From contig CAIIXF020000004.1 in assembly GCA_903813345.2 (NCBI GenBank), forward strand, positions 21,736,477 to 21,800,476: 64,000 nt of DNA, given 5' to 3'. The position numbers and the translations under genes are program-made. Positions 1 through 64,000 of this stretch are shown here, piece by piece; the first letter of the stretch is position 1; every line of letters begins with the position of its first letter. This DNA comes from Owenia fusiformis. Its lineage: Eukaryota > Annelida > Polychaeta > Sabellida > Oweniidae. The notes under the pieces were generated by a model that made no database searches, was not told the origin of the DNA, and was given only the letters and a program-made list of their open reading frames with translations.

Positions 1-275
1 ATGTGTATGTCAATATATAGCAATGTGTGTGTCAATATTGAGCAATGTGTATGTCAATATATAGTAATTTGTATGCCAATATATAGCAATTTGTATGCCA
101 ATATATAACAATGTGTATATCAATATATAGGAATGTGTACACTGTATGTCAATATATAGCAATGTGTATGTCATTATATAGCAATGTGTACATCAACATT
201 TAGAAATATGTATGTCAATATATAGCAATCTCTATGTCAATATAGCAATTTGTACAAAAGTATGTCAACATATAT
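1..275. repeat. 22-bp AT-rich minisatellite
   Basis: Degenerate copies of ATGTGTATGTCAATATATAGCA run from the window edge to about 275. Confidence 0.9.
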
Positions 276-379
276 AGCAATATTAACAGATCATATCATG
301 TTTTCCTTTGGGAGATATTAGGACAATAGTCATTCGTGCAGTCCTAGGGTGAATGTCCATTTCTACTCTAAGGTAGAAC

Positions 380-615
380 CCTCCCTGCCTGCAACTTACC
401 TCTCAGTCCCCGTGTTCTCTGCTGGATTCCTATATTTGATTTGATTAAGTATTGATTTTTTCTATATAGTCTAGTCTCTGAATAGAATCAGTATGCATAT
501 TAGGCCAGTAGTCACTGATACAATCTTGCCCTCCCTACCTGCAACTTACCTCTCACGACTTCATACGATCTTGCTTGATTCTGATATTTGGTCAAGTATC
601 TTTAATATATATAGC
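380..615. repeat. Two-copy ~90-bp repeat
   Basis: CCTGCAACTTACCTCTCA followed by a T-rich stretch occurs at about 388 and 538. Confidence 0.6.
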
Positions 616-3600
616 TTCGATCTTTATATTGCCTCCACTAACTAGTATCGGTACGTATCTACTATGTGACGTATATTGTGCCAAGTTGGCATACAACTGA
701 CTATGAATCAACTCAGAAACTGGAATCAACAGGTAATTTGACATTTAGCTGAAAACTAAACAATTATATCAACAACTAACAGTGTTTATCTCTATGGTGC
801 TTTGCAATATAAGTGTTCATTAGGTCTAGTCCAAAGGCCAATGCATAAAGCGTAATAGATAAACAATCTGTTTGATAAATTAGGGATGATTTCGTGATAT
901 TAATAATATTGTGGTTGTGGTCTGCCCTCCCCCCCCCCCCACCTCCTCCTTATAACAATATCCTGGATCGAGATTTCTCATTGGCGGATTGGGTGGGCCC
1001 AGAAAAAAAATTGGGCCCTAAAATTTTTTGCGCCAAAAAAGGCCTCAAGGTCCCAAAAAGTGGGCCTTTTTGGTCATTACTGGGCCTTTTAAGGCCTTAT
1101 TTTTAATTTCAGGCCAAATTTTGATGAAAATGGACCTCAAAATTTCAAAATTTGGGCCCGCTTTTGGGTTTTAGGGGCCCAAATTTTTCTCTGACCTGAT
1201 ATTTGCCCCCCCCCCCCTTGTGTTGGTTCCCAGATCCACCCCTGAACCCTACTCTCAAAATGAATTTGTTATTCAACAACTTCATATTTACTTTTGCAAT
1301 TACAAATGAATAGTATAAAACATTGTTTTTATTAACATGTTTTTTTATTTACATTTTTGTTACGGAGGTTAGATAAAAAATTGTATTCACACTGTCTTCG
1401 TTCATCCAACGAAGCAATTCCCTGTCACTAAAACACCACCATCTTTTGTTTAATTGAGGTGTGTGTTAAATTGACGGAGTTCTTTTTAATTAAGGGATTG
1501 CATCAAAAATAAGAAAATGAGATTCAAATGAAAAAGGTTAACAATTTTTCCAATTTTTTGGACGATCCTGTATGTAGTATATTAATATAAAACCAATGAG
1601 AGTAAGTATTTTAATTATCATCAGATCGACCAACACTGCGTGAAAAATGGAATTTCTAGACTAAGCACGTCTAGAAACTAAGTCTAAGCACGCCGGGTGC
1701 TTAGGCGTGACTAGTTTTGACACGTCTAGGTACGCGATGAAACCAACTCTAGACATCTCTAGGCACGTCTAAGCACACGCAGTGCAAAGACGTGCTTAGA
1801 GTGTGACAAAAAGTCTTGGCACGCCTTGAGACTGATGATTGAAATCTAGAATAAAGTAATTATCGAATCAGGTGAATGTATATTGTTATAAGCAATTATG
1901 ATCAACATTCATAATTTAGACATATTTTCACTGAAATATACTAATTTCTTTTTATCTTTTATCTATTTTATTTATTATTTTGTATAACGAACTGTTCACG
2001 TATACCATGACGTTTTACATATATGATTGAATAATAAATCACGTACTGTTTAAAGCTTGTAAAATACCAAACAAGCTGTACTTATAACTAGTAAAAATGT
2101 TTTTTCCCGGGCATCTATCAAGTTGTTACATCAAACCCCGGTATTAAGCAAGATACTAGAATAGTATTATTATTTTGCGTCAGACCAAATGGATGAAAAG
2201 ACTATGTGTTCATATTGTGTATGCAATGTATCATTATTAATTGATATAGGGCAGGGGCGAAGGCAGCTTTCATTCAGGATGAGGGGGGGGGTGCGATCGC
2301 CAAAAACTTTTCGGTTTTCAGTCACGGGGTTGCGATTGTTGCATAAACAAGCCATAAAAATATGATTTATTTTGAATTTTACAAACAATTCTTCAAAATT
2401 GAGCTTTTTTTCTCATGGTTTTATCTTTATTGCTTCGCCTATGGACGCAATTAGCATATTCATTTAAGTTGCCTCTCCCGGTAGATACGTGGAGATTCTA
2501 GACCATCCTACGTCTAGAAATTGCAAGAAATCCCACATTTGATGCAGTGATCATACTTGCGAATCATATTGAAAATAATCTTATTTAAGCAAACAAGAAT
2601 TAAAATACAGTGTACGTTACGCTAAAAACAAAAACTCCTTTGCACAATTACAGAACGATGATTCAAAATGGTGTTTTTGAAACCCTTTTTTAAAGAGTAC
2701 TTTCTCCTATAGTGCAGGAAATAATTGTTTGGACGGTGGTCGATATTACATACACCCCCCCCTCCATAAAATTAGTAACAGGATCCCTTTTTCGACCACC
2801 TATCTAATCAAAGCCTGATTATGATTGGCGATTTAGATAAATTCGTCAAATATCACAAATAACTGAACTACTAGATCTAGCATTGCAATTGAGGAAATAA
2901 TTAGATTTAAATATTGATATGCTTCGAAATGAAAACACAAGATTGCCAATCTAATGGAAGGGGTACGTAATGAAGACGCGATATTGTGTTTACCGCCCAT
3001 CGTCCATCGCTCGAAAAGAAAATCGCATTGTCCTGACCAATCCCTCTCACAAAAATCGCATTTACCTCAAAACTCGCTAACAAAAATTGAATTCGTAGAT
3101 CCCATTTGAAAATTAAGAGATTTTGAAACGAAAGGAGTATGAAGCTCTGTTTGAGCCTATTAAACACAGGCGAATGGTAATTTCATCATCATGCTCTGAC
3201 ACAGTTAAAGTCATAGACATCTGAGCAACAAGCGATTTTGTTTGGTCGCTGTTATATTGTTTCGTTGATTTTTTTTATGCTGGTGTGTTTATATTATTCA
3301 ATAAAATTTTAAGTCATCGGATATTTTGTAGACTTATGATATAAGACTTCTGGTTTTGTTTCATCATACAAAGTTTAGATATGGACTTCGAACTTCAGAT
3401 TTCATTGAAGAGAGTTAGGAATATCATGATCGGAATTGAATATGGCCTATGGTTTTATACCCTGTGACAACATGATATTAAACTCTGGCCCTCTGAGCCC
3501 TCGAGAAATGTATCGTGTCCCTTTGGAAGGGTTGGTGAAAGTCCCCCCCCGGGCCAAAAAGTCTAGATCTTTCAAAAGCGTGCAGCTTTTCACCATTGTG

Positions 3601-5500
3601 AGCACTTTTCAAATACACCATTAACCATTCCAATGATCGGGATACCATCATGTATTTCACCGGTCCATGTTATGTCGATGCACCATTGAAGACTCCTCAT
3701 TTTCCCAGAAGAACTCAAGTTCCTTCATAACCCCCCTATCATGAAAAATGGCATCTATTGCAGTTTTCTAAACCTGCATTCTAAAGGACGTAATCCAAGT
3801 TCCCCCCCTCCCCTATTCGCTCATGTTTATAATGTTCAGTGAAGATCATGATGATGCACATGTATACACGTGTCTGCTATGTACATGTATGATTACAATT
3901 GTAGAGTTAGAAATTGAAATGTTTCCCTTTGTCAAATTATGCATCTTATGTAAACCTGTTTGAACTAATAAAATACTAAAAATATGATAACTTCATTCGA
4001 AATGCATGCAATTCACTCCAATTATATTAATTTTCATTATAGGATAGGGAGAGTTTTAATTAAAAAATAGACTGTGGTTGTGATTTGGGAGGGGGTATAC
4101 TCTACTAAGGTGTTAGACCCAGCAATCTTCACAAATGGTGGCTACAACTTAAGTTCCAATTTATGAATCTCTCATTAAAATAAACAACTATTACTAAAGG
4201 TTCTTTCTGATTGCATTTTACCAATGAAATTATAATCTCTGACTAAACTCGACTTTAGATTTTAAGATATGAATTTTAGATCTCACTGTTATTTAACATT
4301 AAATGTCTAGTGTGGGATTGAGCGATAAATCTCCCGTCAAGACTAATGGAATGGCATCTCTTAGTCGGGCTCTTACTATGCTATTTGGACATTCAATCTC
4401 ACTTCTGACATTGCGTGTGAGGTACAATTTGATCAAAGAAATTCCAAAATCAAAATCTAGCAAATCGCAATCTTTGCCACAATCATTTATTCGGACATTG
4501 CATATACATCTATCGTTCCCAGGAAATTGTACATGTTATTAAAACTTCCAGTAATTCCGGAGACAAATGTATTATTTTGTTCTGTAGCGTCATTAGATGA
4601 TAGCAAAAAGTGATTGATTGATTGAACAATTTTTTTCCTTATTTTGTGTACCAATGTATAAGATGACATGATTTAGCATAATTACATAATAGTCTATGGC
4701 TACCCTTGCATTCGTCCGACTTCTAATGCTGCTAATCACCCATCCCCTCTTCACAAAACGACGACCTTTTAGCTGCTTTCCAAATGCAGGCCCGTAGCCT
4801 GGCTACGGGCCTGAAAATATTATATCTTGATCTATAATTTATAAACATGATTTTCTAGGTTCTAGGTTTCATGGGTCGTCATTCCCCCCGAGGCCTCCTT
4901 GAAACATACCGATTGCAATGTTTACCCATTTCAAACATGTCTCTGTGTCAAACAAACCAGGAAAACAGATAACTAGAAATGCATTAGGCCCAGGTCTTGT
5001 TGCCCCATTTTAGTAGCCACATTCTTACAGGAAATGTATAGATATCGGAGATATATATCTACATAAAAGTACTTTTTATTTTTATTATAAAGAAGATGTT
5101 ATCTGGATTGAGCATAAACTTAAACTTGAAAAACATCCGAACTCACCAACGACTTAATTATAGTGAAGGTATGGGGGGGGGGGGTAATGATTCCATCTTA
5201 TATTTTCTAGATTGGGCTCTATTTCTCTGTACCAGTAATCGGACTTTGCCCAGTAGCCGGAGGGCAAAAATATGATCAATGAATATAAATTGTAAAAAGT
5301 AAAAGATGTACCCCACCCGAATATGGTAACTGAGTTATTAAGGTCTAGTGTTCCATAAAGAGGATAAAACGTTCATTTATTCAAATTACGTTTTGATAGG
5401 TTTTTGAGGGGTAAACTAAAAGTAGACCTCTAATACGCCTTACTTTCAGGTCTAGACCAATAGTATGCCTCTTTTTAAAGGTTTTGTAATGGCGTAGACC
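616..5500. other. No gene recognised; dispersed repeat fragments and C/G tracts
   Basis: AT-rich DNA with homopolymer C or G tracts (910, 1205, 2285, 3543, 5170). Copies of a CTAAGCACGTCTAGAAA-type repeat lie at about 1660-1830 and 2490-2550, with relatives at 10570-10730. A palindrome at 4788-4815 (AGGCCCGTAGCC then GGCTACGGGCCT) looks like two abutting terminal inverted repeats. No exon with conserved protein sequence was seen. Confidence 0.6.
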
Positions 5501-5503
5501 TAC

Positions 5504-5675
5504 CCTGCGTGCAGAGTCTAGTTAAACTACGAAGACGTACCCTGCGTGCAGAGTCTAGTTAAACTACGAAGACGAAGCTCTTTTTTAAGAAGTGGAGTCA
5601 AACGAATGCAAAGGGTAACGAAGACGAAGCTCTCTTTTAAGAAGTTAAGTCAAACGAATGCAAAGGGTAGCGTAG
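5504..5675. repeat. Nested short tandem duplications
   Basis: TACCCTGCGTGCAGAGTCTA...ACGAAGACG is repeated at 5508 and 5535, then a ~60-bp block with GACGAAGCTCT and GTCAAACGAATGCAAAGG is repeated. Confidence 0.85.
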
Positions 5676-6483
5676 ACCAAATCATCTCCTTAAAGTTTTC
5701 TATTATAAGCATATAGACCAAAACTGCGCTTAAAACTTAACAATTATATATAGTCAAAATGACCAAATCTAAACCTGATCAACTGAGACAATTTTAGAAT
5801 GTACCTCAATGACAGGCCTATATAGACCAAAAGTGCGCATTAAAAACTCTAATGATTACACAAGTGGCCATAAGTACGCCTCAAAAACTCAAAAAAATTG
5901 CAAGCAACATCTGAGACTAACATAAAAGGTAACAAAAAATATTTTCCCTTATTTAAGTGTCAATAAATAATGTAGCTTGATCATTTGATTTCACATGCTG
6001 TTGGATAGGATATGAAATGATTCAAATACTAGTCCATGTCCGTGCGATTAGTATCAATTCATATAGTTTTGATTACAATCAGAATTCTCAATTTTGAGAA
6101 TTCACTTTCAAGTCACTTTTCCATTAATCTATCTGTAATCACTAATTAACTAGATCAATACATACTCGATTTCCTCTGCCCACCAACAACACTGTTATGT
6201 AAGGGCGGAAATAAATCACTGTGATCTTGTAATCGGGCATTTGAAAATGACTCCTAAATTTCCTCCATATCCATGGTAAGAGCCAAGGGTAGATGGGGGG
6301 GGGGGCTGGAACTCTTACTGGCCAAAATTTCAACATGCAGTTTTCATCATTTTTTGGACACTTTCAAAGAGCTCTTTGAATCTCAGGGCCGTTAGATGGG
6401 GGAGGGGGTGTCCAGATATCACTATATCTAGGATGTTGATCTGACATTATTTATGCCGGGATACCTTCTTGCACCCCCATCCT

Positions 6484-6571
6484 TAGCCTTTTCCAAGTCG
6501 GTATTTTTTACTTATCTGATCTTGAATAATAGAAATCAAGATAGGAAAAAGATACGACTTGGGCAAGGCTA
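6484..6571. mobile_element. Foldback MITE with AGCCTTGCCCAAGTCGG-type ends
   Basis: About 88 bp, almost wholly palindromic: left end TAGCCTTTTCCAAGTCGGTA, right end CGACTTGGGCAAGGCTA. Same family as 19675-19775. Confidence 0.85.
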
Positions 6572-6579
6572 CCCCATCC

Positions 6580-9500
6580 ACCCTATTCTAATCTTTCTGG
6601 AAGCTACTCCCCATGTGGTGCGATCCCATTCTGAAACTCATAGCATCTTTCTGTTTCACCTGAAACATCATCTCAGGACTGAGAAGAAATGAGATGTCAT
6701 GATGTGCGATCGTGGCATAACTTATTAAGCGAGCCCAAAAAATGTTAAGATTTATTTTGAATTTTACAAAAATTGATGCATCTTTCAAAATTCTTCAAAA
6801 ATGAGATTGAAACTTCAAATAAAAAAATTGAAAGCTCATTTCTTCTATCTAATGGTTATATTTTTATAAGCTTTTTTTTGGGGGGGGGTGCCTTCGCACT
6901 CATCGCAACGCCCCCCCCCCCCCTCTGCCGTCCAGAGAGAGAGAGAGAGTCCAGAGATAGTTTGCAAAGCGTGCTCACGGCTTTCCAAGGAAAACATCAC
7001 CAGTTGCAACTAGTGTCTTTTTTTCTTTTTAATTTTTTTTCTTTTTAAAGTTGCAACTAGTCTCTACAACTGTCACTGACTGAACATCACCTAGACACAG
7101 TTACATGTACATATTATGTCAAGGTGAATACAAAATATGCCCTTTTTGGAATGTTCAGGATTCACGATGGTCAGGACAACATTTTTTGCCGTTTTTCCTA
7201 TTATGATTACAACCAGCAGTTTCCTAGATAAACATGACAACCGGGAGATAGTCTTCGGGCTGACATCTCGAAGCTGTTGTTTATGACTTCAATACGGTAC
7301 ATCATTATTGATTTCCTCGCAAAGTATTCAAAAAACAATTCGTCTTTTGATAGGCTTTTTTCAAAAAATTTACACTTAGCTTACGTCATTTTAATTCATT
7401 CAAACCCAAGACTCGTGCAAATTATGTATTTGTAAATTGTATATTTACATTTTCCTAAATTAAATTATTTGAATGATCATCTTTACGATTCAAATGATTT
7501 GATATGGTGATCAGAAGTGTGCATTAAACAAAAAAGAAGTTCAAACAATACAAATCTGAAATTGCTAGAAGGCATCATGTGCCTCCCCAAGGCCAGTAAC
7601 ATATCTATGCAAATAAATAGTGTCGATCCACACGATAAATGGCTATAGGTCCTAATCTTGAAAGACTATTTCTAGACTACTCCACGGTATATCTTCTGTA
7701 ATCAAGGTGGTTCAGCAGTTATAAAAACAAGGAAGTATTTGGATTATAAGGAATTAATATTTTGTTTTCATTTGATAATATTTCATAATTGGTTCATGGG
7801 CATTCCATGCTTTGTTTAACAAATTTGAGACCTTTCCCCCGAAATTGTTTTTTTAAAAGTGAACCCCTTCACACCCCAGACCGCATATATAATGTACATT
7901 TTGTATATTTTACAGATATCACATCCACCAGGATTCATTATAGCAAAATAATAGTTCACAAATGAATCCAGCTGTGGGAAACAGCAAAAGTACGGCTTGA
8001 GAGGGAGGGGGTATGTATGTACCCGGCAAATATAAGGGCTTTAACATGGGATTTAGGGGTAGGTACATGCCCGGGTACATGTACAAGTAGGGTTTTGAAG
8101 GGAGGTTGAAGGGGTATGTTACCTTCAAAAGTAGGATTTTAACGAGGGTCAAGGGGTAGGCCCCGGTGTAGACACCCTGTAAAATGAGTCTTTAACAGGG
8201 GTTGAGGATTGATTGAAGATATTCTGGAAAAGCTTGGCTTTAACATGAATTAGGATGTTAGTTAAAGTAGGGGCTTAATGTGGTCTTAAAAAGCTCCAAC
8301 GTTCCTCTTAGGGCGGTTAGTCACAATTTTTTCTCTAAAACTCAATTGTATTGTTGTAGCCAGAATGTTTCGGGTCAAGAGACCAACTGCGAAACAAAGT
8401 TATCAAAAGGATTAATGCAAATGCCTTTTATATGAACAAAATGTCAACTACGGGGGAGTTTCCTGCCCCTGCGATCTTATTTGTCCATTTAGAATAAGAT
8501 AAACCATGTAACCAGGTCCATGTATTCCATTCTGACTGAATTTCAGATTCAATTTCAAATTAAGTTTATTATGTTCGAAATCCCGAATGTCCCCGGGAGA
8601 ATCTCTCTTCGAAATTATAATGTCAGATAGATACAAAATAATATTGATATAACTGAAGATACTTAATTTGGCTCCCGTTTTAATTAGACGGATTGACGGA
8701 GTCAGAAAATCCGCCAAATTAAAATCCGTCAAATTTCAGTTTGGAATTTTTGTCAAATGCACTTCAGAAATTAAACTTGTGGGGCCCCTTTTCCTGTCAA
8801 CTGAGCATGTCATCAACATATCATACATTATCCCAAAAGAAATACAGAAAATATCTTAGTATATACCCGTCCTAATGACATAAACCATGGGCTTTCAAGA
8901 GAATCTTTTGATAGCCCATGCATAAACATAGACAAAAATTAAACTTCAGTCCTGATTCCGCCAAATTAAATAGCCGCCAATATTTGAAATTGAGCAAATT
9001 CGTCAAATTAAGTAGCGTAAAAATAAGTGTATCTAAAGTATCTGTAAGGGGGGGGGGGTTGGCTCAAGGCATAAAGATTACCGGGAGATACAAACCGGAG
9101 AAATGGATGAGATGATGAATATGTATTGTATGTTTTCCAGTTTTAACTATGTTATTTGTTATTGGTCCTAATATGATTATAGGGACCACCAATATGTATG
9201 TGACAGTTTTGAAGTTCAAAAAACGGGTAAAATTGGTTAAAGTAAATTGTATATGATAATCAGATTCAAAGATACACAACTAAAATAACGAGGAATTAAA
9301 AATAGCCTATAGACCATGTAGACTGCAATCATGGACTCTCTTGAAAGCCAATGCTGTAATCAAGGTAATTTTGGGATATCCCGTCTTTGAAGAAGCAAAA
9401 ACGCAATCAAACAGTTAATTAGTTATTGTGTGGTCTAGATTACAGATCAAAGAAATCAATTCCAAGATCATTATTACTAATATGTATTTAGTTCGTTGTA

Positions 9501-9960
9501 TTTTTGAAAAGGGGTGCAAGAAAACTATGTATTAATATATCAAGGGCAGGGTGCTACTGAATCTGATAGTTAACGCGTATGCTAGTATGAGGGGCGACAT
9601 TTAAAGTAAAGCATTGTTTTAAATCCTGGGAAAATGCACTCCCCCATTTTGCAAATATTGTATGATGCCAATGAACCCTGAAATTTGTTTTTGTTTCCGT
9701 GAGCAATCAACAAATATGTTTATGAAAATCTTGTGAGTCCAGACATATGATTCTCATTCTGTCTCACCTTAGTGTTGATTAGATTTTATCCCCACTCTTC
9801 CGAGGTCTGTGTCTCCCTCATTTTTACCCTATATTCAGTTTCTTTTTAAACCAAATTTACAAATATCCGTTCACATATATAAATCAGTAGTTGTTTATGG
9901 CAAGATTATGTTTATAGATCATCAAAAATTAAGGTAGCGTATTCTGTAATTTCAACTATA
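6580..9960. other. No gene recognised; simple repeats and G/C tracts
   Basis: Contains long C or G runs (6878, 6910, 9050), degenerate ~50-bp repeats at about 8020-8290 and a small palindrome at 8887-8926 (ATGGGCTTTCAA to GATAGCCCAT). Several CCGCCAAATTAAA and CGTCAAATTAA words lie between 8690 and 9010. Nothing here looks coding. Confidence 0.55.
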
Positions 9961-9963
9961 TGT

Positions 9964-10245
9964 TAGCCCCCTCCCCTTCGCCGACAGTAATGTATTGTTT
10001 AAAATAATGCTGCATCCACCGGCCAATTATTCTTTCACGATTTTGAGCAGTTTTCGTGTGATTTTTGAACAAATATCAAATGTGACCCCACCCCTGGAAT
10101 AAGTTAGCCCCCCCCCCTCGCCGATAGAGATGTGTAGTTTAAAATAATACTGTATCCCCTGGCCAATAATTCTTTCACCATTTTGAGCAGTTTTCGTGTA
10201 ATTTTTGAGCAAATATCAAATGTGACCTCACCCCTGGAATAATTT
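9964..10245. repeat. ~142-bp tandem duplication with C tract
   Basis: TTTTGAGCAGTTTTCGTGTxATTTTTGA...CAAATATCAAATGTGACC appears twice, each copy preceded by TTAGCCCCC and a GCCGA(C/T)AG block. Related fragments with GTTTTTGACCATTTTGAGCAC lie near 21160 and 3580. Confidence 0.88.
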
Positions 10246-10954
10246 AAAAGTCATCCCCTTAGCAAATGCTGGATTCGGCCCTAGTACTTGTCAACGCGAA
10301 ATAATGGGTGTTGATTAGTGGAAATACCCATTTAAACAGACCCTCTTAATTTATAACAATTAACAATTAAGAAGCCACGTTGCGATGTACTTTTCGTGAC
10401 TCAAGTCGGATATAAAGTGAAAACATACTCTTTTTGATTTGATATCCCGTATTTAGCTAAAGCAAAACACGAAATATTAACACGTGCGGTAAATTATAAT
10501 TTAAATGTTTCCATATATAGCGCAAAATCTCACATGGCAATTTAATAACGACTAATTTTGTCTTGTGTCTAACCACGGCGTGCTTAGAGATTTCTAGACT
10601 CTAGTCACGCTCTGTCCACGCCAGCTCTAAGCACGTCTAAGTACGCCTAGAAATCTCTAGATACACGGAGTTCCTAGACCGACTAAGCACGTCTAGAAAT
10701 TACTAGAAATTCCACATTTGATGCAGTGCAATGTCCTGGCGGGTGCCATACGGTCATCGACAGATAGCCTTGCGATATCCGTGCGATATTCTTCATGATT
10801 TAATTGTGACTGCGAGCGTCGTACGGTGACTGTACTATTGTGACCATACTCACGGCGAAATCAAGGCATCGGGGAAAAGTCATCGGCGCCCGGTCGATTT
10901 AAAAATCATCGCGATCGGCCGGCCTCCGGTGCAAATGTGACCTACCTGTAGGCA

Positions 10955-11605
10955 TAAACCAATAAGATTGAAGACACGTCATTCCAAGCAACTGATGATT
11001 AATTTAAATAATGGCTGCCAGTCCTGCTTTCATAGCAGATCATGCCAGGGGGGGAGATCTCCCAAAGTTCAGCCTTCGTATTCGATCACGTGGCACTCAC
11101 GTGCTAGATCCATATAAGGCTTAGATGACCATATAGGAATCCAACTGATCGTTGTCCGCCATTTTGAATATCATGTGATAGATCCATATAAGGTTTGTAT
11201 GACCATATAGGAAGTTGTCCGCCATTTTGAATATCATGTGATAGATCCATATAAGGTTTGTATGACCACATAGGATGGCTAAGGGGAATCCCCGAATACG
11301 AAAGTATTATGGGAGCTACTCACTTCTTCTGAGATCATGTAATGCAATGAATTACTCTGGGTGGGCAAAGGATGTCCTTGAAGACCCTGCACAACGTTTT
11401 CCGGATTGACTGACAAAAGGTGTTCAACTCCGGTGGGACTCGAACCCACAACCTTTGAATAACTTGGATTGTCCCCTAGAAGTCCAACGCGCTATCCATT
11501 GCGCCACGGAGTCACCATGGGATATTGAACCAACCAATACATAATCGATACCCAATATTAATTTTGAACAATTAACAAGATAAGAACTTACCCGTAATTA
11601 TTGTA
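10955..11605. repeat. Segmental duplication carrying tRNA-Arg, copy 1
   Basis: Shares AAGATTGAAGACACG, CAACTGATGATT, CAACGTTTTCCGGAT, the tRNA gene and TATTAATTTTGAACAATTAA with 28195-28850. This copy has a ~330-bp insert (11041-11370) containing 61-bp repeats (AGATCCATATAAGG..GACCATATAGGA, 11098-11280). Confidence 0.88.
11425..11513 (-). tRNA. tRNA-Arg(UCU) with a 16-nt intron
   Basis: Read on the minus strand the gene begins GACTCCGTGGCGCAATGG (acceptor stem and A box), has TTGGACTTCTA with anticodon TCT, then a 16-nt intron GGGGACAATCCAAGTT directly after the base 3' of the anticodon, then ATTCAAAGG, the B box GGTTCGAGTCCC and the closing acceptor strand CGGAGTT plus discriminator G. The base pair at positions 1-72 is G-U rather than G-C. 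Introns at this place are usual in eukaryotic tRNA-Arg(UCU). It lies in a segment duplicated at 28.6 kb. Confidence 0.93.
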
Positions 11606-11726
11606 AAAACCATTGTGCTTGTCTGATAAAACCCGGGGATATTGCGCCACGGAGACGAAGACGACTAAGGAGACGACATACGAAGACGACATACGGAGAC
11701 GACATACTTCGATGGTAATCTAAACC

Positions 11727-12036
11727 CAATGACAACTCGACCAAGGTATATCAAACCCCAATGCAACTCAAATCCAGTCATACACCAATAAAATCCCCAA
11801 ACAGCAAACTTCATTTTATGTTTTAAACAAGCCCAGCTCCATTGAGACCCACTCCCCCAACTTTGTGTAAATGCCCTTGATCAATGACAACTCGACCAAG
11901 GCAAATTAAACCCCAATGCAACTCAAATCCAGTCATACACCAATAAAATCCCCAAACAGCAAACTTCATGTTATGTTTTAAACAAGCCCAGCTCCATTGA
12001 GACCCACTCCCCCAACTTTGTATAAATGCCCTTGAT
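11727..12036. repeat. 155-bp direct tandem duplication upstream of the GST gene
   Basis: CAATGACAACTCGACCAAGG starts at 11727 and 11882; the two units are nearly identical through AAATGCCCTTGAT. It ends about 160 bp before the GST start codon. Confidence 0.93.
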
Positions 12037-12194
12037 TTAGAATCGGCGAACCGACAGCGTATAACTTCCTTATTTGTACTAGACGAGACTGATAAGTTGA
12101 AGTTTAAACCTGAAAGCGGAGGTAGGTACTAGTATATGATAAACAATGTGTACTACATACTAAAGGAAAACCACTCTGCAGTACACTTATCAAA

Positions 12195-15100
12195 ATGCCA
12201 AAATACAGACTTGTCTACTTTAATGCGAGGGGGAGGGCCGAAACCCCTAGGATACTATTTGCACTTGCGGGTGAAGAGTACGAAGACGTCAGGCTCTTTC
12301 CAGATCTACCATGGCCAAGTCAGGAAGGGAAGGACAAATGGCTGGAAACTAAATCAGGTAAAATGTTTTATTAATGGTATGCCTCCATACTGGACGCCTT
12401 GGGGATATGCATTGTTTACAGACTACCCAGCGACGCCTTTTCATGAATTGTTTAATTTTCTGATGTTTTCGGTCTCATAGAGAAGTTTTTAGATGTCACG
12501 GCGAATACTATTATACTAAATTCTTCATTACATCTGAAAGATTTAGAATAACGTTTCATATATTCTCATGTTAAGAGTATGTGTCAGTGTAGGTAGACAT
12601 GGACAATATAGAACACATATCAACTCACATGCATTATTATTGTCACCGACATTCGAAACAATCTATTATGACAATCCTGGGCCTACGGCATTCCAACGTT
12701 CTACAAGATATTGTACTTGCATTGCAGGTACAGTATATGTATGATTATCCCACCCTAAGTGCTTTATATGATTGCATAATAGCATTGTATAACGGCAATA
12801 TAAAACCACCACTCATCATATACAACTCTTGAGAACGATATACAACTCCTGGATAGCGTATACAACTCCTGGGCAGCGTATACAACTCCTGGGCAGCGTA
12901 TACAACTCTTCGACTTGATATACAACTGCTGAATTTAGATTAACCTTTTATTAATATAAAGATTAAGGTGGGATAATAAGATCATATAATGGTTGATTCT
13001 GTATATCGCTATTAACAGTGTCAAGATATAGGGAGAGAAAATATTCTAGCATAGTAAGAGCATTCAATATGCAGTTAGCAAGTGTAACACAGTATGACAT
13101 ATATAATCGTTATTCTCTCGTGAGTATATGATATATTCACGGTTCCATTCGGTCACTCATGAATATATCATTTATTCACTTCGATATACGGAATCAACCA
13201 TTATATAACCTCATAGTATATATCGAAAGATCACACTGGAATAATCACACTTGAATACACCGACAACGGTAAAGTTAGATACCGTTGTTACAAATGGCGG
13301 ACATAACCGTCGCTTCAACTCTTGGTCACTTGGTCCTCGTTTCATGGGACTGTATCGTAATTCTTTGCATGTATTAGCTCTTGTGATGATGTGTCATATG
13401 AAATCCCAATTTCGATCAAATTGGGTCGTGAATCGCCACAATGTAGCCTCTTTGATGTCGTCAATCCGAATCTTAAATAATTTTCCATAAAATTGACGAT
13501 AAAGTCACATGAAACGAGGACCAAGTGATTAAATATTTGAAGCGACAGTTATGACCGCCATTCGTGACAACGAATTTTTGACCTACCGGATGTTTGAAAA
13601 TCAAGGATTACGAGTCTCATACTGCACTGTTTTTCTTCAAACTTGTTTCATTCAAAGCATAACAAAAATCATTCCTTTCTGTCGGTACATTATTCTCTTA
13701 AACAGAGTCCCTACTTCCAGCGGCATTTTGGTCCCCAGCTGTAAGAAGGCCTTCTAACAGCTGGGGACCAAAACGCTGCTAGAACGAGGGACTCTTTACA
13801 ATAAAGTAATGCACCGACAGAAAGGCAATTTTGTTTTGCTTTTAAGTTTGAAGAAAAACGGAGCAGTATGAGCCTCGCAATCCTTGATTTTCGAGCATGT
13901 CTATCAAAAATGAAAATGATAATGACGAAAACGTGTCCTTACTTGTTTCTTTCTTCTATAGACGCCAACTGACCATCATCATCTAGCCATCGTTCTGGCT
14001 TGAATCCCCATGGGTCTCTGAATACAGACTCATCATGGTGCATTGCGTATAGGTTCATAAAAACCTGTAAAAACGTTATGAGTTTGCAAATCACCTCTGC
14101 CGCATGTAATATGTTTGTACAAAGAAATAAATTCATTTTAAACAGATGTCCCTTTTTATAAAAAATATATGTGGATATCGTAGCCTACGGCAGAAGTATC
14201 GACAGTAGTTTTGTGTGGAATAGCGAGTGGGACATGCGAAATATACCTTAATAATCCAAGAAACGCTGCGTTCAAATAGGGCATCTTTTGTCTGTCGTCC
14301 ATTTCAACTAATTTCAACCAATTTCAACCTCGTTCTGAAGAACTAAATTTTGTATAAAGCACATGATATTGTCTAGAGTTTAGGTCATAAACTCGTAAAA
14401 ACTACCTCTGTCTCTTTTATGATGCCTTCCATGATATCATGCCGATATTTCATTGCTTTTTGCATGATTCTAGGTCGAAATTATAGTTTTTCCTTATTTT
14501 GGAATCCTGACATTAGACTTAAATTAAGGAATAAATAATGATAGGCCATTCAATATGGTGAAATTCAGCACGAGTTGGACCTGGGAATACTAAACCACGG
14601 GAATGGCAACTCATGTCTCCTATTGTTCTATGTCTGTCTCCGATAATTGAAAAACGTCACAGCTGTAACTACCAAAAAATTACCTGTGACGTCACATCGT
14701 TACAACACTACGGCGCCATATTGGATTCATATTCATCTCTACGTGCTTTGAATTTGGTAAGAAAATGTCTTTTTATATGTCATATATGAACAAATAAGGA
14801 AAAACAGTATCCTCTTTGAACGCACCATCAATCATAGTCTCTGTATATGTTCTTTTATAGATCAATTATGTGTTTTTATATGCGAAAAGTGTTTTTCTGT
14901 TTCAAGTTTTCCGCAATTACGAAACTTGCTTAGAATTTTGGAAAGAAAATGAATCTATTTATGTCATATTTAGGAAAATAAGGTAAAATCTGCTGTAACC
15001 TCTTTGCACGCACCATCAATTCCAGTTGTCCGCAAATCCGAAAAAGTTGGCAAATAAAATGTCCCGCTTATTTCATGCAAGGCCTTGTTTCATGTTTAGG

Positions 15101-18100
15101 AAAATATGTAAAAATCGAAAGGACATTTGCGTGCATTATCAATTAAGATTATATTCTCTGTGTATGATCAATTTTTTAATTTCAGTTTTTATTTCCAGAT
15201 CCATCTGATGAATTAGCAAGATGGAAAAGCAGCAATTGAAACATGTCTACAAAAAGAGAAATCAAGCAAGCTTATACATGTAGTCCAACTCCTTTGAAAA
15301 ATTCGTCTGCTGATGAACTAACACAAATATTAAGGATAAAATGGTTTCCCTGGAACAATGTGCTCATTAACGCCAGACAAAATAATCTCAGTGAGATTTG
15401 CTTTGAACGTCATCGCACTATTGCGACCAGTGTAGATTTGATCGGATACGACATCCTCACTTTGATACCCAAGAAACGGCCAGGGAAACGGCTTACTTAC
15501 TCACTAATAAATCAACTTCAATTCAAAACTACTGAAGATGGACCACTCCAAAACATTTCGTAATTGTAGCGTCGATATGACTTCAGGAAACTGTGTCTTG
15601 TAAAAGGGCTTGTTGTTGGATAAATATGTACAAGCTTTTATTGTTTAAAAACAGTAATTGTGGATTTACGTGATGTTCCTTCTTTCGGATACCATGTGAC
15701 ATGGATTTAGATGATGAAAGGAAAGACGGAAAGTTTTCATAACCCAGATTACTGAGATACACCACACGAAGGTAGTTTTCACCTTCTCTCACGTTCTTGG
15801 AAACATGACAGAACGGTCTTACTCCATATTCGGATAGATGAAACGCACTTCGATCCTACTAGTGACGTGCTACGTTAAGACGATGGCAGTCGGGCATCAT
15901 GTTCTGTCATGTTTCATTCGAATTGATAGCGAGGAATACTACTACTACTACTACTACTAATTCTAGACACACCAAAATACTGAAACTAACTGTCACGGGT
16001 ATAGTAAACGGTACGGTAGGCGTATGGATCATGACTTTAGGCCTAAATCCATGTTGGATGACTGAGTTATTAACATTTGTTTGTGTTACGTTTTTTGACT
16101 CACCCTGTTTAACAACTATTGCCCAATTTATACATTATACAGAAAGGTCATCTTAAAATACTATTGTATCTTGAATAAATGAATCAACATATTATATACA
16201 TTTGTTTGAACAATCAGCGATCCTAGTAATGTTCAAAACTTTGGAGACAAAGTAAACTACAAGATACATATTAATAACTCTTTATAATCAATTAGAGGCA
16301 ATTTTGCTACTAATTTGATCGCATTCCGTTTTTGTTCCAGAATATCCTTATGCTTTCATACATGTCATAATGAGAGCAAAGCATCAACGTTATTCAGTGA
16401 TCATGCAAGATTTTTTACGCATCGTATATGAACAAATGATCCAGAGTTTCTAGTAATAAGCCTGATCTAGTTTAAATAATATCAAAGCATAATTTCAACT
16501 ATAAAATAGTTTAATTCGATGAAAACTAATAATATCGAAAACATCAACGTTATTCAGTGATCATGTAAGAAGTTTTTACGCATCGTATATGAACAAATGA
16601 TCATACTCCAGAGTTTCTATGTCATGTAATAAGCCTGATCTAGTTTAAATAATATCAAAGCATAATTTCAACTATAAAATAGTTTATTTCGATGAAAACT
16701 AATAATATCGAAATCGACACTTTCTGTTTAAATGCGAAGGTAAGAACCGTAACTTTCGCTTGATACTGAACAATGATTATCGAAGGTCTACCGCTGAACT
16801 TGAATTATGAAATCCATCAAAACACTAAATTAAATTTTTTTTTCAGGAGAAATTTTACTATTGATCGAATTGATAAATGAATAGACTTGCGGTATAGTTA
16901 CACTCCCCTCCATAAGTTTGGCAACCTTAGCTCCCCCATTGAACTACGTGTTAAAGCCTCTTTACATTTGATTTTTTATTTACTTAACCTGCGATGAAAA
17001 TACTATTAAATGGAAACGTAATTTGATTTTATTTCCAATACCTTCAAATTTTCTCAATTTTTTCCTCAATTACAATAAGTCAAAAATTGATGATAAATTT
17101 GATGAATTTTTGAAAATCGACATTCCCATGTTAACCAATGGGAAATGGTAGGTTTGCTGCAAGTCATATCACAGAACATCCATCCATTCGAGTCCTTGCA
17201 AAAAATAAGAGTTAGGCAGGCAATTGAATTTGCTAACTTTATTTAACAAAAAATTGATATGTTTCTTCAGGTTCAACAAAGTTATAGGGCTTTAAAGTCA
17301 AAATTGTTTTTCAAAAAACCTCTCCCATTGAAATAACAAAGGAGGCGAAAAATTATTTTCAAACATGACTAACATTTCCCTTTGGATTACATGGGAATGA
17401 CGATTTTCAAAAACTCATTAAACTTACTATCAAATTTCGACCTATTGTAAATAAGGAAAAAATTTAGAAAATTTGGAGGTATTGGAAATAAAGTCAAGAT
17501 ACGTTTTCATCAATATTATAAGTTATTTCATAGCCGGTTAAGTAAATAAAAATTCAAACGTAAAGAGGCTTTAACACGTAGCTCAATGGGGGAGCTAAGG
17601 ATGCCAAACTTAATTTTTTTCTTCTAGAATTATTTTTGAATCGATATGCTTCTGAAAAAACAAGGTGAAAAAAGTATTTTTCAACTTGCTTCAAATTGAC
17701 CAAATTTAAAATCATCTACAAGCTAACGTTCCTAGAAGTCCAAATATGACTTTAGATTTGAGATTTGACCTGCAATGACCTTCTCAAGGTAAAAAGGTCG
17801 AAAAGATATTTTTCAACTTCAAATTGAACCAATTTTGTCAAAAATCATCGATATCCTTTTTAGGAAAACAAGGTCAAAAAGTATTTTTCAACTTCAAATT
17901 GACAATTTTTTATGAATTATCATCTTAGTTCTAAGAAGCTTAAATCTGACTTTAGATTTGAGATTTTACCTCCAATAACTTTCTCAAAAAGGTCTTCTTC
18001 AACTTGCTTTAAATTCAGCTATTTTCTAAATCATCTACAAGGCTATATTTCCTTCATACATGCATGCATTAGCCCATATCATCAAATCTTGTGGAGAAAG

Positions 18101-21100
18101 ATCTAACATTTTTATTGATGCCCTAATTTATTCGCAGCCTTGAATTTTGAAACTACAAGACTTACAAAAACATGCCTTAAATTAGATATTGTGCAAAACT
18201 TTACAAATGTGATGCATGGAAATTGTTGAAACATATTGGATGATCTTGAAAAGGTTTCAATGTTTAAACCATACCATATGACAAATGGGACATTATTTGC
18301 GCAGAAAACACATTTCACATTTTCATTGACCACTTTGAAGCAGTTTTAACCATTCAACAGGTAAGGGACAGGTTACTTACACAGAAATATATACAGATTA
18401 TCATAAACATTCGTGGATTATTATATAAACATTCGTGGATTATCAACCATTTGTGGATTATCATCAAACATTATTGGATACGAACATTATAGGATTACTA
18501 CGAACATTATTGGATTACAACAAACATCCGAGAACTAACGTTTCGTGATCTGGAACATTCTCAAGGATCATCAAGGATATTTACCAACATCGAGAGACAA
18601 TTAGGGGTATCGCCAATTGAACTTAAGTATTACATTATATTTTATATATTATTGTTATATCATTTAGTTTTTCAAAAATATAGTACTATGTACTGTACAT
18701 TGTTATATTTTAATTGCTGTTTTTACTTTCTGTTATTTTCGAACGTAACACGAGTGATTATTTAGTGTCAAGTTTTGTCTCTAGTGACAGCATGTTACTG
18801 AATATCTCAACAAGTGATCTAAACTACAGCAACTAAAATAAGCATACCAAAATATTATAATTTAGTTTGATTCAGAGAAGGGGATTATACAGTAACTTAG
18901 GGATAAACAATTTATTTATTATCTTACAATTTAACTCAATTCGTGAATTTGAAGATCTACTGCATTATAATAGATCGATTTGATGGTAAGAACTAGTATG
19001 TGATATTTTACCTTTTTGTCATCATTGCTTAGAAATACAATTATACAATTCCAATTAATGATAACTCACTGACTTATTGTATTACTTGGCTTGATACACA
19101 TGCTGGAAGATATGCTTTTAAAATTGGTAAACCATTACCAAAGCTATGGTTACCCTGTAGTAGTGAAAGGCACATTAAAAATGAATATCACCCCTTCAAT
19201 CTATTTTTAAAGGTTTTTATGATTATTTCACATGTTCCTATATTTTGCGTAACCAGATTAAATTTTCTTCATTTTCGTCTTACCAATATCCATTATATCT
19301 GTCAAATCGCGCCGCTACATTTGAAAATAATTAAAATTATGTCCTTTTCCCATTAAGCTCCATTATAAAAATGGAATTTTCAAACTTAATATTTTAAAAT
19401 TGTACATTGTGAAAAGTTGCATATTGAGTAGTTAGTTAATGTTAAGGTGTAAAAATTCAAAACAAAAAGGAAAAACAATGCCACGGAGTCTCATAAAGCA
19501 TTTCTCAAAAAGCCAGCGATGGCATTAGTTTTGTGATGATACCGTCACTTATAAGTATTTGGTACAGGTCTTGCGGGCATTGTTTCTTGATTTGTAGCAA
19601 TAACATTGACTTTTGCACGTTGGTAACGACACCTTATAATACATCACATATTTTAGAATTAGCGTATCCTCATGTAGCCTTGCCCAAGTCGGTCTCTTTT
19701 ACTTATCTTGATTTCTATTATGACCGAGGTCAGATAAGATCAGATAAGTAAAAAATACCGACTTGGGCAAGGCTAATCCTCATGGAAAACGTAACATATT
19801 ACCTTGCCATACCGTGCGCTTTTTCGATTAGTAATGCAGGGGCGTATTCAACACTACGCCAAAAATCCCGCCAAAAATATGAAACAATATCAATATTCTA
19901 AATCAAAATGCCTATTTTATGCTCGTAAAACGTCATTTTATGGTAACAGAGATTTTAAGCTTGCAATGTTTTTCCCAACCTAAATGTGAACGGAAATACT
20001 TAAGCGATGCATTTGTATGGGCGATTGGTCATACGTATAGGTTGGCGTTTCGATTTTATATGCAAGCTTTAAATCCCTGATACCTTTTTAATGTGCTTTA
20101 AAATATTCGAATGATTTTCATCATTTAAAATCACCTTGGAAAGCCTATCTTTTAAATCACGACACAAATCATTATCACTTTGCTAATGTCTCGAACGATT
20201 GAGACGACCAATTTCCAAATAACAATGACAGATTTTTCTAAATATTATTTTTCAAATGAAAAAAAACTAGGTAATCGATTTTCTAGAACTGAACTCAATG
20301 GAACTTGTAATTGAATAATCAGCATTTTCAAGTTGTTTTTGTCTTTAACATTCATAGTTCAAGAAGTACTACCTATAACAATTAGTGATTTAGTAAGAAA
20401 ATAGATAATTGTTGACTTAACTATAATTTATGTCTATGATTTTGCCTAGCAACGGAATATTTAAATCGATGTAGTAAAATTGAAAAATTGGGGTAGAGGA
20501 AAATAAAAAAATATACATCTAAATTTAAAGAGGTTCATCATTATAATTATATGATACCATAGTTTGCATAAGCATTACGGAATATGCAAAAATAAATTCA
20601 AAGGTATTCATCAAGTAGTTTTTGAAAAAAAAAAGTTTTTCTCTCAAATTCGTGAAGAGTACGCGATTCACGAATATTTGGCGAAATTGTATTTTACTTT
20701 TAAAATTCATAAGACAGTCAATAGTGGCTCGATTTTAATGAAATAAAGCATACAATGGTAAGGGAATTCAATCTGTTAAATGATATTTGCCAGACAGACC
20801 AATAATAATATGGTATCCACAAAACATTTCTTTAGGCGAGTGTGCTCAAGATTACTTTTACAATTTATGAACAATGAGAAAATATGACTAAAGAACATCG
20901 GAAAATTAAGTCTTTTTTATTCTCACTTTTCAACACTACACTTGGCGTACATTGTTCCTACGCCACTGAGTATTAATGCACTAGTAATCTTTCTCTTTGA
21001 AAAAATAATTCTTCCAGATATTTTCTAGCCGAAATCGCCTGCTAACTTCTCCGTTCATTTTGTCCGATACTCCGACGTGACCTTGAAAAACAATCACGGT

Positions 21101-24100
21101 AAACCAGGCCCGTAGCCGGGGGGGGGGGTCGGAGGGGGCCAGAAATTCTTTAAAAATCATGCAGTTTTTGACCATTTTGAGCACTTTTCGTATGATTTTT
21201 TGCCAAAAACTGAAAAGTTCACCCCCTCTTGGCAAAAGCTCCCCCTTGGCATGGGCTTTCAATTAGATTCTAATTGAAAGCCCATTCCCTTGGTAAAACC
21301 GCTCCCCCACCCCCAAGTTAATCCTGGCTATGGGCCTGTGAACGACTGAAGAAGACGTGAGATACACTGAATAAAATCGTGCATGGTCAACGAGTACAGC
21401 ATTGTTTATAAAACTTACGGTCGTCAGGGAAACGATGTACGGAATGTGACGTCGGTGTTCATGAAATATGACGCAATAACTCGTCAAGGCAACCGGGGAT
21501 TTGCTATTTTTAACAATGGGAGACAGACATAGAACAATGGAGCAATAGATACACAATGGAGTTTCCATTCCAGGTGATTTTATTCCAAGGTTGGACAGAA
21601 TGTTGTACAAAGCACGAACCGAAGGTGAGTGCATTTGTACTAACATTCTGTCCAACGAGTGCTGAATTTCACCATATTGAATGGCCTATCATTATTTATT
21701 CCGATTCAAACATAAAAATTAGTAAAAGCCGTGTCTGTGGAACGGGCATGAAGGAAGAATACGCATGCTGTCAAGATTCTGAAGTCGGCCGGAAAAATTT
21801 TAGAATTTGTTTGGGCTGTTCTATTTTACTCCCCGTTTTAGATTTTATACGGGTAAAGTCAGCCATAGTTAAATAGTTACAGTAGTTACGAAGGGAGTAG
21901 AAAAGAACAGCTATCCCCGGACAGAGCCCCAGATGTGCAGCTGAGATGTGACGTCACTCAAAACAATGCAAATTGCAGATTGAATAGAGCATGGTCGTGC
22001 ATCTATGGAGAATTAGAGAACGTTCTATATTGGCTATGCTGCATTCTGATTGGTTGAGAAATTCGAATAGAGCACGGTCATGTTTGAATGATGTTCTTCG
22101 GGTGTACAGATAGCCAAGAGTATGTTTATAGTGTTTGCGTTTTGTCGTCAGGAAGTATTTTGACCCATCGTGTTGTATTGGTTGGAAAATATGGTATAGC
22201 TGGTGAAATATGAGCAAATTGATGTTTTCATCGTTTCAGTATCTGGTCTAGTATCTGGTCTACTTTCTGGTTATTTGTAAACGCCTTCCGCCCGCTATAC
22301 GGGTGGGATTTAGGTATGCGTTTCTCTATCAACAGCTAATATATTTTACTTTCAGAATTAGGCCTGCCATTCGGCCAAGTACCTGTTCTGGATGTGGATG
22401 GGAAAAGATTATGTCAAAGTAACGTCATTGCCAAATATTTAGCAAGGCAATTTGGTAAGTTTGGTGTCCATGTAAGTGTTTTGGAACAATGCATGTTTAA
22501 AATCTAAAATACAGATTTATAACGAACGTTGTTTGTTAGAGTAAACAATCTAATTAGGAATACAATGCAATACTTGTTTTGCTTTCGAATTTCAAGTAAA
22601 GCTAAGGTCATCTAGTTAAGGATTTAACCCTGTACGCAACTTGCATTGCAGATCATTCCTCAAAGGTTTTGTTCCAAACTTTGTACGAGATGCGTAGCAC
22701 TGAGTGCTAAGTTTGGGATATAATGCATTGAGTGGAATTAATCGGCAACAATCATTTGAGTCTTTGGCTTAATTCTTTTCCCACATCGCAAAATATTTTA
22801 TACAATATAAGTTAAAAGATACGATAAAACTTCAAAAAAATATATTTTCAAGGAAACTTTTTTCAAGAGTCAAGTTGTCACCTTGACAACCATTTGACAC
22901 TTACCATTTCACCTGCAATAAGCGCTTATAGATTTTCACTCAACTATGAAGTTGAATCTAAAAATGACCTTGGGTGGGTTGTTGGACCAGGTGATATAAT
23001 GCAATGCAGTTATATGGAATAGTGTTCGGATTGGCTGGAATTTGGCACACCTAGCCTAGCTATGTGTGAATCTTGTTTTGTCAACATTATTAAATGAATC
23101 ATGATCTCATTTAAAAGTTTAGATAGATATAACATAAAAATCTGTAACTAATCTCTTTAATAGTTATAATTCAATAAGCCAACGATTACAATGCTGCAAA
23201 CAACCAATTCAAAAGATGTTTTATTCTGACAGAAAAAGCATAACAATTTCAACAATACTTTATCTAAATAGGAAAGTACTATTTTCGGTGTCACGGTTCA
23301 GGGAATTGTACTGTTAACATAGTTCTACAATGTTCTTAAGTTTACTATTTTTCAGAGGATTAAATCTACATGTAGAATTGAATTCATTGTAAAAAATTAA
23401 GTATTTGATTGTTTAGGGTATGCCGGCAAAGGTGATTGGGAAGAAGCCAGAGCAGAAATGATATCTGCCTGCGTGTACGACGCATTCGAAAAAGGGAGAC
23501 CGTGTTTTATGGAACAAGATCCGATTAAAAAGGTCTAATCGATTTGATTTATAATAATCTTAACGTGTTTGAAATTGTTTACCATGGATGTGACGTATGT
23601 ACCTTTCTCGATCATGCTAACATATGCTGTTCAGTAGACTTGATAATTATTTAGTTTACTACTTATAACACTGTTCTATTAAATGAAGGTCCAATAGTAT
23701 AGTTTCCATATAGCTTTTGAAATCTCGCTAAATCTCGTTTTTCGTGAGATTTTAAGAGACTTGCATATTAGACCTCTAATGACTTACATTACCTTCTTTT
23801 AAATGGCATATTTGAATTCAGTGAAATGTTTTCTCCTTTAATAGCTTTGATTTACAAAGTTATGTAATTTGAATAATTTTCTATAACAATTTAAAAAAAC
23901 TTGGGCCAAATGTCCATAGATGCAATGCTAAAATTCTTTAAATCCGTGGATTATTTGTATGTCAGTCAACATTTGCATGTTTAATCACATCATGTACATA
24001 AACAGGGTCATCATGTGGTATATCATTCAAGTTTTATACAGATTCAACAAACACACTTTGATAAATCATGAAATTAAGCCACTTTTCCAAGATTTTAGCA

Positions 24101-24872
24101 TGTAAATGAATGGAGCTCTAGCCCGAGTTAAAAGCTGAAAAAGCACGAGATTTCATTGATTTTTCTGCTATTTAGAAACTATCCTATTATGAATTACAAT
24201 GATTACCTATTTCAATTTTCTAGGCTGAGCTACTGGAAAAGTTTTTGAAAGATTCCAAAGAAATGATGGACAATTTTAGACAGATCCTGGAAGAGAATGA
24301 CGGGGGATCAGGATTCTTCGTTGGGGACGGGGTAAGGTTCACTTAGCATAACGTAGCAAGGCAATAGCTAGGTGAAGCAATCGCCTGTCATAAGATTACT
24401 AATGCAGACGCTTCATTTCAAACTGTTAAATGAAGTTTATTTCAATTTGCCTCGCCTATCTTGAAATTCTGACAACGTCTTATTGGGTTCACAATGCTCC
24501 ACAACATATATACGCTATTAATGTTTACCGAAACATTCTCAATATAAATGAACTTTATCCTATATGTTTCTGGGTAGTGTCTCAACCATACAGAAGTTAC
24601 CATGGAGATCATAGAAACAAACGACAACCGTTCAATTGCTTACGTAAATAAATCGTTCAAAGGTAGGCCTTTTACTACCGTTTTTTTCATTGCAGATCAC
24701 ATGGGCAGACATTAACTTTGCTGTGAGGATTGATCAAATTTTCGACAGAATTGGAGAAAATGCAGACACATTCTTGAAGGATTGGCCGAAACTGCTTGCA
24801 CTTAAACAGCGCGTGGAAAAATATCCGAAAATTGCCGAGTGGATTGAGAAAAGACCAAAGACAACGTGGTGA
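12195..24872 (+). CDS. Sigma-class glutathione S-transferase (prostaglandin-D-synthase-like), complete, 5 exons
   Basis: Exons 12195-12357, 22356-22454, 23417-23532, 24224-24331 and 24696-24872; 663 nt, 220 aa plus TGA, close to the 199-210 aa usual for the class. Cytosolic enzyme that conjugates glutathione to electrophiles; some relatives isomerise prostaglandin H2. The protein starts MPKYRLVYFNARGRAE, with the catalytic Tyr at residue 8 and the sigma-type RGRAE motif. It continues LGLPFGQVPVLDVDG (thioredoxin-fold cis-Pro region), QSNVIAKYLA (glutathione-binding SN motif) and an all-alpha C-terminal domain with GDGITWADINFAV and the end KRPKTTW. Junction phases fit (1, 0, 0 after exons 2-4; exon 1 ends in phase 1). 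The start is the Met that opens the conserved beta strand. Oddities: intron 1 is about 10 kb and packed with foldback elements; the exon 3 donor GTCTAA is weak. Sigma class is clear; the substrate is not. Confidence 0.94.
12820..12935. repeat. 20-bp minisatellite in GST intron 1
   Basis: TATACAACTCCTGGGCAGCG and variants, about six units. Confidence 0.9.
12981..13209. mobile_element. MITE with ~28-bp terminal inverted repeats
   Basis: Left end ATCATATAATGGTTGATTCTG is mirrored by CGGAATCAACCATTATATAA at the right. A further inverted pair (ATCCCACCCTAA at ~12750, TTAAGGTGGGAT at ~12963) hints at nesting. Confidence 0.8.
13283..13572. mobile_element. MITE with ~65-bp terminal inverted repeats
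   Basis: CGTTGTTACAAATGGCGG...CACTTGGTCCTCGTTTCATG at the left matches the reverse complement of CATGAAACGAGGACCAAGTG...CCGCCATTCGTGACAACG at the right. Confidence 0.9.
13588..13900. mobile_element. Large near-perfect foldback element (~150-bp arms)
   Basis: The whole segment is one palindrome centred at CAGCTGTTAGAAGGCC (about 13750). Outer ends are GGATGTTTGAAAATCAAGGA and TCCTTGATTTTCGAGCATGTC; inner arms share CAGCTGGGGACCAAAA. It is transposon-like with no coding capacity. Confidence 0.92.
13943..14064 (-). pseudogene. Orphan cytochrome P450 exon inside GST intron 1
   Basis: A 122-nt open segment flanked by an acceptor (TTTTTACAG) and a donor (GTAAGG) on the minus strand. It encodes VFMNLYAMHHDESVFRD, then PWGFKPERWLDDDG and about 15 more residues. 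This is the P450 segment between helix K and the heme loop: the N-x-(W/Y)-A-x-H-H-D strand followed by the F-x-P-E-R-(F/W) motif, as in CYP1/CYP2-clan enzymes. I could not find the flanking exons (the ExxR helix upstream or the heme-binding FxxGxxxCxG downstream); the neighbouring DNA at 12981-13900 is foldback repeat. It is therefore either a relic captured in the GST intron or one exon of a P450 gene whose other exons I failed to see. The exon itself has no stop or frameshift. Confidence 0.6.
14533..14660. repeat. Dispersed repeat, inverted partner of 21493-21705
   Basis: AATAATGATAGGCCATTC...GGTGAAATTCAGCACGAG and ATTGTTCTATGTCTGTCTCC occur here and in inverted orientation at 21.5-21.7 kb. 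Confidence 0.8.
14700..16380. other. GST intron 1: no confident coding sequence
   Basis: A 106-codon open frame at 15243-15563 (+) has a protein-like composition (region WFPWNNVLINARQNNLSE) but I do not recognise it. A short inverted pair (GAAACATGACAGAACGG at ~15800, TTCTGTCATGTTTC at ~15902) and a (TAC)n run near 15940 follow. Confidence 0.45.
16382..16715. repeat. ~160-bp tandem duplication in GST intron 1
   Basis: CATCAACGTTATTCAGTGATCATG starts at 16382 and 16542; both units run through AAAACTAATAATATCGAAA. Confidence 0.92.
16911..17612. mobile_element. 700-bp foldback element, ~230-bp arms
   Basis: Left end TAAGTTTGGCAACCTTAGCTCCCCCATTG-type sequence is mirrored at the right by CAATGGGGGAGCTAAGGATG; the arms continue through GGTATTGGAAATAAA and GATTTTCAAAAA. 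No transposase frame is seen. Confidence 0.88.
17640..18000. repeat. Degenerate tandem repeat
   Basis: AAGGTCAAAAAGTATTTTTC followed by AACTTCAAATTGAC-type units, separated by CTGACTTTAGATTTGAGATTT blocks. Confidence 0.7.
18395..18530. repeat. Short GGATTA-rich repeat
   Basis: Units such as AACATTATTGGATTAC and ACATTCGTGGATTATC repeat about eight times. Confidence 0.75.
18531..21100. other. GST intron 1: AT-rich, no gene recognised
   Basis: Apart from the MITE at 19675-19775 and a dispersed block at 20845-20945 (GAGAAAATATGACTAAAGAACAT, also at 27915), I see nothing but AT-rich sequence. Confidence 0.5.
19675..19775. mobile_element. Foldback MITE, second copy of the AGCCTTGCCCAAGTCGG family
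   Basis: TAGCCTTGCCCAAGTCGG at the left pairs with CCGACTTGGGCAAGGCTA at the right; the arms read on into TTTTACTTATCT. Confidence 0.88.
21105..21339. mobile_element. MITE with CAGGCCCGTAGCC-type terminal inverted repeats
   Basis: Left CAGGCCCGTAGCC and a G tract; right GGCTATGGGCCTG. Inside is a separate palindrome at 21251-21288, ATGGGCTTTCAATTAGATTC mirrored by CTAATTGAAAGCCCAT. Confidence 0.82.
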
Positions 24873-24971
24873 AATGATAGCTTACAATAATCATAAAAAC
24901 AAAATGAATCGAACATTGATCAGTTGTTTTGCTTATACAGTCATATAAACAAATATGTTGGCTTCATATCT

Positions 24972-25836
24972 GAAGGGTCATTCATCAAGCTATCGCAAGC
25001 ACGTCGCAAGCCTGCGATGTCGCAAGGGCCCTTTTTAGCGATTACGTCCTATTCATCAATCTCGTGCGACTGCGATCGGTAGCATTTTCTGCGACGTCGC
25101 AATGAAATACCCCTCAAATGGCCCAAATTTAAGCGACTGGTGGTACCCAGTCGCAGTGATTTTAGTTCACGAAAAATGTCTTAAATTAGTTGAATTTCTT
25201 TATGAAATTATATAGAAATTCTAGGACGTATAGTTCGATATTCGATCCATGTTATATTAAAATTGCAGAGCATATGCATTATGTTTAACATGTTTGTGAT
25301 GCTACCAAAAACAGCTAGTTTTCGGCTTGTATTTTCAAGTACTTCACCGTGCGACCGGTCGCAGTGATTGTGCGTTACACGTGGTTTTGGATTTTGACCC
25401 ACGTGGCTGTGCCCACTCAGTATCCATATTGTCAATCTTGCATGACACGTTAACCGTCTGTTGGAAGCGTTTATTCGTTCGAAATGGCGCAACTGATGGT
25501 TGATTTCAACCGTAATGCTCTGCGTAGAGAACGCGTACTTAGAGATCGTACAGATCCTCTTCAAATAAACGATAATGTGGACCTTATTTTGTGATGTCAC
25601 ATGCCTAGGGTCTAACTATTATAAAAGTTTACGAAATGATACAAGAGGTTCTCGAAAGGATAACTAACACGTGTACAAGCACGTCCACGTGGTAATCACT
25701 GCGACTGGTCGCATGGACATCGCAGACTGCGATTTGTTAATGAATAGGTCGCAGTCGCAGTCACTGCGACCTCGCACGGTGGTCGCAGTGTCTGCGACGT
25801 CGCAGTGATTGCGATAGCTTGATGAATGACCCCTCC
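24972..25836. mobile_element. ~865-bp non-autonomous element just after the GST stop codon
   Basis: Terminal inverted repeats GGGTCATTCATCAAGCTATC / GATAGCTTGATGAATGACCC. Both ends are rich in GCGAC/GTCGC words (GTCGCAGT, CACTGCGAC). No transposase frame is seen. Confidence 0.9.
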
Positions 25837-25880
25837 GATTAACAGGAAGCAAACAGTTTGTCGTGAACTTTATTGCAATT

Positions 25881-26791
25881 ATGACGTGCACGGACCTGGG
25901 GACAATTAGAGAAATACGGCCTAATGTCACCTTTAAACGTTAATACCCGCCTAAGTAAAAAACCTAAGTATGTGTTTCATATATCATTTTGAAGCTTATT
26001 TTATGCGCGTTTCAGTGATACTATTTTTGCTCGAAAATTTCGATGTGATCTACCATTTTTTTAAAGTTAAAACTACCCCAACATCGAAAAATACGTTGTA
26101 AGACGTAACACTTTACCCTTAACCGGTTTGTTGAAATTAGGATAACTTTTGCAATAATAATCAGAATCCAATGAAATTTTCACATTTTGTTCAATTGACC
26201 ATGTTCATTTATGACGTCATAATTGCGTAGCGGTTACAATTCGAATTTTCTTATTTGGACGCTTGCTACAATTTTCAAAATTATGTAAGGTTTTTCATCC
26301 GAAGGGGACAAGCGATAAGTTTACCTTAATTTGACCTTCTTATTTAGGTTTGATTTGAATGAAAAATTAACTGCACAATATTGTCACGGCAAAATTTACA
26401 AAACAATAACCGGATTTTTTAGTTTCGCAAATAATATTAAAATAGAGGCTGGTTTTCGAGACTTGAAAAAAATGTGACGCATCGTTTTTTTACCACAAAT
26501 TCCATACACATCAATTTTCACTAACGCCCCAAGTGGATTTCCCGACCGTTTTTCAAAATTCAAAATCATTTTAGAAATATTGTCCTCGAGATCTTGCTAC
26601 CCTGTGAATTTTATCGTGTTTAGATAAGGATAAAGGATTTTATTTTGAGGTTGACTAAACTTGACAAAAATGTGACGCTCGTCGTTTTTGACGTTATAAT
26701 GCTGTTTGCGCCCTATACTGCTCATTGTTTTGTTTTGGTATTTTGACGCCATAATGTTACCCTAATTGTCCCCAGTTTCGTGCGACGTGTA
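25881..26791. mobile_element. ~910-bp element with inverted ends
   Basis: Left ACGTGCACGGACCTGGGGAC-AATTAG; right CTAATTGTCCCCAGTTTCGT-GCGACGT. The inside is AT-rich and non-coding. Confidence 0.75.
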
Positions 26792-27338
26792 AATACAAAT
26801 CTAATGACAACGGAACTATTTTGGTATTATATATTTTACTGAGATAACCAGGGTGCTATCTGCAGTGCTCGCTTTCTTAACACTTTGTTTTCCCTTCATT
26901 TTCTAGCCCGGTAACCCATAACGAAATTTGTTGTAATAAGGTCTCTGGGAAAAAAACAATTGAAATTGGAACAGTTATTCTGTACCCCTTGGGGGCATTT
27001 ACATAAAAAACAAGAAAAAGAACATCCAGTATTCGTTTTATATTAAAATTTTCACAGTTTTAGTTGAATAATATCTTAAAAACATTTATCCGTAAAATAG
27101 GGTGACGCAGTTGCCTTCACTGTCTCTTGTATATAACTCAATAAGAGTCAATGAGAAATAGGGGCTTGTTGCCTCGTTTAGAATGGAACAACCGCCTAAC
27201 TATCATATTGCATGTAAAACCGTGCATCTTGACTTCTGATTTGGCTTTATCATTTATTTACATACACGTCTTTCAAGAAGTCTTATTGAAGTCAAAATGT
27301 CAAGCTCAAGATATCAAATGGTAAGTACATACATAAGG

Positions 27339-27797
27339 GTTATGTACTGGGAGGTTTTGGATATGGGGTTTATCCAGAGGGAGATATGCATATCTACCTG
27401 AGGGACCGTAGGGTCCGAAGGTAGATGTGCATATCTCACGAGGGATGAACCCAATATCCAAACCGACCGTACATAACTGCTTTATCCTATACCAAGTAAT
27501 TTTCTTTCAATTTCTTTTTATTGTTTCAATTTCTTCACATTTTCTAATTTTTTTCAATTTTTTCAAATTTTTTTAAAAAAAATTTCAATTTCTATTTTTT
27601 TCAATTTTTCACAATTTTTCTTTTTTTTCATTTTTTTCTTATTTTTTCAAATTTTTTTTCGAAGCGGGAAGATATGCGCTGGAGCGGGAGATATGGCGGG
27701 AGATATGGAGGTTCAGGATATGGAAACCTCAAAATCATGATACGGGATATATCTTACCAACTTATCTCCCTAAAACTCTACTTGGCATAGGATAAAG
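27339..27797. mobile_element. Compound foldback region
   Basis: A hairpin-forming block (GTTATGTAC ... GTACATAAC, 27339-27477, with GAGATATGCATATCTACC and its mirror inside) is followed by a second inverted pair, CTTTATCCTATACCAAG / CTTGGCATAGGATAAAG, around a T-rich core. Confidence 0.8.
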
Positions 27798-27887
27798 TTA
27801 TTTATGATATTCAACAAGTGCTTGATAGAGGGGTTGCCCTTTTAGTAAAGGGTGCAAATTCGTTTTTGTGCTTGATACAGGGTTGTG

Positions 27888-27985
27888 CTCGAGATTACTT
27901 TTAAAATTCATGCACAATGAGAAAATATGACTAAAGAACATATAGGAAAAATAAAAAGCATTTTTTTATTCTCACAGTTTTCAAC
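27888..27985. repeat. Dispersed repeat, partner of 20845-20945
   Basis: GAGATTACTTTTAAAATTCATG and GAGAAAATATGACTAAAGAACAT are shared with 20.85-20.95 kb. Confidence 0.8.
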
Positions 27986-28346
27986 ACATTTTTTGAATAT
28001 TGATTGCTTTGTAGTAATGCTTTCCGACAATCTTGATCATTTAGAAATCTATACATATAAATAAAAATTTGTATTTCTTTGAGAATTATCAACATTAGCA
28101 GTCTGATAAACTGCCTCAAACATGTCAAAGGCAAGCAGTTGAACCTGAAAAATATGATAAGTTATATAACTTTGTATTTATATTGGTGAAACATTAAGAT
28201 TGAAGACACGCCATTAATCCACTCTACTATACCTTGCATTTGCTGTTCATGAGCAACCCATTTGGCTTATTAGTAATGATTATGATTGTATTTGTTTTTA
28301 TTTGTCTGTTCCTTATTAATGGTTTACCGGTTGAATGTTAGATGTT

Positions 28347-28488
28347 ATGCCTTGGTCACATATGCTCCGATTTTCACTACGGCGCCCGGCCGATTGAGTA
28401 TTTTGTTCAAAATTGAATACAATATTGAACAAAACACTCAATCGGGCGGGCGCCTGCCGATGGATCGGAGCATATGTGACCCAGGCAT
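28347..28488. mobile_element. Foldback MITE with GGTCACATATGCTCCGAT ends
   Basis: ATGCCTTGGTCACATATGCTC is mirrored by GAGCATATGTGACCCAGGCAT; the inner arms share CGATTGAGT(A/G)TTTTGTTCAA. A relative lies in IPO5 intron 3 (57177-57378). Confidence 0.9.
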
Positions 28489-28669
28489 TACTAAGGCACT
28501 TTCAAAATATACTACATGATACAATTAGACAAAGTATCTTATGGATTTCCAGCTGTGAGGTAAAGTAGAGTGATATCAGGCAACTGATGATTGAGTTTGA
28601 ACAATGACTGCCAATCCTCCTTGAAGGCCCTCCACAACGTTTTCCGGATGGAGTGACAAAAACGGTGTT

Positions 28670-28758
28670 CAACTCCGGTGGGACTCGAACCCACAACCTT
28701 TGAATAACTTGGAATATCCCCTAGAAGTCCAACGCGCTATCCATTGCGCCACGGAGTC
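28670..28758 (-). tRNA. tRNA-Arg(UCU), second copy, 16-nt intron
   Basis: Same mature sequence as the copy at 11425-11513, read on the minus strand from GACTCCGTGGCGC. The intron, GGGGATATTCCAAGTT, differs from the first copy at a few bases while the exons are unchanged, which fits selection on the mature tRNA. Flanks are homologous to those of the first copy (CAACGTTTTCCGGAT downstream, a shared AT-rich block upstream). Confidence 0.93.
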
Positions 28759-28850
28759 CCCATGGTATGTCAACCAACCAATACCTAATATCCAATATTA
28801 ATTTTGAACAATTAACAAGATAAGAACTTATCCGTAATTAATGAATGATA

Positions 28851-31800
28851 TAAATGGAAATGTAGTCAATAAAATAAGACTTATTCATTGTTTACATTAC
28901 ATTATCATAATGTATTATTTGAAATTAGTTTGTACTGTACTATCGGCATTTAGTTGATCAGGGTTACACAAGGATGAAATAACATGGATTGTACTAAGAC
29001 CAAACCCTTCGTAAATCAGTTGATGAGTATAGACTGACCTCATTCATAGAAAAATTCTCATTGGAATTTTGTTTTCTAGCTTGAAAAATCAAATCGACTG
29101 AAGAAACAAGATAATCCAGTGAAAAAATCACTGAAAAACTACAAAGACCCGAAGTTAGGTATAATGGGCGAAAAAGATGGAGTGATAGTGAAATCTTGCT
29201 TTAAATGGAATCTATTAAGTAAATGGTTATATTGTCACAGAAGCATGTAGCGCTACTTATACTATTAGGCTACTGGTATACTGTTCTGGATGGGGTAGGG
29301 TTACTTACAAGTAAGGAACTCTATTGTTATTTTTGTAAATGACTTTTTTACCAAGAACAATATAGATAGCGCTTCGTGCTCTTTTACGTTATGTTACATT
29401 TTGCAAGGGGTTTAAATCAGATTTTCAAACTGTGAACACAATTTCTATATCTGTTTTTTATGTGTTTTGATGCAGTATTGCATTACCAAGAAAAGGTTTA
29501 AATATACGAATAAACTCTAACAAACTTCATTATGTCACCATCTCTACACGGTGACATAAAACAATCATGTAACTTAAGCATATATTTCAGTATATTGTGG
29601 CGTCTTATAGCCCAAAAATATACAACAAATCTCAAAAAGTCCAATTAAATCCCTAGTGAATGACATCTGGACCTTGATTGAAACTTATTGGATCTTGTCG
29701 TGACATCATTTGGACTCTGTGGAAAGTTCTAATGTACATCATCCTTCTTGAGCTTTGTTATTATTACCGTGCCATGGAAATATGAGATAAAAGCATATCT
29801 TATATGTGTGGCCTTAGTCAATACATTTCCTGCCTGTCTTTGTACAACATTTATACCTTTGAATGAAGATATTTCATGTATTCATACAGTTCATACTAAT
29901 AGTTTTTAAGTACAATATTATTGTATTAGTACTTCTTGCAACATAAACATAAAAGCGACATAACAATAATAAACCAGTTTTAAGTTTAAGACCTACAAAT
30001 TACGTTTCCTCCGTTTTTAAAGTAGCACGTTCACAGAACGAAAACGGTAATGTATAGATTTACGTTTGTGGTTCATGTAATAAAAATGTTATTATGCTTT
30101 ACCTCTCTATTGCTACAAAATATACCTTAGCTTTTAGTCTTTTGATCTCTTGATTTGATACATACCTTGACACCTTAGCATATACACTTCTACAGTAAAC
30201 TTTTTTATTGTCTACTGAGCCCAAGTTTTGCCGATTTCACACCTGATTTGTAATATGATGTCTTTGTTGACATAACCTTTATGATTGTTTACGTTATTTG
30301 TTGTTGCACTTGTTGTTGGTGTGGTCGTATGCATAGGATCTTGTTGTTGTTGGCGTTCTTGTTCTGAAAAAGAAATGAATTGGGGCAGTCTATATTCATT
30401 TGAGTTCCGACCTTGACCTTCCAGTTTAAAAAACTATCGTTCACTTCTTATGTAGATGGTAATAGCCAGTCTCGTGACATAAGTCTCGCGGGAGGCATCT
30501 AAGGTTCAATGTCGACGGATAAGCCTATAAAACTAAATAAATCAAGAAGGTTTCAAAGCCATTTCAGTTTGCTAGATCTATCAGACAAATTTTAACATTT
30601 CAATTTTTGTGCAATTTTGACTCGGATCAGAATTCCTTTGAATGGTTTTAAAATAAAGAGTTTACTTGATGTTTTCTGCAAATGCTGTGCCTACTGTTGT
30701 TGTCACATGTTTTAAGAATTCTACATTGTAGCCTACATACGTTATGGTATTACTAATATCCCAATGAAAATCCAAAATCCAAAATCCACGAAAGTCCACA
30801 CGCGAAAAGTCCGCGATGATCACGTTTTTTGGGGGGAGGGGGTCAAACTCAAAACTAGATTAATTTAGCTTCCTATCAGACATTGAACTTTTGATACCTC
30901 TCCTTGCGACCAGCATAGCATCATACTAACCATTTACAGAATGTTAAATATATCAGTGTTGACTATTTGAACCATCTGAAAAACTCGTTGAACCATGAGT
31001 AACTAAATTTCTTCAAGTTCATAAATTGATTTTGCGCCACTTCTGGCTCGAATAATGATTCAGTAAAATAAGAAGTTACAATTCTATTCATTTCTACAAT
31101 CAAGTTGAAGTGAAATTCGATTATAAATACTGAAAACCAGGCTTTAAAATGACAGAAATGTTAAAATACGCTTACCCGTTCAGACAAAATTGAGAGCAAT
31201 GGCGGACAATGCGTTCTACGTCACATGACGACATTACTTGGAAACACAATCGATCCGTAATCGCGTCATATGACGACTTAGTAGTTCCCTTGACAATTTG
31301 CCATATAAGGTAATAAAGGCGGTCTTTAGGTCACGTGACCGATCCACTGGTCCATGTCCGGAATAAGGTACAAAGAACCGCACTTCGTGGGGGGTCTTTG
31401 TAAAAATGATTGAATCACAAATTCATTTAGGAAATGACAGGTCGATTTTCGATCACCATTTCCTAATTATGGTGGTCAGAAAGCCCATAATTTCCAATAT
31501 TGTCTAGATACATATCCCTTAAAATTTGTATATTTTACAATTTGTATAATCTCATCCACTGATTTATGGCCTCTTGTAAATTCTCTTATTTTTAACATGG
31601 GAAATCCTCACTTCAGCAAATCCACCTGTCATTTATTTATGTCCCCAACTGTACTAATGCACTGACATAGTTACTTGATTGTAGTAGCCCCAGGAAGCAT
31701 CGTATTCTAAGCGATTGGACAAATAGATATTTAAAATATAGCTGCACTTTTTGTTGAAGATCCCATGGGGTCTTATTGATCATTGTCCCATCTATGCAAG

Positions 31801-33040
31801 TCTTGTTGCTGGAGGTGGTCCACGACGTGACCCATGATGCACCATTCAAAGGCTTGAGTGACACCCGCCACGGGAAATTGGTGGTCATTTTGACGACTCA
31901 ACCTGATTTGGCGGTCTCACGCTAACGTTTGAATGCTAGACTTTTAACTTAAACGTGTATGGGACACCAAGAACTACAGCACGCAAAAATGGACTGAAAT
32001 TGTTCTCAATATAAAATGGAAAGGGACACTCCTTAGAACGGTTACAACAGACAGGCACTGCAGTTATAGCCACATAACTATACTAGTAATTAAATTATTT
32101 AATAATAAATTTATTTTTACAATTGTTATACACACCAGTGGTAGATACGCACATGTAGATATATACAAACTGGGGCTGAATTCCAACTAAAACCATAGAA
32201 CTTCACTGAGTGAAGGCAAGCTCGCATTGAGATAAAGAGGGCGCTATGAGCATTACATAATACACTGCACGAACTGAAGATGTACATAAATTACTGTGTT
32301 AATGAAATGGCCTGAACTAAAAGCATGTAAAAAGAAGTAGTAGTAATTGCAATGCGGTTCTGTTTTTATTAATTATTCTTGTGCAACATATGTTAAGTTG
32401 CCCTATTATCAATTGCCCTGATGTTCAAATACACTAATGCTCAATTGCCCTGATGTTGAAATACACTTATGTTCAATTGCCCTTGTGTTCAAACTTCCTA
32501 TGTTAAAGAGACATTGCAGCTCTTATTTTATGAGTGGTTAAAACGATGATAACCAGATAAAAGTGGTCACAGTTCAGACCAAATCTGCAAAAAACCAGTA
32601 CCTTCTTCACAAATCTCATGTCTGTATTGACCAATAAATACCACAAGTTTTCAATGACAATGTAAATGTTAAAGCGGCTACAAAGAATCATAATCATGGC
32701 AAAAAGATCTAATGGAATTTTTAGACAATAGACATAAAGGGATGTTATCTGATAATCGATCTTTGTTGCCATTTTAAATTGGAGTTCAAAATAATACAAA
32801 GCATACAATGATACCAAAAATACATCTAAATTCCATAATAAAAATAGTTTTGATTTGATAAAAAATAGACAATGACACATTCTACCAAACAACATTCTCA
32901 AATAATTTTGGAAAGTTCAAATGATGAAAGCACACCACAGATTGAAAAGGAATCATTTTCCTACCCAAATACATCTAATTTTTTAACAAGATTTGATATG
33001 ATGATGTCACAAGTTGACTGTTTATGGATTGGTCAGCAGT
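28851..33040. other. Intergenic DNA, no gene recognised
   Basis: AT-rich. An 83-codon minus-strand open frame at 31637-31888 (contains WVTSWTTSSNKTCIDG) is not recognisable. TG-rich segment near 30300-30360; TTTATT/AATAAA clusters near 32105. From 33040 to 33330, loose repeats of AACAAATGTA(C/A)ATTTGTAAC follow. Confidence 0.5.
32398..32495. repeat. About 30-bp repeat, 3 units
   Basis: CAATTGCCCTGATGTT followed by caAATACACT units, three in a row. Confidence 0.8.
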
Positions 33041-33599
33041 AAGTGAAAATGTACATTTGTAACATATGGCTAGACAAGTGTATATCTGTAACATAAATGT
33101 AACGCATGGTCAAACAAATGTTAATTTGTAATACATGATAATGCAATCTGTAAACCAAATGTCCATCTGTCAAACAAGTATACAGCTGTTACACATGATA
33201 GAACAAATGTACTAGTAATGGTTTGGAAATATGAAATGTTAACAAAATATACACATGTTTTTATGACACATAATTCAGCAAATGTACACTTGTGACATAG
33301 TCAAACAAATGTAAATATGTAACAACGTATTGAAAACAATCTAAATACGACACAACAAATTGAATTGGCAAATTACAATTTCATTTTACACAAACACAAA
33401 AACATGTTTATGACTAATACATTAAATATCACATACTCAAGTAAGTTTAGAAATGATTGCATATTCTCAACACCTAATTTCATTTACAGACAATTGATCT
33501 CATTTAGTGCCCACTTAAACTTAAATTGGAAATGTTAAACTGCAGATTGCCATACTAAAAATCACTCATTTATTTGTAAGAAGACTTTACAGAAGCTTT

Positions 33600-34450
33600 A
33601 GGTTTAGTGCAAATAGGTCTTCAATGCCAGGTATCTTTGAACATGAACTTTCAGTGATTATGTGATTGAATGGCAGGCTTCTTTGGAACATGAACTTTCA
33701 GTGATTATGGGATTGAATGGCAGGCTTCTTTAGAACATTGTCTTACAGTGATTATGGGATTGAATGGTAGGCTTCTTTGGAACATTGGCTTATAGTGATT
33801 ATGGGATTGAATGGTAGGTTTCTTTGAACATGGACTTTCAGTGATTATGGGATTGAATGCTAGGCTTCTTAAGAACATTGGCTTACAGTGATTATGGAAT
33901 TGAATGGCAGGCTTCTTTGGAACATTGTCTTACAGTAATTATGGGATTGAATGCTAGGCTTCTTTAGAACATTGGCTTACAGTGATTATGGGATTGAATG
34001 CTAGGCTTCTTTAGAACATTGGCTTACAGTGATTATGGGATTGAATGCTAGGCTTCTTTGGAACATTGTCTTACAGTGATTATGGGATTGAATGCTAGGC
34101 TTCTTTAGAACATTGTCTTACAGTAATTATGGGATTGAATGCTAGGCTTCTTTAGAACATTGGCTTACAGTGATTATGGGATTGAATGCTAGGCTTCTTT
34201 AGAACATTGGCTTACAGTGATTATGGGATTGAATGCTAGGCTTCTTTGGAACATTGTCTTACAGTGATTATGGGATTGAATGCTAGGCTTCTTTAGAACA
34301 TTGGCTTACAGTGATTATGGGATTGAATGCTAGGCTTCTTTGGAACATTGGCTTCCACCTTCCAGTGATTATGGGATTGAATGGCCTCATTTACATACAA
34401 GGAAGGCTTATGGGATTGAATGTCCTCATTTACATCTGCACGAAAGTAGC
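33600..34450. repeat. 47-bp tandem array downstream of IPO5 (about 16-17 units)
   Basis: Units with CAGTGATTATGGGATTGAAT recur every 47 bp (33652, 33699, 33746 and on to about 34390), with G/C and GG/AG variants between units. It starts about 0.7 kb past the IPO5 stop codon, beyond the nearest poly(A) signal. Confidence 0.93.
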
Positions 34451-34998
34451 TACGATCAGTAGCAACATGACTTGTCCTTGCCATATCCATGACGATGACC
34501 AAATGAGTTCCATGTTGTTCCAAGTGTCAGGATCGTGCTAGCATGATAGCGTGGCGACCATTGACTAGCCCAAGTCCTAGAGATGTCTGGTCAAAAGCAT
34601 GTTCATTCAATATTAGAAGTTTCCTCCTCGCTCCTCGAGTATTTAGGGCCAAACTGAACTGTGAGTTGTGACAATCTAATAGACAATTGTTCACCGCAGA
34701 ATAACAGTTCAGAGAACAAATCCCTCAATACTAAGTTACTAACAGTGTCCGTCTTTTCCTACCCAGTCACATATTGTTCTGGATGGCCAATTAAGCTTTC
34801 ACACTTGATTTAATACAAAGCTGTAAACTGCATGATTTTAAGGAAGTATTCCAATTGAAGAATACTTCAAATGAGATAAAGCGGTATGGGGTGGGTGTCA
34901 GCTAAGGTCAACTTTTACTTGAGATTTAATTGTACAGGATGACTCTCTCTCTCTAGCCTCGTATTGTCCTGGTGTCCAGTTTAACTTTCACTCATGAT

Positions 34999-35004
34999 TT
35001 TATT
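34999..35004 (-). terminator. Candidate IPO5 polyadenylation signal AATAAA
   Basis: AATAAA on the minus strand about 135 nt after the IPO5 stop codon. Other AATAAA hexamers occur farther on in this AT-rich DNA, so this is only the nearest candidate. Confidence 0.35.
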
Positions 35005-35138
35005 CAAAGCTAGTTATGTACTGCACGGGTTTTAGAAGTTTCCTAACTGAAGCATCCTTCAATTGAGATTTAGTTGTACAGGGTGAGAGGTCACATTAGG
35101 TCAACTTCTACTGAGATTTAGTTGTACAGGGTGGGACA

Positions 35139-38100
35139 TCACATAGGTGGACATGCCGTCATGACCTCTGACAATGCAACTTTCTGTTCTTCAGTCAGTG
35201 AGTTAATACATACTTGAAACACCTCTTCATTTTGCTGGAAGTACAAAAGGTCAAGGTCAAACATTGGTTATAGAGTTGAATGACCTCTTTTAATGAGATT
35301 CAACAGCAATATCAGGGGTTTCACTAGAATTTCTCAAAACAGGCTAAATAACTGAAAACAACAGAGAAAATTAATGGAAATCGTAAATTTTATATGGAAA
35401 AGTTGAAAAACAACAGGCGATTTTGTGAAAACAACGGTGAAAATAGCCTGTTGAATGTGTAGTATGAAATAGCCGATTTAGTTTCTATACAAAAATTAGA
35501 TCTTTTGTTACTAATCGTTTCCAAAATGAAAATGGCATCAAAGGAGAATAGGAGATGACATCATTAAATTAAATTTTATTTTATTTACCTGAATTTGTCG
35601 GACCAATTTAACCAATCGTTTGCCTACTTCATCATCTGCACCCAGTGCGCCTTTGGCGAACACCTCTGCGATTATTTTAATAAGTGTAGGAACATTAGAA
35701 TTAATCCATCCTACTACTATAGGGTTATTCCTGAAACAAACAAGACACATCGTGATTAATATTGCACCAAAGGATTGCCTTTTGGGAAATTTAGTGCTGT
35801 GTGACTTGTAGTGAGAAATAATGAATGACTTATCCTCCATCTTTCATTATTGGATGACCCCTAAAGCAAAAAAATGCATTATGGGATTGGACGCCTGCAT
35901 ACTTTCATTGCATTTTGGGAAATTTAGTGAAATCTGACTTAAAGTGAGAAATAATGAAACTTGTCTGCTATCTCTCAGTTGCATATCATTCTATTTTGAC
36001 ACATCACCCGTGGAGTGAATTTCTAGTTGAATTCATGCTCAAAACACCATGGTGGTAACATGATAATCTTAAGTGAAGTAGCTGCAATTTTATCAATACT
36101 TACTTTTCCATAAGATCACATAAATAAGTGTATACATGCACAGCCTCATCTTCATCTTCATATACTGGTAACCAAGACAACCAATCTGGTAAGATTTTTT
36201 CAACGTCTTTTTCCTCTAGTTGGTATTTACATATTTTTGTTATAGCTGATATTGCATTCTCGGTTGGACATACATTTTCTGGATTCCTTGAGTCTTGTTC
36301 TTGTATGACTTTTACTAAGGATGGGATAGCCTCTGGAAACGAAACATCATCATCACATTATCTGATTATTATAGTTCAGTGTGGGATACGCCTTGTGCTG
36401 ATTTTCATAAAGTAGGAATTGATGTTCTTATTTTTGAGTGACTTTCAAAGAGGATGGGATAACCTCTTGAATTGAACTGGATAACAGCAATGACAATGTG
36501 TAGGCTAGCAAATCCCATCAACCATCATACAATGAGTTGATAATACTAATATCATCTTTCAATTTCTGCATACTGGGATATGCTGCTGGATCACTATCAG
36601 GAATTTCACTAGAATTTCTCACAAAAGGCTAAAAATATTTGAAAACAACAGGGAAAATTAATGGAAATCATAAATTTAACATGGAAAGTTGAAGTCCCTA
36701 AAAACAACAGGCAATTTTGTGAAAACAACCGGGGAAAATCACCTGTTTCCTGCTGCTAATGAAACCCCCGACTATGGTGCATTATGGAATAGGTTATCTA
36801 CTGGGATATATAGACCTTTCTTGATACGTACCATGACAGGCTTGAGCATACTGCGGTCCACCATTCTGTGCCATGACACCCACACCATAACATGCAGCCT
36901 GCCTCACTTCAGCTTGCTTATCACATATATATTCCAACATTTGTTTCAGGAAAAATTCTTGGTATTTAATTGAGTGCTGCAAAAAATGAAAATTGACGAC
37001 TCTCTGTGAATTGATCAATATCCAAAGGTATAATACACAATTGTCAAACGTTTTATGATGTTTTTATGACATTTTTTTAAGTGAAATACTGAACATATTC
37101 AAAATTGTGTTGATCTTTTGTAACTTCAAGCTATCCCAGCAAACATCAAGCATCCCAACAGTTCCTTCAAATACAATCAATAATTTTATTGAAAAACATA
37201 CAGATCAACAAAAAAACATTACCAAACATGCAGTGTAAGATTAGTGAATTTTATTCTGTAATGTCACATTATTTTGAAACTTTTGGAACTGGAGCAAGTG
37301 CATTATGGGATACTTACAGGCCCTGCATGCTCCATAAGGTCATCAAATATACACAGTCCCCATTGTTTGTCTGGCCATGGCCGATCTGAGTTCTGAAATA
37401 AAAAAAATGTATTCCATAAACACTGCAAAATATAGAGGAATACATCTAAGGTATACTGTAGAAGTGGAAACTTTAGCGAAACAAAACTTTAGCGAGATGG
37501 TCCCTAAAACGTTATTGCCGAATTAAACTTTCCCGGACCAGCAATCAAGAAAATGGAAAATTACTTGGAGTTTATAAGCTTATTATTAGGTTATCATGAA
37601 GCATTTATTCACCATCACGATTGGTTGCATTTTTGTAAACCCCGAGTTGTAAACATGTATATCACAGTTATTAGCTCTATATCACCGTTATTAGCCCTAT
37701 AATTAAACTTGCCTTTCGAGGAATGGCGTGTCACCATCAAAAGTAAGTCGTTTATGTTTGTGTGTAATCCCCAATCAATGTGCTCAAACCGTCAGTAGGT
37801 GTTAATACCCGACAAACAATCAAATAAAAGTAACAAACTCGGCTAATTCACTATCAAACTTTATTCTATTTATTGTACTATTGTAGGTGGATGTTGACTT
37901 GTGTTTATGTTTTGTTCAGTATCTTATGTTTTGTTTAGGAATAAATACTAGTATAGATCTATATAAAATAATCATGTCATTCATGTTAGTGATAAGTTGT
38001 CACGTGACAGTAGATATCCAATCAAATTACAGATTTTGTGATCGAAAATTCGAAAAATTAGTGGAATGTTTTCATCATTTAGGGCAACAAAACATGATTG

Positions 38101-41100
38101 CTAAACAAAATAGGTATTAATTATGATTGTAAATCGATGATGAAACACTGAGGTATGTATTATTTATGTATTCAAAACGAAATTCAGCATCTGGATGTCG
38201 ATCTGTATTCTTCACGGTATTATCGCCCACCGAAATTTTTTCTATTTTTCTACGAATTTTTATTTTGGCGTCTCTCCTTCAATGCTAAATTTCGCCAAAG
38301 TTTCCACGTCGTTAAAGTTTCCACTTCTACAGTATACAAGTTTATATTTTAGCAGCCATTTTGATTTTTTCTTTTGGGCATTAATTTTGAATTTTTTCTA
38401 TATTTAATCCCATTGATATGACTGAGCTCAGGGCTCCTTAAATGACAATCTAAAGAATCTTCAGTATAAAAAAAATCAATAAGTGGCAGCCATTTCATCA
38501 ATCATAATAAATTTATTAACCATCTCTCAACCAAATATGGCAACCATCACAAACACAGTAAAGTGATTTCTTTCAATCTCAAACAGAGCACTGTTTGGCA
38601 TGTTGACTATATGGTTGGTCCAGGTGCAAGTTCAGTATCTTTAACAGGTTAACACAGGATAACAGGCTTAGCTTTACTTACCAATAATTTAACAAAATGT
38701 GGTAATAGGTGTTCGAAATATGGCAGCATGGCTTCTTTATGAGTGCCAAATAGGGAGTGGATGATATCGGAAACCTTGCTTAATATGTACACGTCCTCAT
38801 CATTCTCATCCAGAAGTGTTTCTTCCACTACTTCATCATAGTCTTCGTCTTTACGTACATCTGAAAAATAACACATTCATATGAAGGAACACTGTATGTA
38901 TTGAATATACACATAGTGTTTCTTCCACTACTTCATCATAGTCTTCGTCTTTACGTACATCTGAAAAATAACACATTCATATGAAGGAACACTGTATGTA
39001 TTGAATATACACATAGTGTTTCTTCAACTACTTCATCATAGTCTTCGTCTTTACGTACATCTGAAAAATAACACATTCATATGAAGGAACACTGTATGTA
39101 TTGAATATACACATAGTGTTTCTTCAACTACTTCATCATAGTCTTCGTCTTTACGTACATCTGAAAAATAACACATTCATATGAAGGAACACTGTATGTA
39201 TTGAATATACACATAGTGTTTCTTCAACTACTTCATCATAGTCTTCGTCTTTACGTACATCTGAAAAATAACACATTCATATGAAGGAACACTGTATGTA
39301 TTGAATATACACATAGTGTTTCTTCAACTACTTCATCATAGTCTTCGTCTTTACGTACATCTGAAAAATAACACATTCATATGAAGGAACACTGTATGTA
39401 TTGAATATACACATAGTGTTTCTTCAACTACTTCATCATAGTCTTCGTCTTTACGTACATCTGAAAAATAACACATTCATATGAAGGAACACTGTATGTA
39501 TTGAATATACACATAGTGTTTCTTCAACTACTTCATCATAGTCTTCGTCTTTACGTACATCTGAAAAATAACACATTCATATGAAGGAACACTGTATGTA
39601 TTGAATATACACATAGTGTTTCTTCAACTACTTCATCATAGTCTTCAACTTTACGTACATCTGAATAACAACACATTCATATGAGGGAACACTGCATGTA
39701 TGGAATATACACTTCACATTACACAAAAATTTGATTATAATTATAAAGATACTTTACTTAATAGAATTAATTTTCTTGTTAAATTAGCTGTTTGTTTCAA
39801 TGAAGCAGAATGTAGAGGAACGACTAAAACCATGAATATTTTCTATTGGTTAAAAGTGTTGAATTGAACGAGGGACATGACTAAGTGTAAGATTCACATC
39901 ATTCTGAGGCTTGGAAGCGTGTTCAAAGTTTCAGTCTCAATAATTTGGGTCTTTGATTACAGCAGGAGTCCTCAAAGATCTATGAACATAAGGAAGGTGT
40001 TCTCTGTTTTATGAACAGGGAGAAATGGGTATAGAATAGGAAATATCTGCTCAGTGCTTCTTAGAGGACAATGAAAAGAATCGTCACATTTCATCAGATA
40101 TGAAATTCATCATCGCAGATTTATAAATAACAATTTTTAATCATTCGCCAATTTTGGTTTTATAATTTGCATATGCCATCAATACATTTACCTTGCCTAC
40201 TCTGTTGTTTCATGAAGTGATCCTTAAGTGTTTTGTCTAAGATACGTAATAGTTCAGCCATAACCTCCGCACTCAAGCAACCATTCCCCATCCTCTCCAC
40301 ACACTAAAAAGCAAAGCACAACCAGTGTCATGATGGGATATTTGATTAGGGGTATGATGGGATATATAAGGTTGCGTTGTGGCTGCGGCATCTTTATGAA
40401 ATGAAATATACGAGGGGTGATCAATAAGTAATTGACGTTTTTTTAAAATGCTTCTTATTGACCAATTTCAATGATTTCTTTCTTATTGATCACCCCTCGT
40501 ATATCTATCAAATCCAAAGATTTGGGAGATATTTATCATTAGAAATATTACTGATTTTCTGATAAAGCATTTTTTATTAAATGTTGCTCAGAGATCTTAG
40601 TGGTAGATTGTGTTACTTCAGCGAATCTCAGATAGCAAATATCAATATCATCATCGCAACATATAATGCAAAATTCTTCCATCATCTAGATCAATAAATA
40701 AATGAAATGGATATATATTTGTCAATGCACAAGATCTTTGTACCCAATTGTGATTAATTTATTGAATATTAAAATTTCATCCATTAAAATGTCATTCCTT
40801 CCTCAGACAATACACTTGAATGTAATAATTTGTGCTAGTGTCAACTAAATATTCTGATTTGTTCTATCTTTACTTTATAGCAAACAAAATGTTCATGTCT
40901 TCAAGCAGAAATTTCCCAAAATTTGAATCATTAGATCAGATTAAAATTCATGACGTTACCTGTGCAAATGAGTGCATAAGTTCCGACTTAATATCATTTT
41001 CAGGTTCATGTTCAATAGCTTTGAGGAGTTCAGGGCAGACTGCAGACCACATCTGTGTGATATACTCGGGCCCTCTTATCTTGGCGCAGTCTAGTAAGAA

Positions 41101-44100
41101 CGGCATACTCTCAGCTGCAGCCACTCGCACTCGTGAGTGAAGTCAAGGAATGTAACAGAATTAATAAAGACATCCACAAAAAGTTGGAGACTATAACAAT
41201 ATGTCATGACTCGTTGTTGTGAATTAACAATATCACATACATTACTTATGATGGAGGCTTTGTACTAACTTATTCAAAGAGATACACTCCTCTCCAAAGA
41301 TTTGGCAATAGCAAATTCCATTTTGGACACAATGTTAAAGTCTGGTTATGTTTGGCAATAATCAAATTTGTCATAAAGTTCCAATCTAATGTAATCATGA
41401 GGAATAGATTTAGGAATGAAACATGAGCTAGCTTTAATATGCTATCCTACATTGACTTCTGGTCAAAAACATATGATAGGGGTCTACAACATGAATTCAG
41501 TGTTGCTCAGAGATCTTAGTGGTAGATTGTGTTACTTCAGCAAATCTCAGATAGCAAATATCAATATCATCATCGCAACACTGAAATTCATTTCCACTGA
41601 AGTGTTGACAACTGGAAACAATCCCCGAGAAGTCTACTATTTATACCAAGTAGTTAAGCACTCACAAGAAAATGATGGGTCGTGGGTTCAATCCCCACTG
41701 GGGTGAACTGACCTTTTCACACCAGGCCTTGGTGCAGGATTTCATTTTGTGTTTTCATTAATCAAAGAATATTCAAATTTTACATCCTTGGATATAACCT
41801 TTTTGCTTGCATCAAAAAAGTTAATTATATTGATTGGTTATAAAAATCATATTCATTAGTTTGTATCAACAACAAATATGCTAATTAATTAATTAATTAA
41901 AGGATATCATCATGGAAGTAGAACTTCAGCAAAGGTATCATGATGTGTACACACTGCTCTGCATAGGCTGCGAATCCCTCCTTTAATTCTCTGGCATAGC
42001 ACACCAACATTTGACACGCTGTGGCTTTCTCTTCCAACCCTGCTGTTCTGATTCCAAAACTTTGCTGTAATGAAATGAGGTTATATCAATGTAAGCATTT
42101 TCAAGTTTTTTAGCACAACTCATTCAGTGTTCAGACGTTCTCCCAAGAATTTTGCTAAAGTGGGTGCAAAAAATTCATTTTTTGAATATGCCTATTTTCA
42201 TGATTTTTCTCATTTTCAAGTGGGTGTAAATGGATCCTAAAGTGGGTGCAAGCTTCTTATTAAAATCTCAAGTGGGTGCTGCACCCACTTGCTTTAATAC
42301 TGGGGAGATCACTACCATTATTATTATTTTTTTCAATCTACTCAAACCATCATAGTTTCACATACTTCCTCCTTTGAATGATAAATTTGTATTTACCTGG
42401 TCACCAAGGGTAACAAATTATTTACCTGGTCGCCAAGGGTAACAAACTGCCAATCAGAGTCATTCTCCATCACTTTCATGTCATCACCTACAGACAACAT
42501 AACACCCCTTTATATCACACTTGGACTCACCCAATATACACCAAGGGTAAGTCTATGTTATTCCACAGGGAGGAGCAAGTATTAGATGTAATTTAGTATT
42601 ACTAACAGATACTATATGTAACATAAGTTTCAAATCATGCTATAAAACATCAAAAAAATTAACTCCTAAAGATTTTGAATAATATTTAGTATAACATTTC
42701 AAATATACCCAAGAAATTAAATATTACAAATCAATTATTGTAAAATGTGAGGGGGTTTACACACAAGCATAATTTACATATAAAGACCATGATTTTGACA
42801 TTACAATCTAATTTTAAAAAATCATGATAATTTCTTTTTTCCTAGAATAAACATTTATGTGTAACAAAAAGATTCACAAGAAAAAGTGAAATGTGAAAAA
42901 TTCAATGAAATTACAAACACAAATACACACACAATATGCATACATTAAATTCAATAAAGGAAAGATGAAAAAGTTGAAAAATGGAGAAATTACACAGATT
43001 TAGAAAACGTAAAGAAATGATTTGAAGTCCCTTACCAAGAAGGAATGACCGAATGACTTTGTCATCTATGAATGTAGTAATAACAATGACAAGAATATTA
43101 ATGACTATTATCATGACAAGAATAATATTTCCTAAATATTCATTTTTGTTAATATTATTGAATATACAAGTTCATTTAGTCAACAAATTGTTCGCTTCAT
43201 AATATCAGGAATTCTTTATTTGTAAAATTGACACATAATTGTTCAAATCTTTGATTTCCTTGAATAATATTTGCTTATTTGGAATTTTAGCAAAAAATAG
43301 TGACAGCGAATAAAAGGCACTCAAAAGTTTTAAAAGTGAGAACATACCTCCCGTAACTGTACAAAAAATAACTCATCATATGACCCTTTCAAAGATGATA
43401 ATGAATAATGTGTATGTAAAATAGGAAGTTCATTATTAAGTAGTGCCACGTATGGGTTGAATAGAAGCAGCCCCAAGGACAGAACACACAGAGGTTCATC
43501 TTTCCAAATAAGTCATATTGTGTGAAATGGGACTTACTGTCTAGCACTGCGACCTCAGGTTTGATAGAAGCTGCTTTGAGAACCGGGCCCATGACTAGAG
43601 GCAGGTACTGTTCAAACTCTTTGCCCATTATCTTACACATCCTAGCCCATGCTGAGATCATATAGGAGATTTGTGGATCATCATCGTCAAGTTCTTCAAC
43701 ATTTACTTGACTCTTCAACAGAAGTTGCATCACTTCACCAGCATCTGCTATGAACTGAAAAAAATGATTATCAAAATGAACAAGTGATCAACATATATAT
43801 ACATGGCATGTTATGTCTTCAGGATGAACAGGGGTTTAATTAGCAGCAGGCAACGGGCGAATTTCACCAACTGTTTTCACAAAATCGACTGTTGTTTTTA
43901 GGGACTTTTCAACTTTTCCATGTTAAATTTATGATTTCCGTTAATTTTGCCTGTTGTTTTCATTTATTTAACCTGTCTGAAAACAGCCATATGTGTGTTA
44001 AAAGAGATCCTTAAAATCACCAAATGAGGAACGGGGGTTTCGTTAGCAGCAGGCAACAAGCGATTTTCACGGGTTGTTTTCACAAAACCAGCTGATGTTG

Positions 44101-47100
44101 ACTTTTCAACTTTTCCATGTTAAATTTATGATTTCTATTAATTTTGCCTGTTGTTTTCATTTATTTAGCCTGTTGTGACAATTTCTAGTGAAACCCCTGA
44201 TGAAAGAATTTTCCAATGGTATTGAAGCTTCTGAATTGTGATGTTGATTCCTGACTGCTGAAGGGTGTTATAATAGGCAACAAGGCACAGGACGTGAACG
44301 AGATCACACCATCAAATAGGCAGACACTATGAACCAGGAAAACTGTTCTCCTATTATGTTTACAAATTTCAAGAACAAGAAAACAAGATGGCCGCCCAAA
44401 AGTTAATCAGCTCTACTTGATATCCTCTATCATTTGTGTAAATTTGAAGGAAATCCGATGAGCGGTTTTCCTGAAATGGCGATGACAAGATTTTTCGAAA
44501 AACCTTCAAAATGGCCACAAGAAAACAAGATGGCCGCCCAAAAGTTAATCAGCTCTAGTACTTGATATCCTCTATCATGTGTGTAAATTTGAAGGAAATA
44601 CGATGAGCGGATTTTCTGAAATGGCGATGACAAGATTTTTCGAAAAATCTTCAAAATGGCTGCCAGAAAACAAGATGGCCGCCCAAAAGTTAATCAGCTC
44701 TAGTACTTAATATCCTCTATCATTTGTGTGAATTTGAAGGAAAACCGATGAGCGGTTTTCCTGAAATGGCGATGACAAGATTTTTCGAAAAACCTTCAAA
44801 ATGGCCACCAGAAAACAAGATGGCCGCCCAAAAGTTAATCAGCTCTAGTACTTGATATCCTCTATCATTTGTGTGAATTTGAAGGAAAACCGATGAGCGG
44901 TTTTCCTGAAATGGCGATGACAAGATTTTTCGAAAAACCTTCAAAATGGCCACCAGAAAACAAGATGGCCACCCAAAAGTTAATCAGCTCTAGTACTTGA
45001 TATCCTCTATCATTTGTGTAAATTTGAAGGAAATCCAATGAGCGGTTTTCCTGAAATGGCGATGACAAGATTTTTCGAAAAACCTTCAAAATGGCCACCA
45101 GAAAACAAGATGGCCACCCAAAAGTTAATCAGCTCTAGTACTTCATATGCTCTATCATCTCTGCGAATTTGGAGAAAATCTGATGAGCAGTTTTCCTTAA
45201 ACGGCGATGACAAAAAGCGGGACGATCACGATCACGACCACGACCACGATCACGATCACGACCACGATCACGACCACGATCACGACCAGTATGACGACTA
45301 TATCCCACCGATGGTGTGATAAAAAACACATAACAGAGGAAAAACTTAATAAAATGCAAACTGAAGACAAGATATGGGGAAGACCTACCTTGTCTTTGCC
45401 TACAGCAAGCCCTATTAAACTGATGCATTCTATGGTTTTACCCCTCAGGAGTTTCAGCTTTGGGTCATTTGCATTCTGCATTATGTACTTCAGAGATGGC
45501 ATGAACCTATAATGAAAGCACAGCTCATGGTGAAAGAATACGCCTACTTTCCGAAGTGTCATGAGACAGTGTGCAAGGCTCGTGAGTATTCACATATCAA
45601 TTTTCAAAATGGCCGCCTTCTACCAAAAGTGTCATAGGACAGTGTGCCATGCTTATAGTATTCACATACCAAATATGAACAAAATCGCTCCACTACTTTT
45701 CTAGTTATAGTAAAATATGTTAAAATGGCGGCCATTTTTCAAAATTTTTTTTTTTTGGTAGTTACATGAGCATTATATTAACTTGTATTCAATAGTTTCA
45801 ATCTGTTATAAGTATTACTAACACATTTCCTTTTTATCTTAATTTATACATGATATGATAATTATTTTGTAATAATGTTAAATAATTTTAAGTGTAACAA
45901 TAGTGTGTTGCTCAGAGATCTTAGTGGTAGATTGTGTTACTTCAGCGAATCTCAGATAGCAAATATCAATATCATCATTGCAACACATTGTACAGTGTAT
46001 TCTTGTGCTTTAATCGCATCGTTGAAAATAAAACGGTGATCTCACATACCCTCTCCCTAACGTTGAAACATGAGACTTTCAACAAGACTTACAACCTCTT
46101 GAAAACCCAATTGCACAAGTTAAATAAGAAAATCATGAAAAATGGCATGTTTCTCCAAAATTTGTCGAACTTGCAAAATGATAATGTCAAGAAAAATCCT
46201 GGCAAGAACACGGATTCACACTTGTCATAACAAGCTACACAACTGTCACAATTAGCTACATAACAGTAACAATTAGCTACATAACAGTAACAATTAGCTA
46301 CATAACAGTAACAATTAGCTACATAACAGTCACAATTAGCTACATAACAGTCACAATTAGATACATACCTGTCATAATAAGCTACATAACAGTCACAATT
46401 AGATACATACCTGTCATAATAAGCTATGAACTTTTCTTCTGCAGTATCTGCCACTGAAGCCAAGGTAGTGACAACTTGCTCTAAAACCATCTTGTTGCCA
46501 ACTTCCAACAGCTATCAAGACAAATAAACCATTTAAGTAACTTAATATGGTGAAAGATGTGGAAAACCAAATTAATTCCATTAATATAACACTAAGATTC
46601 CTCGTAAGATAAAAAATTCTACACTTGAATTCTTTACTTAGTGAAATGGTTGTATTCCCCCACGTCTCGCCTAATAAATTAAATTTGTGATTGAGAATTC
46701 ATCTTCACCTCAACTTTCCAATATTATATTATTCAATGCATTTCAAGATAATAATTGGTAAACTAGTGATATACTAGAGAATGGCAACTCCACGGAGTAG
46801 CAAATCCCAACAAACACTATATAAATCATCAATCTGTACAGTCACAATGTAATATTGACCTTCTACTCTTACCTTCAATAAATATTTTAAATAATTGTAG
46901 TATCATGTAACCATACTTTAAAGATAACTCTAAGTAATGGCGAATTTCTGCTCTAGTCAGCCATTTTGAATTTTCAGAGGCGAAAATCAGAAAAACAATG
47001 CCATAATTGTGATCTACTCTGAAATTCCTTCAATTTGAGTATAATATAGCCATACTTTTAAGAGATCATAAAATAATTGCGAAATCCTGCATTAGGCGGC

Positions 47101-50100
47101 CATTTTGAATTTTTTGAGGCCCGAATCAGAAAAATGCTACAATATTTGCAATCTACTCTAAATTGCCTTTCATTTGAGTATAATAAAGATATACTTCAAA
47201 AACATCTCAAAATTAATGCAAATTCCTGTTTTCCCAACCCCCGATTTACGCCCTCTGGGGGTCAGGGTGGAAAACCTGGGATATATGTGAAATAGATAGA
47301 TGTTGTTAATATACTACCAAAATTTCAAATAATAATATTTATTATTTTGGTTTAAAATGAAAAACATAAGATTTTAGCGAAAAATTCCCGCCATTTTTAA
47401 ACTGGCGGCCATCTTGAAAAAAATTTGTTTGTGTAAAACCATTCACCAATATACACGTACATCTTTCCACCAAATATGAAAAAAATCTGTCGACTAGTAT
47501 TCGAGTTATCTTCCGGACAGACGGACGGACTGACTGACACTGACGGACGGACAGACGGAGGGCTTCACTATATCCCAACAGAACTTCGTTCGTTGGGATA
47601 AATACTGCATGATGTCTGCTCAGTGCTTCTTAGAGGAAAACTATGAAATTCTTCATTTAGTTCAGATATAAGTTTCATCATGGCAAACTACAGAATCTGT
47701 AAATACAGTATTTTTCCAGTATTTCGAATTCCCAAATAAATAGTTTCGCCTTGTATTTTTTGTAATTATTTGGACAAGTAATCTTACCTCTTTAAATTTT
47801 GCACTTAGAACTTGTTCGAGTTTGGCTATTATCACATCCAAATATGGAGTTATTATGTTTTTCGGACAATCTTCACTGAAGTTTACGAGAGCTGCCCCTG
47901 CATGTGCCTGCACTCTTGGGTTAGGATAGTCGCCCATCACTATAAGTAAACCCGTTACCACCTGAAATGTCCAAATATGGTGTTATTATGTTCACGCATT
48001 GCCAAGTGATTAACGATTTAATGTGACACATTTACTGGCTCCAATTCATGTATTTATTCTTCATTTTAATTTTGAAAAAAATTGATTTCCTCTTTGGAAA
48101 TTTCTTCAGTATATTAACTGGCTGAGCCTGGATTTTGGTAGAACTCATTACATTGGCTGATACCCTTTACACATTCAATTTTGATTGGAGCTTTACATTT
48201 GTTCAAGCTGAATCTTATATTGGTCCAATGTCGTTGTCATTATACATGCACATCCTATTATAAAAGATATACATAATTAGCAGACAACATTTCTCTCGCG
48301 AATATAAAAATTGAACTGGTCTATGGAAGAGATCCAGCACAGAGTGTTATTCGCATTGCATTATGGGAATGACCTTGACAGCAGACGTATAATAGAATCA
48401 AGAAAGTCATACCTTATTCAAGAAATCAAGAAAGTCACACCTTATTCAAATGATATATGTCATGTTTTTTTCAAATAAACATATTTTGATTCACATTCTA
48501 GAATTTTTAACAGGATTAATCTGTATATCTTACCTTTTCATGGAACTTTTTCTGGAAAATTGGCCCGAAATCAGTTGATAATTGTCCTAGTGCATTACAT
48601 GCTGCATAGCGTACTCGAGGGTGCTGAAATTCAACAATGAAATGACACATTAGTACTTCAAATTTTTGAAAAGTTAATTCAAATCAACTAACTTCAAGTT
48701 ACATGCACCAAGGGTCTGCTCAGTGCTTCTTAGAGGATAACTATAAAATTCTTCAAGGATCTCAGAGAGAAGTTTCATCACAGCAGACTATTTCATTAGC
48801 AAGACCATTGGCAACTCTATGATCATCAACTTTGAAGCTTCCTAGTCAACTGGTACCCAAGACAACTGGTACCCAAGATTATTTTCAGTATTATGGGTGC
48901 ATATTAGGGAAAAAAATTGAGTTTGTAATGTTTTCATGTTATAATGTGAATCAAATAAGCCTCAATATTTTTTGAATTTAGAAGACATTTTTTCTCAATG
49001 GATCAGTTAAGCATTTAGATTTAACTTGGATCACCTTTTTTATCAAATATATATTGTATATCTATTCACATTCCCAGTCCAACGCTTGATTCAAAACAAA
49101 ATATATACTTGGGTACGAGTTTACCACTTACCAGTTTAAAGCTATAAAATTCATTTAGACTTTCAAAAATTCTATTTGCATCTTTAATATTGCACAACTT
49201 CTGTCAGTAATGGAGACTTTCAAAAATTCTATTTATATTCTAAATATTGCATAATTTCTGTGAGTATAAAACTCAACAAGCCCACTTTGGGGTTAATGGG
49301 GACAGATTCTATTCAAGACTCATGATAGTATTTTGTTAGTTAATGAACGAAATTCAGCACCAAGGACCGATGTGAAAAAGTCAGTCTACTTTCGTGGGGA
49401 TCGAACCAACGACCCCTTACTTTCCGGTGAGTGCTCTTTTATTTAATACCTTATCTCCTAGAAACGGGAGTACAGCTTCAACAATATTATGCAGCATTAG
49501 TTCCATATTTTTGTGACACCCCTCACCACACGCAGATATCGCCATGAGAGCTGCATGTCTGTACCGCCAGTCCACTAAAATAAAGAATGTTACATCACAT
49601 GAAACAATCAACAATGTTGCTCAGTATTTGTACAAAACAATAGTAGTATGTTTTTCCTACACTAAAAAGTAATAGCCAATGTATAATGCATTTATACCAT
49701 GACCTTGGCTTCTTTCAAAAGCTGTGGATCTCTAGTATTTCATTGTATTGGGCACACTCATCACTTGCTTTCATGTTGTTGCCATTAAAAAGTATATCCT
49801 AATAACAAAAGATGTACACTACGCAGGCAACATTTATTTAGCGAATATAAAAATTGAACTGGATTATGGTAGAGATCCAGCACAGAGTGCTATTCGCATT
49901 GCATTATGGGAATGACCTTGACAGCAGATGCAAATTTAACATCTTCCAGTCAATTAGATTGCCTGCTTATTTTAAGGCTAAAACTGAGAATAATAGTATA
50001 GTAGGAGCATTTAACTTAGCATTAATTCATGAAAAAAATGTTTTTTAATCACACTTTGTTTCATGTACAGCCTCGGCCATAGGAAAAATTGAAGCCACAC

Positions 50101-53100
50101 GTGACGATACGTTTGATATTCACAATACATTTGATAGACTCACATGCATTTGCCAGCATCTGTGATATGTTTGCTATGATATGAGGGAGCATTGTCTTGC
50201 CCCCTAGACCACATGCAAGTCTGTCTAGCGCACTCTCTCCTGCTATTGGATTACTGAAATTTACAAATATAACATACATGTACAGTCATACAAACAATCA
50301 TAATTTGTATATCAATACCCATTCAGTGTCCAACACTTGATTCACAACTAAATATAAACGTGCGGACCAGTCCACTTGGAGACAATTTGACTTGGTATGA
50401 ATTGTCTTGAGAAAGCGTTGTCTCAAGGACCAGTTATCTTTGGGGCCAGATATCTTTCGGACCATTGGTTACCATAGAAACATTTTTAGTTTAGTTAAGA
50501 TATACTAGTAGGTAATCTGCTCAGTGCTTCTTAGAGGAAAACTATGAAATTCTTCATGGTGTTCAGAGAGAAGTTTCATCCGTGCAGAAAATAATAAACT
50601 CAACCAGATTTGCCCATGAGGCACCACAGGCAATCTCAACATTGAATCATGAGAGACTTAGCCATTATGTCAGTCACTGAATATATGCCTAAGCCCTAAG
50701 GTCTGTCATCAATAATGCCTAAACTTGCGAGGGCTCTATTACGATAGACCGAAGGCATATATTCAATGATACGGTACATAATATTGTTGTATTACATACC
50801 TTTATTTCCATGGCTACTTTATATCAATGATGCCAAACATCTGAGTGCAAGTGAAATTTGGGAGAAATGCAAAATGACATCATAAGATTATCATGGTAAA
50901 AAGTTTGGCAGCTATACAGGAATATATAGCCGACCTTCCGCGACATCGACTCCCATACAAATGCTTCGCTTGGTTTGTAATACAACATATTATATCTTGG
51001 TTCAAGTTGGTCAGTCCATGAGAGACCACATATAATATCTGGGTTCAATGTAGTCAGTCCATGAGTGACCACATATATATATTTTTCCTCTATATGATCA
51101 TACCTGTCATTGTCATCTTCATCATTATTATCAGCTGTGGCCCAGTCATCATCTTCTTCAAGGTCTACCATCAGTGCCAGGATCTGGGGGACTAAAATGT
51201 TAAATGTTTATGCTGAAGTAATGTCATACACCTATGCTGTGTCAATATGACCTTTGACATTTTAATGTTATCATTATTCTCAAATCAAACATCAATTGTA
51301 TGTGTAGCATTATGAATGGTCTGCTCAGTGCTTCTTAGAGGAAAAACTATGAAATTCATCATTGAGTTCAGCTAGAAGTTTCATCATAGCAGATTGCTGT
51401 CCTTTATTCTATGATACTTGTAACTAGCCTCTCATTATGAGTATGAGGCTATCAGCATGTTTTCAATTCGATGGTCAATATTAGAGGATTAGAATATACA
51501 GGGACACATAAAATGCAAACCTCTAAATTTGCCATATCTTCTCATGAATAATTAAGGTTGTATATTCACGAATGCAACTAACGGCTATTATCAAGAAGAT
51601 TTCATCATAACTGAATCATTCCAAAAATGGAGGGTTGCATCAACAGTAATTATTTCAATAACTTTCTCACCTAAATGTTCTATAAACTTTCCATGTTTTC
51701 TCAACATAGCTGGCGCAGTTTCTGATAGTGTGACAATAACTTCCAAGGATAGGTGGCGCCATGAGTCAGGTATATTAGCATCTGATAAAACCTGAAAATT
51801 AAATTGATGATTTTCATCATTTCAATTAAAGCTTTTCAGTCGTCAAACATTAGCAGCATGTTACAGACAATTTTCAACAGTTGTTTAACCAACATCACCT
51901 GTATTTTGAAGAACTTTCGAAGTGTTTTGATGTTTAAGAAATCATAATTTTCAAATGATACACGTCATCAAAAAATCTAACTAGATAACGGCAACTCCGC
52001 GGAGTAGCAAGCAAATCACAACCAACAAAATATCCATTACCGAATTCAAATCAATTATACTCATTACTTTGGTTAAAATTGAAAAATTTAGATTTTAGAA
52101 TTGCGAATTCCTGCAAAGCAGCCATTTTGAATTTTCTGAGGTACAAATCTGAAAAATAATACCATAATTGTGATCTACTACAAAATTCCTTCAATTTGAG
52201 TATAATATAGCCATACTTTGAAGGGATCGAAAAATTATTGAATTATTTGAATTTTACGAGGCTCGAATCAGAAAAAAGATACAATATTTGCAATCTACTC
52301 TTAATTGCCTTTAATTTGAGTATAATAAAGCTATACTTCAGAAAGATCTAAAAATAAGCGAAAATTTCTGTTTTCCTGACCCCCCATATACGGCCCCTGG
52401 GGGTCAGGATGAAAAACATGGAATATATTTGAAATAGATAGATGTTGCGAATATACTACCAAAATTTCAAATAATAATAATATTAATTACTTTGGTTTAG
52501 AATGAAAAATTTAAGTTTTTTCAAAAGTCCCGTCATTTTTAAAGCGGCGGCCATCTTGAAAAATTTTTTTTTTGCGTAAAACTATTCACCAATATACATC
52601 TTTCTACTAAATATGAAGAAAATCCGTCAACTAATATTTGAGTTATCTTCCGGACGGACAGACGGACGGACAGACGGACGGACTGACTGATGGACGGACG
52701 GAGGGCTTCACTATATCCCTACCGAACTTCGTTCGTTGGGATAATTATACCCTGGGTTTAATTCATGAAACTTGCATATTGGATGTGGTGTATATAATAC
52801 TGATAAACATACAAAAGAACTTTTTAATGATGATAGATTTACCGGATTAATAAATCAGATTTTTTTAAAATAGCTGCTCAGTGCTTCTTAGAGGAAAACT
52901 ATGAAATTCTTCATAAATTTCAGATAGAAGTTTCATACTTGCAGAAAATGAAAGTTTCAAAGAAGGCAAAGATTCAAAGAAAGATCTTTCGGTCTACTTC
53001 TCAGATAACATATTTATACTGTACATATTTTCTAAAATGAGTCTGTAAGAAGTACTACATACCTTCATAGAGAGGGTTATAATATTTTCTAGTTGACCAC

Positions 53101-56100
53101 GTAGGAACTTTGGTGTATTTTCAGCCAGATCTATCAGACACTTTAGTACAGTATCATCCTGTTGAAGTGCCACGGAGTCTGTAACTCCCTAGAATGTATA
53201 CATTAATGTTTTGTTATTTTCAACCGGATATATCAAACACTTTCACACAGTATCATCCTGTTGAAGTGCAACCGAGTCTGTAACACCCTAGAATGTATAC
53301 ATTAATGTTTTGTTATTTTCAACCGGATATATCAAACACTTTCACACAGTATCATCCTGTTGAAGTGCCACTGAGTCTGTAACTCCCTAGAATGTATACA
53401 AATGTTTTGTTATTTTCAACCGGATATATCAAACACTTTCACACAGTATCATCCTGTTGAAGTGCCACTGAGTCTGTAACTCCCTAGAATGTATACAAAT
53501 GTTTTGTTATTTTCAACCGGATATATCAAACACTTCCACACAGAATCATCCTGTTGAAGTGCCACTGAGTCTGTAACTCCCTAGAATGTATACAAATGTT
53601 TTGTTATTTTCAACCGGATATATCAAACACTTTCACACAGTATCATCCTGTTGAAGTGCCACTGAGTCTGTAACACCCTAGAATGAATACAAATGTTTTG
53701 TTATTTTCAACCGGATATATCAAACACTTTCACACAGTATCATCCTGTTGAAGTGCCACGGAGTCTGTAACACCCTAGAATGAATACAAATGTTTTGTTA
53801 TTTTCAACCGGATATATCAAACACTTTCACACAGTATCATCCTGTTGAAGTGCCACTGAGTCTGTAACACCCTAGAATGTATACATTAATGTTTTGTTAT
53901 TTTCAACCGGATATATCAAACACTTTCACACAGTATCATCCTGTTGAAGTGCCACGGAGTCTAAAACCCTAGAATGAATACAAATGTTTTAAGATTAGGA
54001 AATCAACGAATTTAGACAATCATCGATGATCTCTCAGTAGAATTGAAAATAAAACATGAGAAGAATAAGACAAAAATAAACGAGACGAATCATGTCTCTT
54101 GATTTGAATATTTCATTTGTTGATTCAGTTTTACCAAAATACTGTTTTTCACCCAGAAATGTACAATAAGCATTATTATAAGCTTATAGCACTGAAGAGG
54201 GGTGATACATTGCTATACTCCATCTATTAACAAATCTGCTACAAGGAAACAGATATGTTGCATTCCGGAGAAATATCCAACACGTTTAATTACATTTTTA
54301 TATGATGAGGTTTACCCGTACAATGATGTATTTACCCGTACAATGATGTATTTACCCGTACAATGATGTATTTACCCGTACAATGATGTATTTACTCATA
54401 CAATGATATATTTACCTGTACAATGAGTTGGAGCAGATCTTTGAAGAGGTTCTGTATGTTCAATTCTTCGTCTTCATCATTTGCCAGAATGAAGGCAGCA
54501 GTTGCTTTAACAGCTTCAAACCTCACCTTGAATAAAACGAAACAATGTATCCATGATATATACGTTTCTTTTACTGACAAAAACTTAGCATCAAATGCAT
54601 GGATCATTTGTCATTTCTTTTGTCAAGGAATACAAAAAGAACTGTAAATTTTCAAATTTTACACAAAAATACAATTCATTTTTTCAGAAAAAGAAATAAC
54701 AGAAAAAAACCTTTGTTGATGTTTTTTATGATTTGTCTACCTACAGATATTGTTTTCTACTGATAAAAAGTGTTTTTCACCCAGAAATGTACAATAAGCA
54801 TTATTATAAGCTTATAGCACTGAAGAGGGGTAATACATTATTGTACTCCATCTATTAACAAATCTGCTATAAGGAAACAGATACGTTGCATTCCGGAGCA
54901 TTCTCCAAACAACTGCATTCAGTAAATAATACTCTTCTCTGCAGACCTTTGATTTCTTTTTTGAACATTTTTTTTTCAAAATTGACATTGTTTCATGGTC
55001 ATATGAATCACTCTGGCAAATTGGCATGGTAACTGTAAGTGTAGAAGTGTAAGGAAGGAGACATAATAGCACTGAATAAAAGGGACTTCATTTGAAAGAG
55101 AACATATTGTTTTCATAAAAAACACGACTGTATTTATGGCGAGAAAGTGCTCATGGTGAAAGATATGACTGTCTAAAATCACTTGCCATACCTCACATGG
55201 ACCATACAATTCTGGCCAATAAGAAAAATATTATTTTTAAGTGGATACACTGATCAGAAAATGCTTGATTATTTTCAAAACCTCAAAAATCCACTTACTT
55301 AACCAGTGAAAACACAAAATGATATTAAGTCTGATACCTGATGAGAAGCATCCATTAAACAGTGATGTAACATGTCTTTTATAACATGCAGATATTGGGC
55401 CTGCTGGTTGCCAAATATTCCTGGGGTGGTACTGAAGATCCTAAGTGCGCTCTCCTTCAAGGCTGAGTCCTCCGACTGTGCACAATCAAACATAAACTTC
55501 AGGACTTCCGGCCATGAGTTGTTGCCATCATCATCTGGAAGTGCACAAGAAATAAATATGGGGAGTAAAACACAGTGGAATATCTCTGAAAAGAGGAACA
55601 TCTCTGAAGAGTGGAACACTGTTGGTGGAACACTTTCACGAGTGGAACATTTTTCAGAGTCCCATGATAAACTGACTTTATGAGAAATGATCCTCTGTAA
55701 GTGTGACACCTCCCAGGTGGAAGATTATTAGAGGTACCCAGGGCTTGCATTAACGGCGTCCCGTACATGTTAAGGACTCAAAAATAATTTGGAGGACGCA
55801 AAAATTGAAAATATTTCCGTTTTATGGACGCAAATTTTTTTAGGTCAATACTAATCATGATCTTTCACCTTTATTTGAATCGTAAATAAGGCTCAACATG
55901 TTGAATATTTACAAATAATCATGATTCTCTCAAATTTTTTCGACTTTGTTTATTTTTAGATTTGAAACCATGACACGCCACAGTTTTTCCTATTCAGAAA
56001 CAAATATTAGGTTATTCATGAAATAAAATGTATTCATTGTCAAATGAACGAACATGCATTTATTCAGTCCGTACTTAACGTTTACTTCCGTTTTAAATTC

Positions 56101-59100
56101 GCGGCAAGATTAATTAACTTCAAGGTGTTTTGGTATAAAATGCTTTTAAAATAAAGTTATACCTCAAAACAGGCTAGAAATAGGGGACACACTTTTTTTT
56201 CAAAGGACACACTTTTTTTTAAAAAAATTGCGTCCTTGGGACTCACAAATTTTCTAACCTAATGCAAGCGCTGGGTACCATATGTGTTCCACTTAGAAAG
56301 GTTTTATTGTAATATATATACCATGAGAGACCACATATACTATCTGGGGTCAAGCTTGTCAGTCCATGAGCAACCACATATATTTTTTTATATAACTGTT
56401 TTTTTCAGAACACTTGCAATCAAACATAAGCCATGTATTGCCACAATCACCTGAAAAACAAGCTAGAAAAACTGTAATAAATATGGACTTATTACATCAA
56501 ACAATAAGAAGGTACTAACATGCAAAATGTCACCACCTGCCATTTGTTACAGATGCCAAACACTAACCACCAATGCTATTAACAATAACAAAAAAAGTTA
56601 GAGACTACAACAATATGCCACCACTTGTCGTGAGACATAATAAAAATGTGAGTCACCCACTGAAGCTTCCAAATGAAACAATTCATTCTGGTTGCTAAGT
56701 AACAGTGTATGACTGTTTAATGTAACAGGGTTTTGACCCAGATCTAGTACTAAACATCTAGCCTGGAACACACCTTGTAGGTTAGTATCAAGATACATGC
56801 ATGTCTGTTACCATACCTTTGAAAATGGTGGAGGAGAATCAACAATTTTTATTTTCCATTTTAATTGATTTGATTTCTAAATATCTTTACGCTTATTTGA
56901 AGCATTCTTTATCTTCTTGAGTCATAATAGCTTTCACCACTGAACAAAATGGGTTTGATCAACTGGAGAGCAGCACAAGAATGTATTGAGATATGTAATT
57001 TAGGTGTACAGAATGGGGATTAAAACAGGTTAAAGGTAATAATATAGCAACATTGATCCAATGATCCAACAACTGTAAGTTGTGGACCTCGATAAGGCTA
57101 AAGCGGGAGGTTATGTATTAGTGTGTTCAGCCCAATGTGGATCCTAAAATGCTCAGAGTATGTTTAAGTCTGGTTATGCCTTAGTCACATTTGCTCAAAT
57201 TCATGAGTATTATGTTCAAAATTGAAGGTCAAATCTCAAATTTGAGGTCATATATGAACTCCCGAGAACTTTTGTATGATTTAAAAAAAATTAAGTCAAG
57301 GTGAAATCAATTTTGAATAAAATACTGCAACAGCCAGGCGCTGGCTGATGAATTGGAGCAAATGTGACCTTGGCATAAGTGCCTGTGACTGAAGGTACAA
57401 TGACATTGATTGAACAGCACACCTACAGAATTCACCCAAATGTTCTTACCTAAAAGATTTCTCGCTAATTCAGCCACAATATCACAGACTTTTCTCTTCA
57501 CTACTGGATTTTGTTCCTCACGTACGGTGTGGAGTACTTGGTCTTTCAGACCATTTTGAATCCCAACATCGAGCGCTGGCCAGGATTCATCGAATGATGT
57601 TGTAATAATACGACGTAGTAATACTGCTGCGATGGACTGGACCTAAAACAAAAGGAAAAGTGAGGCACGGATCATGGTAGATGGAAAATATACATCATGC
57701 AAGTATCAGACTATTGATAAAAATTTAGACAAAAGTGTCTGTTGTATGTTTTTAATTTTAACGAAGACTGAAATTACAAAACCTCCCCAAACAATGATTG
57801 TCATTCTGAATGTGTAAGCAGACCGGCCTTACAATGAGGCAAATAACAAGATTGAAAAAAGTAAGAATTATAAGTTTTGTGGTTACCTCTGCTCCGCTAT
57901 TTGTGTCTCTGATCGCTGGAACCAGAAAGATGATCTTCTGAGGGATTGGTAGGGCATCATATGTGCTCTGAAACACAACAAATGCAATAATCTTAGCTTA
58001 TTTCACCTTATGATAATGAAATCACAAACCCATTGTGACACTAGACAGGATATTTTTTCTTTGTCATGTTATAGTTGATACAGTAGATTAGATGTAAAAA
58101 TGGAAACATTTGTACAAGGCCTAGCTTTTGTATACTTATTCTTTTTCGATCAAGACTTGTAAATTGTTCATCAAGTTAAGGTTCAGCTGGAAAGTAACAT
58201 TTTGGTAAAAAATTGCTATACCTGCACATGTTATTTTCTGGTACAAGATTAAGTATGAAGGCATGTGTGTATTTCCTTGCTTTTTTCAGGAAAGTATCAT
58301 TACACTGTCTTCTTTTAGAATATCTGGAAACAGGTCAATGGTAGCTCCTGTGTTGTCTGGAAACTTTGAAAGAAAATTTGGAAAAATAGAAAGTGTGAAA
58401 TATTAGAATTTCCTGGAGTTCTCATTGAACGCCTACCAGATATTCTAAAAGAAGACAATGTAATGATACTTTCCTGAAAAAAGCAAGAAAATTGACACAT
58501 GCCTTCATACTTTATTTTGTACCAGAAAATAACATGTGCAGGTATAGCAATTTTTACCAAAATGTTACTTTCCAGCTGTACCTTAATGTTTTTTCGGCCC
58601 ATTGGAATTTGGCAGAAAAAACATTCACTCGACTAACAATTACAACTCTTGATCGAAAAGACAGTACTTCAGCGCTCCAATACTTGCACGGAAGGATGAT
58701 AATGATGTATGACATAGTTAGAGAACAAAAGTAATCTAACATGGCTCTCGAAGTGTAACCTGGGATGGCAAACAGCTGATGAGAAAGAATGACGAGTGAC
58801 GATGACATGTGGAAAGTCACAGATGTTGGCCAGATTTTTTTGTAGTAGGATCATAGGCTCAAAGAATAATAATATTTATTGACACAAAATAATCTTGCCG
58901 GGATCTATGTGGAAAGTGATCAAATGATGCTGAACCCCCACAAGACGAAATGTGAAATGCATTAGAAATTAAGAATATAAACACGTGTTAAGTTAATAGC
59001 TTTACAACTACGCCATTATCAGACACTGATTGCGATTTGAATTTCCGGAGCATGAAAATCGAAAAACGTGGTGGCCAAAAATATTCATTCATTCAATTCA

Positions 59101-59266
59101 CACGTGGATATTTCAAGATTCGTAGGTCGATTTAATAGGAAATCTCGGATGAATATTCTTTATATATATGGGAAACGATACATACCTGATGTTGATTTCG
59201 TATGTCATTATCAGGGCTAAGAAGACCCTGTAATAAACTTTGAAACTGAGCCTGATCAGCGGCCAT
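35139..59266 (-). CDS. IPO5: Importin-5 (RanBP5 / karyopherin beta-3), complete, 25 coding exons
   Basis: Nuclear import receptor of the importin-beta family: a HEAT-repeat solenoid that binds cargo, including ribosomal proteins and histones, and releases it to Ran-GTP in the nucleus. Coding exons (1 to 25): 59186-59266; 57887-57967; 57450-57642; 55338-55534; 54416-54526; 53063-53188; 51671-51791; 51104-51191; 50144-50253; 49450-49574; 48534-48623; 47788-47961; 46411-46511; 45389-45506; 43538-43754; 42426-42487; 41908-42064; 40960-41132; 40192-40303; 38682-38860; 37318-37392; 36832-36976; 36104-36332; 35589-35730; 35139-35234. They sum to 3303 nt, 1100 aa plus TGA; human IPO5 is 1097 aa and aligns end to end. 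Visible landmarks: AELARNLL (residues ~111-118), [16 protein letters not shown], an acidic loop near 313-331, [42 protein letters not shown], acidic loop near 816-836, [15 protein letters not shown]. All junctions are in phase; every intron is GT-AG except intron 17 (AT-AC). Start chosen at MAADQAQF. Introns host 13 snoRNAs. Confidence 0.97.
35313..35455. mobile_element. GGGGTTTC-end MITE fragment, IPO5 intron 24
   Basis: GGGGTTTCACTAGAATTTCTC then GAAAACAACAGxGAAAATTAATGGAAATC and AACAACAGGCGATTTTGTGA; the same family as the next entries. Confidence 0.82.
36596..36771. mobile_element. GGGGTTTC-end MITE, IPO5 intron 22
   Basis: Runs from GGAATTTCACTAGAATTTCTC to CTGCTGCTAATGAAACCCCC, with the same internal AACAACAGG blocks. 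Confidence 0.82.
37451..38337. mobile_element. ~890-bp element with inverted ends, IPO5 intron 20
   Basis: GTATACTGTAGAAGTGGAAA-CTTTA at the left is mirrored by TAAAGTTTCCACTTCTACAG-TATAC at the right, with further inner matches TTTAGCGA / TTCGCC..AAAG. No transposase is seen. Confidence 0.87.
38815..39715. repeat. 100-bp tandem array copied from the exon 20 acceptor (9 units)
   Basis: Units begin at 38815, 38915, 39015 and so on to 39615 with an exact 100-bp period. Each holds the 3' splice site TTTTTCAG plus the first ~46 nt of exon 20 and about 54 nt of flank. The first unit is the real junction. Later units differ by very few bases (one C-to-A in the exon part from unit 3 on), and only the last is noticeably diverged, so the expansion is recent. 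Confidence 0.95.
40045..40120 (-). ncRNA. C/D-box snoRNA, family A (18S guide), IPO5 intron 19
   Basis: Stem ATCTGC/GCAGAT (6 bp), C box GATGATGA, guide CCTCTAAGAAG, D box CTGA; 76 nt. The middle part (D'/C' region) is the most diverged of the family, while guide, boxes and stem pairing are kept. It lies about 70 nt from the 5' splice site. Confidence 0.88.
40581..40662 (-). ncRNA. SNORD24: C/D-box snoRNA U24 (SNORD24-like), IPO5 intron 18
   Basis: Stem ATGTTGC/GCAACAT (7 bp), C box GATGATGA at 40648-40655, D' and D guides identical to the other two U24 copies, D box CTGA at 40588-40591. 82 nt. Confidence 0.92.
41496..41585 (-). ncRNA. SNORD24: C/D-box snoRNA U24 (SNORD24-like), in the AT-AC intron 17
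   Basis: Same U24 guides and boxes as the copies in introns 13 and 18. The terminal stem is a perfect 11 bp, TTCAGTGTTGC/GCAACACTGAA, longer than in its paralogs and with different outer bases that are still paired. C box GATGATGA, D box CTGA. Core RNA about 41501-41580. Confidence 0.92.
41645..41745 (+). mobile_element. tRNA-derived SINE, IPO5 intron 17
   Basis: Has a B-box-like GGGTTCAATCCCC followed by GAACTGACCTTTTCACACC and CCTTGGTGC; same structure as 49351-49440. Confidence 0.75.
42392..42454. repeat. 29-bp duplication of the exon 16 donor
   Basis: The 3' end of exon 16 (TTACCCTTGGCGACCAG) plus its donor GTAAAT is repeated 29 bp downstream with one difference in the exon part. Use of the second donor would shift the frame. 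Confidence 0.9.
43828..44199. mobile_element. Two GGGGTTTC-end MITE copies, IPO5 intron 14
   Basis: Copies at about 43830-43985 and 44034-44199, opposite in orientation to those in introns 22 and 24 (GTTAGCAGCAGGCAACAxGCG ... CTAGTGAAACCCC). Confidence 0.82.
44375..45195. repeat. 145-bp tandem repeat in IPO5 intron 14 (about 6 units)
   Basis: Unit contains AACAAGATGGCC, TTAATCAGCTCTAGTACTTG and GAGCGGTTTTCCTGAAATGG; starts are spaced about 145 bp (for example 44800, 44945, 45090). It creates the repetitive open frames on both strands here, which are not genes. Confidence 0.92.
45226..45292. repeat. (GATCAC/GACCAC)n microsatellite
   Basis: Hexamer-like run of GATCACGACCAC units between the 145-bp array and exon 14. 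Confidence 0.93.
45904..45987 (-). ncRNA. SNORD24: C/D-box snoRNA U24 (SNORD24-like), IPO5 intron 13
   Basis: Minus strand: stem TGTGTTGC/GCAACACA (8 bp), C box AATGATGA, D' guide ATTTGCTAT before CTGA, D guide CTACCACTAAGATC before CTGA. Both guides match 28S rRNA in the pattern of human U24: the D' guide pairs with UAGCAAAUAU and the D guide with GAUCUUGGUGGUAG (one G-U), two adjacent parts of one conserved 28S stretch. Confidence 0.92.
46230..46432. repeat. 21/42-bp tandem array grown from the exon 13 donor
   Basis: On the minus strand a 42-nt block containing TATTATGACAG and the donor GTATGTAT occurs twice, then runs into 21-nt units (GCTAATTGTTACTGTTATGTA). The duplicate donor is at 46368, 42 nt from the real one (46410). 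The array keeps an open reading frame. Confidence 0.9.
46772..47601. repeat. ~800-bp dispersed repeat, IPO5 intron 12
   Basis: Starts near GGCAACTCC(A/G)CGGAGTAGCAA, contains two GGCCATTTTGAATTTT blocks and a (GGAC)n-like tract, and ends with TATCCCAACAGAACTTCGTT / CGTTGGGATA. Homologous to 51981-52743. Confidence 0.9.
47614..47688 (-). ncRNA. C/D-box snoRNA, family A (18S guide), IPO5 intron 12
   Basis: C box ATGATGA, D' CTGA, guide CCTCTAAGAAG, D box CTGA; terminal stem GTTTGC/GCAGAC, six pairs including one G-U. It starts about a dozen bases from the end of a long dispersed repeat (46772-47601). Confidence 0.87.
48226..48355 (-). ncRNA. H/ACA-type snoRNA, family C copy 2, IPO5 intron 11
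   Basis: Homolog of the intron 9 RNA. 5' lower stem GCGAATA/TATTCGC and upper stem CTGG/CCAG; H box AGAGAA (ANANNA). The 3' lower stem is TGTTGTC/GACAACG where the other copy has TGTTGCC/GGCAACA: C-G has become U-A and the outer U-A has become U-G, so pairing is conserved by compensatory change. An ACA box follows with 3 nt (TTG) to the end. Confidence 0.82.
48714..48788 (-). ncRNA. C/D-box snoRNA, family A (18S guide), IPO5 intron 10
   Basis: Minus strand: stem GTCTGC/GCAGAC, C box GTGATGA, D' CTGA, guide CCTCTAAGAAG, D box CTGA; 75 nt. The stem's outer pair differs from the intron 7 and 19 copies but is still paired. It lies about 90 nt from the 3' splice site. Confidence 0.88.
49351..49440 (-). 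mobile_element. tRNA-derived SINE touching the exon 10 donor
   Basis: Minus strand: GAGCACTCACCGGAAAGTAA, B box GGTTCGATCCCC, then GACTGACTTTTTCACATCGG and CCTTGGTGC. It begins only about 10 nt into intron 10. Confidence 0.75.
49771..49897 (-). ncRNA. H/ACA-type snoRNA, family C copy 1, IPO5 intron 9
   Basis: 5' hairpin: perfect 7-bp lower stem GCGAATA/TATTCGC, pocket of 10+11 nt, upper stem CTGGAT/ATCCAG. H box AAATAA (fits ANANNA). 3' hairpin: perfect 7-bp lower stem TGTTGCC/GGCAACA with an inner stem around AGTGTA/TATACT. It is followed at once by ACA and 3 nt (TGA), the textbook H/ACA end. The sequence conserved with the intron 11 copy also extends about 30 nt 5' of the first stem. Confidence 0.82.
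50516..50588 (-). ncRNA. C/D-box snoRNA, family A (18S guide), IPO5 intron 8
   Basis: Same guide and D box as the other family A copies; stem TCTGC/GCAGA; C box GGATGA (one base off TGATGA); D' CTGA present. 73 nt. Confidence 0.82.
51320..51393 (-). ncRNA. C/D-box snoRNA, family A (18S guide), IPO5 intron 7
   Basis: The most canonical copy. Minus strand: terminal stem TCTGC/GCAGA, C box ATGATGA, D' box CTGA, C' box TGATGA, guide CCTCTAAGAAG, D box CTGA, total 74 nt. The guide pairs over 11 bp with 18S rRNA CUUCUUAGAGG. By the rule that the base pairing 5 nt upstream of the D box is methylated, the target is the second U of CUU, which I believe is human 18S Um1442, the SNORD61 site. Confidence 0.9.
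51981..52743. repeat. ~770-bp dispersed repeat, IPO5 intron 6
   Basis: Collinear with 46772-47601, same orientation, ending GAACTTCGTTCGTTGGGATAA. A family A snoRNA lies just beyond its end, as in intron 12. Confidence 0.9.
52873..52945 (-). ncRNA. C/D-box snoRNA, family A (18S guide), IPO5 intron 6
   Basis: Minus strand: D box CTGA preceded by the antisense element CCTCTAAGAAG, complementary to CUUCUUAGAGG of 18S rRNA, as in five other copies in this gene. D' CTGA is present. The C box is degenerate (GTATGA instead of TGATGA) and the terminal stem is only about 4 bp (CTGC/GCAG), so this copy may be decaying. Confidence 0.68.
53189..53990. repeat. 97-99-bp tandem array copied from the exon 6 acceptor (8 units)
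   Basis: Units contain CAACCGGATATATC at 53221, 53320, 53417, 53514, 53611, 53708, 53805 and 53904. On the minus strand each has an acceptor (CATTCTAG or similar) and the first ~45 nt of exon 6, after which the copies read ACT GTG TGA, a stop, where the real exon reads ACT GTA CTA. Confidence 0.93.
54150..54272 (-). ncRNA. H/ACA-type snoRNA, family D copy 2, IPO5 intron 5
   Basis: Homolog of the intron 4 RNA with the same layout: CTCC/GGAG lower stem, AACATATCTG/CAGATTTGTT upper stem, H box ATAGCA (ANANNA), 3' lower stem TCACCC/GGGTGA, apical stem ATAAGC/GCTTAT, ACA box followed by 3 nt. In the 3' lower stem the other copy has a wobble pair (TTACCC) where this one is fully paired, so pairing is kept while bases differ. 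Confidence 0.66.
54311..54430. repeat. 20-bp tandem array of the exon 5 donor (6 units)
   Basis: Units start at 54311, 54331, 54351, 54371, 54391 and 54411. The last contains the true exon 5 donor (CATTGTACAG then GTAAAT); the others read CATTGTACGG-GTAAAT or similar, so most keep a usable-looking GTAAAT donor. Confidence 0.93.
54768..54900 (-). ncRNA. H/ACA-type snoRNA, family D copy 1, IPO5 intron 4
   Basis: Two hairpins with a hinge. 5' hairpin: lower stem CTCC/GGAG, symmetric pocket of 7+7 nt, upper stem AACGTATCTG pairing with CAGATTTGTT. H box ACAATA (fits ANANNA). 3' hairpin: lower stem TTACCC/GGGTGA, pocket, apical stem ATAAGC/GCTTAT with a 10-nt loop. An ACA triplet lies 3 nt from the inferred 3' end. 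A homologous copy lies in intron 5. The fold was built by hand and the guide target was not worked out. Confidence 0.66.
57177..57378. mobile_element. MITE related to 28347-28488, IPO5 intron 3
   Basis: TATGCCTTAGTCACATTTGCTC is mirrored by GAGCAAATGTGACCTTGGCATA; both copies keep ATTTTGTTCAAAATTGAA-like inner arms. Confidence 0.85.
58176..58585. mobile_element. 410-bp foldback, ~150-bp arms, IPO5 intron 1
   Basis: Left arm 58176-58325, right arm 58436-58585; CAGCTGGAAAGTAACATTTT and TAGAATATCTGG at the left are mirrored by CCAGATATTCTA and AATGTTACTTTCCAGCTG at the right, with very few mismatches. Confidence 0.92.
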
Positions 59267-59345
59267 CTTTTCTGTGCGCGGAATGAGGCTTTAACCTTTG
59301 ACCTCATTTCCCGCCAATATGAAAATGAGGATTGGCACTATATCT
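59267..59345 (-). promoter_or_regulatory. IPO5 5' flank with E2F-like and CCAAT-like motifs
   Basis: Directly upstream of the IPO5 start codon, at about 59309-59323, is TTTCCCGCCAAT (plus strand), which contains an E2F-type TTTCCCGCC and a CCAAT box. The short GC-richer patch next to the ATG, TGTGCGCGG, stands out from AT-rich surroundings. No TATA box is evident. The transcription start is not determined. Confidence 0.35.
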
Positions 59346-62300
59346 AATATGTGAAACGAAAACCTAAGGTATCAATTTAAAGTACACAACCAGAATGAAA
59401 TTGGTATTTAAACAACTGGTATTATCCAACATTTGTTTTACAACATGCTGCGAAAGCAATTTTACAGACTGGTGATGTTGAGAGCATTTTTTCATTGTGA
59501 TTTAATTTTAAAACAGCCAATAGCCACACTTTAAAGGCCTCGTGTAAAGTTGAAAACATGGTTTAAATCGTCCAAACATTACTTTTCATGACTTGAAAAA
59601 CCATTTTTCGAACAATTTGACTTTCGAAATAAAAGTTCTTCATCTTATAATTCGCAATTATTTTAATTTAATTCCCGCCATTTTAAAAACAAATGTCTAG
59701 ATTTTTAGATTATCAAATATACTTAACACTGTAAAACACATTATTTTCTCTCTTCCATTGAAAAGATCAGACAAAAGTAATACTATATCAACCATTTAAT
59801 CTATGATTTTATGTGTATATAAACTTTTAAAGCATTTTTAAAAATGTGTGATGTCACAATGATACACTTTGATGTTACTCACTATACTCAGGTAGCAAAA
59901 TATTTATTTTGAATTGCCAATTTCTTTCTCATACAAATTTTTTTTTCAAATAAATCAAGTTTTGTTGGCCTATCTAGGTTGAAATAAAAAATAACATGAT
60001 TTATTTAAAAAAAATTCAGGTACCTATTTTTCTTCAATTTTTTAGATCCCCATGGAGGAATTGGCAGTATAAAGTACCTAATAGCCAGTCCTTGTTTTTT
60101 TCGACAGATCCTTGTTCAAGCCATGGGCTTTCAAGAGAGCTCATCTTCAAGCCAAACATATACTTTTTCTATATTCTATCTGAGACTTACATAAAATAGT
60201 CTCAGATTCTATACAGCAAAAGCTGTACATATAGTGAACACCTATGGAGCTACAAAAAATGTTCACTGTTGGGTTGGTAAATAGGTGTTCACTACGGAGA
60301 GGTGATTTTATAAAGGAGTCGATGTAAAATGTGTCTTGAAGTGGTGTTCACTAAACTAATGAAGAAATTCATATTCTAAGAACATGGGTTTCTCGTTTCA
60401 AGTAAAAAAACTGACAATTTGGGTATTTTTCTAATTAAACTTTGAACAGCTCTAACTTTCCTCCTAGGGGGGTTAAAGTCACAATTTCTTCGCTAAAACA
60501 TGTTTAATTCAGTTTTAAGAAAAGCCAGATCTGCCACCCCCGTAACCATTTGGGGGTTAATGCTTTAAAATCCTATTTCTTCTAATAAAGCATTGACTTG
60601 ACATATTTGATCAATACATGTATAGAAATTATCAATATTTAGAGATCTAAGGGTAAATACATCAAATTCACAGTACCAACTTAATAAATTTTTGAATTTT
60701 ATTTTATCATTTTGAAAATATTATAGATATAATACAGTAATATGGACAGTTAAAAGTTCATGACCTACATATACATTGTTATTACACATTAAAGATACTA
60801 ACTTCTTTGGAATAATATAAATTACCACCAGTCATAAAATACAGTGAATTTTAATAGAATGGCTAGTTAAATGCTAACTTGAACTACAAATTATTTTCAT
60901 GGAAGTTCTGATAATTTTATCCTTATACAGGTTTGTTCATAAAGGCTAGCTTTTCTATCCCTTTCACAAATACAATGTAATTTCAAACCATATCGTATCT
61001 ACATGTACTTTTTTATCATTTACTCAAAATATCGAAAACAAAATACAGTTATTTCCAGAACAGCACACTTCTTCATGTAAATGTTAGATTTTCATGAAAA
61101 AATTCATAATATATTAATCGAGTTCGATTTTACTGTATCTACTAAATCTAAATGTTAAGTTCAGATTACCGGACTGCAACACACCCTGACTGTAGACTTT
61201 AGGTCCACTGGCCATTATCAGGTTATGTTAACTGTTATGGATCTGGTTTGTCTCAAGATACACTAGCTATCAGGCTGCAATATCCATGACTGTTTCCAAA
61301 GAGGATTGGCTCCCAGGGTTCCAACTCGATCTTGACCTTGAACAACGACAACACATCAAAAATGTCGTTATTTTCTGACATTATAACTGACTTTAAATTT
61401 ATAATCAGCAATCCAAAAGATTTGAATTAGTACCTTGTCAGTTCTTATCTGTTTTGAAAAAATGGTGGCTGTTTGACTTTGAATTTTGTAATCGCAACAT
61501 GAAAACATATATGGCAGAATATCGAGTTGGAACCCTGGGAGCGAATCCTCCTGGACTGTTTCAATAACTTTCAAAATGGTGGATTGAACTGGCTATTGAA
61601 TAAAAATGTACAGCTTTTCATCTCTATCGTTTTAGCTTTGCATGCCAAATTACTAAATTCTACTGAGCCACCTAAAGATCTTTGGGTGGCTGAAAAAATG
61701 GGACTGAAAAAGCATTCACATTGAGATGTACAGATTTGACAGGTGTCTGGATATACAGATTTTACTGTACATAACATTTTTTTGCAATCATGTACAGAGA
61801 GTCTATGATGATTTATCTTTTTAACCCCTCCCTCATGCCCTAAACATAGAAAACGTGAAAACCTATTCTTGAATTGAGCCAATTAAGACTTCACTTGTAA
61901 CCAAATACGAAACATATCTTCTGTATCTTTCGAGTATCACTCTCCCAAATTAATTATCCAAAAAACAACATACTGTACTTTTCATTACTTTGGCAATTTG
62001 ATTGGATATCATGCAGCGGGCAATTTTAGTGACGCCCAATGAAAATCAAGTATAAGAAAACAGAATAAATGAATGCAATCCCAACAACATCCTCCGAACG
62101 CAGGGTTTCAGAATCATACACAAAGTTCCTTCCTTCTGGAGGAGGATGTCCCAACAAATGATTGTACTCCATATTATCTATGTCATCATTTTCAAATTAT
62201 TTAAGATGTTTACTGACATCGTTCACACAAAAGAAGGTGAAAACAATTTGTTAACTCTTTCAGATGGTGACACAAAAATGCTCAAAATGCCAATTTTAAC

Positions 62301-62869
62301 ACCAAACAAAGCTAATTAATTATCAAAGACATAAACCTTTTTCTGAATAGCCTAGAGGTCAATACAAATTTTTATTGTAACCTTTGGAAAATCTTACCTT
62401 CGAGGCACATATTTATGATTTTTGGTTTACTGTCATCGAACAAAAGCCATTCACTTTTAACAGTTACCACTGTATTTAAAACCATTAAATTCCCATGGAG
62501 CCATTTCACATATACAAAGTCTATGAATGAATATTAAAATAGTCTATTGGTCCTGTAGATATATTACTGTAGATATATATAGCTATAAAATTTATATTCC
62601 AGTATTCCACCCAAGAGTCTACTTGGCGAAAATTTATCATACTACAGTAAGTTCTGTTTTTCTATTCAACTTTACATGCTTTTTTCTCTCTAACATTTGA
62701 ATGAAATGTCTGATAATTTTACAATTCCATACAATTTAGAATCTATACTTTGCGTCTGTTGATTTCATTCCTTTAATATTTCTTGTTGTTTCACTGTAAT
62801 TCTCATTTAAAATATGACTGCCATGAGCTCTTGTCAAGATGTAATTCCTATGGGTCCCAAAAGGTGTCA
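59346..62869. other. AGFG1 3' flank/3' UTR region and IPO5 upstream region; no further exon seen
   Basis: AT-rich. Probably holds the 3' UTR of the AGFG1-like gene below 62870, whose end is not determined. An inverted pair at 61301-61335 and 61519-61550 (GGCTCCCAGGGTTCCAACTC and its mirror) flanks a 180-bp spacer. A block near 60455-60545 resembles 8295-8420. Confidence 0.45.
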
Positions 62870-63742
62870 CTATAAGAATGGGTTAGTGGAATTTGCCCTA
62901 GGTTGTTGTTGTTGTTGTTGTTGCTGCATCTGTGGGGGCACCCCTCCAGCCTGAAAGAAAACATGAACATTGAATCAATAATACTTTTATAATTGGGTCG
63001 ATCATCTCTTCCACTGAAATCTCATATTTTACTTTTTCCTTGTTTACATTGAAATAAAGAGAAATGGTTAATGTATCAACGTTTTTAGCTGTTACCATTT
63101 CTATACAATTTAGAATTTAGACTTCATCCCTGTTTACATTAATCGTTTCTGATTTTCCATTCTATCTTTCATCAATACTTACCATGAAAGGATTTCCTAC
63201 AGGCTGTTGAGCTGCAGGCTGACCCCAGCTACCAAATTGTTGTTGCTGCGGTTGTTGTTGCTGAGGTGCAGCAAACCCTTGTCCACCTTTAGCACCAAAC
63301 TGTCCAAATCCACCTGCTGGTTGCTGAACTTGACCTTGAGGTTGACCCCATTGACCTTGCGGTTGGGGCTGACCCCCAAAATGACCTTGACCTCCACCAT
63401 TTTGCATTGTAGCTGTTTGAGTTGGGGCCGGTTGTCCAAAATGTCCAAAACCGCCACCCCCTGCCTGTGTATTCATACCACTAAATTGTCCAACTGCCCC
63501 GGGTTGCTGTTGTTGACTACTGAAACCCCCTGATTGAGAATATGGAAACCCCGCATTCGGAGTTGACTGAGCAGCTGGTTGTGATGCCGCTGGCACGCCA
63601 AAGCCAGCTTGTGATTGGCCAAATCCAGGCTGTGCTCCGAAGCCTCCTGCCATATTTGGTTGTCCACCACCAAAGGGATTCCCACCGGTTGTTGATGTAT
63701 TTGTTCCACCAAAAGGATTAGCGTTCATTTGTCCTACACTCG
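62870..63742 (-). CDS. AGFG1: AGFG1-like Arf-GAP with FG repeats, last two coding exons (partial)
   Basis: Exons 63183-63742 and 62870-62950 on the minus strand, the first continuing upstream beyond the window. The long exon encodes 186 codons of low-complexity G/Q/F-rich protein with repeated FGxF/GFGQ elements and several NPF motifs (NANPFGG, GGNPFGG, GNPFM). After a GT-AG intron (63182 to 62951) the last exon encodes a run of eight Gln and ends in STNPFL followed by TAG. Human AGFG1 (HRB) has the same tail architecture, an NPFM motif shortly before a C-terminal STNPFL, so I assign this family. NPF motifs bind EH domains of endocytic proteins such as EPS15. The N-terminal Arf-GAP zinc finger is outside the window. 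A repetitive Q/G-rich protein could mislead a homology call, but the NPFM and STNPFL ending together are specific. The tail is more glutamine-rich than in vertebrates. Confidence 0.87.
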
Positions 63743-64000
63743 CTGGAAGTACAAAAACCATAATGCATTGCAATCATGATTGATCAAAAGTAGAGCCATC
63801 ACTATGGTTACGTGTTAATTAAAGATAAACATGCCAGAATCATTTGAGGCTTTCTTGGGCTAAATCATATACTGTATCTACTGCAATACAAATATGAAAT
63901 TATTTGTTTCTGTGGTTTTATTCAATAAATCTCAATATTAAACATTACACAATTTGAGAATTATTACTTTTTTTATCAAAATTCATATATACATTGCCTG

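Follow-up and report, generated by a model that had tools for sequence, protein, structure and literature searches.

Thirteen predicted small nucleolar RNA loci from four families in the introns of the Owenia fusiformis importin-5 gene

Introduction

RPL7A is a known vertebrate host of SNORD24, and gas5-like and UHG-type genes are generally known as non-coding hosts of small nucleolar RNAs (snoRNAs). Repetition of a snoRNA within a single coding gene has been described in Xenopus, where U17 is reported to recur through all introns of S8 (PMC7601244). For chicken, a snoRNA catalogue places U24 in RPL7A, U61 in RBMX, and a U32 homologue in introns 4 and 7 of KPNB1, and treats both cis- and trans-duplication of snoRNAs as known processes (PMC2653536). 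It also describes gas5-like and UHG-type hosts. Such hosts generally have many snoRNA introns, form copying hotspots, and apparently encode no protein. More broadly, a further study presents broadly expressed genes as preferred snoRNA hosts and the mobility of snoRNAs among them as a constrained-drift model (PMC3511168).

The importin-5 gene (IPO5) of the annelid Owenia fusiformis shares features with each of these systems. Like Xenopus S8, it carries one snoRNA per intron, with one family repeated across the introns of a coding gene. S8, however, is a ribosomal-protein host of a single H/ACA family, whereas IPO5 is an importin gene with 13 loci from four families that span both classes, C/D and H/ACA. 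Chicken KPNB1 is also an importin-beta-family host of a repeated C/D snoRNA, and it sets a precedent for a host of this family, although KPNB1 is a different importin and carries two copies of one snoRNA family. Chicken RPL7A and RBMX host the same snoRNA types as IPO5, and Owenia RPL7A also contains a SNORD24, but in Owenia it is IPO5 that holds the additional SNORD24 copies and the sole SNORD61 detected. Gas5-like and UHG-type hosts resemble IPO5 in their many snoRNA introns and in being copying hotspots; unlike them, IPO5 is an intact coding gene. A search of open-licence papers found none on snoRNAs in IPO5 or on SNORD61 with an importin, which does not imply absence from print. Relative to the literature encountered, the new elements are the IPO5 host, the presence of 13 loci in one coding gene, and the meeting there of four families of both classes.

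The host gene

The window analysed is a stretch of 64,000 nucleotides (64 kb), in which IPO5 occupies positions 59266 to 35139 on the minus strand. A hand-built model joined at splice sites comprises 25 coding exons and 24 introns. The joined translation of exons 1–24 contains no stop, and exon 25 begins at 35234 and closes with a stop codon ending at 35139. Residues 2–1069, translated from exons 1–24, give a full-length match to human Importin-5 (6xte) with 1436 bits in phmmer, and IPO5 is an intact coding gene here.

Two minisatellites lie within the gene, at 53116–53990 and 38815–39712, with units of 97 and 100 bp and nine copies each; the first re-copies a 3′ splice site plus the start of exon 6, and the second does the same for exon 20. 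Outside IPO5, two near-identical tRNA genes (11425–11513 and 28670–28758, minus strand) stand 17 kb apart, with equal Rfam scores and apparently an intron in each.

Layout of the snoRNA loci

The original prediction held that 13 snoRNA loci from four families lie on the IPO5 sense strand, and all 13 are present in the introns, order, and orientation it gave (Table 1). Introns 4–13 carry D, D, A, A, A, C, A, C, A, and B in that order, and introns 17–19 carry B, B, and A, where A designates SNORD61-type loci, B SNORD24, and C and D two H/ACA families. The prediction named introns and letters rather than individual coordinates, and the assignment of letters to families was made in the present analysis. 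The predicted rule of one locus per intron, always in sense, holds for the detected loci, a set drawn from Rfam, repeats, and a C/D motif scan, and further single H/ACA genes are possible. The prediction of a snoRNA in each of ten consecutive introns stands as far as loci are concerned, but it overstates the number of working copies because the A copies in introns 6 and 8 carry damaged C boxes. The distance from locus to 3′ splice site varies from 92 to 1186 nt without any rule, and a fixed spacing was rejected.

At curated cut-offs, Rfam covariance models identify one SNORD61 and three SNORD24 genes in the window, all on the minus strand, along with the two tRNAs elsewhere. The minus-strand covariance search that had been proposed as a check places four of the 13 loci above a curated cut-off, with the other nine below cut-off or unmatched. 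A permissive Rfam search of IPO5 yields 25 rows, all on the minus strand and including chance-level rows such as miRNA families; among them are five further loci that match SNORD61 or snoU61 and one in intron 9 that matches an H/ACA family, and both D copies and the intron 11 C copy are absent from them. The C/D motif scan was run on both strands of the entire window and allowed no more than a single mismatch in the C box, while also requiring D′ and D boxes and a terminal stem of at least 5 bp, with thresholds set after the loci had been seen. It produced nine rows that correspond to seven loci, all on the minus strand in IPO5 introns 7, 10, 12, 13, 17, 18, and 19, and no locus on the plus strand.

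Table 1. Predicted snoRNA loci, a decayed relic, and an AT-AC intron within IPO5, in window positions.
Feature	Intron	Position	Strand	Characteristics
H/ACA RNA candidate, family D	4	54769–54901	−	fold z −2.6; hinge ACAATA, 3′ ACA by eye
H/ACA RNA candidate, family D	5	54141–54273	−	fold z −3.0; hinge ATAGCA fits ANANNA
SNORD61-like C/D RNA	6	52874–52942	−	RF00270 32.2 bits; C box AGTATGA damaged; 14-bp 18S guide
SNORD61-like C/D RNA	7	51321–51390	−	RF00270 41.9 bits; motif scan passed; 14-bp 18S guide
SNORD61-like C/D RNA	8	50517–50585	−	RF00270 33.4 bits; C box CGGATGA damaged; 14-bp 18S guide
H/ACA RNA candidate, family C	9	49770–49899	−	fold z −4.0; 18S pocket
SNORD61-like C/D RNA	10	48716–48786	−	RF01170 33.2 bits; motif scan passed; 13-bp 18S guide
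H/ACA RNA candidate, family C	11	48225–48356	−	fold z −3.7; psi18S-841 27.3 bits
SNORD61-like C/D RNA	12	47616–47684	−	RF00270 42.4 bits; motif scan passed; 14-bp 18S guide
SNORD24	13	45908–45983	−	Rfam 47.4 bits, cut-off 41; both guides fit 28S fragment
AT-AC intron, U12-type, hosting SNORD24	17	41133–41907	−	starts ATATCCTTT, TTCCTTGAC near end, ends AC
SNORD24	17	41503–41578	−	Rfam 48.3 bits, cut-off 41; both guides fit 28S fragment
SNORD24	18	40584–40659	−	Rfam 46.9 bits, cut-off 41; both guides fit 28S fragment
SNORD61	19	40047–40116	−	Rfam 54 bits, cut-off 43
Decayed SNORD61 relic, guide altered	20	38426–38463	−	31/38 identical to SNORD61

SNORD61 and its relatives

The intron 19 copy is a SNORD61 (RF00270) by its score, its passage through the motif scan, and a 13-bp guide to 18S rRNA that precedes box D, and a DNA search of the genome with this copy returns only itself. 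The five other A copies are named SNORD61-like because none reaches an Rfam cut-off (43 for RF00270 and 55 for snoU61, RF01170). Three of them, in introns 7, 10, and 12, pass the box C/D motif scan, and those in introns 6 and 8 are absent from it. The five A copies are 79–85% alike and 65–72% like the intron 19 SNORD61. In all six SNORD61-type copies, the guide pairs over 13–14 bp with one shared 18S site and is directed to a single uridine there. They also share an invariant run of 22 columns, comprising guide, D box, and stem, that was reached in 1 of 10,000 column shuffles. This run suggests constraint without proving it, because the six copies share ancestry, which contributes to the invariance. 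For the D′ guide, the intron 19 copy can pair with 18S over 10 bp, two of them wobbles, and the five A copies gave no new target, their longest pairing run in 18S or 28S fragments being 8 bp.

To look for extra copies, each query was aligned locally against IPO5 after masking of the nine C/D loci, and its best match was kept. The SNORD61 query led to the relic in intron 20, which scored 41; shuffled queries, 200 in all, reached at most 32, and the antisense strand gave 25. With A or SNORD24 as the query, the single best match scored 25, no higher than the shuffled maxima of 35 and 33.

This relic, the damaged C boxes in introns 6 and 8, and the sub-cut-off scores of five of the six SNORD61-type copies together favor an explanation in which most copies are pseudogenes of an earlier burst, with production limited to the SNORD24 copies, the intron 19 SNORD61, and possibly a single C copy. 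We regard this as unlikely, though deserving of serious attention. Three of the five sub-cut-off A copies keep the C, D′, and D boxes and the terminal stem, and the guide half is invariant in all six SNORD61-type copies while a large part of the remainder varies, a pattern to which shared ancestry adds.

SNORD24 in IPO5 and RPL7A

All three IPO5 copies of SNORD24 (RF00069) score above the cut-off and pass the C/D motif scan. Their guides pair over 12 and 15 bp, wobbles included, with dispersed 28S fragments rather than the 28S gene; these fragments were retrieved with a search pattern that itself includes a portion of the SNORD24 target. Three short 28S rRNA scraps were seen in unrelated places (L015 near position 1500, L018 and L019 near position 1000). 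They diverge from one another immediately past the searched pattern and are perhaps traces of an rDNA-linked element.

A fourth SNORD24 lies at positions 1503–1578 of a separate genomic locus (L014), with 43 bits against the cut-off of 41. It is on the coding strand, between coding pieces 1204–1275 and 2054–2164, and its host is identified as RPL7A because the gene pieces match L7a/eL8 chains. The remark in the original prediction that the vertebrate hosts are RPL7A for U24 and RBMX for SNORD61 agrees with the chicken catalogue (PMC2653536), and for U24 it extends to this genome, whose own RPL7A carries a SNORD24. Over 88 nt with short flanks, the IPO5 copies are 91–93% identical to one another and 81–84% identical to the RPL7A copy. 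These identities fit one trans-move followed by local spread, a direction that we infer. The RPL7A region also has a SNORD14-like RNA at 289–381 of L014 (minus strand; 47.2 bits, cut-off 64), the core of which recurs at 905–931 (minus strand), between RPL7A coding pieces.

U12-type AT-AC introns are characterized by ATATCCTT at the 5′ site, a TTCCTTRAC branch site, and a terminal AC. Intron 17 begins with ATATCCTTT and ends with TTCCTTGACTTCACTCAC, and its sequence matches this consensus, marking it as a predicted U12-type AT-AC intron. The SNORD24 within it would, as a consequence, depend on minor-spliceosome splicing. No example of a snoRNA in a U12-type intron was found in open-licence papers, and a snoRNA in an AT-AC intron would offer a way to test whether minor-spliceosome introns can supply snoRNAs.

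H/ACA candidates

The C copies (introns 9 and 11) and the D copies (introns 4 and 5) all fold into two hairpins with internal loops, with z values from −2.6 to −4.0. All four display the box H/ACA features of two hairpins, an ANANNA hinge, and an ACA near the 3′ end, with boxes assigned by eye, and none exceeds any Rfam cut-off. The two D copies are 92% identical over 144 nt and have no compensated pairs between them. Their hinge changes from ACAATA to ATAGCA and retains its fit to ANANNA, and the intron 4 copy has no Rfam family match near cut-off. Both C copies retain the hinge and ACA, again by eye, and differ by three double-sided compensated pair changes. The intron 9 copy scores 32.7 bits with SNORA72 (cut-off 43), 29.6 with psi18S-841, and 19.6 with SNORA77, all below cut-off, and the intron 11 copy also falls short of the psi18S-841 cut-off of 50. 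The likeness to these three families is strongest in the 5′ hairpin. C reaches the cut-off of none of them, the best score being 32.7 against 43.

The pocket of the first C hairpin fits 18S rRNA around aaaaattagagtgtt; of 300 shuffled 18S sequences, 4 scored at least as well for the intron 9 copy and 1 for the intron 11 copy. This result comes from a final test that applied a single rule, set after earlier trials, to eight pockets, two of which have the same sequence. An earlier definition of the C hairpin-1 pocket gave nothing (134 and 146 of 200 shuffles reached the score), and a second definition, for which the intron 9 copy alone was used, recovered the 18S site (1 of 200). Among the eight pockets, only the two from C hairpin 1 stand out. 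The second D hairpin has a weak 18S site (reached by 23 and 26 of 300 shuffles), and no 18S site was found for the first D hairpin (136 and 128 of 300) or the second C hairpin (257 and 292 of 300).

Origin and mechanism

With a probability of about 90%, IPO5 is a multi-intron snoRNA host: snoRNAs entered the gene, spread between its introns, and are processed from them after splicing, and some have decayed. The observations on which this reading draws are the anatomy and strand of the loci, their confinement within search sensitivity, the relations among copies, and the complementarity of guides to rRNA. Expression, processing, the direction of copying, and rRNA modification are inferred.

Release of intronic snoRNAs takes place by an established route of splicing, debranching, and exonuclease trimming around the bound snoRNP. 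Each snoRNA would be carried in IPO5 pre-mRNA and freed after splicing by debranching and exonuclease trimming, during which C/D or H/ACA proteins would protect it. The predicted role of the SNORD24 copies is to direct methylation at a pair of neighboring cytidines in 28S rRNA; that of SNORD61 with its five relatives concerns a single 18S uridine, and that of family C a single 18S pseudouridine. SNORD24 probably moved from RPL7A to IPO5 by trans-duplication. The families may then have multiplied from intron to intron by cis-duplication, with some copies (introns 6, 8, and 20) decaying.

Retroposition is unsupported as the mode of copying, with no target-site duplication and no consistent A-tail at the 13 loci. 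The longest flanking direct repeats measure 4–7 nt at all 13 loci and are like those at random places in the same gene, tandem arrays included (4–6 nt at 311 of 400), and 3′ A-runs do not exceed 7.

Importin-5 carries ribosomal proteins. This role, together with the meeting of four families in one gene, speaks for a functional coupling of the kind raised in the original prediction, in which selection favored IPO5 as a host because the supply of rRNA guides would then co-vary with importin output. Such coupling is nonetheless improbable, as broad expression alone accounts for a host in the model set out in PMC3511168, and cis-duplication accounts for most of the copy number. A more ambitious proposal, for which we see similarly long odds, is that IPO5 has become, in this lineage, a dedicated snoRNA-dosage gene and the coding counterpart of GAS5 or UHG, one that attracts unrelated families, ties guide supply to ribosomal-protein import, and makes one SNORD24 dependent on the minor spliceosome.

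DNA searches of the 498-Mb genome returned two places for D, two for C, five for A, one for SNORD61, and four for SNORD24; the IPO5 loci account for 13 of the 14, all in IPO5 sense, and the remaining one is the SNORD24 in RPL7A. Such searches miss copies that are about 70% identical, as seen from the failure of the A and SNORD61 queries to find each other. A search with RF00270, in which 61 of about 517,000 candidates were scored, listed the intron 19 copy as its sole match, and the A copies are absent from that listing. Dispersal of the same sequences elsewhere in the genome had been named as a check on the prediction; within search sensitivity, these snoRNA families are confined almost only to IPO5. 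That the loci are dispersed or mobile SINE-like repeats merely resembling snoRNAs, as repeated sequences bounded near the RNA ends might suggest, is scarcely credible given so few places and guides that match rRNA.

Significance

Guide RNAs that are carried and multiply inside a host gene are a known phenomenon, of which IPO5, as a multi-intron snoRNA host, is an ordinary example apart from its unusual crowding. It offers a clear case of snoRNAs colonizing one housekeeping gene, visible in the RPL7A SNORD24 alongside three IPO5 copies, in the guide that stays invariant across six SNORD61-type copies, and in damaged copies beside intact ones. Through the IPO5 nest, related species can serve to test neutral drift among hosts against a selected coupling.
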